Positions 1-64,000 of a DNA stretch of 64,000 nucleotides are shown here, piece by piece. The position numbers and the translations under genes are program-made. Numbering within the stretch: position 1 is the first letter of the stretch; each line of letters opens with the position of its first letter. Below the pieces are notes generated by a model that worked only from the letters and a program-made list of their open reading frames with translations, was not told the DNA's origin and made no database searches. Location: NCBI RefSeq assembly GCF_008017535.1, contig NZ_VRUA01000006.1, positions 1 through 64,000 on the forward strand, in the 5' to 3' direction. The DNA comes from Ottowia flava. GTDB lineage: Bacteria > Pseudomonadota > Gammaproteobacteria > Burkholderiales > Burkholderiaceae_C.

Positions 1-78
1 TGCTTCGGCACGTCGTCGATGCTTGAACGCCAAGGCCGACAGGTGTCAATAACGGCCTTCGACGGACTATTACTCTGG

Positions 79-455
79 TTCGGGCCATCGGCCCGGAACT
101 GGCGGTCCAGCACGTTATCGGCCACCGCGCCGCGCGTGCCCCGGTCCTTGGGCAGTCCACGTCGTCGGGGCCTGGCTCGTAGTGCCTGCTCTCGCATGAG
201 TCGCTCGATGCGGTGCAGACCACAGGCTTGACCTTGCTCCAACACGTCGTGCCACACACGGCGCGCGCCGTAGGTGCGGTCGCTGCGCACGAAGCTCTGG
301 TGGACCTGCGCGCCCAGCACTTCATCGCTGAGGCTGCGCTGGCTCCTGGGCCGTGTGAGCCACGCGTAGAAGCCACCCCGCGAGACACCGAGCGCCTCGC
401 ACATCAGATTGACCGGCCAGGCCCCTCGGTGTTTCGCCACGAAGCCGAACTTCAC
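79..455 (-). pseudogene. IS3-family transposase OrfB, truncated
   Basis: In the frame overlapping the orfA stop, the minus strand reads VKFGFVAKHRGAWPVNLMCE, then GVSRGGFYAWLTRPRSQR and RTYGARRVWHDVL. This is the N-terminal HTH_21 region of IS3 OrfB. Homology ends at RQFRADGPNQ near position 79, just before the first catalytic aspartate of the DDE integrase core. The remaining reading frame to base 1 does not resemble a transposase. The protein therefore has no catalytic domain and cannot act. Confidence 0.85.
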
Positions 456-745
456 ATCGACTCCTTCGCGAAGTAGGCCGCGGCTTTTTTCAGGATGTCG
501 CGCTCCATCTTGAGCTTGGCAACCTCCTTGCGCAGTCGCGCTATCTCCGCGTCCTGGGCCTTCTGCTTGCCGTTGCCAGGGAACGCCTCCTGGGGCTCCT
601 CTCGCAACTCACGAACCCACTTGCGCAGCACGTTCTCGTGAACGTCCAGGTCCTTGGCTGCCTGGGCCACAGCCACGCCACGCTCGGTGACCAACCTGAC
701 CGCCTCGAGCTTGAACTCGCGGCTGAATGTCCTTCTTCTCTCCAT
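452..745 (-). CDS. IS3-family transposase OrfA (HTH subunit)
   Basis: This 97-residue protein begins MERRRTFSREFKLEAVRLV, the typical start of IS3 OrfA. A helix-turn-helix covers about residues 10-45 and a leucine-zipper-like coiled coil (ARLRKEVAKLKMERDILKKA) covers about 65-90. It binds the element's ends and supplies the N-terminal part of the OrfAB transposase made by -1 frameshifting. A strong GGAGG precedes the ATG. Its TGA stop overlaps the start of orfB, the usual IS3 layout. The subunit is intact but has no complete OrfB partner here. Confidence 0.9.
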   Translation of the reverse strand: MERRRTFSREFKLEAVRLVTERGVAVAQAAKDLDVHENVLRKWVRELREEPQEAFPGNGKQKAQDAEIARLRKEVAKLKMERDILKKAAAYFAKESM

Positions 746-806
746 GAACCACCTCCGGTTTCATCTTCCACCTTAACAAGGTGTCATCGAAACCGGCAGC
801 AGCCCA

Positions 807-1577
807 GTGCTCGTTCCAGAGGCTTGGCTTGTCACGGTTACCACCCGCATGGCAATTGACCGCTTGCGTGCTGCCAAGCTTCGACGAGAAGCCTATCCTG
901 GCCTCTGGCTTCCCGAGCCACTGATCAGCGAAGGTCCGGCCTCCCCGGAGCAAATCCACGAAGTTGCTGATGACGTTTCCATCGCATTCCTGGTGCTGCT
1001 CGATTGCCTGACGCCAGAGGCACGCGCGGCATTCTTGCTTCGGGAGGTCTTCGACGTCGACTACGAGCATATTGCCGCAGCCATAGACAAGAGTGAGGCG
1101 GCATCCCGTCAAATCGTGCACCGTGCGAAGCAACGGCTAACGGCAGCGCGCGGCTCAGAGCGACAGAGGTCGCGAACCCCGCCGAAGGAGCAGTACGCGC
1201 TTCTGCATCGTTTGATACAGGCCATCATGGACGGTGATTTCAGCGGGATTCGCGCCTTGCTGGCCGAAGAGGCAGCTCTGGTAGGCGACTTTGGCAATAA
1301 GGGGCCAAGCTTGCGCCATCCCTTGAGCGGCGCCCAGCGTATTGCCCAACTGTATTACGCGCACTACCTGCGGCATGGCAGAAACATGCGACTGGAACTG
1401 GCCTTCTTGAACGGTGAATGGGCTCTCTTGCGCTATCTACAAGACGAACTGGAGTCCATCCAGGCCTTTGAGTTCGAAGGTGGTCGCATCGCGCATGTGC
1501 GGATACAGCGCAATCCGGAGAAGTTAGCCAGCCTCAAACGCTACAGCGACTTGCTGACAGCGCCAAATCCTCACTGA
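807..1577 (+). pseudogene. ECF41-type RNA polymerase sigma factor, N-terminally truncated
   Basis: The frame carries the back half of an ECF sigma factor of the SigJ/ECF41 class. The end of region 2 (EAWLVTVTTRMAIDRLRAAK) and the WLPEP linker are followed by region 4 with its HTH (about residues 60-110 of the frame). A SnoaL-like C-terminal domain of about 130 residues follows and ends in NPEKL, close to the NPDKL motif known in ECF41. The first 70-80 residues, with the core-binding part of region 2, are missing at the IS3 junction, so the GTG at 807 is fortuitous. In this family the C-terminal domain modulates sigma activity. The usual ECF41 partner gene and promoter lie just downstream. Confidence 0.85.
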
Positions 1578-1646
1578 TCGAACCCGTCCGAGGAGCAAAA
1601 CAACGCTCGCAGCGCGCGGTTGTTCGCCGCGATTTTCTTCAACAGG

Positions 1647-1673
1647 TGTCACAGAGCCCTCATGTCAAACGTC
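1647..1673 (+). promoter_or_regulatory. ECF41-dependent promoter
   Basis: TGTCACA at 1647-1653 and CGTC at 1670-1673 are separated by exactly 16 bases. This is the published ECF41 promoter consensus. It lies 60 bases upstream of the AhpD-like gene, which is the standard target of ECF41 factors. With the adjacent sigma gene broken, expression would need another ECF41 factor in the genome. Confidence 0.8.
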
Positions 1674-1733
1674 TTGTGAGCAGGAGGTCGCGGTCGGCCT
1701 CCGCCCCTCATTGACATTGAAGGAATCTGATCT

Positions 1734-2183
1734 ATGAATCGCGCTGTATGGTTTCAAGCCTCCCCTGAAGGTGCCAAGGCTGTTGGAACGCTGCACCACT
1801 TCGTTACCAAGAGCACTGGCCTACCGAGTTTGCTGACTCACCTAGTCTTCCTGCGTGTGTCGCAGATCAATGGTTGCGCGCACTGCATCGACATTCATAC
1901 GCGTGACCTACTTGCTGAAGGCATGTCGGTTGAAAAGATGGTACTCATCCCTGTCTGGCACGAGGCCCAATACCTATTCTCTGAACAGGAGCGCGCGGCG
2001 TTGGCGTGGAGCGAGGAAGTAACGCTGGTGAGCGAGACTCACGCTTCAGATGAGGCCTATTCGGCCGCATTGGCCGTGTTCGGAGAAAAGGATCTGGTGG
2101 ATCTGACTCTCACGATTGCAGCCATGAATGCTATCAATCGCATGGGCATAAGCTTCCGTATGAAGCCTCGTGCCAAGTTGTAA
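1734..2183 (+). CDS. AhpD-like carboxymuconolactone decarboxylase family protein
   Basis: This 149-residue protein has the AhpD-like fold signature NGCAHCIDIHTRDLL, whose CxxC cysteines and following histidine form the redox centre in this family. Such proteins act as small cytoplasmic peroxide-reducing or alkylhydroperoxidase-like enzymes; the substrate here is unknown. It is the COE-type partner gene (carboxymuconolactone decarboxylase, oxidoreductase or epimerase) that habitually accompanies ECF41 sigma factors. The start ATG has AAGGA about nine bases upstream. The length and both ends look normal, so the gene appears intact although its sigma factor is not. Confidence 0.88.
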   Translation: MNRAVWFQASPEGAKAVGTLHHFVTKSTGLPSLLTHLVFLRVSQINGCAHCIDIHTRDLLAEGMSVEKMVLIPVWHEAQYLFSEQERAALAWSEEVTLVSETHASDEAYSAALAVFGEKDLVDLTLTIAAMNAINRMGISFRMKPRAKL

Positions 2184-2761
2184 GGCGGCGGACAGGCCGC
2201 GATTACGGGGCTGAGCGGCCCGCTCCAGGCGCGCGTTTTGGGTGCCAGCAAGCGACCGCTCCTGGCCCCAAAGCAACCGTCGCCGTCTCGTCCGGGATCG
2301 TCAGCAACCGCTGCTAAACCGACTTTCAGCGTGGCAGCTCCAGGTCGGCAGAGACCATTCTGATCTTGCGTCGGCAATGGGGGCTTTCGCATTTAACGCG
2401 ACATCAACTGCAAGAAAAGTAACGAGTTTGCCCCTCCGAAATTACCTGATTGCTTGCCATCCACCTACTCGGCCTGCTCGCCGTCAGGCGCACGGAGGCC
2501 TGGCCCCGTGATCGGCGCGACCGCTTCGATCTTGTATGTTCTTTGGGGACTGAGCGACTTTGCTATCAGGAGCCCTCCCGCCAGCCCCAAGGTTTCAGGT
2601 TCGAAGAGTATCCAACTCAGCAGTGGAGATCCAAGCTGTCAAAAGCGTAATCCGGCAGTCACTGCCTTGATAGGGCGAGATTTTTAGACTTCTCTTCGTG
2701 ATGCAAAGCGTGTCACCCCGGTAGCCAAAAAAAGAGGCGTCCGGTGCAACTGGAGAACATC
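2184..2761 (+). other. Intergenic region without a recognisable gene
   Basis: About 580 bases separate the AhpD-like gene from the first DUF4148 gene. Reading frames in all directions are short and show no conserved motif. The AT-richer stretch near 2660-2720 probably holds the promoter of the downstream DUF4148 gene, but I cannot point to a clear -35/-10 pair. Confidence 0.5.
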
Positions 2762-3133
2762 ATGAAAGTTCGCAACGCACTCATCATCGTTGGCCTGGCC
2801 ACCGTCGCTACGACTTCGTTCGCCGCGTCGGCCTATCACGCCAGCCCAGTGCAGGAGCAGGGAGCTGTGTTTACTCCCGACCACCTGGGTAACACCGTGA
2901 GCCGGGACTCCGTTCGCAATACCGTGCTTGTAGCCCAGCAAGACGGCTCGCTCCAATGGATCAGCCGTGGCTATCCCGCCACCTACCCGCTCGTCAAAGC
3001 GCCGACCCTCACCAAGAGCCGGGACCAGGTGCTGCAGGAGCTCGAATATGCCAAGCGCAACCCGATCACAGCAGATGGCATGCGCGACATGGGCGGCGAA
3101 GCTGGGTGGGTCAACGCCCAACAGCTGCCGTAA
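2762..3133 (+). CDS. DUF4148 domain secreted protein
   Basis: This small exported protein of 123 residues starts MKVRNALIIVGLATVATTSF, with a signal peptide cleaved near AASA. The C-terminal half carries the DUF4148 pattern TKSRDQVLQELEYAKRNPI. The ATG at 2762 is preferred over an upstream in-frame codon because GGAGA precedes it. DUF4148 proteins are common in Burkholderiales, often beside metal-efflux genes, but have no established function. It lies just upstream of a triple-repeat DUF4148 gene and the czc operon, which suggests a periplasmic role in the metal response. That role is inference. Confidence 0.78.
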   Translation: MKVRNALIIVGLATVATTSFAASAYHASPVQEQGAVFTPDHLGNTVSRDSVRNTVLVAQQDGSLQWISRGYPATYPLVKAPTLTKSRDQVLQELEYAKRNPITADGMRDMGGEAGWVNAQQLP

Positions 3134-3178
3134 TCCGCCCTTCATTTATTCAATCACATTAACTCAAAGGACCACACC

Positions 3179-3709
3179 ATGAAATTCAAGACCGCACTCC
3201 TTCTCGCCGCTCTGGGCGCCGCACCTCTGCTCGCCTCTGCGCAATCGGCTCCACTCACCCGTGAACAGGTTCGCGCTGAACTGTTCCAAGCCATTCGCAG
3301 CGGCGACATCATGGGCAGCGGTGAGTCGAGCATGACGCTACGCCAAATGAACCCCCGCGCCTATCCTGCGCAAGCAGCAACCGCGCCCAAGAAGACGCGT
3401 GAGCAAGTGCAGCAGGAACTGGGCCAAGCGATCAAGTCAGGAGAGATGATGGCCGCTGGCGAATCTGGTGCTAAGTTGAATGAGATCGCTCCAGGGAGCT
3501 ATCCTTCGCAGGCAGTGGCGGCTGTTTCGCCGAAGTCGCGCGACGAAGTCAAACATGAACTGGCCGAGGCAATTCTTCACGGAGAGATCGTCGCCAATGG
3601 TGAAGACGGGCGCATGCTCAAGGACGTATTTCCAGGCATGTACCGTGGCAGTCACACTGCGGACGTGGCAGCGGAACGCGGCTACACGGGGAGCGTCCGA
3701 GGCATGTGA
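3179..3709 (+). CDS. DUF4148 protein with three tandem repeats
   Basis: This 176-residue secreted protein has a signal peptide ending in ASAQ near residue 22. Three successive DUF4148 units of about 45 residues follow, starting LTREQVRAELFQAIRSGDI, KKTREQVQQELGQAIKSGEM and PKSRDEVKHELAEAILHGEI. Each continues to a GES/GED turn, and the first two end in a YPAQ/YPSQ-like motif. Most family members I know carry one or two units. The RBS AAAGGA precedes the ATG. Function is unknown; the position directly before czcI suggests co-induction with zinc/cobalt/cadmium efflux. Confidence 0.8.
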   Translation: MKFKTALLLAALGAAPLLASAQSAPLTREQVRAELFQAIRSGDIMGSGESSMTLRQMNPRAYPAQAATAPKKTREQVQQELGQAIKSGEMMAAGESGAKLNEIAPGSYPSQAVAAVSPKSRDEVKHELAEAILHGEIVANGEDGRMLKDVFPGMYRGSHTADVAAERGYTGSVRGM

Positions 3710-3773
3710 AGCTGCGGCGCTGTTCTTCGATACCTAGTGCTCAGAATTCAACTTGCCATGCTAGACTGAAAAA

Positions 3774-4139
3774 ATGAGTCGCTGGGTCGTCGCTTTGATG
3801 CTCGTACTGCTACCGCTCCAGTTCAGCTGGGCTGCGGTAGCTTCGTACTGCCAGCATGAGCGCGCTACGTCCGCCTCTACTGTGCAGCACGTGGGTCATC
3901 ACGAACACCAGCATGAATCGGATACGACCGTTGGCAACGCCAAAGTGGGCGAGAAGAATCTCGACAAGTTCGACCCCGATTGCCGCTCATGCCATGGCCT
4001 TGGACTCGGTGCAGTCTACGTGCCAGATTCCAAAATGCCTGCAGATCGCGGTAACGGAATGAACGCCCCGGTCTTGTCACCGCTAGCAGGCGTCAGCCCC
4101 ATCCCCCCAGACCGCCCTCAGTGGCCCTCCCTCGCCTAA
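3774..4139 (+). CDS. czcI: CzcI-like periplasmic metal-resistance protein
   Basis: This 121-residue protein starts with the hydrophobic signal VVALMLVLLPLQFSWAAVA followed by SYCQHE, the typical CzcI N-terminus. A histidine-rich stretch (HVGHHEHQHE) follows, then a DCRSCHG motif that could bind metal, and a PPDRPQWP tail shared with the second CzcI-like protein at 15826-16212. In Cupriavidus, CzcI lies directly upstream of czcCBA and modulates its expression. The same order is present here. There is no clear Shine-Dalgarno before the ATG. Confidence 0.8.
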   Translation: MSRWVVALMLVLLPLQFSWAAVASYCQHERATSASTVQHVGHHEHQHESDTTVGNAKVGEKNLDKFDPDCRSCHGLGLGAVYVPDSKMPADRGNGMNAPVLSPLAGVSPIPPDRPQWPSLA

Positions 4140-4293
4140 TCGGCGGGGCTTCTTCCTCGATCCATTCTTTATCCGCCTTCGATAGGGCGGAGTCGCCGCG
4201 CGCGCCGCAGCCGAAATGGACTTGAGCAGCTAGGTGACGTTGTTGTTGCCATCCCGCCGATTTCCCCGTGTTTCAAGGTCACTGGAGAATCGG

Positions 4294-5652
4294 ATGTTCA
4301 AGGGAATTCATGTTTCAAATCGCCTGGTCGCTGTACCCGGCCGAAAGAGTTTTGCGGTCACAGCAGTTGTTGCCGCCACGATTTTTGCGAGCGGATCGGT
4401 CGCGCTCGCCCAGGGCGTGCCCGCAGGCACCCAAGGAAGCCAATCGATAATTGCTCACAGCGCGTTGGCGTCGTCCGCAGCCCCGTTGTCGTTGGCCAGG
4501 GCCATCGACTTGGCACTGGAAGGGAATGCAGACGTTGCCGCGGCCATGCGCCAGGTCGAGGCATCAGAAGGGCAAGTCATTCAGGGACGCGCGCGCCCAA
4601 ATCCGGAGTTTGCGTACTCGCTCGAAGACACCCGGTCCAGAACGCGCACGCAAAGCTGGCAGCTCAACCTTCCGATTGAACTCGGCGGTAAGCGCACGGC
4701 ACGGACCAAGGCCGCGGAAAGGGCCCGGGAGCAGGCACAGGCTCAGCTCGCTGAGGTGAAATCCACGGTGCGTGCCAATGTGGTTGCCGCCTACTTCGAA
4801 GCACTGACGGCCCAAGAGCGGTTGGCCTTGGCAAAGGACAGTGCAGCGCTTGCCAAGTCATCCACTGACACCGTTGCGAAGCGTGTGGCTGCGGGCAAGG
4901 TCTCCCCCGTCGAGGAGACGAAGGCACGCGTTGCGGAAGCCGGCATACGCGTGGAGTTGGCGCAGGCGGCGGGCGAAGAGCGCAATGCACTGACCCGCCT
5001 CTATGCACTGTTGGGCCGAACCACCGGGATGACCCTCCTGCTGGAAGGCGAGGCCGAGAGCCTTCCTGCCGTTCCTGATATCGCGGCGCTGCAATCCCTG
5101 GTTGCGTCATCCCCTGCCGTTGTTGTCGCCAAGGTCGAAGTGGATCGGCGCATCGCCTTGACCGAGGTGGAGCAGAGCAAGCGGGTGCCGGACGTCACTG
5201 TGAGCGCAGGTATGCAGCGCAGCAATGAGACACAGCGCAACATGCTCCTGCTCGGAGTGTCTGTGCCTCTACAACTGTTCGACCGCAACCAGGGCAACCT
5301 GCTGGAGGCCCTGAAGCTTGAGGACAAAGCAAGGGACGAATTGCAAGCCACCACCGTGCGGCTGCACAGCGAGGTGACCCAAGCCCACGATCGACTGGCA
5401 ACGATCACTACCGAAGTGCAGGCGTTGCGAGGTGACGTGCTCCCTGGTTCCAAGTCGGCCTACGACGCAGCAACCGTGGGGTTCGAGAACGGCAAATTTA
5501 ACTTCCTCGAAGTTCTCGACGCACAGCGCACGTACTTCACAGCCAAGTCGCAGTACCTCAAGGCGTTGGCCGAAGCCCATCGAGCAGCCGCGGAGATCGA
5601 CCGACTCCTGGGCAGCCAGACGCCCAATGCACCGACCAACAAGCAAAACTGA
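4294..5652 (+). CDS. czcC: CzcC-type outer membrane efflux channel (TolC family)
   Basis: This is the outer membrane component of the CzcCBA heavy-metal efflux complex. The ATG at 4294 (MFKGIHVSNR) has GGAGA upstream and gives 452 residues with a signal sequence ending near ALAQ. An upstream in-frame GTG has no RBS. The body shows the two long coiled-coil repeats of the TolC/OEP family, with conserved ARPNPEFAYSLEDT, LPIELGGKR and the C-terminal GFENGKFNFLEVLDAQRTYF. It is followed after 8 bases by czcB. Expected substrates of the complex are Co, Zn and Cd, judged from CzcA. Confidence 0.9.
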   Translation: MFKGIHVSNRLVAVPGRKSFAVTAVVAATIFASGSVALAQGVPAGTQGSQSIIAHSALASSAAPLSLARAIDLALEGNADVAAAMRQVEASEGQVIQGRARPNPEFAYSLEDTRSRTRTQSWQLNLPIELGGKRTARTKAAERAREQAQAQLAEVKSTVRANVVAAYFEALTAQERLALAKDSAALAKSSTDTVAKRVAAGKVSPVEETKARVAEAGIRVELAQAAGEERNALTRLYALLGRTTGMTLLLEGEAESLPAVPDIAALQSLVASSPAVVVAKVEVDRRIALTEVEQSKRVPDVTVSAGMQRSNETQRNMLLLGVSVPLQLFDRNQGNLLEALKLEDKARDELQATTVRLHSEVTQAHDRLATITTEVQALRGDVLPGSKSAYDAATVGFENGKFNFLEVLDAQRTYFTAKSQYLKALAEAHRAAAEIDRLLGSQTPNAPTNKQN

Positions 5653-5660
5653 GATCGACC

Positions 5661-7262
5661 ATGAACTCCATCAAATCAAGCATCAGCAAGAAGCACCTGA
5701 TCGCCATCGCCGTCGTCATCGCGATGGGCGTTGGTGCTGGCGCCCTCATTCTGCAGGGAGGCAAGACGAAGGCTGCGGCCGGTGAGGGAGATGGCCACGG
5801 CCACGGCACCCACACTGAAGCCAAGGGGCACGGAGACGGCGAGCACCATGGCAAAGCGGATGGCAAGGGCCATGATGACGACAAAGGCCATGCCGACGGG
5901 GAGCATCACGAGAAGAGTGAGTCCAAGGGGACGAACGGTGGCAGCCTCTTCAAGGAAGGCGACTTCGGCCTGGAAGCTCTGCTTGCGGAAGACGGCGGCG
6001 AGCCGCGCCTTCGCGTCTGGATGTTCGACAAGGACACGCCACTGCCGCAGAGCGCCGCCACGGTCGCCGCAACAATTACCCGGCCGACGGGTGAAAAACA
6101 GACGCTCTCGTTCATCCAGGAAAAGGACGGGTGGGTGAGCCGCGAGAGCGTGGCAGAACCACACGCGTTTGACATCGAGATCATTGCGCAAAAGGGCAAT
6201 GAGCCTTTCATGTTCGTGATGAGCAAGGAAGAAGGCAAGGTCGAGCTGACCGATGCCCAGATCAAGGCGGCAGCCATCGGCGTTGACTCGGCATCTGCTG
6301 CGAGCATCAAGTCTGCGCTGCTGCTGCCCGGCGAGATCCGCCTCAACGAAGATCGCACCTCGCACGTGGTTCCACGCCTTGCTGGCGTGGTGGAAAGCGT
6401 TAACGCCAGCTTGGGCCAGGTCGTCAAGAAGGGGCAGGTGCTGGCCGCTATCGCGAGTCCCACAGCATCGGAGCAGCGCAGCGAGCTGCAGACGGCCCAA
6501 AAGCGCATGGCCTTGGCAAAGACGACCTACGAGCGGGAGAAGAAGCTTTGGGAGCAGAAGGTCTCGGCGGAGCAGGACTACCTGCAGGCCAAGCAGGCAC
6601 TCAACGAAGCCGAAGTTGCTGTCGCCAACGCCAACCAGAAGTTGGGGGCATTGGGTCTGTCGTCCTCTTCCGCCTCGGGCCTGAACCGGCTTGAGCTGCG
6701 TGCGCCCTTTGATGGGATCGTCATCGAGAAGCATCTGAGCCTCGGCGAAGCCGTCAAGGAAGACGCCGCCGTGTTCACGATTTCTGATCTGAGCCAGGTG
6801 TGGGCGGAAATCAACGTTCCAGCCAAGGATCTCCCTCTCGTGCGGGTCGGTGAGAAAGTCACCATCAAGGCCACCGCGTTCGACGCTTCAGCGACGGGCA
6901 CTGTGGCCTTCGTGGGCGCGCTCATCGGTGAGCAAACCCGAACCGCCAAGGCGCGGGTGGTGTTGGATAACCCCAAGGGAGCATGGCGGCCAGGCCTGTT
7001 CGTGAACGTCGAGGTCGTGGCTGATGAGGCAACTGTGCCCGTGACGATCGCTGCAGACGCAGTCCAGACGGTTGGGGACAAGCCTGTTGTCTTCCTCAAG
7101 GTCAATGGAGGCTTCATTGCCCAGCCCGTGCAGTTGGGACGCAGCGATGGCAAGCGTATCGAGGTTCTTCAGGGCATCAAGCCCGGAACGCCCTACGCAG
7201 CGTCCGGCAGCTTCGTCGTGAAGTCCGAACTGGGCAAGGCGTCCGCCGAGCACACGCACTGA
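5661..7262 (+). CDS. czcB: CzcB-type periplasmic adaptor (membrane fusion protein)
   Basis: This 533-residue adaptor links CzcA to CzcC. An N-terminal membrane anchor (about residues 10-32) is followed by a histidine/aspartate/glutamate-rich segment of about 45 residues with many HGH, GEHH and HDDDK motifs, probably a metal-binding tether. The core then shows the barrel-sandwich and lipoyl halves (PRLAGVVESVNASLGQVVKK and LRAPFDGIVIEKHLSLGEAV) around a helical hairpin, and a beta-barrel. It sits between czcC and czcA with short gaps. The start ATG follows czcC by 8 bases. Confidence 0.9.
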   Translation: MNSIKSSISKKHLIAIAVVIAMGVGAGALILQGGKTKAAAGEGDGHGHGTHTEAKGHGDGEHHGKADGKGHDDDKGHADGEHHEKSESKGTNGGSLFKEGDFGLEALLAEDGGEPRLRVWMFDKDTPLPQSAATVAATITRPTGEKQTLSFIQEKDGWVSRESVAEPHAFDIEIIAQKGNEPFMFVMSKEEGKVELTDAQIKAAAIGVDSASAASIKSALLLPGEIRLNEDRTSHVVPRLAGVVESVNASLGQVVKKGQVLAAIASPTASEQRSELQTAQKRMALAKTTYEREKKLWEQKVSAEQDYLQAKQALNEAEVAVANANQKLGALGLSSSSASGLNRLELRAPFDGIVIEKHLSLGEAVKEDAAVFTISDLSQVWAEINVPAKDLPLVRVGEKVTIKATAFDASATGTVAFVGALIGEQTRTAKARVVLDNPKGAWRPGLFVNVEVVADEATVPVTIAADAVQTVGDKPVVFLKVNGGFIAQPVQLGRSDGKRIEVLQGIKPGTPYAASGSFVVKSELGKASAEHTH

Positions 7263-7278
7263 TCACGGAGCCTCACAC

Positions 7279-10200
7279 ATGTTTGAAAAACTGATTCGAT
7301 TTTCGATCGAGCAGCGATGGCTGGTGCTGCTCGCTGCCATTGCAATGGGTGCCCTGGGCGTCTTCAACTACCAGAAGCTTCCCATCGACGCTGTTCCGGA
7401 CATCACCAACGTCCAGGTGCAGATCAACACGCAAGCCGCCGGTTACTCACCACTGGAGACAGAGCAGCGCGTGACCTACCCCATCGAGACGGTCATGGCC
7501 GGTCTCCCCAATCTGGAGCAGACCCGGTCGTTGTCACGCTACGGCCTTTCCCAGGTCACGGTGATCTTCAAGGACGGCACCGACATCTACTTCGCGCGCC
7601 AGTTGGTGAACGAACGCATCCAGGAGGCCCGGGATAAGTTGCCGGCAGGCATCACCCCTGCGCTGGGACCTATCTCGACCGGCCTGGGCGAAATCTACCT
7701 GTGGACGGTTGAAACCAAGGATGGAGCCAAGAAGCCAGACGGCAACCCCTACACCCCGACAGACCTGCGTGAAATCCAGGATTGGATCATCAAGCCGCAG
7801 CTGCGCAATGTTCCAGGCGTCACCGAAATCAACTCCATCGGCGGTTTTGCGAAGGAATACCAGATTGCGCCAATCCCCGAGCGCCTGGCATCCCTCGGCG
7901 TGACGCTGCAAGACATCGTCACTGCTCTGGACCGCAACAACGGCAACGTTGGCGCGGGCTACATCGAGAAGCGCGGCGAACAGTACCTGGTTCGCGCCCC
8001 TGGCCAGGTCAAGTCGATGGAAGATATCGGCAACGTGATCTTGAGCAGTGCCAACGGTGTCCCTGTGCGTGTGCGGGATGTCGCCGACGTATCGATCGGC
8101 CGGGAACTGCGCACTGGCGCTGCCACGGACAACGGCCGTGAGGTCGTGCTCGGTACGGTCTTCATGCTCATCGGCGAGAACAGCCGTACCGTGTCGCAAG
8201 CCGTGGACAAGAAGATGGTGGAGATCAACCGCAACTTGCCAGAAGGCGTGCACGCGGTCACCGTCTACGACCGCACTGTCCTGGTGGACAAGGCCATCAG
8301 CACGGTGAAGAAGAACCTCATGGAAGGCGCGATCCTGGTGATCGTGATCCTCTTCCTTTTCCTGGGCAATATCCGGGCTGCGGTGATCACGGCAACGGTG
8401 ATTCCGCTGTCGATGCTTTTCACGTTCACCGGCATGGTGAACTACAAGGTCAGTGCCAACCTGATGAGCCTTGGAGCGCTGGACTTCGGCATCATCATTG
8501 ACGGCGCGGTTGTGATCGTGGAGAACTGCGTTCGCCGCCTGGCGCACGCCCAAGCCCACCATGGTCGACCACTGACACGGGCCGAGCGCTTCCATGAAGT
8601 GTTTCTGGCATCGAAAGAGTCTCGCCGCGCCCTTCTGTTTGGTCAGCTCATCATCATGGTGGTGTACCTGCCGATCTTCGCCCTCACTGGCGTCGAAGGA
8701 AAGATGTTCCACCCGATGGCGTTTACCGTGGTCGCGGCACTTGTCGGCGCAATGATCCTGTCGGTGACTTTCATCCCCGCCGCAGTCGCACTGTTCATAG
8801 GCAACCGGGTCAGCGAGAAGGAAAACTTCCTGCTCGGCCATGCGAAGCGAATCTATGCGCCGCTCCTGGATCGCGTCATGTCCGCCAAGGCAGTAGTGCT
8901 CTCCATTGCCGCAGTGGCCGTGGTGCTCTGCGGATTGATCGCGACCCGAATGGGCAGCGAGTTCGTTCCCCAACTCAATGAGGGTGACCTTGCCATCCAG
9001 GCGCTGCGAATCCCCGGTACCAGCCTCTCGCAATCTATCGCCATGCAGCGCCAGATCGAAGGGACGCTGAAAGAGAAGTTCCCTGAAATCGACCGGGTAT
9101 TTGCCAGAACCGGCACTGCAGAAATTGCCTCGGACCCCATGCCGCCGAACATCTCGGACGGGTACATCATGCTCAAGCCCATGGACCAATGGCCCGAGCC
9201 ACGCAAGACTCGTGACGAACTGCTTACCGCCATCCAAGAGGTGGTCGGCAAGATTCCCGGCAACAACTACGAGTTCTCGCAGCCGATCCAGTTGCGCTTC
9301 AACGAACTTATCTCCGGCGTGCGCAGCGACGTCGCGGTCAAGATCTTCGGGGACGACATGGACGTCCTGAACAAGTCGGCAGAAGAGATCTCTTCGATGC
9401 TGCAGAAGATCCAAGGGGCATCGGAGGTGAAGGTCGAGCAGACAACCGGGCTGCCGATGCTCACGGTGAATATCGACCGCCAGAAGGCGGCTCGCTATGG
9501 CCTGAACGTGGCCGACATCCAGGACACGGTGGCCACAGCCATCGGTGGACGTGAAGCCGGAACGATGTTCGAGGGTGATCGGCGATTTGACATCCTGGTG
9601 CGCCTGCCCGAAGCGATCCGCAATGACATGGAAGGCATGAAGCGACTGCCCATCCCGCTGCCTCGCTCAGCGGGCACTGCGGAAGCGCGGACCAACTTCA
9701 TCCCACTTGCCGAAGTCGCTTCCTTTGAGCTCGCCCCCGGCCCTAACCAGGTCAGCCGCGAGAACGGCAAGCGGCGCATCGTGGTGAGCGCCAACGTGCG
9801 CGGCCGCGATGTGGGCTCCTTCGTTGCAGAAGCCGAACAAGGCCTGGCGCAGATCAAGATCCCGACGGGCTACTGGACAAGCTGGGGCGGCACGTTTGAG
9901 AACCTGCAGTCTGCCTCCAAGCGCCTGCAGATTGTGGTGCCCGTCTCACTGTTGCTCGTATTCGTGCTGCTGTTCGCAATGTTCGGAAATGCCAAGGACG
10001 GCCTGCTGGTGTTCACGGGCATTCCTTTCGCGCTGACGGGGGGCATCCTTGCGCTTTGGCTTCGCGACATCCCCATGTCGATCTCCGCGGCAGTTGGCTT
10101 CATCGCACTCTCAGGGGTCGCGGTGCTCAACGGCCTGGTGATGATCTCCTACATCCGCACGTTGAGAGAGGAAGGCGTTGCACTGGACGATGCGATCCGT

Positions 10201-10461
10201 GAAGGCGCGCTGACACGTCTGCGTCCCGTGCTCATGACGGCACTCGTTGCTTCTCTGGGCTTCATCCCAATGGCCATCGCTACGGGAACCGGGGCCGAGG
10301 TGCAGCGCCCGTTGGCCACCGTTGTGATCGGCGGCATTCTTTCCTCGACGCTCCTGACGCTCTTGGTCCTGCCCATCCTTTATCGCCTGGCCCACAAGCC
10401 TGACGAGCAGGTTGAGGACGTGACCGCAGAACCTGTACACCCAGTTCCCTCCGCCCAGTAA
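7279..10461 (+). CDS. czcA: CzcA heavy-metal efflux RND pump
   Basis: This 1060-residue inner membrane proton/metal antiporter of the HME-RND family has two six-helix repeats, each preceded by large periplasmic loops. The diagnostic motif DFGIIIDGAVVIVEN places D402, D408 and E415 at the same numbers as the proton-relay residues of Cupriavidus CzcA. This fits the Zn/Co/Cd (HME1) subgroup rather than Cu/Ag pumps. The N-terminus MFEKLIRFSIEQRWLVLLAA is typical. It is the last of czcIC BA in this order and is followed by a strong terminator. The gene is full length with no frameshift. Confidence 0.94.
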   Translation: MFEKLIRFSIEQRWLVLLAAIAMGALGVFNYQKLPIDAVPDITNVQVQINTQAAGYSPLETEQRVTYPIETVMAGLPNLEQTRSLSRYGLSQVTVIFKDGTDIYFARQLVNERIQEARDKLPAGITPALGPISTGLGEIYLWTVETKDGAKKPDGNPYTPTDLREIQDWIIKPQLRNVPGVTEINSIGGFAKEYQIAPIPERLASLGVTLQDIVTALDRNNGNVGAGYIEKRGEQYLVRAPGQVKSMEDIGNVILSSANGVPVRVRDVADVSIGRELRTGAATDNGREVVLGTVFMLIGENSRTVSQAVDKKMVEINRNLPEGVHAVTVYDRTVLVDKAISTVKKNLMEGAILVIVILFLFLGNIRAAVITATVIPLSMLFTFTGMVNYKVSANLMSLGALDFGIIIDGAVVIVENCVRRLAHAQAHHGRPLTRAERFHEVFLASKESRRALLFGQLIIMVVYLPIFALTGVEGKMFHPMAFTVVAALVGAMILSVTFIPAAVALFIGNRVSEKENFLLGHAKRIYAPLLDRVMSAKAVVLSIAAVAVVLCGLIATRMGSEFVPQLNEGDLAIQALRIPGTSLSQSIAMQRQIEGTLKEKFPEIDRVFARTGTAEIASDPMPPNISDGYIMLKPMDQWPEPRKTRDELLTAIQEVVGKIPGNNYEFSQPIQLRFNELISGVRSDVAVKIFGDDMDVLNKSAEEISSMLQKIQGASEVKVEQTTGLPMLTVNIDRQKAARYGLNVADIQDTVATAIGGREAGTMFEGDRRFDILVRLPEAIRNDMEGMKRLPIPLPRSAGTAEARTNFIPLAEVASFELAPGPNQVSRENGKRRIVVSANVRGRDVGSFVAEAEQGLAQIKIPTGYWTSWGGTFENLQSASKRLQIVVPVSLLLVFVLLFAMFGNAKDGLLVFTGIPFALTGGILALWLRDIPMSISAAVGFIALSGVAVLNGLVMISYIRTLREEGVALDDAIREGALTRLRPVLMTALVASLGFIPMAIATGTGAEVQRPLATVVIGGILSSTLLTLLVLPILYRLAHKPDEQVEDVTAEPVHPVPSAQ

Positions 10462-10471
10462 TGGGCCTTCG

Positions 10472-10500
10472 GGCCCCGCAGTTTGCGGGGCCCATTTTTT
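10472..10500 (+). terminator. Rho-independent terminator after czcA
   Basis: GGGCCCCGC at 10472-10480 pairs with GCGGGGCCC at 10486-10494 around a five-base loop, followed by a T-rich tract. It lies between czcA and the small secreted gene at 10525, so that gene is either expressed by read-through or from its own promoter. Confidence 0.9.
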
Positions 10501-10524
10501 ATTCTGTTCAGCAAAGGAAATCCA

Positions 10525-10899
10525 ATGAAAGCAACCAAGCTTCTCCTCGCACTCACCGTATTCATTTCCGGCGCAGCAATCGCCGCAGACAACCACGACA
10601 CAAAGCCGCTGCATGGCGGTGTAGTGGCCCAGGCAAAAGACGTGGACTATGAGCTTGTGTCCGGCACCGACAAGCTGCAGCTCTACGTCCGCGACCATGG
10701 CAAGCCTGCAGACGTTGCTGGAATGGCGGCAAAGGTCACGCTGTTGACCGGTACTGAGAAGCAGGACGTCCAGCTGTTGCCAGTCGATGGAAAGCTGGAA
10801 GCTTCGGGCAGCTTCAAGGTGGCAGCAGGAACGAAAGCCGTTGCGGCAGTCACCAAAGGCGGCAAATCCGTCGCCTCGGTTCGATTCACCCTCAAGTAA
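10525..10899 (+). CDS. Small secreted protein downstream of czcA
   Basis: This 124-residue protein has a clean signal peptide (MKATKLLLALTVFISGAAIA, cleaved before ADNHD). The mature part begins HDTKPLHGGVVAQAKDVDYE and continues as a beta-rich domain with no cysteine. I recognise it only as a small periplasmic protein often found with czc operons; no function is established. The ATG at 10525 has AAAGGA upstream, and the longer in-frame start at 10483 lies inside the terminator and is rejected. The HGG motif near the mature N-terminus could bind metal, but that is speculation. Confidence 0.75.
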   Translation: MKATKLLLALTVFISGAAIAADNHDTKPLHGGVVAQAKDVDYELVSGTDKLQLYVRDHGKPADVAGMAAKVTLLTGTEKQDVQLLPVDGKLEASGSFKVAAGTKAVAAVTKGGKSVASVRFTLK

Positions 10900-10912
10900 T
10901 CCAAGGTGCGGC

Positions 10913-10954
10913 GGGGCGCTTGAATGTGATTGCACTACGGCAGGCGCCCCGTTT
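10913..10954 (+). terminator. Possible terminator after the small secreted gene
   Basis: GGGGCGC at 10913-10919 can pair with GCGCCCC at 10944-10950, followed by GTTTC. The 24-base loop is long and the T-run short, so this is a weak candidate. Confidence 0.35.
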
Positions 10955-11006
10955 CATGCAGGCAACAACACAGTTCAGAAACGTCTTAGGCCATGGGTCA
11001 CGGACT

Positions 11007-11822
11007 AGGGCGTGTTAACACAAACGCAGTCCATCAGCGACAAGAACGAAGCTGATGAAGCCAAGAAACATGAGGTCGAGCTTGTCGAAGCGCGAGAAGA
11101 TTCGGCGGTAGCCCTTGAGTCGGCGGAACAGGCGCTCGACTTCGTTGCGGCGTCTGTACATCGCTCGGTCATACTCCCAGGGCTCCACGCGCGTCTTCAT
11201 GGGCGGCACGACAGGAATGAATCCGAGGTCGAGTGCGAGCTGGCGAGTTTCGTTACCCTCGTAGGCACGATCCATGAGCAGGTGCAGCGGTCGGCTTGGG
11301 GCACCAAGCCGGCTCAGCAGCGCCCGGCCTTCAGGCGCATCGTGCGCTTGGCCCGGCGACAGCGAGAACGTTATGGCTGTTCGAGCATCCGCGGCAACCA
11401 TATGAACCTTGGTGTTCCATCCACCTCGGGACTTGCCGATGGCCTGAGGGCCGTTTTTTTTAGAGCTCCGGTGCCATCCGGATGCACCTTGATGCTCGTG
11501 GAGTCCAGTGAGACAGCTTCGATCCGGATGCGCACAACCTGCGAGCGTTGAAGCTCCTCGAACATTCGATCGAGCACGCCAGCCTTGGCCCACCGATTCA
11601 TGCGCGTGTAGATCGTGTGCCAGTTGCCGAAGCGCTTTGGCAGGCCTCGCCATTTGCAGCCGTGCTCGGCCACGTAAAGGATGGCGTTGACCACCTGGAG
11701 GTTCGTCAGGCTCACATTGCCTCGCTGGGTGGGCAGACAGTGCTCGATCTGGGCAAATTGCTCGGGTGTGATCTCCATGCGTGAAGTGTCGCAGATTGAT
11801 CATGATTAGAGCAAATAGTGTT
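11007..11822 (-). mobile_element. IS5-family (IS427-like) insertion sequence
   Basis: This is a complete IS5-type element of about 810 bases with one transposase split into two frames. Its right edge is fixed by the terminal GTAAGCG of the neighbouring IS66 element at 11823. The left edge near 11007-11016 is estimated from an AACAC-containing end that mirrors the right one imperfectly. It sits at the tip of IS66. Confidence 0.7.
11015..11778 (-). CDS. IS5-family transposase, made by programmed -1 frameshift
   Basis: The first frame (start ATG at 11778, MEITPEQFAQIEHCLP) carries the N-terminal DUF4096-like domain and the first catalytic aspartate in AVSLDSTSIKVHP. At the T8 run 11454-11461 (A8 on the coding strand, codons CTA AAA AAA) a -1 shift moves into the second frame, which reads KKNGPQAIGKSRGGWNTK. 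It then carries the second aspartate (LLMDRAYEGNETR) and the glutamate in YRRRNEVERLFRRLKGY, ending at a TAA at 11015-11017. All three DDE residues are present, so the fused product of about 255 residues is probably active. Confidence 0.85.
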
Positions 11823-13460
11823 GTAAGCGTCCGGCCAACCCATCTTGACCGGATGACTACAGGCGCAGCTTGCGCATGGCGGCATTGACGCCATTGAGGT
11901 CGAAGCCCGCTGGATCGAAGGGGCCACCATTCCATTTCCACATGTCCAGGTGCTGCGGATGCACTGGGTCCGTGATGGCCTGCAGGAAGTCGCTGTAGCC
12001 AGGTGGGCCACCCACGTCCTCGGGTGGGCAGGCATTGGCGCCCGCCACACACAACGGCCTGCGATTCTTCTCGCCAGGCTCCAAGGTGGCCTCCACCCGG
12101 ATGCGGTGGCGCCAGTCGTCACCGAAGTCGTAGGTGTAGATGAACTCGCCGGTGCCGTCCGCCAGCACCGCCGCCAGGTCACACAGACGCTCATCTCGGG
12201 TCTCGATGCGGGAGGACCAGTCCGGATCAGAAGCGGCGTAGCGCACCTGGCCCACGGTGAAGGCGTGCAGGTGCGCGTTCTTCCAGCCCATGGCCGTCTG
12301 GATGACACGGTCGAGCTTGTCCAGCGTCAATGTGTCGGGCACCCACAGCCGCCGCCAGATGGCCGGCTCCAGGTATTCCAGTTCAACGTGCAGTTGATAG
12401 ACGCGCTGCGGGGTGGAGGAGCGCCGAGGTTTCTTGAGCGTGCTCATTCCCCAAGGCTACCAGCCCTGGCGTCAGGTCGCGGGTTGCCAGCAATGCGGCA
12501 AGAGCTCCTCGATACGGCTGGCCCTATGCGTGGGCAGCCGTGTGAGGACGTCCCTGAGATAGGCATACGGATCGTGCCCGTTCATGCGCGCCGACTGGAT
12601 CAGGCTCATCACCGCCGCCGCCCGCTGGCCCGCACGCAGGCTGCCGGCAAACAGCCAGTTGTTCCTGCCAATGGCGATCGGTCGGATCTGGTTCTCCATC
12701 CAGTTGTTGTCCACGGGCAGTTGGCCATCATCGACGAACCGGGTCAACGCCTCCCAGCGCCGCAGGCTGTAGTCCAGTGCCTTGGCGGTGGCCGATCCAT
12801 CCGGCACCTTCTGGCGCTGCAGCTGCATCCATTCGTGCAAGGCGTCGAGCACCGGCTGGGTCTGCCTGCGCCGAATGTCCCGGCGCAGCGTGGCATCGAG
12901 CTCCCTGACCTCGCGCTCGATGTCGTAAACCCGGGCGAACTGCTGCAGCGCGAACTCGGCGATCTGACTCTTGTTGGCCGCGTGCAGGTCGAAGAATTTG
13001 CGGCGCGCATGCGCCAGGCAACCTACCTCCGTCACCCCGCTGGCGATCAACGCCTTGTAGCCGCTGAAGTCGTCACAGGTCAGGCTGCCTCTCCATTCCC
13101 CCAGGAATGCCCGGGCGTGCTCGCCGGCACGCGACTCACAGAAGTCGTAGACCACGGCTTTCATGTTCTCGAACGCCCCTGGAGCGTAGGCCCACAGGTA
13201 GGCGCGGTGCGTTTTACCCTCCCCCGGTTTGAGCATCGCCACCGGCGTCTCATCCGCGTGAAGCACGCAGCGTTGCAGGATCTCAGCCTTGAGCGCATCC
13301 ACCAGCGGCTGTAGCCGCACCCCGCATGTGCCCACCCACTGCGCCAGGGTCGAGCGCGGGATGGCCAGCCCGGCACGCCCGAAGATCGCTTCCTGGCGGT
13401 ACAGCGGCAGGTGATCGGCGTACTTGCCCACCAGCACCTGGGCCAGCAGGCCGGCGGTGG
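11823..13460 (-). mobile_element. IS66-family element, truncated
   Basis: The left tip begins with GTAAGCGTCC at 11823, matching the GTAA end typical of IS66 elements. It carries a pRiA4b ORF-3 type passenger gene and the C-terminal two thirds of TnpC. The other end is missing: tnpA, tnpB and the start of tnpC are absent, and around 13455-13465 the sequence switches to a sensor histidine kinase reading in the opposite direction. This is a deletion derivative that cannot move on its own. Confidence 0.8.
11857..12447 (-). CDS. Plasmid pRiA4b ORF-3 family protein
   Basis: This 196-residue protein matches the pRiA4b ORF-3 family (PF07929). Conserved stretches are YQLHVELEYLEPAIWRRLWV near the N-terminus, AMGWKNAHLHAF, YTYDFGDDWRHRIRVE and the cysteine/glycine segment CPPEDVGGPPGY. 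The family is a frequent passenger of IS66-type elements and plasmids, and its biochemical function is unknown. It lies just upstream of the IS66 tip and 24 bases downstream of tnpC in the same direction, so it is probably cotranscribed as cargo. Length is normal. Confidence 0.85.
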   Translation of the reverse strand: MSTLKKPRRSSTPQRVYQLHVELEYLEPAIWRRLWVPDTLTLDKLDRVIQTAMGWKNAHLHAFTVGQVRYAASDPDWSSRIETRDERLCDLAAVLADGTGEFIYTYDFGDDWRHRIRVEATLEPGEKNRRPLCVAGANACPPEDVGGPPGYSDFLQAITDPVHPQHLDMWKWNGGPFDPAGFDLNGVNAAMRKLRL

Positions 13461-13465
13461 GGATA
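12472..13465 (-). pseudogene. IS66-family transposase TnpC, N-terminal part missing
   Basis: About 330 residues of a TnpC that normally has about 510-540 remain, beginning at IPTAGLLAQVLVGKYADHLP. The DDE residues are visible in VLHADETPVAM, LTCDDFSGYKAL and PVDNNWMENQIRP, and a C-terminal IS66_C domain follows (SLIQSARMNGHDPYAYL). The N-terminal zinc-finger and HTH regions are lost at the junction with the kinase gene near 13460. The frame runs to 13512, but the last residues are antisense kinase sequence. Without its DNA-binding part it is unlikely to transpose. Confidence 0.85.
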
Positions 13466-14347
13466 GCCGCAGTTGTGGGGACCTTCGTCATCTCGCTGGG
13501 AGGCATGTCCATCGTGAGCTACGGCCTGGCCCCAGTGCGACAGCTTGCGTACCAGCTGAGGTCCTTGTCCGCTGACAACTTGCGCCCGCGCTTGGACGGT
13601 GCCGGTCAGCCCGCAGAGCTTGTACCTCTGGTGGAGCAGTTCAACGGCTTGCTCGGCCGACTGGATCTTGCATACACCCAACTCGAGGGATTCAACGCTG
13701 ACGTTTCGCACGAGCTGCGAACCCCTTTGGCAACGCTCGTCGCCAGCAATGAGCTGGCGCTGCGACGACCAGGGAACTTCGATATGGAGGAAGTTTTGTC
13801 CTCCAACCTGGAAGAACTTCACCGCCTCACTGGCATCATCAACGACATGCTGTTTCTGTCGCAGGCAGACAGGGGCGCCACTGCAAGACGTTCATTTGTC
13901 CCAAGCCTTGCGGCAATCGTCGAACGAGTGGCTGATTACCATGAGGCCGCACTGGCGGATGCTGATTTGCGACTGAAGGTCTCAGGCGATAGCTCCGGCC
14001 ATTTCGATGAACCGCTACTTCGGCGCGCCGTGTCCAACCTGATCGGGAACGCAACCCAATACGCGAAACGGGGCACTGCCATCGAAGTGAACATAGTCAT
14101 CGTGTCAGACACAGAGGTGAGCTTGGTCGTCGCGAACCAAGGCGAAATGGTCTCGCCTGAGATCCTGGGACGTATATTTGATCGGTTCTTCCGCGCCTCT
14201 GCTTCCCGTGAGCATGGGCAGAAGAACCATGGACTAGGTTTGGCCATCACCTCGGCGATTGCGCGCATGCACGGAGGCCGCACGACCGCAGCCAGTACCA
14301 ATGGCAAGACCGAGATTGGCCTTGTACTGGTGAAGACCTTTGCATAG
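13457..14347 (+). pseudogene. czcS: Heavy-metal sensor histidine kinase (CzcS/CusS-like), N-terminus lost
   Basis: From about 13457 the plus strand reads the second membrane helix (VVGTFVISLGGMSIVSYGL) and a HAMP linker (LAPVRQLAYQLRSLSADNLR). The HisKA box follows with phospho-acceptor histidine (DVSHELRTPLATLV), then an HATPase domain with N-box NLIGNATQYA and GLGLAI. The G1 region reads ANQGEM rather than the usual DxGxG. The first membrane helix and the periplasmic sensor domain are missing at the IS66 junction, and no response regulator gene is present in the window. The apparent start at 13424 lies in IS66 sequence. Any product would lack metal sensing. Confidence 0.82.
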
Positions 14348-14422
14348 GTCCAGAGTCAAGACTCATTGCTGCCAGCCAAACCCCGACATCGAGGGTTTGA
14401 CGTGCAATCAACGCAGTTGGGA

Positions 14423-14761
14423 TCAGGGGGCGGGAACGGCCGGGACTGGTGCACCAACGCGGCGTGCCGCCCAGCTTGGGTGCTTCTGAGAGCGCTCCAG
14501 GTCAGCCAGCACTTCTTCGCGGGTTATGGCCTTGCCTTTCACCGGAACTGGTGCACCGAAGCGGTGGTACTGCCACGTGCCGTCTTTCTTGGACTGGTCC
14601 ATTTCGGCGAGAACCTGTTCGCGCGACTTGCCAACCTCGGCATGTTCTGGATGGGTGGTGTAGCCCAGTTCTGTCGGCGCAGAGTGGATGACGCTGCTTG
14701 CCATTGCCGGGGCTGCAAGGGCTACGAAAGAGAGAGCGGTGAGTACGGTACGGACTGCCAT
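14423..14761 (-). CDS. DUF4148 domain secreted protein
   Basis: This 112-residue protein has a signal peptide ending AAPAMASS. Two repeat-like units resembling DUF4148 follow: GKSREQVLAEMDQSKKDGTW and AITREEVLADLERSQKHPSW. Each ends in an RFGAPVPV/RVGAPVPA motif, so this is a different subtype from the two copies near 2.8-3.7 kb. A strong AAGGAG precedes the ATG. It is convergent with the truncated kinase. Function is unknown; association with the metal-resistance block is all the context offers. Confidence 0.75.
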   Translation of the reverse strand: MAVRTVLTALSFVALAAPAMASSVIHSAPTELGYTTHPEHAEVGKSREQVLAEMDQSKKDGTWQYHRFGAPVPVKGKAITREEVLADLERSQKHPSWAARRVGAPVPAVPAP

Positions 14762-14942
14762 GAGATATCTCCTTGGTTGGAATCAACGTGCACTGCAGAC
14801 CGCACCAACCGTTGGACGCTCTACATTGCACATGTGACAGTCTGCTGACCGCATGCCGACAAGTTGCGCACCGAGAGATTACAAGTTCGTCATGTGTTCG
14901 CAGCACCCAGGAACCAAGCAGGCACGTTGATGCGCATTGGAC

Positions 14943-15185
14943 TCAAGCCAGGGGGCCCGACGAAGACGCCGAAGTTGCTGCACTGCTCCTGTTCGCGGCG
15001 AGCCATGCACGACCAAGACCAGTGATCCGGCGAACCGTCGCCGTGCCCGAGCCTGCTACGTCTGGTAGGTCTGCTTCAACCATCCCTGCTGCGGAGAGCA
15101 GACGAAGCAGGTCGATGTCCCCAGTCTTCGTTACCTGCTTTGGCAAGGTGCCAGTTTCGATCTCTCGAAGAAACTCCAATGGCAC
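14943..15185 (-). CDS. Small hypothetical protein
   Basis: A GTG at 15185 preceded by AGGGGAG opens an 80-residue frame. It begins MPLEFLREIETGTLPKQVTK (GTG read as Met), continues with DIDLLRLLSAAGMVEADLP and ends in a serine/alanine-rich tail. The pattern looks like a small winged-helix-type domain, but I do not recognise the family. An upstream in-frame ATG at 15260 gives an arginine-rich, unlikely extension. It lies between the DUF4148 and zinc-ribbon genes on the same strand. Confidence 0.5.
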   Translation of the reverse strand: MPLEFLREIETGTLPKQVTKTGDIDLLRLLSAAGMVEADLPDVAGSGTATVRRITGLGRAWLAANRSSAATSASSSGPLA

Positions 15186-15317
15186 GCTGCTCCCCTTGCA
15201 TCGTGTAGATGTGTTGCGGCCTGACCGACGTCCTGACCCGGATGCCGTCACCCGTGGCACTGTGTGAGCGCCCCACGCCCGAATCGAGTGCTCGGCATGC
15301 CGGCACGTAGATTTCGG

Positions 15318-15605
15318 TCACCCTCTGGCCTGACCGCAGGACCCGCAAAATCGTGCACTGGGTGCGATTACCGTAGAGCACTTGGTGCACTGCGTTGCGA
15401 CCATACTGGTTCCACACTGTTGGCAAAACCTTGCCCCTGGCTGGTTCGCGCAGCCGCAGCTCGCGCACGCGACGAGGTTTGCTGGTCGCGGGGTGTTGTA
15501 TCCGTTGCCATAGCTGCGATTGTGGTCACTGTCTCGGTAATGTCCGCCATGATGGCCGCGGCCACCGCCGTGGTGTCCACTGAAAAGCTTGTTGAAGAAA
15601 CCCAT
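15318..15605 (-). CDS. Double zinc-ribbon protein
   Basis: The 95-residue product starts MGFFNKLFSGHHGGG, with a glycine/histidine-rich N-terminus (GGGRGHHGGHY) and then two CxxC pairs forming a double zinc ribbon: CASCGCANQPGARFCQQCG and CTKCSTVIAPSARFCGSCG. The start follows a perfect AGGAGG with five-base spacing. Such ribbons usually mediate protein contacts or bind zinc structurally. Its place inside a zinc/cadmium resistance block, with a His-rich arm, could indicate metal buffering, but this is inference. Confidence 0.8.
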   Translation of the reverse strand: MGFFNKLFSGHHGGGRGHHGGHYRDSDHNRSYGNGYNTPRPANLVACASCGCANQPGARFCQQCGTSMVATQCTKCSTVIAPSARFCGSCGQARG

Positions 15606-15825
15606 CACATCCTCCTGTGCATGTCGTGATGGGGCTATTTGAAAGCTTGTAGTGGCTTCAAGGTCAACAAATTTCGCCTGACATGGGCCTACCTTGCAGA
15701 GATGTAATCTGCGCGAAAACTTGGCGTTATCCGGGCATCTTCGTAGGGCCGATTCTTCCCATGTTTTGCATGGGGCACAGCCATTCGCAGTGGTGGTTCC
15801 CAGGCGGGGCCACTACAATTTTCGA

Positions 15826-16212
15826 ATGCGTTCCAAACTGCTCGCTCTGCTCATCGCACTGTTGCCTTTGCAACTGTGCTGGGCTGCAGTGGCTCCTTAC
15901 GCGCACAAAGATGCACGCGGTGCCGCGCATATTGCCGGCGTGCATGGTCTTGAGATCTTGCAATCGCAGGAGAACCCTTTTGACGTGGGTCCGGTGTACG
16001 AGATCGCTCTCGATTCTTCGCAGCAAACGGATGCCTCCGGGGCCGACCTGGACTGCGGCGTCTGTCATTCGCACAACCCGGCCGCACCACAACCCAGCCT
16101 CATTGCCGCTATCGCGGCGGTCCATGAATTTTTTGGTGCAATCGCGTTTGCACTGAAACCTCCTCCCGCGCCTCTCCGCCCTGAACGCCCGCAGTGGCGC
16201 GCCCTGGCCTGA
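15826..16212 (+). CDS. Second CzcI-like secreted protein
   Basis: This 128-residue protein starts MRSKLLALLIALLPLQLCWA, closely matching the CzcI signal sequence at 3774. It ends in RPERPQWRALA, matching the PDRPQWPSLA end of that protein. The centre carries a DCGVCHSH motif instead of DCRSCHG and fewer histidines. The ATG at 15826 is chosen because it aligns with CzcI; a longer frame upstream has no signal peptide. It precedes a disulfide-bond pair and a CadA ATPase, so it may do for that block what CzcI does for czcCBA. Confidence 0.72.
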   Translation: MRSKLLALLIALLPLQLCWAAVAPYAHKDARGAAHIAGVHGLEILQSQENPFDVGPVYEIALDSSQQTDASGADLDCGVCHSHNPAAPQPSLIAAIAAVHEFFGAIAFALKPPPAPLRPERPQWRALA

Positions 16213-16403
16213 CCAGGGCATCGGTTCCTCACCGAAACCGCTGCCAACTCGCGAGCCAGCCCGCCGTGCTGTAGCTGGCCTGTCCGTTCGTTTCAGGGAG
16301 TTCCCATGGTCTTTGCCGACGTTTCGTGCGGCCTACTGATCTCATGGGCGCGTAGCACCACACGGGCGCGCGCTTTCAAATCTCGCACGCAGGGCTGGTG
16401 CCC

Positions 16404-16826
16404 ATGAGCAGGCCTTGGCTACCACTCCTGTGCGCCTGGCTGGTCTCGATCGTGGCTACCGGCAGTGCCGTGTTCATCGGCGAAGTCATGGGCATGACAC
16501 CGTGCGTGCTGTGCTGGTACCAGCGCATCGCCATGTTCCCCATCGCTCTGGTCCTTGGCATGTCACTGTACGCAGAAGACCGCCGAGGAGCTGTCTACGC
16601 GTTGCCGATGGCACTCACTGGCTTGGTGATCGCTGGCTATCACAGCCTCCTGGTGGCAGGGCTGGTTCCTCAGGCGTGGATCCCATGCTCCGCAGGAGTG
16701 TCTTGCGCCAACCAGAAGCTCAGCATCTTTTGGGGTCTGGAGCTGCCTTGGCTCTCGTTTGCATCCTTCGCTGCCATAGCAGCGCTCCTCTTCGTCTACC
16801 TGCGCGGAACCCGTCATGATCTCTAG
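16404..16826 (+). CDS. DsbB/BdbC-family disulfide oxidoreductase
   Basis: This 140-residue inner membrane protein has four predicted helices and the two cysteine pairs of the family: C34/C37 in TPCVLCWYQR and C95/C101 in IPCSAGVSC. It would reoxidise its DsbA partner and pass electrons to quinone. The GTG at 16398 is an alternative start only two codons upstream. Its 3' end overlaps the DsbA-like gene by 11 bases, so the two are translated together. Small size and the close second cysteine pair resemble BdbC rather than classic E. coli DsbB. Confidence 0.88.
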   Translation: MSRPWLPLLCAWLVSIVATGSAVFIGEVMGMTPCVLCWYQRIAMFPIALVLGMSLYAEDRRGAVYALPMALTGLVIAGYHSLLVAGLVPQAWIPCSAGVSCANQKLSIFWGLELPWLSFASFAAIAALLFVYLRGTRHDL

Positions 16827-17472
16827 AAAAGCAATCGTCGCCCTTGTGCTGATCGTTTCAGCAGGTGCCTTCGCTGTTGGTGCATACGTATACCAGCGCA
16901 ACGCACAGTTGGATCAGCAAGCAATCGCCATCAGCCAGTCCGAGCACCTTGTGCGGATGCACTCACCGGTCCTGGGTCCTCGCGAAGCGCCGGTCACCAT
17001 CGTGGAGTTCTTTGATCCCGCGTGCGAGACGTGCCGCGCCTTCTATCCCATCGTCAAAGACCTGATGCGGCAATACCCCTCCGATGTTCGGTTGGTGATC
17101 AGGTACGCCCCCTTTCACAGGGGCGCAGATCAGGTGGTCAAGCTGCTGGAAGCCGCGCGCAAGCAAGATCGATTCGTTCCCGTGCTTGAGTCCTTGCTCG
17201 ACACGCAGCCAAGCTGGGCAGACCACGGCTCCCCTCGCCTGGAGCTGGCCTCTAGGGCGGCAGCGCAAGCTGGTTTGGACCTGCAACGCGCGCAGGCGGA
17301 TATGGCTGCCCCAACGATGGATGCTGTCATCCAGCAGGATGTGCAGGATCTCACCGCGCTCCAGGTCAACAAGACGCCGACCTTCTTTGTCAATGGTCGC
17401 GCGCTTCCCAGTTTCGGAGCAAAGCAGCTGGCAGACCTGGTTTCCCAGGAGGTCGTGAAGGCCAAAAAGTAG
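16816..17472 (+). CDS. DsbA/BdbD-like thioredoxin-fold protein
   Basis: This 218-residue protein is anchored or exported by an N-terminal hydrophobic helix (IVALVLIVSAGAFAVGAYVY). The thioredoxin domain begins at PVTIVEFFDPAC, with active site C70-E-T-C73 and the cis-proline loop NKTPTFFVNG. It is predicted to oxidise or isomerise cysteines in periplasmic proteins, paired with the overlapping DsbB-like gene. Being directly upstream of the cadmium/zinc ATPase suggests protection of periplasmic thiols under soft-metal stress, an inference from position only. Confidence 0.88.
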   Translation: MISRKAIVALVLIVSAGAFAVGAYVYQRNAQLDQQAIAISQSEHLVRMHSPVLGPREAPVTIVEFFDPACETCRAFYPIVKDLMRQYPSDVRLVIRYAPFHRGADQVVKLLEAARKQDRFVPVLESLLDTQPSWADHGSPRLELASRAAAQAGLDLQRAQADMAAPTMDAVIQQDVQDLTALQVNKTPTFFVNGRALPSFGAKQLADLVSQEVVKAKK

Positions 17473-17532
17473 AAGCCGCCATGCAGATTTCCACCCGCCC
17501 GGGTTGGCGCCGCAGTCAACACATCGCAGCGC

Positions 17533-17563
17533 TTGACTCTGAAGTTACTTGAAGGTTTCCAAT
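17533..17563 (+). promoter_or_regulatory. MerR-family (CadR/PbrR/ZntR-type) promoter-operator
   Basis: A -35 TTGACT at 17533-17538 and a -10-like TCCAAT at 17558-17563 are separated by 19 bases, the elongated spacer typical of MerR-controlled promoters. An imperfect dyad ACTCTGAAGT/ACTTGAAGGT (17536-17556) lies between them and resembles known PbrR/CadR operators. It precedes the CadA-type ATPase by 26 bases. No MerR-family regulator gene is present in this window. Confidence 0.7.
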
Positions 17564-17588
17564 CACATTACACCAAGGAACCAACACC

Positions 17589-19817
17589 ATGAATTCGAAA
17601 GAGAACGCCTACAACGACCATGCTGCAGACGCCTGCTGCGCTGCAGACGCGAAGGCATCGGCGCCAGCACCCGCTCCCCCTGCGGGTTTCGTATCGAAGG
17701 GGACCGTGTTCCGAATCTCAACGATGGACTGTGCCGCTGAAGAGAGCGAAATCCGGCGCGCGCTGGAGCCCATATCGGGTGTGCGAGGGCTGGGCTTCCA
17801 GTTGGGTGCGCGCACTCTGACGATCGACGCGCCTGAGGACGTGATCCCTGAGGCTGTGGCTGCAATCCGCAAGGCGGGCTTCAATCCGGAGCCTGCGGCG
17901 CCTACCCAAGGTGGGGCTGATAGCGATGACCACGGCAATACGGCAGAAGGACTTTGGCGGATGGTGCTGGCACTTGCGCTGGCAATTGCTGCGGAGACCC
18001 TGTCTTTCTTCGCACCGGACACCACGGTGTTCAAGGGCATCGGCATGGCCGTTGCGGCCGCAGCGATCTGGCTCGCAGGCTTCTCCACCTACCGCAAGGG
18101 CTTCGCAGCGCTCATGCAAGGGCGCCTGAACATCAATGCCCTGATGACCGTCGCCGTGACCGGGGCCTTCCTCATTGGTCAGTGGCCAGAGGCTGCCATG
18201 GTGATGGCCTTGTACGCTATCGCCGAGCTGATTGAAGGACGGGCAGTCGACCGGGCTAGAAATGCGATCAAGAGCCTGCTCGACCTCACGCCAGATACCG
18301 CTGAAGTCCGCCAGCCCGACGGAAGCTGGACGATGACGCCGGCGGCGGATGTGCAAATAGACACGATCGTTCGCGTGAAGCCTGGTGCGCGTATACCGCT
18401 CGACGGGACCGTGGCCAGCGGTACCAGCGCTGTCAACCAGGCACCGGTTACGGGAGAGAGTATCCCGGTGGACAAGGTGCAGGGCGACCCCGTATTCGCA
18501 GGCACGATCAACGAGACCGGCACCATTGAAATCACGGTGACGGCCGCAGCAAGCAATACAACCTTGGCCCGCATCATCCAGTCGGTCGAGCAAGCCCAGG
18601 GCTCGCGGGCTCCGACACAACAATTCGTTGATCGGTTTGCGGCCATCTATACGCCAGCGGTGTTCATCATCGCTGTCCTGGTCGCAGTCCTGACCCCTGT
18701 GTTCCTGGACTTCACATGGATGCAGGCGCTGTACAAGGCGCTGGTCTTGCTGGTCATCGCATGCCCCTGCGCCCTGGTGATTGCAACCCCTGTCACGGTG
18801 GTCAGCGGGCTCGCATCGGCGGCTCGCCGCGGGATCCTAATCAAGGGTGGGGTGTACCTCGAAGATGCACACAAGCTCAAGGCCATCGCGCTGGACAAGA
18901 CCGGGACGATCACGGAAGGCAAGCCGAAGCTCGTGGAGAAGGCCGTTCTTGCATCCCAGCAGCCTGAAGCTGTTGTGCTTCGATGGGCGGCGGATCTCGC
19001 AGGACATTCGGATCACCCTGTATCGAAGGCCATCGCACAGGGCCTGGATGCCGGAGAGGGCGGTGTGAGCGGTTTCAAGGCGCTTGCCGGCAGGGGCATA
19101 GAAGCCCAACTTCAAGGACAGACGCTGGTGCTGGGGAATCACCGCCTTATCGAAGAGCGGGGACTGTGCTCACCAGCGATAGAGGAACTGCTCGCCAGCC
19201 ACGAAGCCAAGGGGCGCACGGTCACCCTTCTGGCGGATGAACGGGAGGTTCTTGCCATCTTTGCTGTGGCTGACACAATCAAGGACAGCTCGCGCGAGGC
19301 CATAGAGCAGTTGCACGAGCTCGGCGTCGCGTCGGTCATGCTCACAGGTGACAACGTGTCGACGGCGCAGGCCATTGCTAAGCAGGCGGGCATCGACGAG
19401 GCGCAAGGAAATCTGCTACCCGAGGACAAGCTGTCTGCCATCGAGAAAATGCAGGCTGAACACGGTCGCACCGCGATGACTGGGGACGGGATCAACGATG
19501 CCCCGGCGCTTGCACGTTCCGACATCGGCATTGCCATGGGCGCCGCGGGCACGGACACGGCCATGGAAGCCGCAGACATCGTCATCATGAATGACGATCT
19601 GCGACGCATCCCCGAGGTCATAAGGCTCTCTCGGCGCACACGCAACATCCTTTTGCAGAACATCGTGTTCGCCCTGGGCATCAAGGCCTTGTTCCTGGTC
19701 CTCGCCGTGTTCGGAAGCGCGTCCATGTGGATGGCTGTCTTCGCCGACATGGGGGCCAGCCTTCTGGTGGTGATCAACGGCCTGCGCCTGCTGCGCGGCG
19801 TGTCAAACAAGGCCTGA
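17589..19817 (+). CDS. cadA: CadA/ZntA-type heavy-metal P1B-ATPase
   Basis: This 742-residue inner membrane ATPase exports Zn, Cd or Pb. The N-terminus has a CC pair (residues 16-17) and one HMA domain with the MDCAAEES variant of the metal site at about residues 46-53. The membrane metal site is CPC in ACPCALVIATPVT. The A-domain TGES, the phosphorylation site DKTGT, an HP locus motif (AGHSDHPVSK) and TGDGINDAPAL are all present. AAGGA precedes the ATG. It sits downstream of a MerR-type operator. The gene is complete, and its stop is followed within 3 bases by a DUF3703 fragment. Confidence 0.93.
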   Translation: MNSKENAYNDHAADACCAADAKASAPAPAPPAGFVSKGTVFRISTMDCAAEESEIRRALEPISGVRGLGFQLGARTLTIDAPEDVIPEAVAAIRKAGFNPEPAAPTQGGADSDDHGNTAEGLWRMVLALALAIAAETLSFFAPDTTVFKGIGMAVAAAAIWLAGFSTYRKGFAALMQGRLNINALMTVAVTGAFLIGQWPEAAMVMALYAIAELIEGRAVDRARNAIKSLLDLTPDTAEVRQPDGSWTMTPAADVQIDTIVRVKPGARIPLDGTVASGTSAVNQAPVTGESIPVDKVQGDPVFAGTINETGTIEITVTAAASNTTLARIIQSVEQAQGSRAPTQQFVDRFAAIYTPAVFIIAVLVAVLTPVFLDFTWMQALYKALVLLVIACPCALVIATPVTVVSGLASAARRGILIKGGVYLEDAHKLKAIALDKTGTITEGKPKLVEKAVLASQQPEAVVLRWAADLAGHSDHPVSKAIAQGLDAGEGGVSGFKALAGRGIEAQLQGQTLVLGNHRLIEERGLCSPAIEELLASHEAKGRTVTLLADEREVLAIFAVADTIKDSSREAIEQLHELGVASVMLTGDNVSTAQAIAKQAGIDEAQGNLLPEDKLSAIEKMQAEHGRTAMTGDGINDAPALARSDIGIAMGAAGTDTAMEAADIVIMNDDLRRIPEVIRLSRRTRNILLQNIVFALGIKALFLVLAVFGSASMWMAVFADMGASLLVVINGLRLLRGVSNKA

Positions 19818-19819
19818 GC

Positions 19820-20110
19820 ATGACAACGTTTGGAACAAGAATCCGCCCCGCCGTGGATGCTGAACTGCAGGCAGCCAAGACTGCTGACAACGCAGGCCAG
19901 GCACAGCTGAGCTTTCGCCATCTGGAGCGCGCCCATGTGCTTGGCCAACCCTGGGCCTGCGAAATGTGCGACATCTCGATAGCACCGACCTCCGGTGTGG
20001 CAGCTTCAGGCTGGTTGCGGCCGTTGGTCACCTGCGGGTTAGATGTCCGCAGTAACGCTGACAGCGGCCATCTAGAGCCGACCGATCCGGTCAAGCGAGC
20101 CTGCGCCTAG
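19820..20110 (+). pseudogene. DUF3703 protein, truncated after about 48 residues
   Basis: Beginning ATGACAACG three bases after cadA, the frame reads TRIRPAVDAELQAAKTADN and LSFRHLERAHVLGQ. This is the characteristic N-terminal half of DUF3703 proteins, which commonly neighbour czc/cad genes. Homology stops near 19963; the rest of the frame to 20110 is unrelated and its composition looks non-coding. The full domain is normally about 110-130 residues, so this is a remnant, probably cut by a rearrangement that also brought in the methyltransferase fragment beyond. Confidence 0.7.
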
Positions 20111-20209
20111 GCGTTATCTGCCAGAACCTCTACACGTAGGAGGCGCGGTGCTCTGCCGCGTGCTCAGCTGGAAATCACGCCAAAACTCACTCCGAATATG
20201 GCGCTACCG

Positions 20210-20494
20210 CTACTTCCCGCTGCGTTGTTTGTTCAGATCCAGCAGGCGGCGCAGGATTTCTTCGTCCGGCCATTGCGTCGCGTAGTCGTTCCAGCCATAT
20301 GCCGCCGCGACGGCCTTGTCCAGTGCTTCGTGCGCCAGCGCCAACCACGCAGGACTAGCGTTGTACAAATTCGTGAGAGTGCGCTGCTTTAAATCGGCTT
20401 CATGATTGGGCTTCGCGACAGGCCGCTTCGGGAAACCTGACAGTCGCCACGGGCGCTTGGGTGTTGCCGATGCGTAAGGCATCCACGCCTTCAA
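20210..20494 (-). pseudogene. C-terminal fragment of an MmeI-like DNA methyltransferase/restriction enzyme
   Basis: The last 60 residues of this frame read KQRTLTNLYNASPAWLALAH, then EALDKAVAAAYGWNDYA and PDEEILRRLLDLNKQR. I recognise this as the extreme C-terminus of large MmeI-type (type IIL / class I SAM-dependent) DNA methyltransferases. Nothing upstream to 20775 continues the protein, so over 90 percent of the gene is missing. It marks a former restriction-modification locus at this junction. Identification rests on one conserved tail only. Confidence 0.55.
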
Positions 20495-20775
20495 TCTGAA
20501 GCGCTTGATTGACGAATTTGTCTGCCGCTTCCGCCGCCTTCACGTTCATGACCAGCGAGAATGACTCTGGAAATACTGACTTTGATCGAGAACATCTCCC
20601 GATCCTGTGCATACAGCGATTGATTTATCTCCCCTGCAGAAGTCGCTGCGGCTGCAGCGCGAGCAAGTCGGTTCGCAGGCAGCTGGCGGGCAAGTTGCAG
20701 TCGTTCGCGTCGGCACAACGCGAAGACAGCTTACGCTGCATATCAGTCTTCGGTTGTATTCCGAGATCCAGGCGC
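20495..20775 (-). other. Short debris between methyltransferase tail and alkB
   Basis: No frame in this stretch shows a recognisable domain. It contains overlapping short frames on both strands whose residue composition is not protein-like. I see no repeat, hairpin or RNA gene in it. Confidence 0.4.
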
Positions 20776-21354
20776 TCACAACCGTCGAGTCCTAAAGGTA
20801 ATAGACCACCGCAGCTCGCCCGTCGGAGCCACACTGTGCTGCCACCCCCACCGCGCTTCCCCTACGAGCGTGTAGATGGATCTCGGTGCCACATCCAACT
20901 GCACCACTTTGCGTGTAGCGGGAGCATCCGGGTACGGCCTGAACCGCAGCGTCGCGTGCCCACCCAGCGACACCCCCACAATCGTCTCAAAATCCGGCAC
21001 GTCCCGATGCCACCCCAGCGGCGTCCCCGGCGCGTACTCTGCGACCAAAGCATGGACAAGGTCGCCAGGCGGCACGCCCAGCCATCCCGCCACGCGATCC
21101 CGCAGCTCATGCAGGCGCTCATCAAGCGCGATACCCGGCTGCAGTTGATTCGTATCAAAGTCATACGACCCACCAAAACTCACCACTCGCCGCCTGGCCA
21201 CGTACTGCTTGTACCGCGCCGCATGCAGCGGCAGGGTCTTGATGATTTCGATCAGCTCCTTCTCTTCGTCAAGGCTCAGGAACTCAGGCTCGTAGACCAG
21301 TCCCTTGATGGAGGAATTGATCGGCCCTTCGTCAAACAGCGTCGCCTGCGTCAT
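20776..21354 (-). CDS. alkB: AlkB-like 2-oxoglutarate/Fe(II) DNA dealkylase
   Basis: This 192-residue dioxygenase would repair alkylated bases by oxidative demethylation. The iron ligands appear as WHRDVPDF (HxD) and QHSVAPT, and the 2-oxoglutarate-binding arginine region as LRWSITFRTRR. VVSFGGSYDFD and FRPYPDAP fit the AlkB lid and core. The ATG at 21354 has AGGAGA six bases upstream; the longer in-frame start lies in dnaE2. It follows dnaE2 by 10 bases on the same strand, so it appears to be the last gene of the SOS mutasome operon, which is not the standard imuA-imuB-dnaE2 composition. Confidence 0.86.
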   Translation of the reverse strand: MTQATLFDEGPINSSIKGLVYEPEFLSLDEEKELIEIIKTLPLHAARYKQYVARRRVVSFGGSYDFDTNQLQPGIALDERLHELRDRVAGWLGVPPGDLVHALVAEYAPGTPLGWHRDVPDFETIVGVSLGGHATLRFRPYPDAPATRKVVQLDVAPRSIYTLVGEARWGWQHSVAPTGELRWSITFRTRRL

Positions 21355-21364
21355 CCCGCTTCTC

Positions 21365-24300
21365 CTATCGGAAATCCCGGCTCTCGGTCGCCAACCGCCC
21401 CAGCATCGGCGACAGATCCGCCAGCCGCTCCGCAATCAGGTTGCACACTTCCCCCTCGCGCTGCCACCGTCCTTTCACCGCCATCAGCCGCGACCCCAAC
21501 AGCACTTCCCGCTGCGCCTCTTTGATATGCCGCCAGCAGATCACTTGGGTGGCCCCGTGCTCGTCTTCCAGTGACACAAAGATGGTCCCCTTGGCCGTCT
21601 CCGGCTGCTGCCGAAGCGTCACGATGCCCGCCGTGCGCACGATTCGTCCGTCAGGGATGCGCCGCAGTTCCTCGGACGTCTTGAGCTTGTACTTGTCGAG
21701 CTTCTTGCGCAGCAGTGCCATGGGATGGGTGCGCAGCGTGAGGCCGAGGGAAGCGTAGTCCCACAGCACGTCTTCTCCCTCCGGCGCTGCAGGCAGCTCC
21801 AGAAACTCCTCATGCACCGGCGCTTCCTGCAGAAGTTCGGGTGGCGCGTGCAGCGCGGCGGCATCCCAAACTTGCTGGCGCCGATGGCCGGACAGCGTGG
21901 CCAGTGCTCCAGCGGCCGCCAGCAGCTTCATCTCATGCTGTTCCAGCCGTGCTCTGCGGGCCAGCTCCTCGGCGTTGTCGAACGGCTCCTTCGCCCGTGC
22001 AAGCACGATGCGCTCTGCGCTATCGGTCCGCAGCCCGCGGACCAAGTGCAGGCCCAGACGCACAGCGGGTGTATTCGGCAGGTCCTCCAGCGAGGACTCC
22101 ACATCGCTGTACATCACATCCACCGGCCGCACCTCCACGCCATGGCGTCTTGCGTCCTGCACCAGCTGGCTTGGGGAGTAGAACCCCATGGGTTGGGAGT
22201 TCAGCAGTGCCGCAAGAAACGCTGCCGGCTCGTGCCGCTTGATCCAGCAGGATGCATAGACCAGCAACGCAAAGCTGGCCGCATGGCTCTCCGGGAACCC
22301 ATATTCCGAGAACCCCTTGATCTGTTCAAAGATCTGTTCCGCGAAAGCCCGCTCGTACCCGCGCGCAGTCATCCCGTCCACGATCTTGCTGTAGTACTTG
22401 CCCAGGCCGCCCTTGCGCTTCCAGGCGGCCATCGCCCGCCGCAAGCCATCGGCCTCGCCGGGGGTGAAACCGGCCGCCAGAATCGAGATTTGCATCACCT
22501 GTTCCTGGAACACCGGCACGCCCAGCGTGCGGCCCAGCGCCGTCTTGAGGGCTTCGCTCGGATAGGTCACCGGCTCCTTGCCTTGGCGCCGATTCAGGTA
22601 CGGATGCACCATACCACCCTGAATGGGTCCTGGGCGCACGATGGCCACCTCGATCACGAGGTCGTAAAAGCAGCGTGGCTTGAGCCGTGGCAGCATGCTC
22701 ATCTGCGCCCGGCTCTCAATCTGGAACACGCCGATGGTGTCCGCCTTGCAGACCATGTCGTAGGTGTCAGGGTCTTCGGCCGGGATGTCTTGCATGCCGA
22801 ACTGGTAGCCACGCCGGTCGCTGATCATGTCGAGCGCACGCCGAATGGCTGACAGCATGCCCAGGGCCAGCACGTCCACCTTGAGCAGGCCCGCGGCGTC
22901 GAGATCATCCTTGTCCCACTCGATCACTGTGCGGTCAGGCATGGAGGCGCTCTCCACCGGCACCATGCGGCAGAGCAATCCTTTGGTGAGAACGAAACCT
23001 CCCGTGTGCTGCGACAGGTGCCGCGGAAACCCTATCAGTTGGCAGGTGAGCACGATGAGCTGGCGCACCTGCAGGTTCTCCGTGGACATGCCCAGTTCAT
23101 CAAACCGTTCCAGGCGCACGTCGGCGCCATCAAACCACTGCTGGCCCTTGGCGATCGCGTCCACCGTCTCCAGGTCGAAGCCGAGCGCCTTGCCGACATC
23201 CCGGATCGCCGACTTCGGCCGGTAGCTGATCACCGTGGCCGTGAGGGCCGCGCGGTCCCGGCCGTACTTCTGGTAAAGATACTGGATCACCTCTTCACGG
23301 CGTTGGTGCTCGAAATCAATGTCGATGTCCGGTGGCTCATTGCGCTCCTTGGAGATAAAACGCTCGAACAGCACGGACATGCGTGCCGGGTCCACCTCTG
23401 TGACGCCCAAGCAGTAGCAGACCACGCTGTTGGCCGCCGACCCACGCCCCTGGCAGAGGATGTGCCGGGAACGTGCAAACGCCACGATGTCGTAGACGGT
23501 GAGGAAGTAATGCTCGTAGTGCAGCTCGCAAATCAGGGAAAGCTCATGTTCGATCTGCCCCTGCACCTTGGCCGGTATGCCGGCGGGCCAGCGCCGGCCA
23601 GCCCCTTCGTAGGTCACCTGGCGCAGGTAGCTCGCCGCCGAATGTCCAGCCGGCACCACCTCGTCCGGGTACTGGTACTTCAGTTCGTCCAGGCTGAAAC
23701 TGCACCTGGCCGCAACATTCAACGTCTCTGCCAGCAGCTCAGCCGGGAAGGTCTGCGCCAAGCGCAGCCGCGTGCGCAAGTGCTGCTCCGCGCTCCGCTG
23801 CAGAGCATGCCCGCACTCCGTGAGCGGCTTGCCGATCCGCGTGGCCGTGAGCACATCTTGCAGCGGCTTGCGAGAGCGGACATGCATATGAACGTCGCCA
23901 ACCGCCACCAGCGGCAGAGCCGTGAGCTCCGACAGCTGGCGCATGCGGTGCAACCAGAGTTCATCGTCGAGCCGCCGCACCTGGTCCACGCCAATCCAGC
24001 ACCTGCCTGTGAAGTGGTTCAGCGTCCAGAGCCCCGCCGCTTCCAGCTGCGCATCCGTGCTCTTGCGGTCCGGACACAACAGGACCACGCAGTCTTCCGC
24101 CTCCGACCCACTGATGTGGTCGAGGGTGAGGTGATAGGAGCCCTTCTCGGAGGATCGGCGCAACTTGGTGATAAAGGCGCACAAGTTGCCGTACCCATTC
24201 AAGTTCTGGGCCAGCACGACCAGCGTGAACGCCGCCTCGGAGTCGTCCCGAGGCTGGATGCAGAACTGGGAGCCCAGCAACAGCGGCAGGCCCGCCGCCT

Positions 24301-24490
24301 TGGCAGCTACATGCGCCCGAACCACTCCCGCCATGGAACACTCGTCCGTGATCGCCAGTCCCTGGTAGCCCAGCTCCCTGGCCCGTTCCACCAGCTCATC
24401 TGGCGCACTCGCTCCTCGCAGAAAGGTGAAATTCGAGACACACCGCAGTTCCACGTATTCCGGCAGCGTTCGGGGTGGACGGCTCAACAT
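21365..24490 (-). CDS. dnaE2: Error-prone DNA polymerase DnaE2
   Basis: This 1041-residue C-family polymerase works in SOS translesion synthesis with ImuA and ImuB. It opens with the PHP domain (ELRCVSNFTFLRGASAPDEL, AITDECSMAG), and the catalytic palm follows with PDIDIDFEHQRREEV. KGFSEYGFPESHAASFA, helix-hairpin-helix and OB-fold regions come after (GIVTLRQQPETAKGTIFVSL). Length matches DnaE2 (about 1030-1080) rather than DnaE1. The ATG at 24490 is preceded by GAGG and lies 7 bases after the imuB stop, supporting translational coupling. The gene is intact. Confidence 0.93.
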   Translation of the reverse strand: MLSRPPRTLPEYVELRCVSNFTFLRGASAPDELVERARELGYQGLAITDECSMAGVVRAHVAAKAAGLPLLLGSQFCIQPRDDSEAAFTLVVLAQNLNGYGNLCAFITKLRRSSEKGSYHLTLDHISGSEAEDCVVLLCPDRKSTDAQLEAAGLWTLNHFTGRCWIGVDQVRRLDDELWLHRMRQLSELTALPLVAVGDVHMHVRSRKPLQDVLTATRIGKPLTECGHALQRSAEQHLRTRLRLAQTFPAELLAETLNVAARCSFSLDELKYQYPDEVVPAGHSAASYLRQVTYEGAGRRWPAGIPAKVQGQIEHELSLICELHYEHYFLTVYDIVAFARSRHILCQGRGSAANSVVCYCLGVTEVDPARMSVLFERFISKERNEPPDIDIDFEHQRREEVIQYLYQKYGRDRAALTATVISYRPKSAIRDVGKALGFDLETVDAIAKGQQWFDGADVRLERFDELGMSTENLQVRQLIVLTCQLIGFPRHLSQHTGGFVLTKGLLCRMVPVESASMPDRTVIEWDKDDLDAAGLLKVDVLALGMLSAIRRALDMISDRRGYQFGMQDIPAEDPDTYDMVCKADTIGVFQIESRAQMSMLPRLKPRCFYDLVIEVAIVRPGPIQGGMVHPYLNRRQGKEPVTYPSEALKTALGRTLGVPVFQEQVMQISILAAGFTPGEADGLRRAMAAWKRKGGLGKYYSKIVDGMTARGYERAFAEQIFEQIKGFSEYGFPESHAASFALLVYASCWIKRHEPAAFLAALLNSQPMGFYSPSQLVQDARRHGVEVRPVDVMYSDVESSLEDLPNTPAVRLGLHLVRGLRTDSAERIVLARAKEPFDNAEELARRARLEQHEMKLLAAAGALATLSGHRRQQVWDAAALHAPPELLQEAPVHEEFLELPAAPEGEDVLWDYASLGLTLRTHPMALLRKKLDKYKLKTSEELRRIPDGRIVRTAGIVTLRQQPETAKGTIFVSLEDEHGATQVICWRHIKEAQREVLLGSRLMAVKGRWQREGEVCNLIAERLADLSPMLGRLATESRDFR

Positions 24491-24497
24491 ACCGGCC

Positions 24498-25814
24498 TCA
24501 CGCAAAGTGCCCGTGGAGGAACCACGCGGTCTGGTCCCGGGCCAAGCGCTGCTGGAACACCCACAGCACACCGGCATGCGGGCTCAGTGCCAGCCAGTAG
24601 TCGCGCTGCACGTTGAGCGGCCGTGCATCGGCTTCATCGCTGCTGCGGTGCCACCATCCCCCCTCGATGCGGTCAGGACCTAGCAGGAGCTGCAGAGGGC
24701 CTTGGTAGTAGGGACGGTTGTCGCGTTCGATGAGGCGCAGGGGCTCATCCAAGACCCAGCTGGGCAAGGGCAGTTCATATGGGGATGCTGCCCTATTGCG
24801 TGGTGCCTCACATTGCCAACTCTGCATCCACTCCAGACGGTGGTCTGCGGCCAAGACCGGGCGGCGCACACTGGTGTCGCCCAGCCGCGCCTGGATGCGC
24901 TCCAGGGCTAGATCCGTGCTTCCGCTTTTGCGCAAGGTCTCGGGAATGAGCGAGCGGCTCTCTTCAACGATGGGCAGGACTTCCGTGGCGAGCAATTCAA
25001 TATCGCCAGCGGGCGCTGCGAGCTGCACCTTGGACAAGTGCTCAGCCAGCAGCCGCGCGAAGTGCTCCACGTTCTGAGTGGGCTGCGCCGTGCGGACGGT
25101 GAGTTCGCCGCCGGTGCCGGCATCCTTGGCGCGCATGACATCGTGGCACCACCTGAGGGTGAAGGCCGTAGCCCCCAAGCGCCGCGCCGCCAGCCACCCG
25201 GCCATCTGGATCATCAGTCGCCGCGCTCCGAACAGCAAGGCGGGTGCTGCCTCGACCCGCGACATCAATTCCAGCCGCGCGTGGAACGTCTCGGGCAGAG
25301 TCAGCCATTCGTAAACCTCCGGACGCAGGCCGTAGGCTTGGTCCAAAGCCAAGAGTAGCCTCTTATCAAAGCGGCGGCTGAGGCCACCCCGCGGTAGGTT
25401 GCGTACGTCGCCCAACGTGCGGCAACCCACACGCGCCAGCGTAGGCTGGTGCAGACCTACGGCAGAGAGCGCTTCGAGCGGCAATGGGTCCAACATCTTG
25501 GCCAAGGGATACTCGAAACCATCACAGGGCCCACTCGCCGACATATGGCGTACCAAAGCCAGTGCTGAGGTGCCCGTGGGCGCCCACGCTACGCGGGCGC
25601 CTAGCTCCTCAGCACCGGCTTCCATGAGCCGATGCAGCGCCTTCATGCCGCCGAACAGGCGCGCGCTTCCCGATACTTCTGCGACGACGGAATCTTCCAG
25701 CAACGCCACCCGAGGGGTGAACTGCAGTGCCCAGATTCCGAGGGATGTCGCATCAATGGGAGACGGGCTGGCCGGCAGAGGAATGGGGAGCAATGCGGCC
25801 CAATGCCCGCGCAT
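24498..25814 (-). CDS. imuB: ImuB, Y-family polymerase-like mutasome subunit
   Basis: This 438-residue protein starts MRGHWAALLPIPLPAS and contains the degenerate Y-family polymerase fold (ALQFTPRVALLEDSVVAEVSGSARLFGG, LAKMLDPLPLEALSAVGLHQ, TLGDVRNLPRGGLSRRF). Members lack polymerase activity and bridge DnaE2 to the beta clamp. I see no DxD-type catalytic pair in the N-terminal segment, consistent with that. The start overlaps the end of imuA by 62 bases; a longer in-frame start inside imuA is less likely. It is the middle gene of the SOS operon. Confidence 0.9.
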   Translation of the reverse strand: MRGHWAALLPIPLPASPSPIDATSLGIWALQFTPRVALLEDSVVAEVSGSARLFGGMKALHRLMEAGAEELGARVAWAPTGTSALALVRHMSASGPCDGFEYPLAKMLDPLPLEALSAVGLHQPTLARVGCRTLGDVRNLPRGGLSRRFDKRLLLALDQAYGLRPEVYEWLTLPETFHARLELMSRVEAAPALLFGARRLMIQMAGWLAARRLGATAFTLRWCHDVMRAKDAGTGGELTVRTAQPTQNVEHFARLLAEHLSKVQLAAPAGDIELLATEVLPIVEESRSLIPETLRKSGSTDLALERIQARLGDTSVRRPVLAADHRLEWMQSWQCEAPRNRAASPYELPLPSWVLDEPLRLIERDNRPYYQGPLQLLLGPDRIEGGWWHRSSDEADARPLNVQRDYWLALSPHAGVLWVFQQRLARDQTAWFLHGHFA

Positions 25815-26550
25815 CGGTAGCCTCCTCGGAAAACAAAGCGGTAGAACGTGCTGGCACGGTCTTGAGCCGGGGCGGGATGACGGCCTCCAGGTTTCCTGGC
25901 ATCGCGGCCAAGTACAACGCGTCATCCAGCGATGCTCCTCTGCGCTTGGGAATGCGCACCTCCAACTGCCAGCCGCCAGCCAGAGCTACCGCTACCCTGA
26001 GCGGCGCGGGGGATGTGTCATGCAATGCAGTCACTGGGCGGAACAGGAAAATGGGTGCATCGCACGACTGGGCATGTATCTGCAAGCGACGGATCTGCTC
26101 CGGCCGTGCCTGGGGCAGCCAGGAGAGGATGGCTCCCGCAGGGTCGGACTTAACGATCTGCTCCGTGACCCAGAGACGGTCCACGGGAGTAGTGGCATGA
26201 ATCCAAACAACGTGGTCCGCAGACAGGCCCAGTTGTTCCAGCCCCCCCACGTGCGGCTGCTTAGGGGGTGCGATCAAGTAAACCCGGCCGCCATCCGCCA
26301 TGACAGCAGGGAGAGAGCGGCCGAGAAGTCGCCATTCACAAAGCGCCGCCTGCGGCATAAGCAGTTCGGTCAAGCTGTGCGTGGGCCAGCCCCCGCCTGG
26401 AAGTTCCTTATCCAGCTCCGTAAATCCGGAGGATACCGTTCGCGAAACCGGGTCGCCAACCTCGCCGCCGCGCCACACTGCCTCGGCAATGTGCCGTGGA
26501 AGGTCGCCTGGATGAAAGGCGTGGTGGGAGGAAGAGGCAGCGGCTGACAT
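25753..26550 (-). CDS. imuA: ImuA, SOS mutasome protein (RecA/SulA-like)
   Basis: This 265-residue protein starts MSAAASSSHHAFHPG and contains VSSGFTELDKELPGGGWPTHSLTELL, the truncated RecA-like P-loop region characteristic of ImuA. ALAGGWQLEVRIPKRRGASLDDALYL follows near the C-terminus. ImuA is needed with ImuB and DnaE2 for damage-induced mutagenesis. It is the first gene of the operon and lies 20 bases downstream of a consensus LexA box. The ATG at 26550 has a weak RBS; a TTG six codons upstream abuts the LexA box and is less likely. Confidence 0.9.
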   Translation of the reverse strand: MSAAASSSHHAFHPGDLPRHIAEAVWRGGEVGDPVSRTVSSGFTELDKELPGGGWPTHSLTELLMPQAALCEWRLLGRSLPAVMADGGRVYLIAPPKQPHVGGLEQLGLSADHVVWIHATTPVDRLWVTEQIVKSDPAGAILSWLPQARPEQIRRLQIHAQSCDAPIFLFRPVTALHDTSPAPLRVAVALAGGWQLEVRIPKRRGASLDDALYLAAMPGNLEAVIPPRLKTVPARSTALFSEEATDARALGRIAPHSSAGQPVSH

Positions 26551-26570
26551 GGTTTGGGGGTAGATCAAAA

Positions 26571-26590
26571 TACTGTATTTATTAACAGTA
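26571..26590 (-). promoter_or_regulatory. LexA (SOS) box of imuA-imuB-dnaE2-alkB
   Basis: TACTGT and ACAGTA flank an 8-base AT-rich centre, giving CTGT-N8-ACAG at 26573-26588. This is a full match to the gamma/beta-proteobacterial LexA operator and a perfect outer palindrome. It lies 20 bases upstream of the imuA ATG and overlaps the -10 region of the predicted promoter, so LexA would block transcription until DNA damage. Confidence 0.92.
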
Positions 26591-26615
26591 TATGAGTCGG
26601 GCGAGATGCTTGAAA
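26587..26615 (-). promoter_or_regulatory. Predicted sigma-70 promoter of imuA
   Basis: On the minus strand TTTCAA (26615-26610) and TATACT (26592-26587) are spaced by 17 bases. The -10 overlaps the LexA box at its edge, the usual arrangement for SOS genes. The -35 match is only moderate. Confidence 0.6.
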
Positions 26616-26846
26616 CGGCTTAGGTCGCCGCGCACACAGCACCATCGGAATTCGTAGCGCGCGATCACGGCCCGTAGCGGCGCCGAGAGAAACGCGCTCC
26701 GCAATACACCTTCAAATCACTCAGCTATCCCTGACGGGGCGCGGTCCAGCACCCGCAGCGATTTCGGAAACCGTCCTACTTCTTCAGCGAATCGGATTGA
26801 AAACGATGGATTTGCCGGTGAATCAGGCGCCGGCTGTGAGTGTTTT
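26593..26846. other. Intergenic stretch without a recognisable gene
   Basis: Apart from the imuA promoter elements at its left end, I find no credible reading frame on either strand. A strong plus-strand hairpin terminator follows at 26847, which implies that some plus-strand transcript ends here, but its origin is not evident. Confidence 0.4.
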
Positions 26847-26873
26847 GGGCCCGCTTGTGCGGGCCCCTTTTTG
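26847..26873 (+). terminator. Strong hairpin terminator
   Basis: GGGCCCGC (26847-26854) and GCGGGCCC (26859-26866) pair perfectly around TTGT, followed by CTTTTT on the plus strand. No plus-strand gene precedes it. On the minus strand it follows the gene at 26888 but lacks a T-run there, though the hairpin alone could still help end that transcript. Confidence 0.75.
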
Positions 26874-26887
26874 CAGTGATTTCCTAG

Positions 26888-27235
26888 CTACCGGATGGGG
26901 CCGAAACCAAAGTAGGCAGCCTTCTTTGGCTTCGCCTTGGCCGAGGCAGCATCCTTGCCATTGGATGGCGCTGGCTGGACCGTGTCTTCAGGTGGGGTAT
27001 GCGGGTGGTCGGTCTGATCAACGCCCCTGCGAGGCCCTACATCCAGGTCTGAGATCATCTCTTCCAATGCCACCAGCCCACTGGCCATGGCGGTTTTGTA
27101 GGTTTTGTATCCATCCTCAGCGCGGTCGATTTCCCTCCATCGATCCTCGTTCACGCGTTCCGTGATGACCCATTCAAAATGCCCGGGATCAGGCTCCGCA
27201 ACATGAACGGCGAGGAGGCGTAGTACATCGGCCAT
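26888..27235 (-). CDS. Conserved hypothetical protein divergent from ku
   Basis: This 115-residue protein starts MADVLRLLAVHVAEPDPGHF and continues EWVITERVNEDRWREIDRAE and YKTYKTAMASGLVALEEMIS. Its disordered tail is rich in Lys, Ala and Pro and ends KKAAYFGFGPIR. The N-terminal 75 residues look like a compact folded domain; I do not know a named family. The gene is divergent from ku with 127 bases between, so both may share a control region. I infer a link to the repair block from position only. Confidence 0.65.
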   Translation of the reverse strand: MADVLRLLAVHVAEPDPGHFEWVITERVNEDRWREIDRAEDGYKTYKTAMASGLVALEEMISDLDVGPRRGVDQTDHPHTPPEDTVQPAPSNGKDAASAKAKPKKAAYFGFGPIR

Positions 27236-27362
27236 GCTGAAGCATAGGCACCGACGACAGGTGCGGGAATGTGCCGAAACCTACGGCAACGGTAAGTCGC
27301 TGCCTACATCCGTCAACGAGGCAGCCGCCCAAACTTTCCGCTATCAAACTGCGGAGAGCTCC

Positions 27363-28289
27363 ATGGCCACTGGCAGCCGCACCCTCTGGAAGGGTGCCAT
27401 CACTTTCGGATTGGTTCACATCCCTGTTGGCCTGCACACCGCAGCAACGGAGGAGGGGGTGGACTTTGACTGGCTCGACAAGCGCAGCATGGACCCGGTG
27501 GGCTACAAGCGCGTGAACAAGCGCACCGGCCGCGAAATCACCAAAGAGAACATCGTCAAAGGCGTCGAGTACGAGGACGACAAGTACGTCATCATCAGCC
27601 CCGAAGAAATCGAAGCCGTCTTTCCCAAGACCACGCAGACCATCACCATTGAGCGGTTCATCGAAGCCAACGAACTGCCGTTTGTCTTCTTGGAACGCCC
27701 TTACTACGTCGCGCCCATCAACAAGAGCGACAAGGTCTACGCCCTCCTGCGAGAAGCATTGATCTCCACTGGAAAAATCGGCTTGGCCAAGGTGGTCATC
27801 GCGACCAAGCAGCATCTGGCCGCACTCGTGCCTTCGGGACCAGCGCTAGTGCTGTCCTTGCTGCGCTGGGGCGATGAGGTCAAGACGCTGGACAGCCTCG
27901 ATCTCCCGGGGGAGGGTCGCAAGTCCGTGAGCGCAGCCGAACTCAAGATGGCCACGCAACTCATCGAAGAAATGTCCGGAAAGTGGAACCCCGCCGACTT
28001 CAAGGATGAGTTCCGCATTCAGGTCATGAAACTCGTCGAGAAGAAAGCCAAGGCCGGGGAAGGAAAGACGGTGCTCGAACCTGAGGAGGAAGCACCTCAG
28101 TCCGCCGATGTCATCGATCTCACCGCGTTGCTTCAGCGCAGCCTCAAAGGCGGCGGAAAGCCCAGCGCCAAGTCGGCTGCCAAAGCCCCTGCCAAGAAGG
28201 CAAGCAGGGCTTCCACCATGACTGCCCCTAAGAGGGCACCCGCCAAATCTGCCGCGCGAAAGTCCAGAACTGAACGCAAAGCCGCTTGA
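27363..28289 (+). CDS. ku: Ku protein (bacterial NHEJ end-binding)
   Basis: This 308-residue protein forms the homodimeric ring that binds DNA double-strand ends and recruits LigD. It begins MATGSRTLWKGAITFGLVHI, the family hallmark, followed by the ring/bridge region (KRTGREITKENIVKGVEYED, YYVAPINKSDKVYALLREAL, ATKQHLAALVPSG). The extended C-terminal tail after residue 250 is rich in Lys, Ala, Pro and Arg, as in Ku proteins of soil bacteria. The ATG at 27363 with GGAGAG upstream is chosen; the frame extends further but without homology. The damaged LigD downstream leaves its partner in doubt. Confidence 0.94.
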   Translation: MATGSRTLWKGAITFGLVHIPVGLHTAATEEGVDFDWLDKRSMDPVGYKRVNKRTGREITKENIVKGVEYEDDKYVIISPEEIEAVFPKTTQTITIERFIEANELPFVFLERPYYVAPINKSDKVYALLREALISTGKIGLAKVVIATKQHLAALVPSGPALVLSLLRWGDEVKTLDSLDLPGEGRKSVSAAELKMATQLIEEMSGKWNPADFKDEFRIQVMKLVEKKAKAGEGKTVLEPEEEAPQSADVIDLTALLQRSLKGGGKPSAKSAAKAPAKKASRASTMTAPKRAPAKSAARKSRTERKAA

Positions 28290-28316
28290 TCTTCAGTTTC
28301 GACCTTAGGAGCCGAC

Positions 28317-28499
28317 ATGCCCGACGACAAATCCCAATCCGGCGGCCAGGACCGCAAACGCATCAGCCTCTCCCAAGAGTACGAGGTTCGCGACTGGGCA
28401 AAGAAGTTCAACGTGACCCCGGAGCAACTCGAAGCCGCGGTCCGTGCCGTGGGCAACGATGCTGCCGCTGTCGAGGAACACCTGAAGGGCACCCGGTGA
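28317..28499 (+). CDS. DUF3606 small protein
   Basis: This 60-residue protein, MPDDKSQSGGQDRKRISLSQ..., continues with EYEVRDWAKKFNVTPEQLEA and ends AVEEHLKGTR. This is the complete DUF3606 pattern, a tiny helical protein common in proteobacteria and often close to DNA-repair or stress genes. No function is established. AGGAG precedes the ATG. It sits 27 bases after ku and 4 bases before the exonuclease-LigD gene, so it is most likely cotranscribed with both. Confidence 0.85.
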   Translation: MPDDKSQSGGQDRKRISLSQEYEVRDWAKKFNVTPEQLEAAVRAVGNDAAAVEEHLKGTR

Positions 28500-28503
28500 G
28501 CCT

Positions 28504-30768
28504 GTGCGCGTCGCGACGTGGAACATCAACAACGTCAACAAGCGTGTAGCGCTATTGGTTGACTGGCTGCATCGCACGCAGCCCGATGTGGTCGCCCTGC
28601 AGGAAATCAAATGCCCCACGGCTGATTTTCCGACCGCCGCGCTGCAGGAGGCCGGGTACAGCAGCCTGGTGGTGGGGCAGCGCACCTGGAACGGCGTTGC
28701 CATACTGAGCCGCAATGCAGACCCTCTGCCCATCGTCACGGCGTTGCCTGGTGACCCGGCAGACAAGGAAGCGCGCTACCTGGAGGCGGCCATCCATGGC
28801 ATCTTGTTTGCCTGTCTGTACCTGCCCAACGGCAATCCCCAGCCTGGTCCCAAGTTCGACTACAAGCTTCGTTGGTTCGAGCGCCTACGGCGGCGGACCG
28901 AGGAGCTCTGGCATTCCGGTCACCCTGTGGTGCTGTTGGGCGACTGGAATGTTGTGCCCACGGATGCGGATATCTACAAACCCGACACTTGGCGCGATGA
29001 CGCGCTGTTGCAGCCCGAGGCGCGTGCCGCCTTTGCCAGCATCCTGGCACAAGGGTGGACGGATGCCATTGGCAAGGTGTATCACAAGAAGGTGCCCTTC
29101 ACGTTCTGGGACTACCGGCGCAAGCGATGGGAGCGCGACGCCGGGCTGCGCATCGACCACATTCTGGTTGGACACTCGCTGAAGCTGCAGGACGCGGGAG
29201 TGGACCGCGAGGAACGGGGCAAGGAGAGTCCGAGCGACCATGCCCCAGTGTGGGCGGAGATTGCTCTCGAGAAGTCACGAGCGGCGCGCAAGCCCACCAT
29301 CGATACCAAGAAATCGCTTGGCTCGAAGAAAGCGGAGCGGACGACGAAAGCCGAACCCCCATCCACCCCTGAACCGCTCGCACAGTACAAGGCCAAGCGC
29401 GATTTCACGAAGACTGCCGAACCTGCGGGCGCTGCGGCGAAGCTCCCTCGTCGCTCAAAGGGCGCGGCGCAGCCATTGCAGTTTGTGATCCAGAAACACT
29501 GGGCGTCCCGTCTTCACTACGACTTCCGGCTGGAGATGGACGGCGTGATGGTGAGCTGGGCGGTGCCCAAGGGACCATCGTTCGACCCCAAGGTCAAGTC
29601 CATGGCCATCCACGTCGAGGACCACCCCATCGACTACAACAGCTTCGAGGGGAGCATTCCCAAAGGCGAGTACGGCGCCGGCAAGGTCATCATCTGGGAC
29701 CGCGGAACGTGGGAGCCCGTGGGCGATCCTCGCGACGGGCTGGGCAAGGGCAAGATCATGTTCCACCTCCACGGCCAAAAGCATGCGGGTCTTTGGGAAC
29801 TCGTGCGCATCTCGAAGCCTGGCGAGAAGAAGCAGGACCAGTGGATGCTGTTCAAGAAACGCGGCGACGCCTGGGCACGGCCTAGCACGGAGTACGACGT
29901 CATCACCGCGCTGCCCGACAGCGTAGTCGAGACGCCGCTGGGCCTGGCGGAGGAACGTGAGCAGGTCGTTGGCACGACGGCCTCCGCACTCCGAACCACA
30001 CCTCCAACGCTGGCGAACGCCAGAAAATCCCGCCTTCCTGCCAAGCTGGAGCCGCAACTCGCCACACTGGTGTCGTCGGTCCCGGAGGGCGACTGGATCA
30101 TCGAGACCAAGTTCGACGGCTATCGCATTCTGGCGCGCGTGGAGGGAGACGAGGTTCGTCTCTATACGCGCAACGGCAATGACTGGACCGAGAAGCTGCA
30201 ACAGGTGGCCGATGGCATCGCCGAGCTTGGCCTGACGCGCGCGTGGCTGGATGGGGAAATCGTGGTGCTGAACGACGCCGGTATCCCGGATTTCAACCGC
30301 CTTCAGAACGCGATCGACAACGCGCGCACGCGGGACATCGTGATGTTCGTGTTCGACGTAGCCGCCTCAGTGCTTGCGCCCGTTGCGACAAAGTCCAAGG
30401 CAGCGCCCTCGATCTCCAGGGTCAAGATCACCCATCCCGACCGGGTGATTGACCCCAGCACGGGATTGCGCAAGATTGATCTTGTGCGCTACTACGAGAG
30501 CGTTGCCGAGTGGATGCTGCCCCATCTCAGGGATCGCCCGACGTCGCTGGTCAGGGCGCCGACCGGGATCATGGGGCAGTTGTTTTTTCAGAAGCACCCG
30601 GAAAGCAAGATGCCGGGGCTCAAGGAACTGGACCCCGCCCTGTGGCCCGGGCACGAGGCGCTTTTGGCTGTGAACTCCGCCGACGCGCTGATTTCGGCAG
30701 CGCAGATGAACGTGGTTGAGTTCCACACCTGGAACTCCAGCCGCAGCTCCTCGCCGTCGCCTGCATAG
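28504..30768 (+). pseudogene. ligD: Exonuclease III-LigD fusion with deleted ligase core and truncated polymerase
   Basis: One 754-residue frame joins three parts. Residues 1-256 are a full ExoIII/Xth-type AP endonuclease (E34 in LQEIK, D147/N149 in LGDWNV, D218 in RIDHI, D245-H246 in SDHAPVW). After a Lys/Pro-rich linker, residues 290-475 are a LigD 3'-phosphoesterase domain (KHWASRLHYDFRLEMDG, AIHVEDHP). From 515 comes a ligase adenylation domain with K536 in ETKFDGYR. At about residue 620, after MFVFDVA, the rest of the ligase core and the whole OB fold are missing. The frame then jumps to a LigD primase-polymerase start (ITHPDRVID) that itself breaks at VVEFHTWN before its catalytic aspartates. 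Nuclease and phosphoesterase parts could still work; ligation and polymerisation should not. The start is GTG with GGTGAG upstream. Confidence 0.82.
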
Positions 30769-31154
30769 CAGAGATACGGCAGCGGGTCATCACGGTCGAC
30801 GAACTGACCGAGCTGCTGCATCTTCTGGATGCGGATGGAGGCGCTGAAGTCTTCGATGGCATCACGAATGCCCTCGACTTGGTCGGGGGTAAGCTGTGGG
30901 GCGCACGCGAGGCTCTCCTCAGCCTGCTGGTCGACCTGCAAGACGGGCGACCGGTCGAGGAAGTTCGCCAGCAACGCGACCGCCTGAACGCGGAGTTGGA
31001 AGACATCTACAAGGCCGCGCCGAGAACCAACAGCAAGGCCTACAGCGATGCGCAAGAGGCGCTCAAGAATGCGGAAGAGCTTTTCTTCACCGACGAGGAG
31101 CTGAACAAGATGTTGCCGAAGCAATTGCGTAGCAACGCTGGGACTACGACGTAG
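30726..31154 (+). pseudogene. C-terminal fragment of an unrecognised protein
   Basis: In a frame different from ligD, starting where LigD homology stops (about 30726), the strand reads LQPQLLAVACIAEIRQRVIT and VDELTELLHLLDADGGAEVF. It continues RDRLNAELEDIYKAAP and EELFFTDEELNKMLPKQLRS and ends at 31154. The composition is protein-like, acidic and helical. No start codon with RBS is present at its beginning (first in-frame start is the GTG at 30879), so it looks like the tail of a gene fused to the broken ligD. I do not recognise the family. Confidence 0.45.
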
Positions 31155-31348
31155 CGATAGGCCGACCCTAAATGACGGGTGTGCCGCCGAGACGGGTCGT
31201 TCGCCATGGAGGTTCGAAAGTCAGCTCCCGCTGCAAATTAGCCATCCGATGCGCCATTCCAGAGGACTGCCCTAGGCGGCACTGCCAGTACAGTTGAGCG
31301 CATCTAGCCGCACCTACCGCGAATACGGCAGTAGAGTGCAACCTCCAC

Positions 31349-31903
31349 ATGACCGACACCTACCTCGTTTCCTCCTTCGCGGACAAGGACAAAGTCAAAG
31401 CGCTCGGCGCCCGGTGGGATCCCACCCGCCGGCAGTGGTATGTCCCGGCAGGCTATGAGCTGGCGCCTTTTGCCCAATGGCTGCCCGCCACAGATGCGCC
31501 TGCGCCCAGCACGTCCAGAGACCTCCTGGCTCCGGAGAGTGCTGCGTCCCATGACCTGGTCACGCATGCCAGGAAGGGTTTGCCGCTGTCCCAACTGCTG
31601 CAGGGCGTCAGCGCAGCCGTGGCCCAGGCATTCAAGGCTGGCGTCTGGACCCTGGTAGAGGTGGTGGACACCCGCTCCATGTCCCGCAAGGCCTGCTCGC
31701 CTGACAACGCAGCGTGCGAGGGCTTCTTCGGTCGGTTGAAGAATGAACTGTTCTATCCTCGGGACTGGAAGAGCGTCACCGTTGAGCAGTTCATTGAGGT
31801 GCTCGACGACTACATCCGCTGGTACAACGAGAAGCGGATCAAGATCTCCCTTGGCTCTCTCAGCCCGATTGAATACCGGGTGAGCCTTGGACTTGCGGCA
31901 TAA
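31349..31903 (+). pseudogene. DUF5710/XseA-like protein fused in frame to an IS3 transposase tail
   Basis: Residues 1-45 (TDTYLVSSFADKDKVKALGA, RWDPTRRQWYVPAGYELAPF) form a DUF5710-type domain. Residues 70-108 (GLPLSQLLQGVSAAVAQAFK, AGVWTLVEVVDTR) look like the OB-fold start of an exonuclease VII large-subunit-like protein. From about residue 109 the frame becomes the C-terminal end of an IS3 OrfB (CSPDNAACEGFFGRLKNELF, YIRWYNEKRIKISLGSLSP), including the last catalytic glutamate. The original protein therefore lost most of its length to the IS remnant. The product is a chimera without an evident activity. Confidence 0.75.
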
Positions 31904-31945
31904 AACCAGTCCAAGTTTTTATCCGCACCCCCGGTGGGTCAAATT
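31672..31945 (+). mobile_element. IS3-family remnant (3' end of orfB)
   Basis: The last 75 residues of an IS3 transposase and the adjacent end sequence remain. The start is fixed by the switch from VVDTR to transposase near 31672; the outer end is estimated near 31945, before an unrelated tract. No orfA or second end is present. Confidence 0.7.
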
Positions 31946-32133
31946 TAGATCGGCGCCAACACCGGATGGAGGCCAACAAGATGCGGCCAACTGCTGCGAC
32001 CGAAGGGCAGCAGCCGCTGCGTGTCACCTTGGCTGCTTGCATCTTGCAATCGCATCGTAGGTGCTTGGTGCAGTGAATTAACCAAGCGGGCTTGAGGTGG
32101 CTACTTTTTCAGATGAAGCTGGCGCTCAGAAAC
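31946..32133. other. Non-coding IS debris before the tRNA
   Basis: No gene is visible. The segment around 31935-31965 (GGTGGGTCAAATTTAGATCG) resembles inner sequence of other insertion elements, and the rest has short frames only. It forms the border zone between accessory DNA and tRNA-Ser. Confidence 0.4.
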
Positions 32134-32167
32134 AAAAAAGCTGCAACCGATGAGGGTGCAGCTTTTT
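32134..32167. terminator. Bidirectional hairpin terminator
   Basis: AAAAAAGCTGCA and TGCAGCTTTTT flank an 11-base loop at about 32134-32167, giving an A-run/T-run hairpin usable on both strands. It lies about 70 bases beyond the 3' end of tRNA-Ser and could terminate that transcript. Confidence 0.75.
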
Positions 32168-32236
32168 GCTTTATGTGGGCTTTTATGTGGGACAAATTCG
32201 GCATGTTTGCCTAAGTCTTTGATTTTAAAAGCCAAC

Positions 32237-32327
<91 letters not shown>

Positions 32328-32445
32328 GAAGCGCGGTATTGTAGCCGCTTGCCGCGGGCGTTTTCGGCCGTCACGCGAAACTGGTTGCGGGCAGGGCGCT
32401 GGCAGCGGTTTCACAGGCTTCAGAACACGGCGTGTCAATGCCCCG

Positions 32446-32508
32446 TTTCTGAACGAAATACGCCGCTGGCCCTACAGCCAATTGCGTGGCCAGCTAGCAA
32501 AAGCGTAG
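32446..32508 (+). repeat. Dispersed ~60 bp repeat, copy 1 (diverged)
   Basis: The core GCTGGCCCTACAGCCA, then TTGCG and CCAGCTAGC, matches the copy at 44121-44184. The outer parts are diverged, so the limits are approximate. Confidence 0.6.
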
Positions 32509-32527
32509 CGGGCCGCGCTGCCGCAGC

Positions 32528-33469
32528 TTACAGGCGGCGCGTGACGTCGGCGGCGCCCGGGGCGCGCGTGGCTTGCACCATCTTCATGGCCGAGCTGATC
32601 AGGGCCGACACCTCGGTCATGGTGCTGGGCACGACCAGCGTGGTCTGCGCTTCTTCCGCCAGCTTGCCGTAGGCTTCGACGGCTTTTTCGGCCACCTTCA
32701 GTTGCACGGCCTGTTCGCCGCCGGGTTGCTGGATCGATTCGCCAATGCGGGCGATGGCCATGGCGGTGGCGTTGGCCACTTCGGTGATGGCGGCGGCTTC
32801 GCCTTGCGCAGTGTTGATGGCGGCCTGCTTTTCACCTTCGGACTTGGCGATGGCGGCCTGCTTCATGCCCTCGGCCAGGTTGATCTGTTCCTGGCGCTTG
32901 CCTTCGGACGTGGCGATCACGGCGCGCTTTTCACGCTCGGCGGTGATCTGGGCCTGCATGGAGCGCAGGATCTCGTTGGGCGGCGTCAGGTCCTTGATCT
33001 CGTAGCGCAGCACTTTCACGCCCCAGTTCAGCGCGGCTTCGTCGATGGCTTCGACCACCTTGGCGTTGATCATGTCGCGTTCTTCAAAGGTCTTGTCCAG
33101 CTCCAGCTTGCCGATCACGCTGCGCAGCGTGGTCTGGGCGAGCTGCGTGATGGCGGTGATGTAGCTGCTGGAGCCGTAGCTGGCGCGCATGGGGTCGGTG
33201 ACTTGGAAATAGATGATGCCGTCCACCTGCAGCTGCGTGTTGTCGCGTGTGATACAGACCTGGCTGGGCACGTCCAGCGGGATTTCCTTCAGACTGTGCT
33301 TGTAGGCCACACGGTCGATGAAGGGCACCAGGAAGTTCAGGCCAGGCGAGAGCGTGGCGTGGTACTTGCCCAGGCGTTCGACCACCCAGGCGTTCTGCTG
33401 CGGCACGACCTTGACCGATCGGACGATGAAGATGGCCGCGATGACGGCGATGATGAGGGCGATTTCCAA
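32528..33469 (-). CDS. SPFH/band-7 (stomatin, QmcA-like) membrane protein
   Basis: This 313-residue protein has a single N-terminal membrane helix (IALIIAVIAAIFIVRSV), then the band-7 domain (VVPQQNAWVVERLGKYHATL, PGLNFLVPFIDRV, SVIGKLELDKTFEERDMIN). A long alanine/glutamate coiled coil (residues about 175-235) and a C-terminal oligomerisation segment follow. Such proteins form large rings in membrane microdomains and are linked to protease regulation. The NfeD gene directly upstream on the same strand is its usual partner. Gene order and length are standard. Confidence 0.92.
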   Translation of the reverse strand: MEIALIIAVIAAIFIVRSVKVVPQQNAWVVERLGKYHATLSPGLNFLVPFIDRVAYKHSLKEIPLDVPSQVCITRDNTQLQVDGIIYFQVTDPMRASYGSSSYITAITQLAQTTLRSVIGKLELDKTFEERDMINAKVVEAIDEAALNWGVKVLRYEIKDLTPPNEILRSMQAQITAEREKRAVIATSEGKRQEQINLAEGMKQAAIAKSEGEKQAAINTAQGEAAAITEVANATAMAIARIGESIQQPGGEQAVQLKVAEKAVEAYGKLAEEAQTTLVVPSTMTEVSALISSAMKMVQATRAPGAADVTRRL

Positions 33470-33555
33470 GGGGTCCTTCCTTTCTTGCTGAAACGGGATA
33501 GCGAAGCCGGGCGCCCGAGGCCTTCAGGCGCTGGCTGCGCGTCATGGGCAGTGGA

Positions 33556-33987
33556 TCAAATGGGGTCGACCAGCAGGCGGCTGCCCACCAGTTCGGCGAC
33601 ACGGTGGGCGCCCGGGCGGGGCATGACGCCCGGGCGGTGCATCACCGTCCAGGGGGCGCCGCGGTAGCGAATGGTGGCGGTGCCGTCGGCATTCCAGTGG
33701 TCAACCTGCACGGTTTCGCCCACGTCCAGATTGACGCTGCGCTGGGCGCGCGGCGATGGGTCACCGAGGCGTGGCCGGCGGACGATGTAACAGGTCACGA
33801 CGGCCGCGCCGCCCACCAATGCGGCGGTGACCAGTTGCGTGGTGAAGGAAGCGCCCAGATGCGCCGCCAGCGCGCCTGCAACGGTGCCGATGGCGAGCAT
33901 GAGCAGGTAGAAGGTGCCCACCATCAGTTCCAGCGCGATCAGCGCGCCGGTGAAAATCCACCACCAAGTCGATTGGGCAAGGTCCAT
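33556..33987 (-). CDS. NfeD family membrane protein
   Basis: This 143-residue protein starting MDLAQSTWWWIFTGALIALE has three hydrophobic helices in the first 80 residues, including ELMVGTFYLLMLAIGTVAGA. A C-terminal OB-fold follows (VGETVQVDHWNADGTATIRY, RGAPWTVMHRPG, GSRLLVDPI), the short NfeD1b type. It is paired with the SPFH gene 86 bases downstream, with which it is believed to cooperate in the membrane. A TTG eleven codons upstream is an alternative start; the ATG was chosen because neither has a good RBS and the ATG begins right at the helix. Confidence 0.88.
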   Translation of the reverse strand: MDLAQSTWWWIFTGALIALELMVGTFYLLMLAIGTVAGALAAHLGASFTTQLVTAALVGGAAVVTCYIVRRPRLGDPSPRAQRSVNLDVGETVQVDHWNADGTATIRYRGAPWTVMHRPGVMPRPGAHRVAELVGSRLLVDPI

Positions 33988-34120
33988 AGCGTCGGTTGGT
34001 CGGGTGTTGTGTTGGTCCAAGGCACATTGTGGTGCATTGTTGCGACTGCCCGGTGTCTGGACATGCGGATTCCGTACACTTGCGCGCTACATCGCCGCCC
34101 GGCGGCTGGAGTTTGGACGC

Positions 34121-36487
34121 ATGAAATTCCGTTTCCCCATTGTCATCATCGACGAAGACTACCGCGCCGAGAACACGTCTGGCCTGGGCATCCGTGCGCT
34201 GGCCAAGGCCATCGAGGAAGAGGGCTTCGAGGTGGTGGGCGCCACCAGCTACGGCGATCTGTCCCAGTTTGCACAGCAGCAAAGCCGTGCCAGCGCCTTC
34301 ATTTTGTCGATCGACGACGAGGAGCTGGGCAGCGACCCCGAATCGCCCGAGTCCGACACCGCGGTGCAGGCGCTGCGCGCCTTCATCCAGGAAGTGCGGC
34401 GCAAGAACGAAGATGTGCCGATCTACCTGCACGGCGAAACCAAGACCAGCCAGCACCTGCCCAACGACGTGCTGCGCGAGCTGCACGGCTTTATCCACAT
34501 GTTCGAGGACACGCCCGAGTTCGTGGCCAAGCACATCGTGCGCGAGGCCAAGAGCTACCTGGAAGGCATTCAACCGCCGTTCTTCAAGGCGCTGCTCGAT
34601 TACGCCGAAGACGGCTCCTACAGTTGGCACTGTCCGGGGCATTCGGGCGGCGTGGCCTTCCTCAAATCGCCCATCGGCCAGATGTACCACCAGTTCTATG
34701 GCGAGAACATGCTGCGCGCCGACGTGTGCAATGCCGTTGAAGAGCTGGGCCAGCTGCTCGACCACAACGGCGCCATTGGCGAGTCTGAGCGCAACGCTGC
34801 GCGCATCTTCAACGCCGACCACTGCTTTTTTGTCACCAACGGCACCAGCACCAGCAACAAGATCGTCTGGCACCACACGGTGGCCCCGGGCGACGTGGTG
34901 GTGGTCGACCGCAATTGCCACAAAAGCAACCTGCACGCCATCATCATGACGGGTGCGATTCCCGTCTTCCTGAAGCCTACGCGCAACCATTTCGGCATCA
35001 TCGGGCCGATCCCGAAGAGTGAGTTCGAGCCCGCGACCATCCAGGCCAAGATTCGCGCCAACCCGCTGCTCAAACACGTCGACGCCGACAAGGTCAAGCC
35101 GCGCATCCTGACGCTCACGCAGTCCACTTACGACGGCGTGCTGTACGACACCGAGGCCATCAAGGGCATGCTGGACGGCTATGTCGACAACCTGCACTTT
35201 GACGAAGCCTGGCTGCCGCACGCCGCCTTCCACCCGTTCTACGGCAGCTACCACGCCATGGGCAAGAAGCGCGCGCGGCCGATGCAGTCGGTGGTGTATT
35301 CCACGCAGTCCATCCACAAGCTGCTGGCCGGTATCAGCCAGGCCAGCCACGTGCTGGTGCAGGACTCGCAGAACGTCAAGCTGGACCGCTACCTGTTCAA
35401 CGAGGCGTATCTGATGCACACCTCGACCAGCCCGCAGTACAGCATCATCGCCAGCTGCGACGTGGCCGCCGCCATGATGGAGCCGCCCGGCGGCACCGCC
35501 ATGGTTGAAGAAAGCATCAGCGAAGCGCTGGATTTCCGCCGCGCCATGCGCAAGGTGGAAGACGACTTCGGCAAGGGCGACTGGTGGTTCCAGGTCTGGG
35601 GCCCGGACAAGCTGGCCAAGCAGGGCATTGGCCGCTCGGACGACTGGATCATCAAGAACGGTAGCGCCAAGTCCAAAAGCTGGCACGGCTTTGGCAAGCT
35701 GGCCACGGGCTTCAACATGCTCGACCCGATCAAGGCCACCATCGTCACGCCCGGCCTCAACCTCGACGGCAAGTTCGACAAGACCGGCATTCCCGCCAGC
35801 ATCGTCACCAAGTTCCTGGCGGAGCACGGCGTGGTGGTCGAAAAGACGGGCCTCTACAGCTTCTTCATCATGTTCACCATCGGCATCACGAAGGGCCGCT
35901 GGAACACGCTGCTGACGGCGCTGCAGCAGTTCAAGGACGACTACGACCGCAATCAGCCGATGTGGCGGATCATGCCGGAGTTCTGCGCTCAGCACCGCCG
36001 CTACGAGCGCATGGGCCTGCGCGATCTGTGCCAGCATGTGCACCAGCTGTACGCGCGCTACGACATTGCGCGCCTGACCACCGACATGTACCTGTCCGAA
36101 CTGACGCCGGCCATGATTCCTGCGGACGCCTACGCCTGCATCGCGCGCCGTCAGGTCGAGCGGGTCGAGATCGACAAGCTCGAAGGGCGCATCACCACCG
36201 CGCTGATCACGCCGTACCCACCGGGTATCCCGCTGCTGATCCCGGGCGAGGTGTTCAACAAGAAGATCGTCGACTACCTGAAGTTCGCGCGCGACTTTGC
36301 CGTGGAGTGCCCTGGTTTCGAGACCGATATCCATGGCCTGGTTGAGGTCAAGGACGACGACGGCAAGGTTCGGTATTTTGCGGACTGTGTGGCGCAGGGC
36401 AGTGTGCCCAAGCAGATTGCCCCGGTGACCGACATCCAGGACATGATCGCCACCGCTTCCGACTCACCCTACAAGAGCAACTTCTGA
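34121..36487 (+). CDS. Arginine/lysine/ornithine decarboxylase (PLP, acid-resistance type)
   Basis: This 788-residue decarboxylase of fold type I has an N-terminal response-regulator-like wing domain (residues 1-130, FPIVIIDEDYRAENTSGLGI), the aminotransferase-like core and the C-terminal domain. The PLP lysine is K400 in STQSIHKLLAGISQASH, and HFDEAWLPHAAFHPF carries the PLP-contacting aspartate. It would decarboxylate a basic amino acid, consuming protons. I cannot assign arginine versus lysine with confidence. The ATG at 34121 aligns with the family; the frame extends far upstream without homology. Confidence 0.9.
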   Translation: MKFRFPIVIIDEDYRAENTSGLGIRALAKAIEEEGFEVVGATSYGDLSQFAQQQSRASAFILSIDDEELGSDPESPESDTAVQALRAFIQEVRRKNEDVPIYLHGETKTSQHLPNDVLRELHGFIHMFEDTPEFVAKHIVREAKSYLEGIQPPFFKALLDYAEDGSYSWHCPGHSGGVAFLKSPIGQMYHQFYGENMLRADVCNAVEELGQLLDHNGAIGESERNAARIFNADHCFFVTNGTSTSNKIVWHHTVAPGDVVVVDRNCHKSNLHAIIMTGAIPVFLKPTRNHFGIIGPIPKSEFEPATIQAKIRANPLLKHVDADKVKPRILTLTQSTYDGVLYDTEAIKGMLDGYVDNLHFDEAWLPHAAFHPFYGSYHAMGKKRARPMQSVVYSTQSIHKLLAGISQASHVLVQDSQNVKLDRYLFNEAYLMHTSTSPQYSIIASCDVAAAMMEPPGGTAMVEESISEALDFRRAMRKVEDDFGKGDWWFQVWGPDKLAKQGIGRSDDWIIKNGSAKSKSWHGFGKLATGFNMLDPIKATIVTPGLNLDGKFDKTGIPASIVTKFLAEHGVVVEKTGLYSFFIMFTIGITKGRWNTLLTALQQFKDDYDRNQPMWRIMPEFCAQHRRYERMGLRDLCQHVHQLYARYDIARLTTDMYLSELTPAMIPADAYACIARRQVERVEIDKLEGRITTALITPYPPGIPLLIPGEVFNKKIVDYLKFARDFAVECPGFETDIHGLVEVKDDDGKVRYFADCVAQGSVPKQIAPVTDIQDMIATASDSPYKSNF

Positions 36488-36560
36488 CCACCGGCGTTCG
36501 CGCCAGGTCGTTTCTGCGGTTAACCTAGCAGTCCTAACCGACCACTTGAAAGGAGAAACG

Positions 36561-36785
36561 ATGTTTCCTGAATACCGCGAGCTCATCACGCGCTTGAAGG
36601 CGGAAGGTACGAACCAGCGCTTTTTGCACCTGTTCGAGAAGCACAACGACTTGGACCACAAGATTTCGGGCATGGAGCTGCACGACGCGGGCGGCGTGCA
36701 CACCGAGATCGAAGCGCTGAAGAAGGAAAAACTGCGCATCAAGGACGAGCTGTACAGCTTGCTCAGACAGGAAGCGGCGGCCTGA
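36561..36785 (+). CDS. YdcH family (DUF465) small protein
   Basis: This 74-residue helical protein starts MFPEYRELITRLKAEGTNQR, continues FLHLFEKHNDLDHKI and ends KKEKLRIKDELYSLLRQEAA. This is the complete DUF465 pattern: two helices that form a hairpin. Function is unknown. The ATG at 36561 has a good AAAGGAGA eight bases upstream, favouring it over an upstream in-frame codon. It follows the decarboxylase by 73 bases and is closed by a strong terminator. Confidence 0.9.
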   Translation: MFPEYRELITRLKAEGTNQRFLHLFEKHNDLDHKISGMELHDAGGVHTEIEALKKEKLRIKDELYSLLRQEAAA

Positions 36786-36831
36786 CAGTCAGGCCACGCC
36801 CACGCACGCTGCCTCGCGCAGCGTGACGCCC

Positions 36832-36857
36832 ACCCGCTTCGGCGGGTTTTGTTTTTT
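36832..36857 (+). terminator. Rho-independent terminator after the ydcH-like gene
   Basis: ACCCGC (36832-36837) and GCGGGT (36842-36847) pair around TTCG, followed by TTTGTTTTTT. It closes the decarboxylase/ydcH transcript and directly abuts a copy of the dispersed repeat. Confidence 0.9.
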
Positions 36858-36917
36858 CAAGCCAGATGGGCTTCCAGCGCTACAGCCACCTGCGCAGGCA
36901 GCTTCTGAAAAGATAGC
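36857..36917 (+). repeat. Dispersed ~60 bp repeat, copy 2
   Basis: TCAAGCCAGATGGGCTTCCA, then GCGCTACAGCCACCTGCGCA and GGCAGCTTCTG...GATAGC, aligns along its length with the copy at 44121-44184 in the same orientation. Confidence 0.75.
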
Positions 36918-36976
36918 AAAAAAGTGCGGCAAGCTGCCGTGGTGCAGCACCGTGCCGGTGCCTGTTTCTGGGTAGG

Positions 36977-37879
36977 TCAGCGCAGCGGGCGAAAGCGCGG
37001 CTCGTCCGTGCGCACGCGCACGAGGCTGGCAAAGCGCGGCAGCCCGCTTTTCTCGTGCAGTCCGCGGTAGCGGTAAGTGACCCAGCTGCCAACCGGCGGC
37101 GGGTCGGCGCGCTGCGCGTCGGTCAAGCCCGAGCCCAGCCGAAAGCGCCGGCCTTCGGGCGTTTCCACCAGCAGCGCGCCCAGGCGCCCAGCGTACTTGC
37201 CCTGGCCCGGCAGGTGGCCGACGACGCGCGCCTCGGCGTCGTCGTGCAGTTTGAGCTTGAGCAACTCGTCGCCCCGTCCCACGCGGTAGGGCGCGTCGCC
37301 GCGGTGCAGCATCAGGCCTTCGCCGCCGCCCGCCACCACCTCGCGCAGCAGCGCCTGCAAGGCGGTTTCGGTCGCCACACGGCGCTGCGGCACGGCCTGC
37401 AGCGTGGGCGACTTGGCCTGCGCGATGCGGGTGTTCAACACGGCCAGCCGCGCGCTGAAGTCGCCTGCATGCGCCGGCCAGTCGAACACCATGAAGCGCA
37501 GACGGCGCCAGGCGGCGTCGTCGGGCTGCAGGCGGGCGATGGTGGACTGGGCGTGTTCGAACGCGCCGCGGCCGGCCCACAGCTCGCCATCCATGGGCTC
37601 GGCCGGCCAGCCGGCGGTGAACCACGCGGGGACGTTGACGCGCTCGCCGCCACGCGTGATCAGCTGGCGGCCGTCCCAGTAGCCGCGCACGCCGTCGTAC
37701 TTCTCACTGACCCAGTAGGCGGTGACGTCCAGCCCAGGGCGCCAGCGGCCGGCCAGTTGCAGCGCAGGCGCGGCCGAAGGTGCGTTGGCCGAAGGGTTGG
37801 AAGAAGGCGACTCGGCGGCCCAGACGGGCGTGCAGATCGCCGCTGCCAGTCCTGACCACAACAGCTGGCGCCGCTTCAT
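36977..37879 (-). CDS. Periplasmic ATP-dependent DNA ligase (LigE type)
   Basis: This 300-residue minimal DNA ligase has a signal peptide (MKRRQLLWSGLAAAICTPVW, cleaved near AAE). The adenylation lysine is K60 in SEKYDGVRGYWDG. Downstream nucleotidyltransferase motifs are MDGELWAGRGAFE, FMVFDWPAHAGDF, GGGEGLMLHR and LLKLKLHDDAEARV, followed by an OB fold (FRLGSGLTDAQR). LigE proteins act in the periplasm, possibly on incoming DNA during competence or on extracellular DNA. It is monocistronic between two copies of the dispersed repeat. Confidence 0.88.
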   Translation of the reverse strand: MKRRQLLWSGLAAAICTPVWAAESPSSNPSANAPSAAPALQLAGRWRPGLDVTAYWVSEKYDGVRGYWDGRQLITRGGERVNVPAWFTAGWPAEPMDGELWAGRGAFEHAQSTIARLQPDDAAWRRLRFMVFDWPAHAGDFSARLAVLNTRIAQAKSPTLQAVPQRRVATETALQALLREVVAGGGEGLMLHRGDAPYRVGRGDELLKLKLHDDAEARVVGHLPGQGKYAGRLGALLVETPEGRRFRLGSGLTDAQRADPPPVGSWVTYRYRGLHEKSGLPRFASLVRVRTDEPRFRPLR

Positions 37880-37942
37880 GCTATCTAAAAAGTAGCTGCT
37901 CGCGCAGATGGTTGTAGGACGGACGGTCGATTTGGCTTGAAA
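37880..37942 (-). repeat. Dispersed ~60 bp repeat, copy 3
   Basis: Read on the minus strand it gives TTTCAAGCCAAATCGACC, then TCCTACAACCATCTGCGCGA and GCAGCTACTTTTTAGATAGC. It is the inverted counterpart of copies 2 and 4 and starts right at the ligE start codon. Confidence 0.78.
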
Positions 37943-37956
37943 TCGCCCCTTGGCGA

Positions 37957-38760
37957 TCAGCCCACCATGTCGGCCGACAAACCGGCCGTCTGGCTGAAGC
38001 CACCGTCGACGTAGGTGATCTCGGCCGTCACGCCGCTGGCCAGGTCGCTCAGCAGGAAGGCGGCGACGTTGCCCACGTCCTCAATCGTCACGTTGCGGCG
38101 CAGCGGTGAGGCGCTGGCGACGTAGCCCAGCAGCTTGCCGAAGTCCTTGATGCCGCTGGCGGCCAGGGTTTTGATCGGCCCGGCGCTGATGCCGTTGACG
38201 CGGATGCCCTTGCCGCCCAGCGCTTCAGCCATGTAGCGCACGCTGGCTTCCAGGCTGGCCTTGGCCAGGCCCATGGTGTTGTAGTTGGGGATGCTGCGCA
38301 GCGCACCCAGGTAAGACAGCGTCAGCAGCGAGGCCTTGTCGCTCAGGTAGGGCAGGGCCGCCTTGGCCATGCCGGGGAAGCTGTAGGCGCTGATGTCGTG
38401 GGCGATGCGGTAGTTCTCGCGCGAGAGGCCATCGAAGAAGTTGCCGGTAATCGCCTCGCGCGGCGCAAAGCCGATGGCGTGCACGAAGCCGTCGAACTTG
38501 CCCCAGGCGTCGCCGATACCCTTGAAGGTGGCTTCAATCTGCTCGTCGTTGCCCACGTCGCAGTCGAAGATCAGCTTGGAGTCGAACTCGGCGGCGAATT
38601 CCGTGATGCGGTCCTTGAAGCGCTCGCCCACGTAGCTGAAGGCCAGCTCGGCACCCTGCTGGCGGCAGGCGCGTGCAATGCCGTAGGCGATGGAGCGGTT
38701 GGACAACACGCCGGTGATCAGCAGCTTCTTGCCGCTCAGAAAGCCGGTGGGGTGGGACAT
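37957..38760 (-). CDS. fabI: Enoyl-ACP reductase FabI (NADH)
   Basis: This 267-residue short-chain reductase starts MSHPTGFLSGKKLLITGVLS, with the FabI nucleotide signature GVLSNRSIAYGIARAC. The catalytic Y-x6-K appears in YNTMGLAKASLEA, and the substrate loop and C-terminal TYVDGGFSQTAG are present. It catalyses the last step of each fatty-acid elongation cycle. The ATG at 38760 with AGGA upstream fits the family; a longer frame extends over the divergent yejA promoter. The neighbouring yejA gene is divergent with 94 bases between. Confidence 0.95.
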   Translation of the reverse strand: MSHPTGFLSGKKLLITGVLSNRSIAYGIARACRQQGAELAFSYVGERFKDRITEFAAEFDSKLIFDCDVGNDEQIEATFKGIGDAWGKFDGFVHAIGFAPREAITGNFFDGLSRENYRIAHDISAYSFPGMAKAALPYLSDKASLLTLSYLGALRSIPNYNTMGLAKASLEASVRYMAEALGGKGIRVNGISAGPIKTLAASGIKDFGKLLGYVASASPLRRNVTIEDVGNVAAFLLSDLASGVTAEITYVDGGFSQTAGLSADMVG

Positions 38761-38854
38761 GCGAGGTTCTCCTGTGGATGTGCTGCGAGCGGCCGCGCCG
38801 CGGGGGTGTCCCGCCTGAAAAAGCGACCGCCGAATTTGGCGGCAGAATTGTCGC

Positions 38855-40666
38855 ATGCGTGTTTGGCTTGCCACTGCCGGTCTGATGCTGTGCGCCCCGG
38901 TGTGGGCGGCGCACGGCTACGCCCTGTGGGGCGACATGAAGTACCCCGCGGGCTTTGATCATTTTTCCTACGTCAACCCGGCTGCGCCCAAGGGCGGCGA
39001 GATCCGCCTGGTCAGCAACCTGCGCGTGTCGACGTTCGACAAGTACAACCCGTTCACCATCAAGGGCAACGCGCCGGCGTATTTGTCGCAGCTGATGTTC
39101 GATTCGCTGCTGACCGGCTCGCTGGATGAGGAAGGCGCGGCCTACGGCTTGCTGGCCGAGGATGTCACCGTCGCGCCCGACGGCCTGTCGGCCACCTTCC
39201 GCCTGCGGCCCGAGGCGCGCTTTCACAATGGCGACGCGGTGCTGGCGGCCGACGTCAAGCACAGCTACGACACGCTGATGGGCCCGCACACCTCGCCCGC
39301 CTACAAGACCGTGCTGGCCGACGTGGCGGGGCTGGACGTGGTCAACACGCGCACCGTGCGCTACCGCTTCAGGCAGCCCAACCGCGAGTTGCCGCTTACC
39401 GTGGGCGGTCTGCCGGTGTTCAGCCGGAAATGGGGCGCGGGCAAGCCCTTCAACGAGGTGGTGATGGACGAGCCGATCGGCTCGGGCCCGTACAAGATCG
39501 GCCCGGTGAAGTTCGGCAAGGACATCACCTATGTGCGCGACCCGAAGTACTGGGCGCGTGACTTGAATGTGCGCAAGGGCACGGCCAACTTCGACCGCGT
39601 GCTGGTCAAGATCTACAAGGACAACACGGCGCGGCTGGAGGCGCTGAAGGCCGGTGAATTCGATCTGATGGCGTTTTACTCGGCGGGCGACTGGGCGCGC
39701 CGCGTCAATGGCAAGCGCTTCGATTCGGGCGAACTGGTCAAGGGCGAATTCAAGCACCAGCGGCCCACGGGCTTTCAAAGCTATGTGCTCAACACGCGCC
39801 GCCCGCTGCTGCAAGACGTCCGCGTGCGCCAGGCGCTGGGCATGGCGATCGACTTCGAGTGGATGAACCGCACCATGTTCTACAGCGCGTACCAGCGCGT
39901 GCACGGGTTGTTCGGCAACACCAGCTGCGCCGCCACCGGCATGCCCAGCGAAGCGGAATTGGCGCTGATGGCGCCGTTCCGCCAGCAGATACCGGCCGCC
40001 GCTTTCGGCCCCACCTACGCACCGCCGCGCACCGACCAGCCCAAAGACCCGAAAGTCGGTGGCCTGCGCGAAAACCTCCGACAGGCCCAGGCACTGCTGC
40101 GCGAAGCCGGCTGGACGGTGCAGGACGGCGTGCTGCGCAACGCCCAGGGGCAGCCCATGGTGCTGGAGTACCTGGACAGCGCCGAAACCGGCGCGCGTGT
40201 GGTGTCCCCCTGGATCCGCAACCTGGAAAAGCTGGGCGTGCAGCTGAACTTCCGGCCCGTCGACTTCGCGCTCTACCAGCAGAGGCTGCAGAAGTTTGAA
40301 TTCGACATCACCAGCATCGCCTACGGCGGCACGCCCAACCCCGGCCAGGAATACGCCGACCTGTTCGGCAGCCAAGCCGCCGACACGGAAGATTCAGGCA
40401 ACTTCGCTGGCGTCAAAAGCCCCGCCGTCGACAGCCTGATCAGCCACATGGTCGGCGCCAAAACGCACGACGACTACCTGGCCGCCTGCCGCGCACTCGA
40501 GCGCGTCGTCAGCCACAGCCATTACCTGTTGCCCCAGTGGTATTCCGCTACCCACCGTCTGGCCTACAACGCCTGGCGCCTGGCGCTGCCGCAGGTCGTG
40601 CCGCCGTACTTTCAAGGCGAAACCTGGGCGGTGGATACGTGGTGGGCGAAGCATGTCCAGAAGTGA
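38855..40666 (+). CDS. yejA: YejA-like periplasmic peptide-binding protein
   Basis: This 603-residue family 5 solute-binding protein has a signal peptide ending in VWAAHG. The mature start HGYALWGDMKYPAGFDHFSY and the segment KGGEIRLVSNLRVSTFDKYN match YejA. Other SBP_bac_5 blocks are MFDSLLTGSLDEEGAAYGLL, EARFHNGDAVLAADVKHSYD and GSGPYKIGPVKFGKDITYVR. YejABEF imports oligopeptides and microcin C-like compounds. Unlike the usual operon, an acyltransferase gene separates it from yejB. Confidence 0.9.
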   Translation: MRVWLATAGLMLCAPVWAAHGYALWGDMKYPAGFDHFSYVNPAAPKGGEIRLVSNLRVSTFDKYNPFTIKGNAPAYLSQLMFDSLLTGSLDEEGAAYGLLAEDVTVAPDGLSATFRLRPEARFHNGDAVLAADVKHSYDTLMGPHTSPAYKTVLADVAGLDVVNTRTVRYRFRQPNRELPLTVGGLPVFSRKWGAGKPFNEVVMDEPIGSGPYKIGPVKFGKDITYVRDPKYWARDLNVRKGTANFDRVLVKIYKDNTARLEALKAGEFDLMAFYSAGDWARRVNGKRFDSGELVKGEFKHQRPTGFQSYVLNTRRPLLQDVRVRQALGMAIDFEWMNRTMFYSAYQRVHGLFGNTSCAATGMPSEAELALMAPFRQQIPAAAFGPTYAPPRTDQPKDPKVGGLRENLRQAQALLREAGWTVQDGVLRNAQGQPMVLEYLDSAETGARVVSPWIRNLEKLGVQLNFRPVDFALYQQRLQKFEFDITSIAYGGTPNPGQEYADLFGSQAADTEDSGNFAGVKSPAVDSLISHMVGAKTHDDYLAACRALERVVSHSHYLLPQWYSATHRLAYNAWRLALPQVVPPYFQGETWAVDTWWAKHVQK

Positions 40667-40752
40667 TTTGATCGACGCGAAATCTGGCCCCGCGCCAAGC
40701 GTGCCTGTTTCCCCACAGTCAGGTGCCTTCTCTGCCGTTGTCTGCGGGGCCC

Positions 40753-41895
40753 ATGGTGCCCCATGATTCCGTGGTCCGGCTGACCGGGCTGGACACCTTG
40801 CGCGCCATCGCGATCGTGCATGTGGTGCTTGCCCACGGTGCGATGGCTTTTATGCCAGATCTGCCGGGCATCAGTGGCCACGTTGTCTGGCTTCTGATCG
40901 CGACCAATTTCGGGGTGCCGTTGTTCTTTGTGCTGAGCGGTTTTTTGATCACGCGGCAACTGGCGAGCGGCATACCCGTCACCACGTTCTATCGGCACCG
41001 CTTGGCCAAGATCTATCCCATGTTCGTGCTGGCCGTCATCGTGTTCGGGTGGTTGAATGGTGTGACGGACGCCAGGGTCTGGTTGCTGCATCTGACGGCG
41101 TTGCACAACGGCAGTGCCTCTATCTCCTCCGGCATGTCGGGACATTTGTGGAGTCTGGCGGTGGAGATCCAGTTCTACGCGCTCGCACCGATGCTGTTTT
41201 GGGCGGCGTATCGATGGCTGAGGCCGCGCAGCATTGCGGCGCTCGCGGTCGTGGTGTGGATTGGGCACGCGGCGTACCTCTTGGGGGCGCCACCCACGCA
41301 GGAAGCGCGCCTGGCGGCGTTGCTCAATGTCTACCAGTTCACCAGCTTCAATATCGTCGCCTTGTTGATGGGCGCCATGTTGTACCGCGCTCAGGCCGAA
41401 GGACAAGCTTGGCGCGGTGCATTGCCATTGGGCTTAGTCGCCGCGCTGGCCATGCCGCTGATCTGCATGTTGGTGATACCGAGCTTGCGCGCGGACCAGG
41501 CCGATCTGACCCAGACGGCGTCTGTGCTGGCGTTGCTGACATTGATCACATTGCCGCCCGTCGCATCGGTGTGCCTCGCCTACCTGACTTTGCGGCGCAA
41601 CTGGTTCTCGGGCCCTCGCTGGCGTCCGGTGGCTGCCTTCATCGCGGCCATCAGTTACCAGTGGTACCTGTGGCATCCGCTGGTGCTGTTGGGCACGCAT
41701 CGCCTTGCCACGCGTAGTCCCGAGGTGGGTGCCTGGATGCAGAGCCGGCCGTGGCTGACGTTGCTGGGGTACGTGGTGAGTTCGGCGCTGCTGGGGTGGC
41801 TGAGTTTCCGTTGGTTGGAACGCCCTCTACACCGCTGGTTGCTCTCGCGTCCCAAGAGGGATAAGGGCTTGACGAAACAGCCGACGTCGGGATGA
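40753..41895 (+). CDS. Acyltransferase family 3 membrane protein (OafA/YrhL type)
   Basis: This 380-residue integral membrane protein has about ten helices. It has the family's N-terminal block RLTGLDTLRAIAIVHVVLAH, the helix-2 motif GVPLFFVLSGFLITRQL and SGHLWSLAVEIQFYALAP, whose glutamate is conserved. Such enzymes transfer acyl groups (often acetyl) to surface sugars or lipids; the acceptor is unknown here. The ATG at 40753 is preferred over a GTG at 40723. It is an unexpected occupant of the yej operon, lying between yejA and yejB in the same direction, and seems to be a separate insertion. Confidence 0.85.
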   Translation: MVPHDSVVRLTGLDTLRAIAIVHVVLAHGAMAFMPDLPGISGHVVWLLIATNFGVPLFFVLSGFLITRQLASGIPVTTFYRHRLAKIYPMFVLAVIVFGWLNGVTDARVWLLHLTALHNGSASISSGMSGHLWSLAVEIQFYALAPMLFWAAYRWLRPRSIAALAVVVWIGHAAYLLGAPPTQEARLAALLNVYQFTSFNIVALLMGAMLYRAQAEGQAWRGALPLGLVAALAMPLICMLVIPSLRADQADLTQTASVLALLTLITLPPVASVCLAYLTLRRNWFSGPRWRPVAAFIAAISYQWYLWHPLVLLGTHRLATRSPEVGAWMQSRPWLTLLGYVVSSALLGWLSFRWLERPLHRWLLSRPKRDKGLTKQPTSG

Positions 41896-41913
41896 CACAA
41901 TGGGCGCCGCCTC

Positions 41914-42942
41914 ATGTTCGTCTACATCCTCAAGCGCCTCCTGCTCATGCTGCCCACCTTGCTGGGCGTGCTGCTGCTGACTTTCGCGGTGATCCAGTTC
42001 GTGCCCGGCGGCCCGGTGGAGCAGTACCTAGCCGAGGCGCGCGCTGGTGCGGGCGGCGGTGCGGAGGGCGGGGGCATGGCTTACCGCGGCGCGCAGGGCG
42101 TGGACCCGAAGCGGCTGGAGGAAATCAAGAAGCTGTACGGCTTTGACAAGCCCGCGCCCGAGCGCTTCATGCAGATGCTCGGGCAGTTCGCGCGGTTCGA
42201 CTTGGGGCGCAGCTTTTTCCAGAACAAGGACGTGTGGCAGCTGATCCGCGAAAAGCTGCCGGTGTCGATCAGCCTGGGGCTGTGGACCTTTTTCATCAGC
42301 TACCTGATCAGCGTGCCGCTGGGTGTGGCCAAGGCGGTGCGGGCCGGCTCGCGCTTTGATTTCGTCACCACGCTGATCGTGTTGATTGGTTACGCGATCC
42401 CGGGCTTCGTGCTGGGCGTGGCGCTGCTGGTGATTTTTGGCGGGCAGCTGCAGTGGTTTCCGCTGCGCGGGCTGACCTCGGCCAACTTTGACGAACTGAG
42501 CTGGGGCGGCAAGATCGTGGACTACCTTTGGCACATCACGCTGCCGGTGACGGCTATGGTGCTGGGCAGCTTTGCCGTCACGGCCATGCTGACCAAGAAC
42601 TCGTTCCTGGAAGAGATCCGCAAGCAGTACGTGCTGACCGCGCGCGCCAAGGGGCTGACGGATCGGCAGGTGCTGTGGAAGCACGTGTTCCGCAACGCGC
42701 TGATTCCCATCGTGACCGGCTTTCCGGCCGCCTTCATCGGTGCGTTTTTCACCGGCTCGCTGTTGATCGAGACGCTGTTCTCACTCGACGGGCTGGGCCT
42801 GCTCAGTTACGAAAGCGTGATCCGGCGCGACTACCCGGTGGTGCTGGGCACGCTGTTCCTGTTCACGCTGATCGGTCTGGTGACCAAGCTGATCAGCGAC
42901 CTGTGCTACGTCTGGGTCGACCCCCGGGTGAAGTTCGACTGA
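41914..42942 (+). CDS. yejB: YejB-like ABC transporter permease
   Basis: This 342-residue permease starts MFVYILKRLLLMLPTLLGVL, with the extended periplasmic insert of YejB (PGGPVEQYLAEARAG then MAYRGAQGVDPKRLEEIKKL). The DppB-like core follows, with the EAA loop around NSFLEEIRKQYVLTARAKGL and FRNALIPIVTGFPAAFIGAF. Six helices are expected. It pairs with YejE, which begins one base after its stop. The strong match over the insert supports Yej rather than Dpp/Opp. Confidence 0.92.
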   Translation: MFVYILKRLLLMLPTLLGVLLLTFAVIQFVPGGPVEQYLAEARAGAGGGAEGGGMAYRGAQGVDPKRLEEIKKLYGFDKPAPERFMQMLGQFARFDLGRSFFQNKDVWQLIREKLPVSISLGLWTFFISYLISVPLGVAKAVRAGSRFDFVTTLIVLIGYAIPGFVLGVALLVIFGGQLQWFPLRGLTSANFDELSWGGKIVDYLWHITLPVTAMVLGSFAVTAMLTKNSFLEEIRKQYVLTARAKGLTDRQVLWKHVFRNALIPIVTGFPAAFIGAFFTGSLLIETLFSLDGLGLLSYESVIRRDYPVVLGTLFLFTLIGLVTKLISDLCYVWVDPRVKFD

Positions 42943-42943
42943 G

Positions 42944-44119
42944 ATGAGCGCGTCCGCCATGTCCGCCTCCGCGCCTTCGGCCGCCCCCCCGCGTTCGCCC
43001 GCCGCGCGCGCCTGGCAGCGCTTCCGGCGCAACCGGCTGGGTTACTGGAGCCTGCTGGTCTTTGGCGCCCTGGTCGTGCTCAGCCTCTTCGCCGAGGTGT
43101 TGTCCAACGACAAGCCGCTGCTGCTGCGCTACGACGGGCCCTGGTACTTCCCGCTGGTGCAGACCTACCCGGAAAAGACCTTTGGCGGCGATTTCGAGAC
43201 CGAGACCGACTACCTCGACCCCTACATCCGCCACCAGTTCGACCGGCCCGGCAACTTCGCGCTCTACCCGCCCAACCCGTACGGCCCGAAGACGCTGAAT
43301 TACTTCGTGAAAGAGCCCAACCCTGCGCCGCCCAGCCGCGACAACTGGCTGGGCACCGACGACCGTGGGCGCGATTTGCTGGCCCAACTGATCTACGGCT
43401 TTCGCGTCAGCGTGCTGTTCGCCCTGGCGCTGACCAGCGTGGGCGTCATCCTGGGCATTGCGGCCGGGGCGGTGCAGGGCTATTTCGGCGGCAAGACCGA
43501 CCTGGCCTTCCAGCGCTTCATAGAAATCTGGGGCTCCATGCCCGAGCTGTATCTGCTCATCATCTTCAGCGCCATCCTCTCGCCCAGCCTGGGGCTGCTG
43601 CTGGTGCTGCTCAGCCTGTTCGGGTGGATGGGGCTGTCGGACTACGTGCGCGCCGAATTCCTGCGCAACCGGCAGCTGGACTACGTCAAGGGCGCGCGCG
43701 CCCTGGGCGTGCCCAGCCGGCAGATCATCTGGCGCCACATCCTGCCCAACAGCCTGACGCCGGTGGTCACCTTTTTGCCGTTCCGCATGAGCGCGGCCAT
43801 CCTGGCGCTGACTTCGCTCGACTTCCTGGGCCTGGGCGTGCCGCCCGGCACGCCCAGCCTGGGCGAATTGCTGAGCCAGGGCAAGAACAACATCGACGCG
43901 TGGTGGATCTCGCTGTCCACCTTCGCCGTGTTGGTCGTCACGCTGTTGCTGCTGACCTTCATGGGCGACGCGCTGCGCGACGCGCTCGACCCGCGCAAGG
44001 CCGAGGTGTCACCGCCAGCCGAGGGCGACCTGCCGTTGGCCTCGCCGGATGTCACGCACCTGGGCGGTGCGCCCGTGCCCGCGTCGGACAAACCGGCGCC
44101 ACAAGGGGCGGGCGGATGA
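42944..44119 (+). CDS. yejE: YejE-like ABC transporter permease
   Basis: This 391-residue second permease has an N-terminal helix (LGYWSLLVFGALVVLSLFAE), then the long YejE-specific periplasmic loop (KPLLLRYDGPWYFPLVQTYP, TFGGDFETETDYLDPYIRHQ). The DppC-like core follows with LGTDDRGRDLLAQLIYGFRV and the EAA loop RNRQLDYVKGARALGVPSRQ. An ATG five codons downstream is an alternative start. The C-terminal 35 residues after FMGDALRDALDPRKAE are a Pro/Ala-rich extension ending just before a dispersed repeat. Confidence 0.92.
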   Translation: MSASAMSASAPSAAPPRSPAARAWQRFRRNRLGYWSLLVFGALVVLSLFAEVLSNDKPLLLRYDGPWYFPLVQTYPEKTFGGDFETETDYLDPYIRHQFDRPGNFALYPPNPYGPKTLNYFVKEPNPAPPSRDNWLGTDDRGRDLLAQLIYGFRVSVLFALALTSVGVILGIAAGAVQGYFGGKTDLAFQRFIEIWGSMPELYLLIIFSAILSPSLGLLLVLLSLFGWMGLSDYVRAEFLRNRQLDYVKGARALGVPSRQIIWRHILPNSLTPVVTFLPFRMSAAILALTSLDFLGLGVPPGTPSLGELLSQGKNNIDAWWISLSTFAVLVVTLLLLTFMGDALRDALDPRKAEVSPPAEGDLPLASPDVTHLGGAPVPASDKPAPQGAGG

Positions 44120-44120
44120 A

Positions 44121-44184
44121 TTTCAAGCCAAATCGGCCTCTGGCCCTACAGCCATCTGCGCAACCAGCTATTGAAGTTGTAGCT
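44121..44184 (+). repeat. Dispersed ~60 bp repeat, copy 4 (best example)
   Basis: TTTCAAGCCAAATCGGCCTC, then TGGCCCTACAGCCATCTGCG and CAACCAGCTATTGAAGTTGT, then AGCT. It lies between yejE and yejF and serves as reference for the other copies. Confidence 0.8.
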
Positions 44185-44219
44185 TTTGGTGAGCCCGCGG
44201 CGGCTGAAAGGCCGCAGCC

Positions 44220-45830
44220 ATGAGCGCCCCTTTGCTCGACGTGCAAGGCCTGAGCGTCGCCTTTGGCCGCAAGACCGTGGTCGACCGCGTCAGCTTCCAG
44301 ATCGCGCCGGGCGAAAAGCTGGCGCTGGTGGGCGAATCGGGCTCCGGCAAGACGGTGACGGCGCTGGCGCTGCTGCGCCTGCTGGAAGGCGCGCGGCTGT
44401 CGGGTCAGGCGCTGTTCACGGCGGACGGCAAGACGCAGGACCTGCTGGCGCTGCCCGAGCGCGCCATGCGCGGCCTGCGCGGCGACGAGATCGCCATGAT
44501 CTTCCAGGAGCCGATGACGGCGCTGAACCCGCTGATGAGCGTGGGTGAGCAGATTGCCGAAGTTTTAAGGTTAAAACGCGCGCTGACGCCTGCTCAATCT
44601 GCGCAGGCAGCTATTGAGTTGCTAGCGTCCACCGGCATCCCCGAGCCCGCGCGCCGCGCCGGAAGCTACCCGCACCAGCTGTCGGGCGGCCAGCGCCAAC
44701 GCGCCATGATCGCCATGGCCCTCGCGTGCGAACCCAAGCTGCTGCTGGCCGATGAGCCGACCACGGCGCTCGACGTCAGCCTGCGCGGACAAATCCTCGA
44801 CTTGCTGGAAGATCTGCGCCGCCAGCACGGCATGGCGGTGCTGATGATCACGCACGACTTGAACCTGGTGCGCCGCTTTGCCGACCGCGTGGCCGTCATG
44901 CAGCACGGCCAGCTGGTGGAGCAGGGCGCGACCGAGCAGGTCTTTGCCGACCCGCGCCAACCCTACACGCAAAAACTGATGGCCAGCCGGCCCGAGCGCG
45001 ACGTGGTCGACACACCCGTGCCGCCCGGCACCCCGCCCGTCATCGCCGCGCAAGCGCTGCGCGTGACCTACCCGACACCGCTGCCGGGCGTGCGCGGCTG
45101 GTTCAAGAAGGGCGAATTCGTGGCCCTGGAAGACGCCAGCTTTGCCCTGCCGCCCGGGCGCACGCTGGGGGTGATTGGCGAATCGGGCTCGGGCAAATCC
45201 ACCTTGGCGCAGGCCGCGCTGGGCCTGCTGGCGGCGCGCCAGGTCAGCGGTGATCTCGCCGTACACGGGCGCGGCTGGACACACCGGCCCGCTGCCGACC
45301 AGCCGCTGCGGCGCGTGGTGCAGGTGGTGTTTCAGGACCCGTTTTCATCGCTGTCGCCGCGCATGACGGTGGAAGAGATCGTTGGCGAAGGCCTGCGCGT
45401 GCACGCGCCCGAACTGGACGCCGATGCCCGCGCCGTCCGCGTGACCGAGCAGCTGGCCGAGGTCGGGCTAGACGAGGCGCGCTTTCCGCAACTGCTGTCG
45501 CGCTACCCACACGAGTTTTCGGGCGGGCAGCGCCAGCGCATCGCTCTGGCGCGCGCGCTGATCGTGCAGCCCGAGGTGCTGGTGCTGGACGAGCCGACCA
45601 GCGCGCTTGACGTCACCATCCAGAAACAGGTGCTGGCCTTGCTGCAGCGCCTGCAGCGCGACCGCGGTCTGAGCTACCTGCTGATCACCCACGACGTGGC
45701 CGTGGTCAACGCCATGGCGCACGAGGTGATCGTGCTGAAGGACGGGCGCGTGGTGGAATCCGGCGCCGTCGCCAGCGTGCTGAGAGCGCCGCAGCACCCG
45801 TACACGCAGCGCCTGCTGGCGGCTGCCTGA
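44220..45830 (+). CDS. yejF: YejF-like dual ABC ATPase
   Basis: This 536-residue protein has two fused ABC ATPase domains that power the Yej importer. Walker A motifs are GESGSGKTV (first) and GESGSGKST (second), signatures [12 protein letters not shown] and [13 protein letters not shown], and Walker [12 protein letters not shown] and [11 protein letters not shown]. Between Walker A and the signature of the first half, codons 115-136 coincide with a copy of the dispersed repeat yet keep the frame and family length. The ATG overlaps no other gene; yejE ends 100 bases upstream, with a repeat between. Confidence 0.92.
44562..44626 (+). repeat. Repeat-like tract inside yejF coding sequence (copy 5)
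   Basis: Within yejF the DNA TTTTAAGGTTAAAACGCGCG, then CTGACGCCTGCTCAATCTGC and GCAGGCAGCTATTGAGTTGC, then TAGC aligns with the intergenic copy at 44121-44184. It uses TTA, AAA, ATT and CTA codons that are rare in the surrounding gene, so it looks inserted or converted in frame. Confidence 0.65.
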
Positions 45831-45837
45831 TTCGCCG

Positions 45838-47115
45838 TCAGCGCGCAACGGCCAGCGCCGAGCCTGCCAGCGCACAGGACAATGCCACTGCCCATGCCGG
45901 CACACGCCCGTGCCACAGCACCAGGGTGGCCAGCAGGGCGATGACGGCTTCGGGCACGCTGCTGATGCTGGGACCCAGCAGGCCCAGCCAAGTCGCCAGC
46001 AGCAAGCCGACCACCGCGGCGTTCACGGTCGCCAGCACGCGCCGCGCCCAGGGCAGATGGCGCAGCCGCGCCCATACCGGCAGCGCCGCAAACAGCAGCA
46101 GAAAGCCGGGCAGGAAGATCGCCACCAGCGCCAGCAGGCCGCCCAGCCAGCCATGGGGCGCGATGTCGCGCGCAGCGCCGACGAAGGCGGCAAAGGTGAA
46201 CAGCGGCCCAGGCACCGCCTGCGCCGCGCCGTAGCCGGCCAGAAAGCCATCCAGCTCCAACCAGCCGCGCGGCACGACCTCGGCCTGCAGCAACGGCAGC
46301 ACGACGTGGCCGCCGCCAAACACCAGGGCCCCAGCGCGGTAGAACACGGCCAGCAGTTCGGCTGTCGCGTTGCCGCTGACGCGCGCCCACAGCGGCAGAC
46401 CGACCAGCAGGGCGGTAAACAGCAGCAGCCACAGCATGCCGCGGCGCAGGCCGGCGTGTTCACTGGCGGTGGCTCTCGGCGCATCGGCCATGGGCGCTGG
46501 CTCGACCTGTGCCGTGGAGCTGCCACCGGCCAGAGCCCCCAGCAGCGCCGCCAGCGCGATCAAACCAACCTGGGACATGGGACCGGACCACCACAGCGCC
46601 AGCCCTGTTGCGCCCAGTGCCAGGACGCGGCGCGGCGCGTCGGGGCACAGGCTGCGTGCCATGCCCCAGACGGCATGGGCCACCACGGCCACGGCGGCGA
46701 GCTTCAGCCCGTGCAGCGCGCCCAGCGCGGGGAGGTTGTACCAATTCATGCGCGCCAGCCCCAGCGCCAGCAGCACCAGCAGAATTGCCGATGGCAGGGT
46801 GAAGCCCGCCCAAGCTACCAGCGCGCCCAGCCAGCCACCGCGCTGCAGGCCCACCGCCAGACCGACCTGGCTGCTGGTCGGGCCGGGCAGGAACTGGCAC
46901 AGCGCCACCAGCTCGGCGTAGGCCGCGTCGGTAAGCCAGCGGCGGCGCTCGACGAATTCGGTGCGGAAGTAGCCCAGGTGCGCGACCGGCCCGCCGAACG
47001 AGGTCAGGCCCAGCCGCAAGAACACGCGGCCGATCTCGGCCACGCGGGCTCCCCCGGCCGCTGAACGGGTGGGATCAGGAGGCGGCGTCGGCAGGCGGCT
47101 CATGGGGTGCAGCAT
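45838..47115 (-). CDS. chrA: Chromate transporter ChrA
   Basis: This 425-residue membrane protein has two homologous CHR domains. The first holds LTSFGGPVAHLGYFRTEFVE and CQFLPGPTSSQVGLAVGL, the second VFGGGHVVLPLLQAEVVPRG and AQAVPGPLFTFAAFVGAA. It exports chromate, with resistance as the expected outcome. The ATG at 47115 (MLHPMSRL) is used; an ATG four codons later is possible. A longer frame upstream runs through a dispersed repeat and cannot be the true N-terminus. It is convergent with yejF, with a 7-base gap. Confidence 0.9.
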   Translation of the reverse strand: MLHPMSRLPTPPPDPTRSAAGGARVAEIGRVFLRLGLTSFGGPVAHLGYFRTEFVERRRWLTDAAYAELVALCQFLPGPTSSQVGLAVGLQRGGWLGALVAWAGFTLPSAILLVLLALGLARMNWYNLPALGALHGLKLAAVAVVAHAVWGMARSLCPDAPRRVLALGATGLALWWSGPMSQVGLIALAALLGALAGGSSTAQVEPAPMADAPRATASEHAGLRRGMLWLLLFTALLVGLPLWARVSGNATAELLAVFYRAGALVFGGGHVVLPLLQAEVVPRGWLELDGFLAGYGAAQAVPGPLFTFAAFVGAARDIAPHGWLGGLLALVAIFLPGFLLLFAALPVWARLRHLPWARRVLATVNAAVVGLLLATWLGLLGPSISSVPEAVIALLATLVLWHGRVPAWAVALSCALAGSALAVAR

Positions 47116-47157
47116 AGCTGTCGGATGTGACGATGGCGGCGTGCAGAGAGTTGCTTT

Positions 47158-47213
47158 CAAAATGATAGCTATTAGCGCAGATGCTTGTAGCGCCAAAGCC
47201 TCATTTGGCTTTG
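47158..47213 (-). repeat. Dispersed ~60 bp repeat, copy 6
   Basis: AATGATAGCTATTAGCGCAG, then ATGCTTGTAGCGCCAAAGCC and TCATTTGGCTT, is in the same orientation as copy 3. It lies between chrA and the divergent pigment-cluster operon. Confidence 0.7.
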
Positions 47214-47273
47214 TATCCGGATGCACGCCATTTCCCGGACTGGCGCGCATGTCGGCTGGCACATAATTGCCAC

Positions 47274-48128
47274 ATGGCCTCACCGCTTCGACCCGCCACG
47301 CCGTGGCGGCCCAGCCTGTTCCTTCGTCTCAGCGCTGCCCTGCATGGGGTGGCGCTGATGGGTGCGCTGGTCTGGCCCGCGCAGTGGCCCTGGTGGCTGG
47401 GGCTGGTTGCGGGCAACCACCTGGTGCTGAGCACCGCGGGTCTCTGGCCGCGCAGCCGCCTGCTGGGTGCGAATCTGACGCGGCTGCCGCCTGAAGCCGC
47501 GGCGCGCGGCGAGGTCGCCCTGACCTTTGACGACGGACCCGACCCGGCGGTCACCCCGCAGGTGCTGGCCTTGTTGGACGCGGCTGGCGCGCGCGCCACC
47601 TTCTTCTGCGTGGGCGAGCAGTTGCGCCGCCATCCACACCTGGGCCGCGAGATCGTGCGGCGCGGCCACCGCATCGAAAACCACACCGACACCCACCCCA
47701 ACAGCTTTGCCGCCATGGGCTGGCGGCGCATGGCCGCGCAGGTCGCGAACGGGCAGGCGGCGATCACCACGATCACTGGTCGTCCACCGCGCTTTTTCCG
47801 CGCCGTGGCGGGGCTGCGCAACCCGTGGCTCGACCCCATCCTGGCCCGCCAGGGCCTTCAGCTGGCCGCATGGACACGGCGGGGCTACGACACCCGCACG
47901 GGCGATGCCGATGCCGTGCTGGCGCGGCTCACGCGCGGCCTGGCTGCGGGCGATGTGCTGCTTTTGCATGACGGTCACGCCGCGCGAACGCCCGGTGGCC
48001 TGCCAGTGGTGCTGGCGGTGCTGCCGCGCCTGTTGGGCGAGCTGCGGGCGCTGGGACTGCGCAGCGTGCCGCTGGCAGAGGCGGTGCCGGAGACAACAAG
48101 CATTCAGTGGCAGGGAGTGACTGCATGA
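47274..48128 (+). CDS. Polysaccharide deacetylase family protein (NodB domain)
   Basis: This 284-residue protein has an N-terminal hydrophobic segment (LHGVALMGALVWPAQWPWWL, LVAGNHLVLS) anchoring it to the membrane. The NodB domain follows with metal/catalytic motif LTFDDGPDPAVTP, the zinc-binding histidines in HTDTHPNS and the C-terminal LLLHDGH. It would deacetylate an N-acetyl sugar or related group outside the cytoplasm. Its stop overlaps the methyltransferase start (ATGA), tying it to the pigment operon. Such a gene heads some aryl-polyene clusters, but its role there is unknown to me. Confidence 0.85.
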   Translation: MASPLRPATPWRPSLFLRLSAALHGVALMGALVWPAQWPWWLGLVAGNHLVLSTAGLWPRSRLLGANLTRLPPEAAARGEVALTFDDGPDPAVTPQVLALLDAAGARATFFCVGEQLRRHPHLGREIVRRGHRIENHTDTHPNSFAAMGWRRMAAQVANGQAAITTITGRPPRFFRAVAGLRNPWLDPILARQGLQLAAWTRRGYDTRTGDADAVLARLTRGLAAGDVLLLHDGHAARTPGGLPVVLAVLPRLLGELRALGLRSVPLAEAVPETTSIQWQGVTA

Positions 48129-48979
48129 AGAACGAACTGAGCAGTGCGGTGGCGGGCGCGGGCTCGGCCGCCGTGCTGAAGGCGCCGCACGCGCGATCAA
48201 GCGGCGGGCAACGCACGCCGGCCCCAGGCTCTGCCCCCGTGCGCGCGCTGCAGCGCCAACTGGTCGACCTGGCCAGCGCGCGCTACCGCGACAAGGGGCG
48301 CTTTGCATACCACTTTTCGCGCGGCAAGCTGGGCGGCGACCCGATGTTCATCGAACTGCTGCGCCTGGGCGCCTTCACCGGCCAGCGCGGGCGAGGAGCG
48401 CGTTTTCTGGATCTCGGTTGCGGCCAGGCGGTATTTGCCTCTTGGCTGGTCGCCGCCCGCACGCTGGCCGAGCAGGGGCGCTGGCCCAGCGACTGGCCAG
48501 AGCCCCCGCGCATCGAATCCGTGCGTGCGCTGGAGCTGATGCCCGCCGACGTGGCGCGCGGGCAAGCCGGTTTTGCCGACGAACCGCGCGTGCACGTGGA
48601 ACAGGGCGACATCTGCGAGGCCGATTTCGGCAACGTGGACGTGATCACCATCCTGGACGTCATCCATTACCTGCCGCTTGCCGCGCAGGACGATGTGCTG
48701 TGTCGCATCCGCGCTGCGCTCCGGCCGGGCGGTGTGCTGGTCATGCGCGTTGGCGACGCTGCCGGCGGCTGGCCGTACCGCCTGAGCCGCTGGGCCGATC
48801 AGGCCATCACACTTGGCCGCGGACACGGTTGGGCGTACCTGCACTGCCGCCCGCTGGCGACCTGGACGGCCAGCCTGCACGCCTTGGGTTTTCAGGTACA
48901 TGCGGTACCGACGCCGGGTGGACTGCCTTTCGCCAACGTGCTGCTGATCGCGCATGTGCCCGCCGAGGGCGCTGCATGA
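48125..48979 (+). CDS. SAM-dependent methyltransferase of the pigment cluster
   Basis: This 284-residue class I methyltransferase has SAM motif I in FLDLGCGQAVFASWL and a later acidic motif in DVITILDVIHYLPLAAQD, and RIRAALRPGGVLVMRVGDAA is typical post-motif III. The N-terminal 45 residues are Ala/Arg-rich and unstructured. In aryl-polyene clusters a methyltransferase decorates the aryl head group. The ATG at 48125 overlaps the preceding stop, and its own TGA overlaps the ketosynthase start, so translation is coupled on both sides. Confidence 0.85.
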   Translation: MKNELSSAVAGAGSAAVLKAPHARSSGGQRTPAPGSAPVRALQRQLVDLASARYRDKGRFAYHFSRGKLGGDPMFIELLRLGAFTGQRGRGARFLDLGCGQAVFASWLVAARTLAEQGRWPSDWPEPPRIESVRALELMPADVARGQAGFADEPRVHVEQGDICEADFGNVDVITILDVIHYLPLAAQDDVLCRIRAALRPGGVLVMRVGDAAGGWPYRLSRWADQAITLGRGHGWAYLHCRPLATWTASLHALGFQVHAVPTPGGLPFANVLLIAHVPAEGAA

Positions 48980-50190
48980 CGGCGCCACTGGTCCTGACCG
49001 CGTTCACCGCCACCACCGCCCTGGGCGTGGGCACCGCACCGTTGCTTGACGCACTGCGAAACGGCGCATCCGGCCTGAAGCCCTGCGACTTCGAAACCGC
49101 CGACATCGCCACCTGGACCGGCGAGGTGCCCGGCATCGACTCCGTCCAGCTCCCGCCTGATCTGGCCGTCTACGACTGCCGCAACCACCGCCTGGCGCTG
49201 CTCGGTCTGCAGGCCGATGGCTTCGAGCAGGCGGCGCGGGACGCCATCGCGCGCCATGGCACCGACCGCGTCGCGTTGGTGCTCGGCACGAGCACCTCGG
49301 GCATCCTGTCGGCCGAAGCGGCGTACCGCGAGCGCGACGCCGACGGCGCGCTGCCCGACTGGTTCGACTACCGCACCACGCACAACACGGGTGCGTTGAG
49401 CAGCTTCGTGCGCGATCTGCTGGGTCTGCGCGGGCCGGCGTTCACCATCTCCACGGCGTGCTCGTCATCGGCCAAGGCGTTTGCGGCGGCCGATCGGCTG
49501 ATCGCTGCGGGGTTGGCCGATGCTGCCATCGTCGGTGGCGTCGATTCGCTTTGCTTGACCACGCTGTACGGCTTTTCGTCGCTCGAGTTGACATCGCCCG
49601 AGCCTTGCCGCCCCGGCGACGCCAACCGCCAGGGCCTGTCGATCGGTGAAGCCGCGGCCTACGCGCTGCTCGAACGGGCGGACGCTGCACCGACCACGGG
49701 CACGGCGCGCATCGTGCTGGCAGGGTGGGGCGAGTCGAGCGATGCGCACCACATGTCGGCGCCGCACCCTGAAGGCCGGGGCGCGCGCGCCGCGATGGCG
49801 CAGGCGCTGGAGCGCGCCGGGCTCTCAGCCCAAGACATCGGCTACGTCAACCTGCACGGCACGGCGACGCCAGCCAACGACCTGTCCGAAGGCGCGGGCG
49901 TGGCAGCGGTGTTCGCCGAGAACGCCCGCGTGCCAGCCAGCTCCACCAAGGGCATGACCGGCCACACGCTGGGTGCTGCCGGCGCCGTCGAGGCGGTGAT
50001 CAGCGCGCTGGCGCTCCAGCACGGCCTGCTGCCGGCCAGCGTGGGGATGCAGACCCCCGATCCGGCGATCCCGCTCAACATCGTTTCGGGGCCCCAGGCG
50101 GCGCCAGGCTTGCGCAACGTGCTATCCAATTCTTTCGGCTTTGGCGGCAGCAACGCCAGCCTGGTGCTCTCGCGCGAGGAGGCAGCATGA
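48976..50190 (+). CDS. Beta-ketoacyl-ACP synthase (FabF-like, APE ketosynthase)
   Basis: This 404-residue condensing enzyme carries the catalytic triad C162 (STACSSSAKAF), H294 (NLHGTATPAND) and H330 (GHTLGAAGAVEA). It would extend the polyene chain with malonyl-ACP, working with the chain-length-factor-like protein that overlaps its stop, as ApeO does with ApeC in the E. coli aryl-polyene system. The true start is the ATG at 48976; the much longer frame upstream belongs to the methyltransferase's shadow. No second ketosynthase is present in this operon. Confidence 0.92.
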   Translation: MTAPLVLTAFTATTALGVGTAPLLDALRNGASGLKPCDFETADIATWTGEVPGIDSVQLPPDLAVYDCRNHRLALLGLQADGFEQAARDAIARHGTDRVALVLGTSTSGILSAEAAYRERDADGALPDWFDYRTTHNTGALSSFVRDLLGLRGPAFTISTACSSSAKAFAAADRLIAAGLADAAIVGGVDSLCLTTLYGFSSLELTSPEPCRPGDANRQGLSIGEAAAYALLERADAAPTTGTARIVLAGWGESSDAHHMSAPHPEGRGARAAMAQALERAGLSAQDIGYVNLHGTATPANDLSEGAGVAAVFAENARVPASSTKGMTGHTLGAAGAVEAVISALALQHGLLPASVGMQTPDPAIPLNIVSGPQAAPGLRNVLSNSFGFGGSNASLVLSREEAA

Positions 50191-51065
50191 GCGCGATCCC
50201 TTCGTCGGTCGAACGCGACGCCGACTTCCTTCGCGTGTGGGTGGAAGGCGTCGGCATCGTAGGTCCCGGCCTTGCCGACTGGCCCCAGGCCAGCGCCGTG
50301 CTGCGCGGTGAGCAGGCCTACGCCGCTGCGCCCACCCATCTGCCTGCGCCCGAAGTGCTGCCCCCGGCCGAACGACGCCGCGCCAGCCGCATCGTCAAGG
50401 CGACGCTGGCCGCGGGGCTTCAGGCCTGCCGCATGGCTGGGCGCGACCCGGCCACGCTGCCCAATGTGTTCGCCAGCTCCGGTGGCGACGGGCACAACTG
50501 CCACGCACTGTGCGAGCTCTTGGCGACCGACGACCGCCAAATCTCTCCCACGCGTTTTCACAACTCGGTGCACAACGCGGCCTCGGGCTACTGGTCGATC
50601 GCCACCAGCGCCACGCCCGCTGCGCAGGTGCTGGGCGCCTACGACGCCAGCTTTGGCGCGGGCCTGCTCGAAGCCATGACGCAGGTCGAAGCGGCGGGCC
50701 AGCCCGTGCTGCTCGTCGCGGGCGACAGCGAATACCCGCCGCCCTTGCACGCCAAGCGGCCGATCCTCGATACGTCAGCGCTGGCCCTGGTGCTGGCGCC
50801 GACCCGAGGCCCGAACGCCATCGCCGAATTGCGCCTGCCGCGCCGCGGTGCCCTGGGCGACGGGCAGCCCAGCCTGCCTGCATCGTCCGACGCCGGGGCT
50901 GCAGCGCAGGGCATGCCGCCGATGCGTGGTCTGGCGCTGCTCACGGCGCTGACCGCGACCGACGGCGCGCAGGGCGTGGAAGTCGAATACCTGCCGCCGC
51001 AGGTGCTGCACGTGACGGTGGTGCCACTCGCCACAGGCGGCCACGCCACTGACGCCACCGCATGA
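50187..51065 (+). CDS. Chain-length-factor-like ketosynthase homologue (ApeC-like)
   Basis: This 292-residue protein resembles the N-terminal half of a ketoacyl synthase (Ketoacyl-synt_2 type): VWVEGVGIVGPGLADWPQAS, the RASRIVKATLAAGLQAC segment, NVFASSGGDGHNCHALCELL and SPTRFHNSVHNAASGYWSIA. There is no TACS nucleophile motif, so it is not catalytic by itself. Related proteins heterodimerise with the ketosynthase and set chain length. It overlaps the ketosynthase and dehydratase genes by 4 bases each. Confidence 0.85.
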   Translation: MSAIPSSVERDADFLRVWVEGVGIVGPGLADWPQASAVLRGEQAYAAAPTHLPAPEVLPPAERRRASRIVKATLAAGLQACRMAGRDPATLPNVFASSGGDGHNCHALCELLATDDRQISPTRFHNSVHNAASGYWSIATSATPAAQVLGAYDASFGAGLLEAMTQVEAAGQPVLLVAGDSEYPPPLHAKRPILDTSALALVLAPTRGPNAIAELRLPRRGALGDGQPSLPASSDAGAAAQGMPPMRGLALLTALTATDGAQGVEVEYLPPQVLHVTVVPLATGGHATDATA

Positions 51066-51544
51066 GCGCCGACGCCGTGTTTTTGGCCGCTGCGGGGCAG
51101 GGGCACGACTGGATCGCCGCGCGCGTGCCGCACCAGGGGCGCATGTGCCTGCTTGATACGGTCGAGCAGGTGACGGCGTCCGACGTGGTCTGCACCGCCA
51201 CCAGCCACACCGCACCCGACAATCCAATGCGTGAAGCTGGCCGGCTCGGCGCGGCCTGCGGCATCGAATACGCGGCCCAGGCCATGGCGCTGCATGGCGC
51301 GCTGGTTGCCGAGGCGCGCGGCGTGCCGCCGCCCACGATGGGGTTTCTGGTCAGCGTGCGCGCCGTGGCGCTGCACGTTACCCGGCTCGACGACGTCGGC
51401 GAGCGCCTCACCGTCCAGGTTCACAGCGACGCCGACAATGGCGACCACAGCATCTACACCTTCGCGCTCAGCGCCGAGGGCCGCCCGTTGATCGACGGGC
51501 GCGCCATCGTCATGCTTGACGCGGCTCCTCTCGTTTCTCCATGA
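51062..51544 (+). CDS. Hotdog-fold 3-hydroxyacyl-ACP dehydratase (ApeP-like)
   Basis: This 160-residue FabA/FabZ-like protein has the probable catalytic histidine in ARVPHQGRMCLLD (residue 24). EYAAQAMALHGALVAEARGV forms the central hotdog helix, and GFLVSVRAVALHVTRLDDVG is a following strand. It would dehydrate the beta-hydroxy intermediate to build the conjugated polyene. It overlaps both neighbouring genes by 4 bases. A second dehydratase lies in the opposite operon at 61342-61659, as in known aryl-polyene clusters. Confidence 0.87.
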   Translation: MSADAVFLAAAGQGHDWIAARVPHQGRMCLLDTVEQVTASDVVCTATSHTAPDNPMREAGRLGAACGIEYAAQAMALHGALVAEARGVPPPTMGFLVSVRAVALHVTRLDDVGERLTVQVHSDADNGDHSIYTFALSAEGRPLIDGRAIVMLDAAPLVSP

Positions 51545-52296
51545 GCTCCTCTTCTTCCGTCGGCGCGCGCCCGCAGCGCCGTGCCCTGGTGACCGGTGCC
51601 AGCGGCGCCATCGGCAGCGCCATCGCGCGCGCACTCGCGGCCGAGGGTCTGCACGTGCTGGCCCATGCCAACGGCAACCGCGCCGCTGCCGAAGCGCTGG
51701 TCGCCGAGCTGATCGCCCAGGGGCAGTCGGCCGAGGCGCTGGTTTTTGACGTGACCGACGCCTCCGCCTGCGCCAGCGCCCTGGCTGCCGTGCTGGAGCA
51801 AGGACCGATTCACGTGCTGGTGAGCAACGCCGGCGTGCACGACGACGCCGTCTTCGCGGGCATGACGCCCACGCAATGGCAGCGCGTCATCGACGTCAAC
51901 CTGAACGGTTTCTACAACGTGGCACAGCCGCTGATGCTGCCCATGCTGCGCGCGCGCTGGGGCCGCATCGTCGCCATCACCTCAGTGGCCGGACAGGCGG
52001 GCAACCGCGGCCAGGTCAATTACGCAGCGGCCAAGGGCGCGCTGCACGCGGCTGTGAAATCGCTCGCGCTCGAATGCGCCAGCCGCGGCGTCACCGTGAA
52101 CGCGGTGGCGCCCGGCATCATCGCCAGCGAGATGAGCGCGGACACCTTTGACACCGACGCGATCAAGCGCATGGTGCCCATGCAGCGCGCGGGCCAGCCC
52201 GCCGAGGTCGCCGACCTGGTTGCGTTTCTGGCATCGGACAAGGCGGGCTACATCAGCGGCCAGACCATTGGCATCAATGGGGCGCTGTACCAATGA
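51541..52296 (+). CDS. fabG: 3-oxoacyl-ACP reductase (FabG/ApeQ-like)
   Basis: This 251-residue short-chain dehydrogenase has cofactor motif TGASGAIGSAIARAL, the NAG strand LVSNAGVHDD and catalytic serine in VAITSVAG. The Y-x3-K is in NYAAAKGALHAAVKSLALE, and the C-terminal segment is SGQTIGINGALYQ. It reduces the beta-keto group after each condensation, using NADPH. The start overlaps the dehydratase stop, and its stop overlaps the antiporter start (ATGA). Its place in the operon identifies it as the dedicated pigment ketoreductase. Confidence 0.93.
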   Translation: MSSSSSVGARPQRRALVTGASGAIGSAIARALAAEGLHVLAHANGNRAAAEALVAELIAQGQSAEALVFDVTDASACASALAAVLEQGPIHVLVSNAGVHDDAVFAGMTPTQWQRVIDVNLNGFYNVAQPLMLPMLRARWGRIVAITSVAGQAGNRGQVNYAAAKGALHAAVKSLALECASRGVTVNAVAPGIIASEMSADTFDTDAIKRMVPMQRAGQPAEVADLVAFLASDKAGYISGQTIGINGALYQ

Positions 52297-53603
52297 GCGC
52301 CGTGGCCCAAGCGGCTGCGCAGGGCGGGGTTCATCACGCCGAAGCGATTCTGTATTTCACGCTGCTCCAGCTCAGCCTGGTGGTGCTGGCGGGCCGTGTG
52401 GGCTCCAGCCTGGCCGTGCGCATCGGGCAGTCGGCGGCGGTGGGCGAGATCGTCATCGGCATCCTGCTCGGGCCGTCGCTGTTCGGCTGGCTGGCGCCGG
52501 ACGCCTTCAACTATGTCTTCAAATCGGCCCCGGGCGAGCCGATGCAGGTGCTGTCTCAGCTTGGGCTGATCCTGCTGATGTTCCAGATCGGCCTAGCGTT
52601 TGATTTCGGTCATCTTACCGAGCAGCGCAACCGGCGCGCTGTGCTCTGGGTGGCCACGGCCGGCTTGGTCACGCCGTTTGCACTGGGTTTCGCACTGGGC
52701 TGGGTCAGCGCCCCCACGCTGGCGCCGGGTGACGGGCACCATCTCGCCACGGCCCTGTTCGTGGCTACCGCGTTCTCGATCACCGCGCTGCCAATCCTTG
52801 GTCGGATCATGATCGAGTTCGACCTGACGCGTCGGCCGCTCGGCGTGATCGGCATCAGCGCGGCAGCGATCAACGATGTGGTGGGCTGGCTACTGCTGGC
52901 GCTCGTGAGCACACTTGCCGTGTCGCAGTTTCAGGCCGGCGCGTTCGCGTTGAATGTGGGTCTGGTGGCGCTCTTCGGGATGAGTTGTTGGTGGGTGATT
53001 CGGCCGATGCTCAAGCGGGTGGTGCACGCCTCTCAGACCAGGTCAAAGAGGGTCGACGGGCAGCGCGAGCCGCTGTCCAATAACCTGCTGGGCGGCTTGC
53101 TGGCGGCAATCTTCGTTGCTTCCATGACGACCTACCACCTTGGGATCTTCGCGATCTTCGGCGGTTTCATGCTGGGCGTGCTGCTGCACGACGAGCGGGA
53201 ACTGGTCGATGCCTGGCAGGAACGGCTGGGACAGTTCACCACGGTGTTCTTCCTGCCGATCTTCTTCACCTACACCGGCCTGCGCACGGACATCGGCAGC
53301 TTGAATACGCCTGCGCTGTGGGGCTGGTGTCTGGCCACCGTTTTTCTGGCGAGCGCGGGGAAGTTCTGCGCCAGCTACCTGGCAGCGCGCTGGGTGGGCA
53401 TGCCGCCGGCCGAAGCCAAGGTGCTGGGCATCATGATGAATACGCGGGCCCTGATGGAGCTGATCGTCATCAATGTCGGCTTTGACATGGGCGTCATCTC
53501 GCGGCCGCAGTTCACCATGCTCGTCATCATGGCGATCTTCAGCACCGTGATCACCGCGCCGCTGCTGCGGCGCTGGCTGCCCCAATGCCGACCAGATGCC
53601 TGA
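52293..53603 (+). CDS. CPA2/Kef-type cation:proton antiporter
   Basis: This 436-residue membrane protein has about twelve helices. It shows GSSLAVRIGQSAAVGEIVIG, LGLILLMFQIGLAFDFGHLT, the ion-binding-helix region LFVATAFSITALPILGRIM and a late KVLGIMMNTRALMELIVINV typical of CPA2 exchangers. There is no C-terminal RCK/TrkA domain, so it is a transporter core only. It would exchange K+ or Na+ for H+. It is translationally coupled to fabG, at the spot where known aryl-polyene operons carry a second ketosynthase. Its role in the pathway is unclear. Confidence 0.87.
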   Translation: MSAVAQAAAQGGVHHAEAILYFTLLQLSLVVLAGRVGSSLAVRIGQSAAVGEIVIGILLGPSLFGWLAPDAFNYVFKSAPGEPMQVLSQLGLILLMFQIGLAFDFGHLTEQRNRRAVLWVATAGLVTPFALGFALGWVSAPTLAPGDGHHLATALFVATAFSITALPILGRIMIEFDLTRRPLGVIGISAAAINDVVGWLLLALVSTLAVSQFQAGAFALNVGLVALFGMSCWWVIRPMLKRVVHASQTRSKRVDGQREPLSNNLLGGLLAAIFVASMTTYHLGIFAIFGGFMLGVLLHDERELVDAWQERLGQFTTVFFLPIFFTYTGLRTDIGSLNTPALWGWCLATVFLASAGKFCASYLAARWVGMPPAEAKVLGIMMNTRALMELIVINVGFDMGVISRPQFTMLVIMAIFSTVITAPLLRRWLPQCRPDA

Positions 53604-53604
53604 T

Positions 53605-53660
53605 GCTATTGATTGAGTAGCTGCCTGCGCTTGCCTGATAAGCGCGAGAGCCGAATTCAG
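53605..53660 (-). repeat. Dispersed ~60 bp repeat, copy 7 (diverged)
   Basis: GCTATTGATTGAGTAGCTGC, then CTGCGCTTGCCTGATAAGCG, resembles copy 3 (37880-37942) in the same orientation but is diverged in its second half. It separates the two convergent pigment operons and overlaps the last bases of the glycosyltransferase gene. Confidence 0.55.
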
Positions 53661-54481
53661 CTGGAGTTTCGCGTGGAAGACAGCAGGCGTCGACCCACCA
53701 GGATAGGCAGGCGCAAAAGGAACCCGAGAAACAGACGTGTGTGCATCCAGGTGAGCAAGGTGTTGTCGCGCAGGTATTTGAAATGCGACACACCGCCTTC
53801 ATCCGCGCTGAAATAGCGCACCGGTGCAGGCAGGTTGACAAGAGGCACACCCGCCCACGCCAGGCGCACCGCAGCCTCGGGATCGAAGTCGAAGCGGCGC
53901 ATGAAGCGTTGGTGCCGCATGACGCGGATCAGCGGCTGGATTGGGTAGACCCGAAAGCCGAACAGCGAATCGACGATACCGGCGCCGAGCGTCTCCAGGT
54001 TTGCCCAACCGTTCGAGATCTTGCGGCCCAGCACGCGGATGCGCGGCGCCTCGGCGCCGAACTGTGGTACGCCCAGCACCATGGCTTCCGGCGCTGCGTG
54101 CGAGGCATGCATGAACTTTGGAATGAGTTCCGCCGGGTGCTGACCATCGGAGTCCATGGTCAGCGCATGGGTGAAGCCTTCGGCTGCAGCCAACTCCACG
54201 CCGTGCAACACGGCAGCACCTTTGCCGCGGTTCTCGGGCAGAATCACCACGCGCAAGCCAGCATCTTCGGCCGCCCGGGCGCGCAACCAGTCGGCACTGC
54301 CATCGGTGCTGCCGTCCACGATGACCCACACCGGCGCCCAGTGCGCGCGGGCAGTACGCAGTGTGTCCTGCAGCTTGACGCCCGGGTTGTAGCTGGGGAT
54401 CAGCACGAGATGGGTGGACGAAATTGCCCCGCAGGGGGCGGACGCACCGTCTGTCGGCGTTGCGGAGACAGCGTTAGCCAT
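53657..54481 (-). CDS. Glycosyltransferase family 2 (dolichyl-phosphate mannosyltransferase-like)
   Basis: This 274-residue GT-A protein carries LVLIPSYNPGVKLQDTLRTA, nucleotide-sugar loop VIVDGSTDGSADWLRA and LPENRGKGAAVLHGVELAAA. The metal-binding DxD motif is in TMDSDGQHPAELI. It would transfer a sugar to a lipid or to the polyene head group at the inner membrane. The start overlaps the acyltransferase upstream by 8 bases. It is the last gene of the minus-strand operon; its last codons touch a dispersed repeat, so the very C-terminus may be altered. Confidence 0.88.
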   Translation of the reverse strand: MANAVSATPTDGASAPCGAISSTHLVLIPSYNPGVKLQDTLRTARAHWAPVWVIVDGSTDGSADWLRARAAEDAGLRVVILPENRGKGAAVLHGVELAAAEGFTHALTMDSDGQHPAELIPKFMHASHAAPEAMVLGVPQFGAEAPRIRVLGRKISNGWANLETLGAGIVDSLFGFRVYPIQPLIRVMRHQRFMRRFDFDPEAAVRLAWAGVPLVNLPAPVRYFSADEGGVSHFKYLRDNTLLTWMHTRLFLGFLLRLPILVGRRLLSSTRNSS

Positions 54482-55280
54482 GGCCGTTGACCTTGTCGTC
54501 CAGGATCACCGAATGAGAAGCCACCTCCGACGCCGACACGAGATGCTGGGTCAGCAGGGCGCGGATATCGTGTCCAAAGCGTTGTGCGTCCGCGTTGGCC
54601 ACCTGTATCTGCGCCACGTGGCGCACACGCACTCGCAGGGGCAGACGCGGCGGCCTGGTCAGAGGCCACTGCTTGCCCAGGTAGGGCGAACTCATCTCGA
54701 TCACGACCACCTCGATTGGCACGCCAGCGCGTGCGGCAATCACCCCTGCTGTGGCGGCGCAAGGGCCCACCGGCATTTCAGCCGTGCGTGTGCCTTCCGG
54801 GAAGATGATCAGTCGGGCGCCGTCCTTGAGTTCAGCGATCGCACTGCGGATCATGGTCAGTGGCGCATCGTTGACGATGTAGCGCGCCATGCGCGCGCCA
54901 GCGCCGAGCAGCAGGTTGTGCATCAGCAGCGCCTTCATGATGCACACCGCGTTCGGCAGATGCGAGACCAAAAGAACGGCGTCAAGCAGGGAGGGGTGAT
55001 TGGCCACAACGACCATCGGACCGGGGCGTCGTGCGAGTTCGTCCAGCGCTTTCAGATCAAATCGACAGCCGCAGAGCGCCTGCAGCAGGATGACATACAG
55101 CCGAAAACCGGTCTGGATGGCGCGTCGTCCGACGCGCTTGCCCAGGGGTTGCGGAAGGATGGGGCCCAGCACCAATGCGAACGGTGTCCAGGTCAGACAG
55201 ACGGCCGCCAACAACCCCAGCCCGATGGCCATGGCCAGGCTTTCGGCGACGCGGCGCAGGCCTGCGGCGACAAGGTTCAT
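54474..55280 (-). CDS. PlsC-like 1-acyl-glycerol-phosphate-type acyltransferase
   Basis: This 268-residue protein has an N-terminal membrane helix (LAMAIGLGLLAAVCLTWTPF) and the acyltransferase motifs VVANHPSLLDAVLL (H-x4-D) and LIIFPEGTRT. It probably loads an acyl group, perhaps the polyene itself, onto a glycerophosphate-like acceptor; related acyltransferases belong to known aryl-polyene and xanthomonadin clusters. It overlaps the glycosyltransferase gene and follows the flavoprotein gene by 51 bases. Confidence 0.87.
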   Translation of the reverse strand: MNLVAAGLRRVAESLAMAIGLGLLAAVCLTWTPFALVLGPILPQPLGKRVGRRAIQTGFRLYVILLQALCGCRFDLKALDELARRPGPMVVVANHPSLLDAVLLVSHLPNAVCIMKALLMHNLLLGAGARMARYIVNDAPLTMIRSAIAELKDGARLIIFPEGTRTAEMPVGPCAATAGVIAARAGVPIEVVVIEMSSPYLGKQWPLTRPPRLPLRVRVRHVAQIQVANADAQRFGHDIRALLTQHLVSASEVASHSVILDDKVNGHG

Positions 55281-55331
55281 GCGACGGCGGCGGGTGCTAA
55301 GACGGAAGGATGGTTGCGTTGGCGCAAGCCA

Positions 55332-56693
55332 TCAGCCTTTGGACAGGGGCATCGCATCGTCCACCGCACGGATGTTGATCTTGCGGCGCTGCCAGGCTCG
55401 CACCGAGCGGGGAAGATGGCGCAGCGAACTCATGTAATACAAGACCTTGAACGCGCGCAGCGAGTGCCAGATGGGTGTCTTGCCCCAGATGTCGCCCGCA
55501 AGCAGCGACAACAGCGCTTCCTTCATGCGCAGGATGTTGCGCGGGCCCATGAACAAATCACGCATGGCCGGGTTGGTCATCCGGTAGATGAACCAGGAAA
55601 ACTCCCTCGGACCATGACGCAGGCGGCTGTCGAGGCGCGCCAGTGCCTGGGCCTGGCGCTGGGGCTGGGTCAGCCAGGTATGAATGGCTTCACTCGCATC
55701 GAACCCGCCCTGCATGGCCAGCATGACGCCCGAAGAGAAGACGGGGTCGATAAATGCGTAGGCATCTCCCAGCATTACGTAGTTGCGTCCGTGCGTGCGT
55801 TCGCTCAGATAGGAAAAATTGCCGGTCGCTTCGGGCGGGTGGACGATGCTTGCGTCCTGCAGTCGCGCGGCCAAGGGCGCGCAGGTGGCGATGCCATCAC
55901 GAAGGAATTCGCCCAGATCTCGATCGCCGCGGGTGCGCATGTAATAGGGCCAGGTCACCATGCCGACGCTGGTCGCGCCGTCCCGCAGTGGAATGAACCA
56001 GAACCAGCCATGGTCGAACCAGTAGATGGAGATATTGCCTTCTTCCATGCCCTCGTTGCGCTGAGCGCCCGCGAAATGGGTGAAGACCGCCACACTGTTG
56101 TGCTTCGGATTCTTGTGCTTGATCTTCAGGCGGCTGGCGAGGAAGGTGTCACGCCCCGATGCGTCAACCAGGAATCGCGCACGACAGGTAAATCGACGAC
56201 CGTCCTCCATCCGCGCCTGCGCTTCGACGTGATCTGCTGCATCCAGATTCACCTGCTCGACTCGGCACTGCTGGAGTACCCGTGCGCCGGCGCGCGCAGT
56301 ATTTTCAAGGAGAACACGGTCGAAATCCGAGCGCCTGACCTGGTAGGCGTAAGGCATCGATTTATCCCATGCCTCGCCAAACTGAAACGCCTGTTTGTGG
56401 TCGTGCCAGGGTGACATGAACTCGGCAGCCCATTTCTCAATACCGATCTGACGCATTTCGTCGGCTACCCCCAGCTTCTCGAAGAGCGGCAGGTTCGCCG
56501 GAAGCAAGGATTCGCCGATGTGAAAACGAGGATGCGCGTCCTTGTCGAGCACGACCACGTCATGCCCCATGCGCGCCAGCAGTGTGCCGACGGTGCTGCC
56601 GGCGGGACCTCCGCCGATCACCAGTACATCGCAAGCTTGGGGTAGATCGGCCAACGGAGCGGTGGCGCTGGGAGATTCGACATTCATATCCAT
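55332..56693 (-). CDS. FAD-dependent oxidoreductase, halogenase-like
   Basis: This 453-residue flavoprotein has the FAD-binding GxGxxG in VLVIGGGPAGSTVGTLLARM, the substrate-linked GESLLPANLPLFEKLGV and the second FAD motif GRNYVMLGDAYAFIDPVFSS. The segment GWFWFIPLRDG contains WxWxIP, the signature of flavin-dependent halogenases rather than simple monooxygenases. Xanthomonadins are brominated aryl polyenes and their cluster has a halogenase-like gene, so ring halogenation or hydroxylation is plausible here; activity is not shown. Gaps to both neighbours are under 65 bases. An ATG two codons downstream is an alternative start. Confidence 0.87.
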   Translation of the reverse strand: MDMNVESPSATAPLADLPQACDVLVIGGGPAGSTVGTLLARMGHDVVVLDKDAHPRFHIGESLLPANLPLFEKLGVADEMRQIGIEKWAAEFMSPWHDHKQAFQFGEAWDKSMPYAYQVRRSDFDRVLLENTARAGARVLQQCRVEQVNLDAADHVEAQARMEDGRRFTCRARFLVDASGRDTFLASRLKIKHKNPKHNSVAVFTHFAGAQRNEGMEEGNISIYWFDHGWFWFIPLRDGATSVGMVTWPYYMRTRGDRDLGEFLRDGIATCAPLAARLQDASIVHPPEATGNFSYLSERTHGRNYVMLGDAYAFIDPVFSSGVMLAMQGGFDASEAIHTWLTQPQRQAQALARLDSRLRHGPREFSWFIYRMTNPAMRDLFMGPRNILRMKEALLSLLAGDIWGKTPIWHSLRAFKVLYYMSSLRHLPRSVRAWQRRKINIRAVDDAMPLSKG

Positions 56694-56754
56694 CGGGCGC
56701 GCAGGCGACAGCCTGCTTGCTATTTCCTGAAGTGATTATTGCACCCCGACGCTG

Positions 56755-57417
56755 TCAAACCGCACCGCGGCGACGTACGGAAAGCCAGCCAACGGCAATG
56801 CCTAGTAGAGCACCTGCGATGACATCCAGCAAGAGATGTTGTTTGGTGGCCATGGTCGAAAAAACGATCCCGGCACACCAGAGGAGGTTAACGATATACA
56901 GCCAGGCTGGAGCCGCAACTTTTCGAAGGATCGCGTGCAGCCAAAGGCACGACATGACCGACGCAGCCACATGCAGGGACGGGCATGCATTGCCGTTGCT
57001 GTCGACGGCGTAGAGCATGGCGAACAAGGCGTTGCCGGCGGGTCTGGGCCCCACCGCCTCAGACACGGAGGAGGGCCAGAGATAGAACACCACCAACCCC
57101 AGCACACAGAGCACCGTCATGGCCACCCCGTACCCGACAAGGCGTTGCTTGTCGGGCTGCAAAGCGACCGGAAGGGCTGTGTAAACCCACAGCGAGAGAT
57201 ACAGGCCGATGGCCCATGGCTGGAAACCAATCCAGTGGTCGACGTCCGTCGCGGGGATCTGGGCCACTTCAAACGCGGGGTGCTTTTGAATGGCCAGGTA
57301 AAGCTGAAAGAAAACGACGAGAAAAACCGTATTGCCCAATGCCTTGAGCCATGCGAGAGTGCGCACGCGAGTGCGCAACTCCGTGCGCCAGCTAGGCGCG
57401 GGAGCGAAATGGTTCAT
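56755..57417 (-). CDS. PAP2-family membrane phosphatase
   Basis: This 220-residue membrane protein with about six helices carries the PAP2 motifs: SNGNACPSLHVAASVMSCLW (the PSxH motif) and STMATKQHLLLDVIAGALLG (Sx5HxxxD motif). The N-terminal half holds the first helices before the long loop ending YLWPSSVSEAVGPRP. It would dephosphorylate a lipid phosphate, for example a phosphatidate or polyprenyl-type carrier. The start overlaps the MMPL stop by 4 bases, so it belongs to the operon, although I do not know PAP2 as a standard aryl-polyene gene. Confidence 0.87.
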   Translation of the reverse strand: MNHFAPAPSWRTELRTRVRTLAWLKALGNTVFLVVFFQLYLAIQKHPAFEVAQIPATDVDHWIGFQPWAIGLYLSLWVYTALPVALQPDKQRLVGYGVAMTVLCVLGLVVFYLWPSSVSEAVGPRPAGNALFAMLYAVDSNGNACPSLHVAASVMSCLWLHAILRKVAAPAWLYIVNLLWCAGIVFSTMATKQHLLLDVIAGALLGIAVGWLSVRRRGAV

Positions 57418-59861
57418 GCGAGAGCGCCCGCCTCCTTCATGCGTTCAGAATCGCTTCTGGACCAAGCCATGGCCAGAAGCAAAGCGAGGAGGGCGCCTGG
57501 ACCCACTGTCGACCCAATCGCATGGAGCACGGGTACTTTCGACCAAGCCAGGATTCCGAAACCGATCATGGTGGATACATTTGCCAGCGCGAGCGATGCG
57601 AGGGCGGCCGCGCGCGCCGGAGCTTCTGCGCTTTCTGCCGTTTCACTGCCTGTCGCCCAAGCGCTGAAGCGCTGATCGAAAAAAAGCGCATAGTTGGAGC
57701 CAACTGCCACGATCAGCAGCAAGCCGACCAGGTGCAGCAGGGTCATTGGCGTTCCCGCGACGACGTGCCCAGCCATGACAAGCGACACCGCGGCGCCTAG
57801 GGGCATGAGCACGCGCAGCACGCGCACCGGGCTTCGCAAGGATACGAACAGGATGCCAACGATGCCAACGATGCCGGCCGCGGAGAATGCCAAGGCTTCT
57901 TTCAGGTACTTGCCGAACATCTGCGTCGATTGTGAATCGACGTCAAGGAAATAGGCCTTCTGCTGCAGCGGTGCTGACATCAGCGCGGCCTCTATCGCTT
58001 GGCGGCTCTTTTCGGCAGTCGAGGGGTCAGCAGGCAAAGACAGGGGCATCAGAACCGACCACCCACTCTCGCGCTGCAGTAGCAAGGTCTGAAGGACGAA
58101 CTCGAAGCTGGTGCCGTGCAATGTCTGGGTGGTTATCGGACCTGAACTGCGCGCTGTCTCGACGTCCTCGATGAACGGCTCAAGGCGCGCCGCCTTGACC
58201 GGCAGTCCGGCAGTTGCTTCGACCAATCGTGCTGACAAGGTCGACGCGTCCGGCAGCGCACTGCGCCGCGCGGTCTGAGTTTCTGAACTCGGAAGAAAAT
58301 GGGCCGGACTGTCGATGCGTTCGATGTTGCGGTTCTTCAGTAGGGGCGCAAGATGGGCTTCAGTCACTTCAGCTGCACGCAGGGCTGCATCTGCAGTAGG
58401 CGCCGACACCACCACCATGTGCGCCAGGTTCGGTGCGCCTGCCTCAAGCCTCAAACGCTCGTCCAACTTCTGGAGATCTCGCGGGGCGGGGTTCAGGCCA
58501 GAAAGCCCTTGGGCCCACAGACGGTCATGATGGGTCGCAACGACGCCCACGGCCACCAATGCGGCAGCAGCTACCACCCACCGAAGCCCTTGGGCCAGAG
58601 CACAGATCTGGGCCATGCGGTGGCCAAGCCAGCGGATGCTGGACGCCGGCACTGGTTGCGAAGGCAGGGACGGGAGTACGAACCGGGTGACTGCAGCGGC
58701 CGTCAGCAAACCCGCAATGGAATAGATGCCCAACTGGCCCAAGCCCGGAAAGCTGGAAAACAGCAGGGCAGCAAATCCGCATACCGATGTAGCGACGCCC
58801 AGCCGAACCGTCGGCCAATAGTCGCGACGCCAATCGGCGTCCCCGCTTGACTGAACCAGGTAGTAAATGCTGTAGTCAAGGGTTTCTCCCAGCAGCGTGG
58901 TGCCGAATCCCACAGTGATGGCATGCACTGTCTCAAAGCCAAGGAAAACCGCCACCACCGCCACCAGGATGCCGGTGAAGACGGGCACCAGCCCGATGAG
59001 CATGTTACGAATTGAACGGTAAAAGGCAAACATGATCAGCAGGATGCTGATGCCGCCGACGAGCGAAAGGCGCTCAACCTCGCTTTTAATGCTCTGGCGC
59101 GCGTCGACCGAGAACACTGGTGCGCCAGACACTACCAACTTCAATGTGGCATCGTGCCGTTCTCTCTCGAATGTGTCTCGTATGCGAGCGAGTACCGACT
59201 CCTGGGCATCGGTATCCGTTCCCGGCGCGGCTGTCATCGCGATGAGCAGCGCTGTGTCACCCGAGGCGGAGGTCCAGACGCCATCGTGCCCCGCCGGTGC
59301 CCGTCCGCTCGTCAATCGGCCAATCAAGGCGGGCAGTTCTCCCGTCGGATCGCGCGGGAAGATGGACTTGAGAATCAGACCTGCGGATCCACCCAGCTCG
59401 TTGATTGAATTGCGAATCGCGGCATGTAAACCCGATGGGCTGAATCGCTCTGGGGACACCTGCTGACTGAGCAAATAGCGCGATTGCATCAGCAATGTTT
59501 GGTCGCGTTCACGGCTTGCGGCATCGCCGTTGATAACACTGGCGAATGCCGCGTCGTCGCGCAGCGCGGCCGCCAGCCGCTCGGATGCGCCAGCGCGCAA
59601 TGAAGAATCGCCTCCTTCGATGCCCATGAGCACCATCCGCGACAAGGCGCCGTCCTTGATCTGATCGACCAGTAGGCGCTGCTGTTCGTCGGGGTTCTTC
59701 GGAAGGAACGCCGACATGTCCGTGCTCAACCGGACGCTGTTCAACGCGAGCAGACAGCACGCCACCAGCGCTAGCCAGAGCCCGACAGCGATGGTTCGAT
59801 GAACTGGGGCAAACGGGGCGGTGCCGCTGCGGCCAGCTCGCGAGCACTTGTCAGCGTGCAT
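57414..59861 (-). CDS. MMPL/RND-type lipid exporter
   Basis: This 815-residue inner membrane exporter has two repeats, each with one helix, a large periplasmic domain and five helices. Recognisable are TVGFGTTLLGETLDYSIYYL in the first half and LIVAVGSNYALFFDQRFSAW in the second, with RLSTDMSAFLPKNPDEQQRL after the first helix. In aryl-polyene clusters this protein is thought to move the lipid-linked pigment towards the outer membrane. It overlaps the LolA-like gene (11 bases) and the PAP2 gene (4 bases). Confidence 0.9.
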   Translation of the reverse strand: MHADKCSRAGRSGTAPFAPVHRTIAVGLWLALVACCLLALNSVRLSTDMSAFLPKNPDEQQRLLVDQIKDGALSRMVLMGIEGGDSSLRAGASERLAAALRDDAAFASVINGDAASRERDQTLLMQSRYLLSQQVSPERFSPSGLHAAIRNSINELGGSAGLILKSIFPRDPTGELPALIGRLTSGRAPAGHDGVWTSASGDTALLIAMTAAPGTDTDAQESVLARIRDTFERERHDATLKLVVSGAPVFSVDARQSIKSEVERLSLVGGISILLIMFAFYRSIRNMLIGLVPVFTGILVAVVAVFLGFETVHAITVGFGTTLLGETLDYSIYYLVQSSGDADWRRDYWPTVRLGVATSVCGFAALLFSSFPGLGQLGIYSIAGLLTAAAVTRFVLPSLPSQPVPASSIRWLGHRMAQICALAQGLRWVVAAAALVAVGVVATHHDRLWAQGLSGLNPAPRDLQKLDERLRLEAGAPNLAHMVVVSAPTADAALRAAEVTEAHLAPLLKNRNIERIDSPAHFLPSSETQTARRSALPDASTLSARLVEATAGLPVKAARLEPFIEDVETARSSGPITTQTLHGTSFEFVLQTLLLQRESGWSVLMPLSLPADPSTAEKSRQAIEAALMSAPLQQKAYFLDVDSQSTQMFGKYLKEALAFSAAGIVGIVGILFVSLRSPVRVLRVLMPLGAAVSLVMAGHVVAGTPMTLLHLVGLLLIVAVGSNYALFFDQRFSAWATGSETAESAEAPARAAALASLALANVSTMIGFGILAWSKVPVLHAIGSTVGPGALLALLLAMAWSRSDSERMKEAGALA

Positions 59862-60426
59862 CTGGAGCGACGGTGATCAGCGATTTGTCGCCGTCGGCCT
59901 GCAACGTCTCCACTGTGTTCACGCCTTTGTCGGTACCGGCTACTTTGATCTGCTTGACCCAGCGTCGAGTCCGATCATCAAGTGGCGTCAGGGCCAGTTG
60001 CCATTTGCGTTCCGTGCCGGACAGCGACAGAGCGTAGTGCTGCTCAAGCAGGGCGCGGTTGCCAACCAAAGTGCCGCGCAAAGCCTCCACGAATGCAAGC
60101 ACTTCTGGGTATTGAGGCAGTCGAAGCTGCCGTTTCACTCCGTCGCGCACGACGGTCAGGTCGTTGCCATGGATCACCAGAGACTCTGGGGCTGGCTTCA
60201 GTGTGTGCTTTTCCAACCGATCGGGAGGGCTGTAAACCAGTTCGCCGCTGCTGACGACCGGCTGCTCCAGTACGGCGAGTGTCTTGGTTTCGGTGAAGGT
60301 CGCGCGCCCAGAGGGGTGCTTCGCAAGCTGCTGCATCAGCGCAGGGATGTCCCACTCCGCCAACGCGGCAGAACTCGCCATCACCGTGACGAGAGCCACT
60401 GCCAATCGCAGGCTAAGGTGCGTCAT
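59851..60426 (-). CDS. LolA-like periplasmic lipid carrier
   Basis: This 191-residue protein has signal peptide MTHLSLRLAVALVTVMASSA ending near AALAEWD. The LolA-like barrel segments are GRATFTETKTLAVLEQPVVS, SGELVYSPPDRLEKHTLKP and WQLALTPLDDRTRRWVKQIK. It is expected to carry the hydrophobic product from the MMPL exporter across the periplasm. The ATG at 60426 overlaps the LpxL-like gene end by 14 bases; longer in-frame starts lack a signal peptide. It is a standard member of aryl-polyene clusters. Confidence 0.87.
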   Translation of the reverse strand: MTHLSLRLAVALVTVMASSAALAEWDIPALMQQLAKHPSGRATFTETKTLAVLEQPVVSSGELVYSPPDRLEKHTLKPAPESLVIHGNDLTVVRDGVKRQLRLPQYPEVLAFVEALRGTLVGNRALLEQHYALSLSGTERKWQLALTPLDDRTRRWVKQIKVAGTDKGVNTVETLQADGDKSLITVAPDAR

Positions 60427-61345
60427 TTGCCCAGAAATCATAAAAATTGAACCAGTTCCAAGGAGCGTCAACGCATTGGGCTTCCAGGATTTCCACATAG
60501 CGTCGCTGGGCATTCGTCATCGCTTGGCTCCGCTCGGCCGCATCGACATTTTGAAAGTCCGCGATAGCGTCGAAGCGAAGATGGTATCGATTTCCGCCAA
60601 GATATACGCCAGCCATGAACACGACCGGGGCGCGCAACAGCGCTGCAAGGCGAAATGGCCCCGTGGGAAAAGGTGCAGGAGAGCCCAGGAACTCCACATG
60701 ATCAGTGCCCTCCTGGGCATCGGCAACACTGCGATCAGCCAAGATGCCGACGCAGCCGCCCGTGGTCAAATGGTCGCGGACGCGCAACACGGCGTCGGAA
60801 CGACCGAGGGCAATCACACTGTCCGCCAACGCGGGGTTGATGGCTGCCAACGTCTGCGTCACCATGCGGGCATTGTCAGGGTACATGAGCATGCGTACGT
60901 CGAGTCCATTGCGCACGCCCAATACGCGCAGGGCTTCAAAGCTGCCGAAATGGCCACCCATGAAGACCACGCCGCGTCCAGTACGTTGATACTGCTCAAG
61001 CAGATCGTCGCCGGTGATCTGAATGTCGAACAGATCGTGGCAGTCGCTCAACCAGTAAATGCGGTCGTGCACAACCGAAGCGAAAGAGAGCACATGGTGA
61101 AAGCCATCGGCGATCCATGCTTCTCTGCCCAGTGCTCGATTCAAAAACTGCTTGCTCGCCCGCTTGGCGGAAGGGGCGAAAAGCACGAAATAGGCGGCGA
61201 TGGGATAGAGGATGCAGCGACTGACCCTGCGGCCGAGATGCAGGGAGAGCCATCGCATCAGGCGCATGACGGCCATGGAACTGCGCTCGGGCTGTTGGGA
61301 CCACTCGCTCGTGCTTGGCGGGCTGGGTGGGGACGTCGAAGTCAA
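60413..61345 (-). CDS. LpxL/HtrB-like lysophospholipid acyltransferase
   Basis: This 310-residue protein is homologous to lipid A lauroyltransferases. It has an N-terminal EWSQQPERSSMAVMRLMRWL with membrane helix, catalytic H132-x4-E137 in GGHFGSFEALR and a conserved PTGPFRLAALLRAPVVFMAG. In aryl-polyene clusters such an acyltransferase joins the polyene or a fatty acid to the lipid carrier. The conserved W/ER segment supports the TTG start at 61345, overlapping the dehydratase stop; otherwise an ATG at 61276 would truncate it. Confidence 0.85.
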   Translation of the reverse strand: MTSTSPPSPPSTSEWSQQPERSSMAVMRLMRWLSLHLGRRVSRCILYPIAAYFVLFAPSAKRASKQFLNRALGREAWIADGFHHVLSFASVVHDRIYWLSDCHDLFDIQITGDDLLEQYQRTGRGVVFMGGHFGSFEALRVLGVRNGLDVRMLMYPDNARMVTQTLAAINPALADSVIALGRSDAVLRVRDHLTTGGCVGILADRSVADAQEGTDHVEFLGSPAPFPTGPFRLAALLRAPVVFMAGVYLGGNRYHLRFDAIADFQNVDAAERSQAMTNAQRRYVEILEAQCVDAPWNWFNFYDFWANDAP

Positions 61346-61659
61346 GCCAGAGGCTCCAGAGAAAGGGAACCGACGCAGGTCACTCGAGTGCCAGCGAAAA
61401 GTTCGAAACTAAGCAATGAGTCCGTGACGGAGCCGCGCAATATCAATGTGCTGCCTGGGGATGCAGCTGCCATCCACTTGACCTGCTTCAGTCCAATGAC
61501 TTGGCGCCGCGTCGCCTGTTCCACCGCGATAACTACGCGATCGACCAGCGCAGCGCCTGGAATCACCACATGTTGCGGAAAATGGCCTGCGAAGCGTGCC
61601 CCCTCGTACAAAAACGTGCTTTCCAATGTGGTTGGGAAATCGCTGACGCAATCGCTCAT
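61342..61659 (-). CDS. Second hotdog-fold dehydratase (ApeI-like)
   Basis: This 105-residue single hotdog domain starts MSDCVSDFPTTLESTFLYEG. The catalytic histidine H27 lies in RFAGHFPQHVVIPGAALVDR, the usual GHFPxxPxxPG-like motif of FabZ-type dehydratases. It is the small dehydratase partner of the one at 51062. The ATG at 61659 overlaps the ligase stop by 4 bases; the frame extends far upstream but only into the antisense of the ligase. It is translationally linked with both neighbours. Confidence 0.86.
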   Translation of the reverse strand: MSDCVSDFPTTLESTFLYEGARFAGHFPQHVVIPGAALVDRVVIAVEQATRRQVIGLKQVKWMAAASPGSTLILRGSVTDSLLSFELFAGTRVTCVGSLSLEPLA

Positions 61660-63008
61660 TGACGGTCGCTCTTCGTTTGCACGCGGCGATAGAGTGCCTG
61701 AATCTCCGTCGCCAGCAATTTGCCTGTGGCATTTCGGGGCAGGGCATCCACCTTGAGCAACGGGCGAGGCAGGAACGCGGCGTCGACTTCCCTGCGCAGC
61801 AATGCCAACACTTCGTGCTCGCTCAGAGAGGGCGCAACCACCAATGCGGCAAGTCGCTGAACGCCTTCTGCCGGCAATGCATGGCCGGCATCGGGCAGGA
61901 GAAAGCACCCGTCGTCCACGCCCACGAGACTGCGCAGCGTGGTCGACAATGCGCCGATCGACGCGCGCTTGCCGGCAATGTTGACCATATCGGCATGTCG
62001 ACCACCCAATTCGAAGTAGTCGCCCTTGATGCCCGCGATATGGTCGGTCAATGCGACGCGGCCCTCGACATGGCCGCCGCTGACCCATGCTTGGTCACCG
62101 TCAGACGTCATATCCAAGCCGGGCAGCAATTGCCAAGTGGGTCCAGCAGTCGTTCGACGGCTTGCAACCTGACCGCTCTCGGTGCAGCCATAGATCTCGA
62201 ACAGGGAGCTCTGAAAAAGTGATTCGGCAGCACTGGCCAACGAGGTCGAAAGTGGCGCTGTGGCGCACAGCAGAAGGTCGGACGGCGGCATGTTGTTGCC
62301 GGAGTTCACCACGTTGGAGAGATGGAACGGTGTGGTGACCAGCATCCGAGGCCTAGGAGTGGCCTCAAGTGCTGCCTGGATATCGGCAGGGTAGAAAGGG
62401 CGCCCACGCCACAGGCTTGAGCCTCCATGTAGCGCAAGGAGAACGCTCGACTCGAATCCGTACATGTGCTGCGCCGGTACCGTGGCGACAATCGTGTGAC
62501 CCGCGGACCGCAGTCGTTGTGCTTCCGAGGCGCCGTTAATGCCCAGGCGGCCCCAGCGCTTGACGTGTGCAGTCGGTTCGCCGGTGCTTCCCGACGTGAA
62601 AACAATGGCGGCAACCTGGTCAACAGGAATGCTGGGAACCTCAACACCGTGTTTGCCTGACCCAGGCGGCTCATCCACAATCTGCCAGCTCGCGATACCG
62701 TCCGCCTGTTGATGCCCATCGTGCAGGCAAATGACGTCGGCGTAGTGCAACTGGATTTGCTTCAGGGTGCCCGGGGTGAAACTGGATGGCATCAAAGTTG
62801 GGCGTCCATCCATCAGCGCGGCTGCCAGGCCCAGCATGAACAGATAGCGGTCCTGACAGGTGTTCAGAACATGGCGCCCAGGTGGCAGACGATCCGCCAA
62901 CTGCGTCGCTTGCCGGCAGAACGTCTCGACGGTGATAGGGCCGCTTGGGCCGTACACAAGCACATCGCAGAGCGCGTGCGTGGTCAAGGGCAGACAGTCA
63001 ACGCTCAT
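61656..63008 (-). CDS. AMP-dependent aryl/acyl-ACP ligase (ApeH-like)
   Basis: This 450-residue adenylate-forming enzyme has phosphate loop AAIVFTSGSTGEPTAHVKRW, motif SLFEIYGCTESGQVASRRTT, hinge region FELGGRHADMVNIAGKRASI and C-terminal lysine in LPRNATGKLLATEI. It would activate the aryl starter acid (for example a hydroxybenzoic or coumaric acid) and load it onto the ACP. The ATG at 63008 overlaps the stop of the COG4648-like gene (ATGA), so the longer frame to 63065 is not used. Confidence 0.9.
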   Translation of the reverse strand: MSVDCLPLTTHALCDVLVYGPSGPITVETFCRQATQLADRLPPGRHVLNTCQDRYLFMLGLAAALMDGRPTLMPSSFTPGTLKQIQLHYADVICLHDGHQQADGIASWQIVDEPPGSGKHGVEVPSIPVDQVAAIVFTSGSTGEPTAHVKRWGRLGINGASEAQRLRSAGHTIVATVPAQHMYGFESSVLLALHGGSSLWRGRPFYPADIQAALEATPRPRMLVTTPFHLSNVVNSGNNMPPSDLLLCATAPLSTSLASAAESLFQSSLFEIYGCTESGQVASRRTTAGPTWQLLPGLDMTSDGDQAWVSGGHVEGRVALTDHIAGIKGDYFELGGRHADMVNIAGKRASIGALSTTLRSLVGVDDGCFLLPDAGHALPAEGVQRLAALVVAPSLSEHEVLALLRREVDAAFLPRPLLKVDALPRNATGKLLATEIQALYRRVQTKSDRQ

Positions 63009-63709
63009 GGTGCGCGCTGGGGTGCCCGCGACTGGTGACGCAGGCGTGCCTGTATCGCGCGCCATGTCCCGGTCAAGCCGACGCGATCCTGGGGGGGAAG
63101 AAAGCGGCTGCGGAGCAGGTTTTCAATCAGGAACACCGCGCCCGTTAGGAGGGGCCCTATCACCGCTGAGAACCCGGTCCAGGCTTCAGGCGAGGCATAC
63201 CGGAACAGCAGCAGTGACGCAATGACCATCAATCCGAAGAACATTGCCCACCAAAAGGTCACCTGGCGCGTGTACCACAGCAACCGTGTAGACGACATGT
63301 CTTCGTGGACCCAACTGGCAAATTCGGTACACAGCGGCGTGCATCCATGTCGCAGCGTTCGCGCGAAAAGCCAGCACAAGATGGCGTGAACACCGATATG
63401 CTGAGCAAGATAAAGCAGGCGGACATTGCTCAGGAGTGGTCGCCAAGCCAGACCCAGTGCCAGCAGCGTGGCAATCAGCGGCAAGAGCCGGCCAATCCGC
63501 ACGGCTGTGGGCAAACCAGCGCGCGCTCCGCCCTTGGCGTACGCAAGAGCAAACCATACGAACGGCAAGGCAGCCAAGGCCAGTGTCAACGGAGAAGGGT
63601 GTCTGCTTGTCCAGAAAACGGCTAACGCGTACAGCGCCACACCCGCCAAAGTTGCGATCAGCGGAATGGGGATACGGTTCAATGACGCCCGATGCGGCAT
63701 TGGCTTCAC
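63005..63709 (-). CDS. COG4648-like membrane protein of aryl-polyene clusters
   Basis: This 234-residue protein has five or six hydrophobic helices, among them IPLIATLAGVALYALAVFW, PLIATLLALGLAWRPLLSN and FWWAMFFGLMVIASLLLFR, with the segment TRQVTFWWAMFFGL between. It matches the membrane protein regularly found between ACP and ligase genes in aryl-polyene operons, whose biochemical role is unknown. Start and stop both overlap neighbours by 4 bases. Confidence 0.82.
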   Translation of the reverse strand: MKPMPHRASLNRIPIPLIATLAGVALYALAVFWTSRHPSPLTLALAALPFVWFALAYAKGGARAGLPTAVRIGRLLPLIATLLALGLAWRPLLSNVRLLYLAQHIGVHAILCWLFARTLRHGCTPLCTEFASWVHEDMSSTRLLWYTRQVTFWWAMFFGLMVIASLLLFRYASPEAWTGFSAVIGPLLTGAVFLIENLLRSRFLPPQDRVGLTGTWRAIQARLRHQSRAPQRAP

Positions 63710-63990
63710 GTGATTCGGTGCTTGGCGATGTGGTGCGCCAAGTTGCGCAGAGACGAATAAATGGCCTCGTTGTTCTCGTCGTCGGCGCGTAGCTGGAAGC
63801 CGTAGCGCTTCGAGACCGCGAGCGCCACTTCGAGGATGTCGATGGAGTCAAGGCCAAGGCCATCGCCATACAGCGGCGTATCGGGGGCAATGTCCTCTGG
63901 CGCCATTTCGAGATTGAGGGACGTCACCAGCAACTGGGCAACTTCGGGAATCAGTACTTCTTCGGACGCAGGCATCGCTGGGGTATTCAT
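63706..63990 (-). CDS. Acyl carrier protein (ApeE/ApeF-like)
   Basis: This 94-residue ACP has phosphopantetheine serine S49 in GDGLGLDSIDILEVALAVSK. The four-helix pattern runs from EVLIPEVAQLLVTSLNLEMA to NEAIYSSLRNLAHHIAKHR. It carries the growing polyene. It is the first gene of the minus-strand operon visible here; known clusters have a second ACP next to it, which would lie beyond the window edge. The start ATG is 10 bases from the end of the sequence, so the upstream RBS is only partly visible. Confidence 0.92.
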   Translation of the reverse strand: MNTPAMPASEEVLIPEVAQLLVTSLNLEMAPEDIAPDTPLYGDGLGLDSIDILEVALAVSKRYGFQLRADDENNEAIYSSLRNLAHHIAKHRIT

Positions 63991-64000
63991 GAAACGCTCA

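Follow-up and report, generated by a model that had tools for sequence, protein, structure and literature searches.

A probable xanthomonadin/arcuflavin-type aryl polyene pathway encoded in two convergent operons of Ottowia flava

The window analyzed here is a stretch of 64,000 nucleotides of Ottowia flava (contig NZ_VRUA01000006.1), in which positions 47274-63990 carry 18 coding sequences in two convergent, tightly overlapping operons with a gene set of the aryl polyene type. The two-operon layout proposed in an earlier note on this DNA holds: the plus-strand operon spans 47274-53603, the minus-strand operon 53657-63990, and the antiporter and GT2 genes at their ends converge with 53 bases between them. 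The note had also described nearly all genes as overlapping by 4-14 bases. Overlaps are indeed the rule, being of 4 bases at all six plus-strand junctions and of 4-29 bases at eight of the ten minus-strand ones (the 29-base value is contingent on the chosen start codon), but the range is wider and gaps of 51 and 61 bases occur at the other two. A scan returned a single promoter-like site, where shuffling predicts 2.1, and 19 terminator-like sites against 12.1, with none in the 53-base convergent gap.

The plus-strand operon opens with a NodB-type deacetylase (47274..48128; PF01522) and a SAM methyltransferase (48125..48979; PF13489/PF08242), counterparts of ArcN and ArcM, respectively; by homology, the latter likely performs O-methylation of the ring. 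They are followed by an ApeO-type ketosynthase (KS; 48976..50190; NCBIfam NF006618, 527 bits, cut-off 407), a half-size chain-length factor (CLF) of the ApeC type (50187..51065; PF13723), the hotdog dehydratase DHb (51062..51544), a FabG/ApeQ-like ketoreductase (51541..52296; PF13561, NCBIfam NF004200 above cut-off) and a CPA2 cation/proton antiporter (52293..53603; PF00999), the counterpart of ArcG. The minus-strand operon starts with an ACP, the aryl-chain carrier (63706..63990; PF00550, NCBIfam NF006617 above cut-off), followed by a COG4648/ApeG-like membrane protein (63005..63709), an AMP-forming ligase corresponding to ArcT (61656..63008; PF00501, 61 bits), the small hotdog dehydratase DHa (61342..61659), an LpxL-like acyltransferase (60413..61345; PF03279), a LolA-like periplasmic carrier (59851..60441; PF19574 and PF03548, NCBIfam flexirubin LolA2 below cut-off), an MMPL/RND exporter (57414..59861; PF03176), a PAP2 phosphatase-like membrane protein (56755..57417; PF01569), a putative FAD-dependent halogenase-like tailoring enzyme (55332..56693; PF04820, E 3.7e-31), a PlsC-like acyltransferase (54474..55280; PF01553) and the GT2 glycosyltransferase (53657..54481; PF00535). 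The ligase is predicted to load 3-hydroxybenzoate onto the ACP, and showed no match to solved structures at E 1e-5. The nearest solved structures of the halogenase-like protein in a PDB sequence search are halogenases, so that this feature of the xanthomonadin subtype is present as a gene, while its activity is a prediction.

The Pfam and NCBIfam matches place the dedicated ACP, the AMP ligase, the ketoreductase, the acyltransferases, GT2, LolA and the MMPL exporter all in the cluster, and the gene set named in the earlier note as that of aryl polyene/xanthomonadin clusters was recovered with the exception of the COG4648-like and the two hotdog proteins. The PAP2, halogenase-like, NodB-type deacetylase, methyltransferase and CPA2 antiporter genes were missing from its list. 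The COG4648-like label fits by size and position, and most of the relatives compared have a counterpart there, but family matching failed to confirm it, yielding no Pfam match and a single sub-cut-off NCBIfam one (IspZ, E 1.6e-4).

The best PDB chains for the ketosynthase are 7f28_B and 6qsp_A, while 7f28_A and 6qsp_B are the only PDB matches of the CLF under E 0.05; both entries are ApeO-ApeC complexes. The locus therefore contains an ApeO-type KS adjoining a half-size CLF, as aryl polyene/xanthomonadin-type clusters do. Cys162, His294 and His330 of the KS, which we take to be its catalytic residues, are invariant in an alignment of 12 ketosynthases. Gln166 of the CLF lies at a column that is Gln in 40 of 49 rows, the window protein counted and the Lysobacter enzymogenes CLF itself being outside the alignment. 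Regarding the two proposed hotdog dehydratases, the predicted folds (pLDDT 91 for each) match dehydratases, but family matches are weak for DHa (PKS_DH_N and FabZ, both below cut-off) and absent for DHb in the Pfam/NCBIfam scan. The DHb fold ranks 6qsr_B first, with a weak sequence match (E 0.015), as for an ApeP-like partner. For DHa, the candidate ApeI-like partner, 6qsr_A is the top PDB sequence match, at a weak E of 0.0075, and ranks third by fold, with FabZ structures beside it; its assignment is consequently the weaker of the two. Overall, the dehydratases appear to resemble the ApeI:P pair, divided here between the operons, with DHa on the minus and DHb on the plus strand.

The sequence past 64 kb shows the ACP to be first in its operon. 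The opposite-strand genes beyond it are, from a reading of their translations, presumably rimP-nusA-infB, and neither a second ACP nor a starter enzyme lies in between. A genome search with PF00550 (E 0.001) gave two matches, the fatty-acid ACP at C1:416270 and the cluster ACP; the second ACP expected in the earlier note was thus found neither past 64 kb nor in the genome. The aryl-starter enzyme expected there is not next door either, but the genome does carry a chorismatase gene on another contig (XanB2-like, unlinked, at C1:112587-113438; TIGR04444 205 bits, below the 325 cut-off). Its PDB relatives are 5ag3/5a3k and FkbO 4bps (best E 5.7e-45), and it is the likely source of 3-hydroxybenzoate, although the type of a chorismatase is reportedly not deducible from sequence alone (PMC3949708, available text). 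An aromatic ammonia lyase was rejected as starter enzyme: the sole PF00221 match adjoins what we read, from translations, as a HutC-like regulator gene and is itself presumably a histidine ammonia lyase. Furthermore, NF006587 gave four genome matches, none above the cut-off for an ApeR-type ketosynthase, namely FabB beside FabA, a KS on C1 adjoining the fatty-acid ACP and KAS III, the cluster KS and one fragment on C52.

Among 200 family genomes, the AMP ligase has a match in 46. The chorismatase occurs in 27 of these against 2 of the 154 others (Fisher p 7e-19, a value that is too small, as the genomes are related), and in several relatives (L041, L043, L049 and L053) it lies inside the cluster. 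Both observations speak against a starter of 4-hydroxybenzoate made by the chorismate lyase of the ubiquinone pathway, with the chorismatase serving another purpose. On the other hand, no chorismatase was detected at E 1e-10 in 19 of the 46 ligase-bearing family genomes, nor in 7 of the 11 genus members that carry ligase or CLF (99% completeness applies to three of the seven), and another starter route must therefore exist in the lineage. The E. coli aryl polyene is predicted to start from 4-hydroxybenzoate made by UbiC (PMC8253772, available text), and ArcT of Azoarcus sp. BH72 adenylated 3-hydroxybenzoate and also took benzoic acids with a modified position 4 (PMC3949708, available text). 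We consider the 4-hydroxybenzoate starter rather unlikely in O. flava and keep 3-hydroxybenzoate from the chorismatase as the preferred one.

The plus half was noted earlier as more GC-rich, and it is: 0.698, against 0.608 for the ACP-MMPL block and 0.624 for PAP2-GT2. An origin of the two operons from different sources, with one half acquired horizontally and later placed beside the other, could be read from this step, since the plus half differs from the ACP-MMPL block by 9 points in GC and about 16 in GC3, and the block is an outlier at 0.608 against a sampled genome mean of 0.673, under each of 53 sampled 6-kb windows (lowest 0.640). The halves also lie far from each other in G201, a member of the genus, and G204 carries them on separate contigs. 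However, the neighboring rimP (0.616) and nusA (0.601) are low as well, and in the congeners G207, G225 and G217 the step shrinks to 1-2 points. At the other end, the GC-rich stretch extends beyond the cluster (44.0-47.2 kb, 0.701). Concatenated-protein trees of each half agree in uniting the 10 genus genomes in a single clade (100/100 and 100/99), with genome G079 next to it in both; the two-gene PlsC + GT2 tree (23 rows) gives the genus clade at 74/61 only. These trees comprise tblastn-matched proteins of 27 genomes (10 genus, 17 family), several incomplete, under LG+G4 without mixture and with no root inferred. In the minus half, 29% of columns are filled for each of G201 and G079 (ACP and ligase only) and 40% for G176, composition is unusual in nine rows of the minus half and three of the plus half, and G209, lacking a ligase match, was omitted. 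The agreement of the half-trees largely refutes the separate histories suggested in the earlier note, which we now hold to be very improbable; it appears from the sequences that the two halves evolved together, and the GC step between the operons alone is no evidence of two origins.

With respect to arrangement, ligase and CLF lie on one strand in 31 and converge in 4 of the 46 family genomes with the ligase. Convergence was also seen in four loci of the order Lysobacterales (L105, L107, L108 and L113; order checked for two of the genera), among the 45 loci compared of at least 80. Of 16 other loci in the family, 10 already have the KS block facing GT2, and within the genus the carrier/export block mostly adjoins rimP-nusA. 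The split is thus real, but to call it unusual, as was done before, is an overstatement in view of these loci and of the two unlinked loci of Azoarcus, even though gene order is mainly what sets this cluster apart. In addition, the halogenase-like and antiporter genes are gained and lost among congeners, so ring decoration may differ between species.

Considering which genes are present, their homologies and order, the agreement of the trees and the chorismatase gene elsewhere in the genome, we believe it highly probable that the cluster encodes a xanthomonadin/arcuflavin-type aryl polyene pathway whose two operons depend on each other and evolve together. From these data we infer the product, substrates, halogenation, export and direction of rearrangement as follows. 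The unlinked chorismatase on C1 would supply 3-hydroxybenzoate, which the ligase would put on the cluster ACP; KS-CLF, ketoreductase, DHa and DHb would extend this starter to a conjugated polyene, with malonyl units probably on the housekeeping ACP, as the searches gave no second ACP for the cluster. The ring may be modified by the methyltransferase and the halogenase-like enzyme, PlsC, LpxL and GT2 would attach the polyene to lipid, and MMPL and LolA would move the product to the outer membrane. The genes look like a set for producing a yellow aryl polyene pigment such as those of Xanthomonas and Azoarcus. The present layout would have arisen when the ACP-ligase-export block came beside rimP-nusA in an ancestor common to the genus and G079 and then joined the GT2-PlsC-halogenase side, already opposite the KS block. 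The cluster is an example of one rearranged yet, as far as the genes show, unbroken, with dehydratase partners and loading and elongation enzymes divided over two operons kept together by descent. As a speculation that we rate as doubtful, aryl polyene synthesis may consist of two separable modules, loading-and-export and elongation, which move among single-operon, convergent and widely separated arrangements but are still inherited together as one system; with the genus loading block lastingly beside rimP-nusA, its expression might be tied to the output of ribosome and transcription genes.

Compared with known systems, as far as the available texts describe them, the cluster shares with the E. 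coli and Acinetobacter aryl polyene clusters ApeO:ApeC, two dehydratases, a reductase, an ACP, acyltransferases and export proteins, while their second ACP and extra ketosynthase ApeR were not found here, nor was a counterpart of the E. coli thioesterase ApeK when the 18 cluster proteins were scanned with Pfam (PMC8253772, PMC8358021). The xanthomonadin-like cluster of L. enzymogenes likewise has a KS with half-size CLF, two dehydratases and one ACP; both KS and CLF are needed for pigment there, and Gln166 sits in the helix matching that of the essential CLF glutamine (PMC3691225). In its available description that cluster is without a halogenase and carries a chorismatase-type gene (ORF5) inside, the reverse of the situation here. 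Gene content corresponds closely to that of the Azoarcus sp. BH72 arc loci (arcuflavin; Table 1 of PMC3949708). This likeness, including the locus split, would suit an arcuflavin-like polyene-dialkylresorcinol ester as product, which we nevertheless deem extremely unlikely: a PF08541 (KAS III) search of the genome gave no DarB candidate, its one match, on C1, reading as FabH because it lies within 4 kb of ACP and KS genes. The Azoarcus loci are unlinked, whereas here they adjoin and converge with the chorismatase elsewhere, and the regulators, outer membrane protein and reductase arcF of Azoarcus were not seen in the cluster. Common to both are the KS, half KS, two dehydratases, reductase, antiporter, glycosyltransferase, two acyltransferases, halogenase, methyltransferase, deacetylase, exporter, LolA, ligase, one ACP and the two-locus set. 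In Azoarcus both loci are required for pigment, mutants in arcK of one locus and arcT of the other being colourless (PMC3949708). The layout described here is thus real and not isolated, and the cluster belongs to an already known type of pigment cluster.

The pigment cluster occupies positions 47274-63990 of the window (C50:1-64000, in a 4.1 Mb genome of 53 contigs) and comprises 18 coding sequences. The seven on the plus strand encode NodB, a methyltransferase, a ketosynthase (KS), a half-size chain-length factor (CLF), a hotdog dehydratase (DHb), a ketoreductase and a CPA2 antiporter, while the 11 on the minus strand encode an ACP, a COG4648-like protein, a ligase, a second hotdog dehydratase (DHa), LpxL, LolA, MMPL, PAP2, a FAD halogenase-like protein, PlsC and GT2. 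Labels were assigned with Pfam and NCBIfam, those of COG4648, DHa and DHb being on weaker footing. Overlaps of 4 bases were found at all six plus-strand junctions and overlaps at 8 of the 10 minus-strand ones, with 53 bases separating the converging operons, which supports the earlier description of two convergent operons with overlapping genes. At the outer end, a minus-strand frame (45838-47283, putative ChrA-like) lies head to head with the NodB frame, the 5' portions of the two overlapping at 47181-47283, and thus the true starts and the position of the plus-operon promoter are uncertain. Past 64 kb, where a second ACP had been expected, genes that we read as rimP-nusA-infB come next and no such ACP was found.

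Among the 46 Burkholderiaceae_C genomes with a ligase (two at E about 1e-22 only), ligase and CLF lie on the same strand in 31 (ligase upstream in 30, downstream in one), converge in four (G000, G146, G015, G064), lie on separate contigs in nine and are more than 50 kb apart in one; one further genome has no CLF. At the genus level, the ligase was found in 10/29 and the CLF in 11/29 genomes, linked and convergent in seven (G000, G146, G015, G207, G210, G225 and G217, the last about 29 kb apart); the two genes are 1.5 Mb apart in G201 and on separate contigs in G204, while G222 is fragmentary and G209 carries the CLF only. The KS block faces GT2 in 10 of 16 other family loci, and therefore the family has probably had this convergent border for a long time. 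Convergent loci also occur in Lysobacterales (at least four, 45 of at least 80 named loci compared). The ACP block adjoins rimP-nusA in 8/10 ligase-bearing genus genomes as well as in G079, whereas the 16 other family loci (roughly 20 kb examined each) never show this neighbourhood; what changed in this genus is probably the location of the ACP-to-MMPL block. In G217, the ACP block has a near-complete GT2 next to it (locus L056, 14663-15400), and about 18 kb away a 48-residue GT2 tail faces the antiporter (L063, 13891-14034), which suggests an insertion into a once-convergent layout, splitting the pair.

Gene content also varies. The halogenase-like gene is complete in the window, partially matched in G207 (L057, 6192-6605) and unmatched in the G146 and G225 stretches (L036, L059), and thus tailoring may differ between congeners. 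G207 and G225 (L057, L059) additionally present a KS-like match of 32-34% identity immediately upstream of the ACP, between it and rimP; this match is absent from the window.

The plus half is indeed richer in GC (0.698) than the ACP-MMPL (0.608) and PAP2-GT2 (0.624) blocks of the minus half, a contrast from which the earlier note suspected separate histories. In 53 reference windows of 6 kb, from 18 regions picked by place and not randomly, mean GC was 0.673 (sd 0.017, minimum 0.640). Since 5/53 windows reach at least 0.697 and the ACP-MMPL block lies under the lowest, this block is the outlier more than the plus half. GC is also low in window positions 1-36000 (0.614), rimP (0.616) and nusA (0.601). 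The plus-strand block exceeds its counterpart by 7 points in G146, 5 in G015, G204 and G222, 4-9 in G210 and 3 in G201. The excess is 1-2 points in G207, G225 and G217, and in the 16 other family loci with both blocks the gap in total GC stays within about 2 points; the step is thus limited to part of the genus and set in a GC-poor region. Trees of five concatenated proteins per half (27 genomes) recovered the genus as a single clade (minus half 100/100, plus half 100/99) adjoined in both by G079 (92/98 and 100/100, its minus-half row being only 29% filled). This agreement argues against separate origins of the halves at this family's depth, and that part of the suspicion is not upheld. Genus support was weaker in a PlsC-GT2 tree of 23 genomes (74/61), and within-genus fine branching lacks resolution in the plus-half tree and differs from the minus-half tree in places.

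The KS scores over the NCBIfam NF006618 cut-off, and its nearest solved structures, 7f28_B and 6qsp_A, belong to ApeO-ApeC complexes of Acinetobacter baumannii and Xenorhabdus doucetiae (PMC8358021). The partner chains of these two are the only solved structures matched by the CLF under E 0.05. Glutamine occupies the CLF Gln166 column in 40 of 49 rows (window counted) of an alignment built without the L. enzymogenes protein and shorter matches such as Lysobacter L108, the latter showing Gln at the equivalent position in a pairwise match. Pigment was lost in L. enzymogenes when a CLF glutamine was replaced by alanine (PMC3691225). The folds predicted by AlphaFold for DHa and DHb (pLDDT 91 for both) match 6qsr, the ApeI:P heterocomplex: its chain B ranks first for DHb, and its chain A ranks third for DHa, amid FabZ structures of similar score. 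If DHa and DHb pair like ApeI:P, the dehydratase would join one product from each operon.

As a candidate starter enzyme, contig C1 encodes a chorismatase-like protein of 366 aa, which scores 205 bits against TIGR04444, below the 325-bit cut-off, and matches solved FkbO/Hyg5-kind members (5ag3, E 5.7e-45). Seven frames were scanned there, and no pigment-type family was found in the six other than the chorismatase. Across 200 family genomes, a chorismatase is present in 27/46 with a ligase versus 2/154 without. None turned up in seven of the 11 genomes of the genus that carry ligase or CLF, some of them drafts but 3/7 rated 99% complete, which counts against a simple starter picture.

A search of open-licence PMC papers retrieved no description of this genus' layout, which does not prove that none exists. 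The E. coli type, according to PMC8253772, carries a second ACP, ApeR and ApeK, whereas no counterparts were found for the window cluster in the respective scans: the PF00550 search of the window's genome gave no second cluster ACP, the profile search no ApeR match above its cut-off, and the Pfam scan no thioesterase among the 18 cluster proteins. The gene set is a close match to Table 1 of PMC3949708, which concerns Azoarcus sp. BH72. The same source places the pigment genes of that strain in two unlinked loci, and reports a colourless strain for insertions in each of arcK and arcT and adenylation of 3-hydroxybenzoate by ArcT (PMC3949708). The cluster is best seen as being of the xanthomonadin/arcuflavin type.
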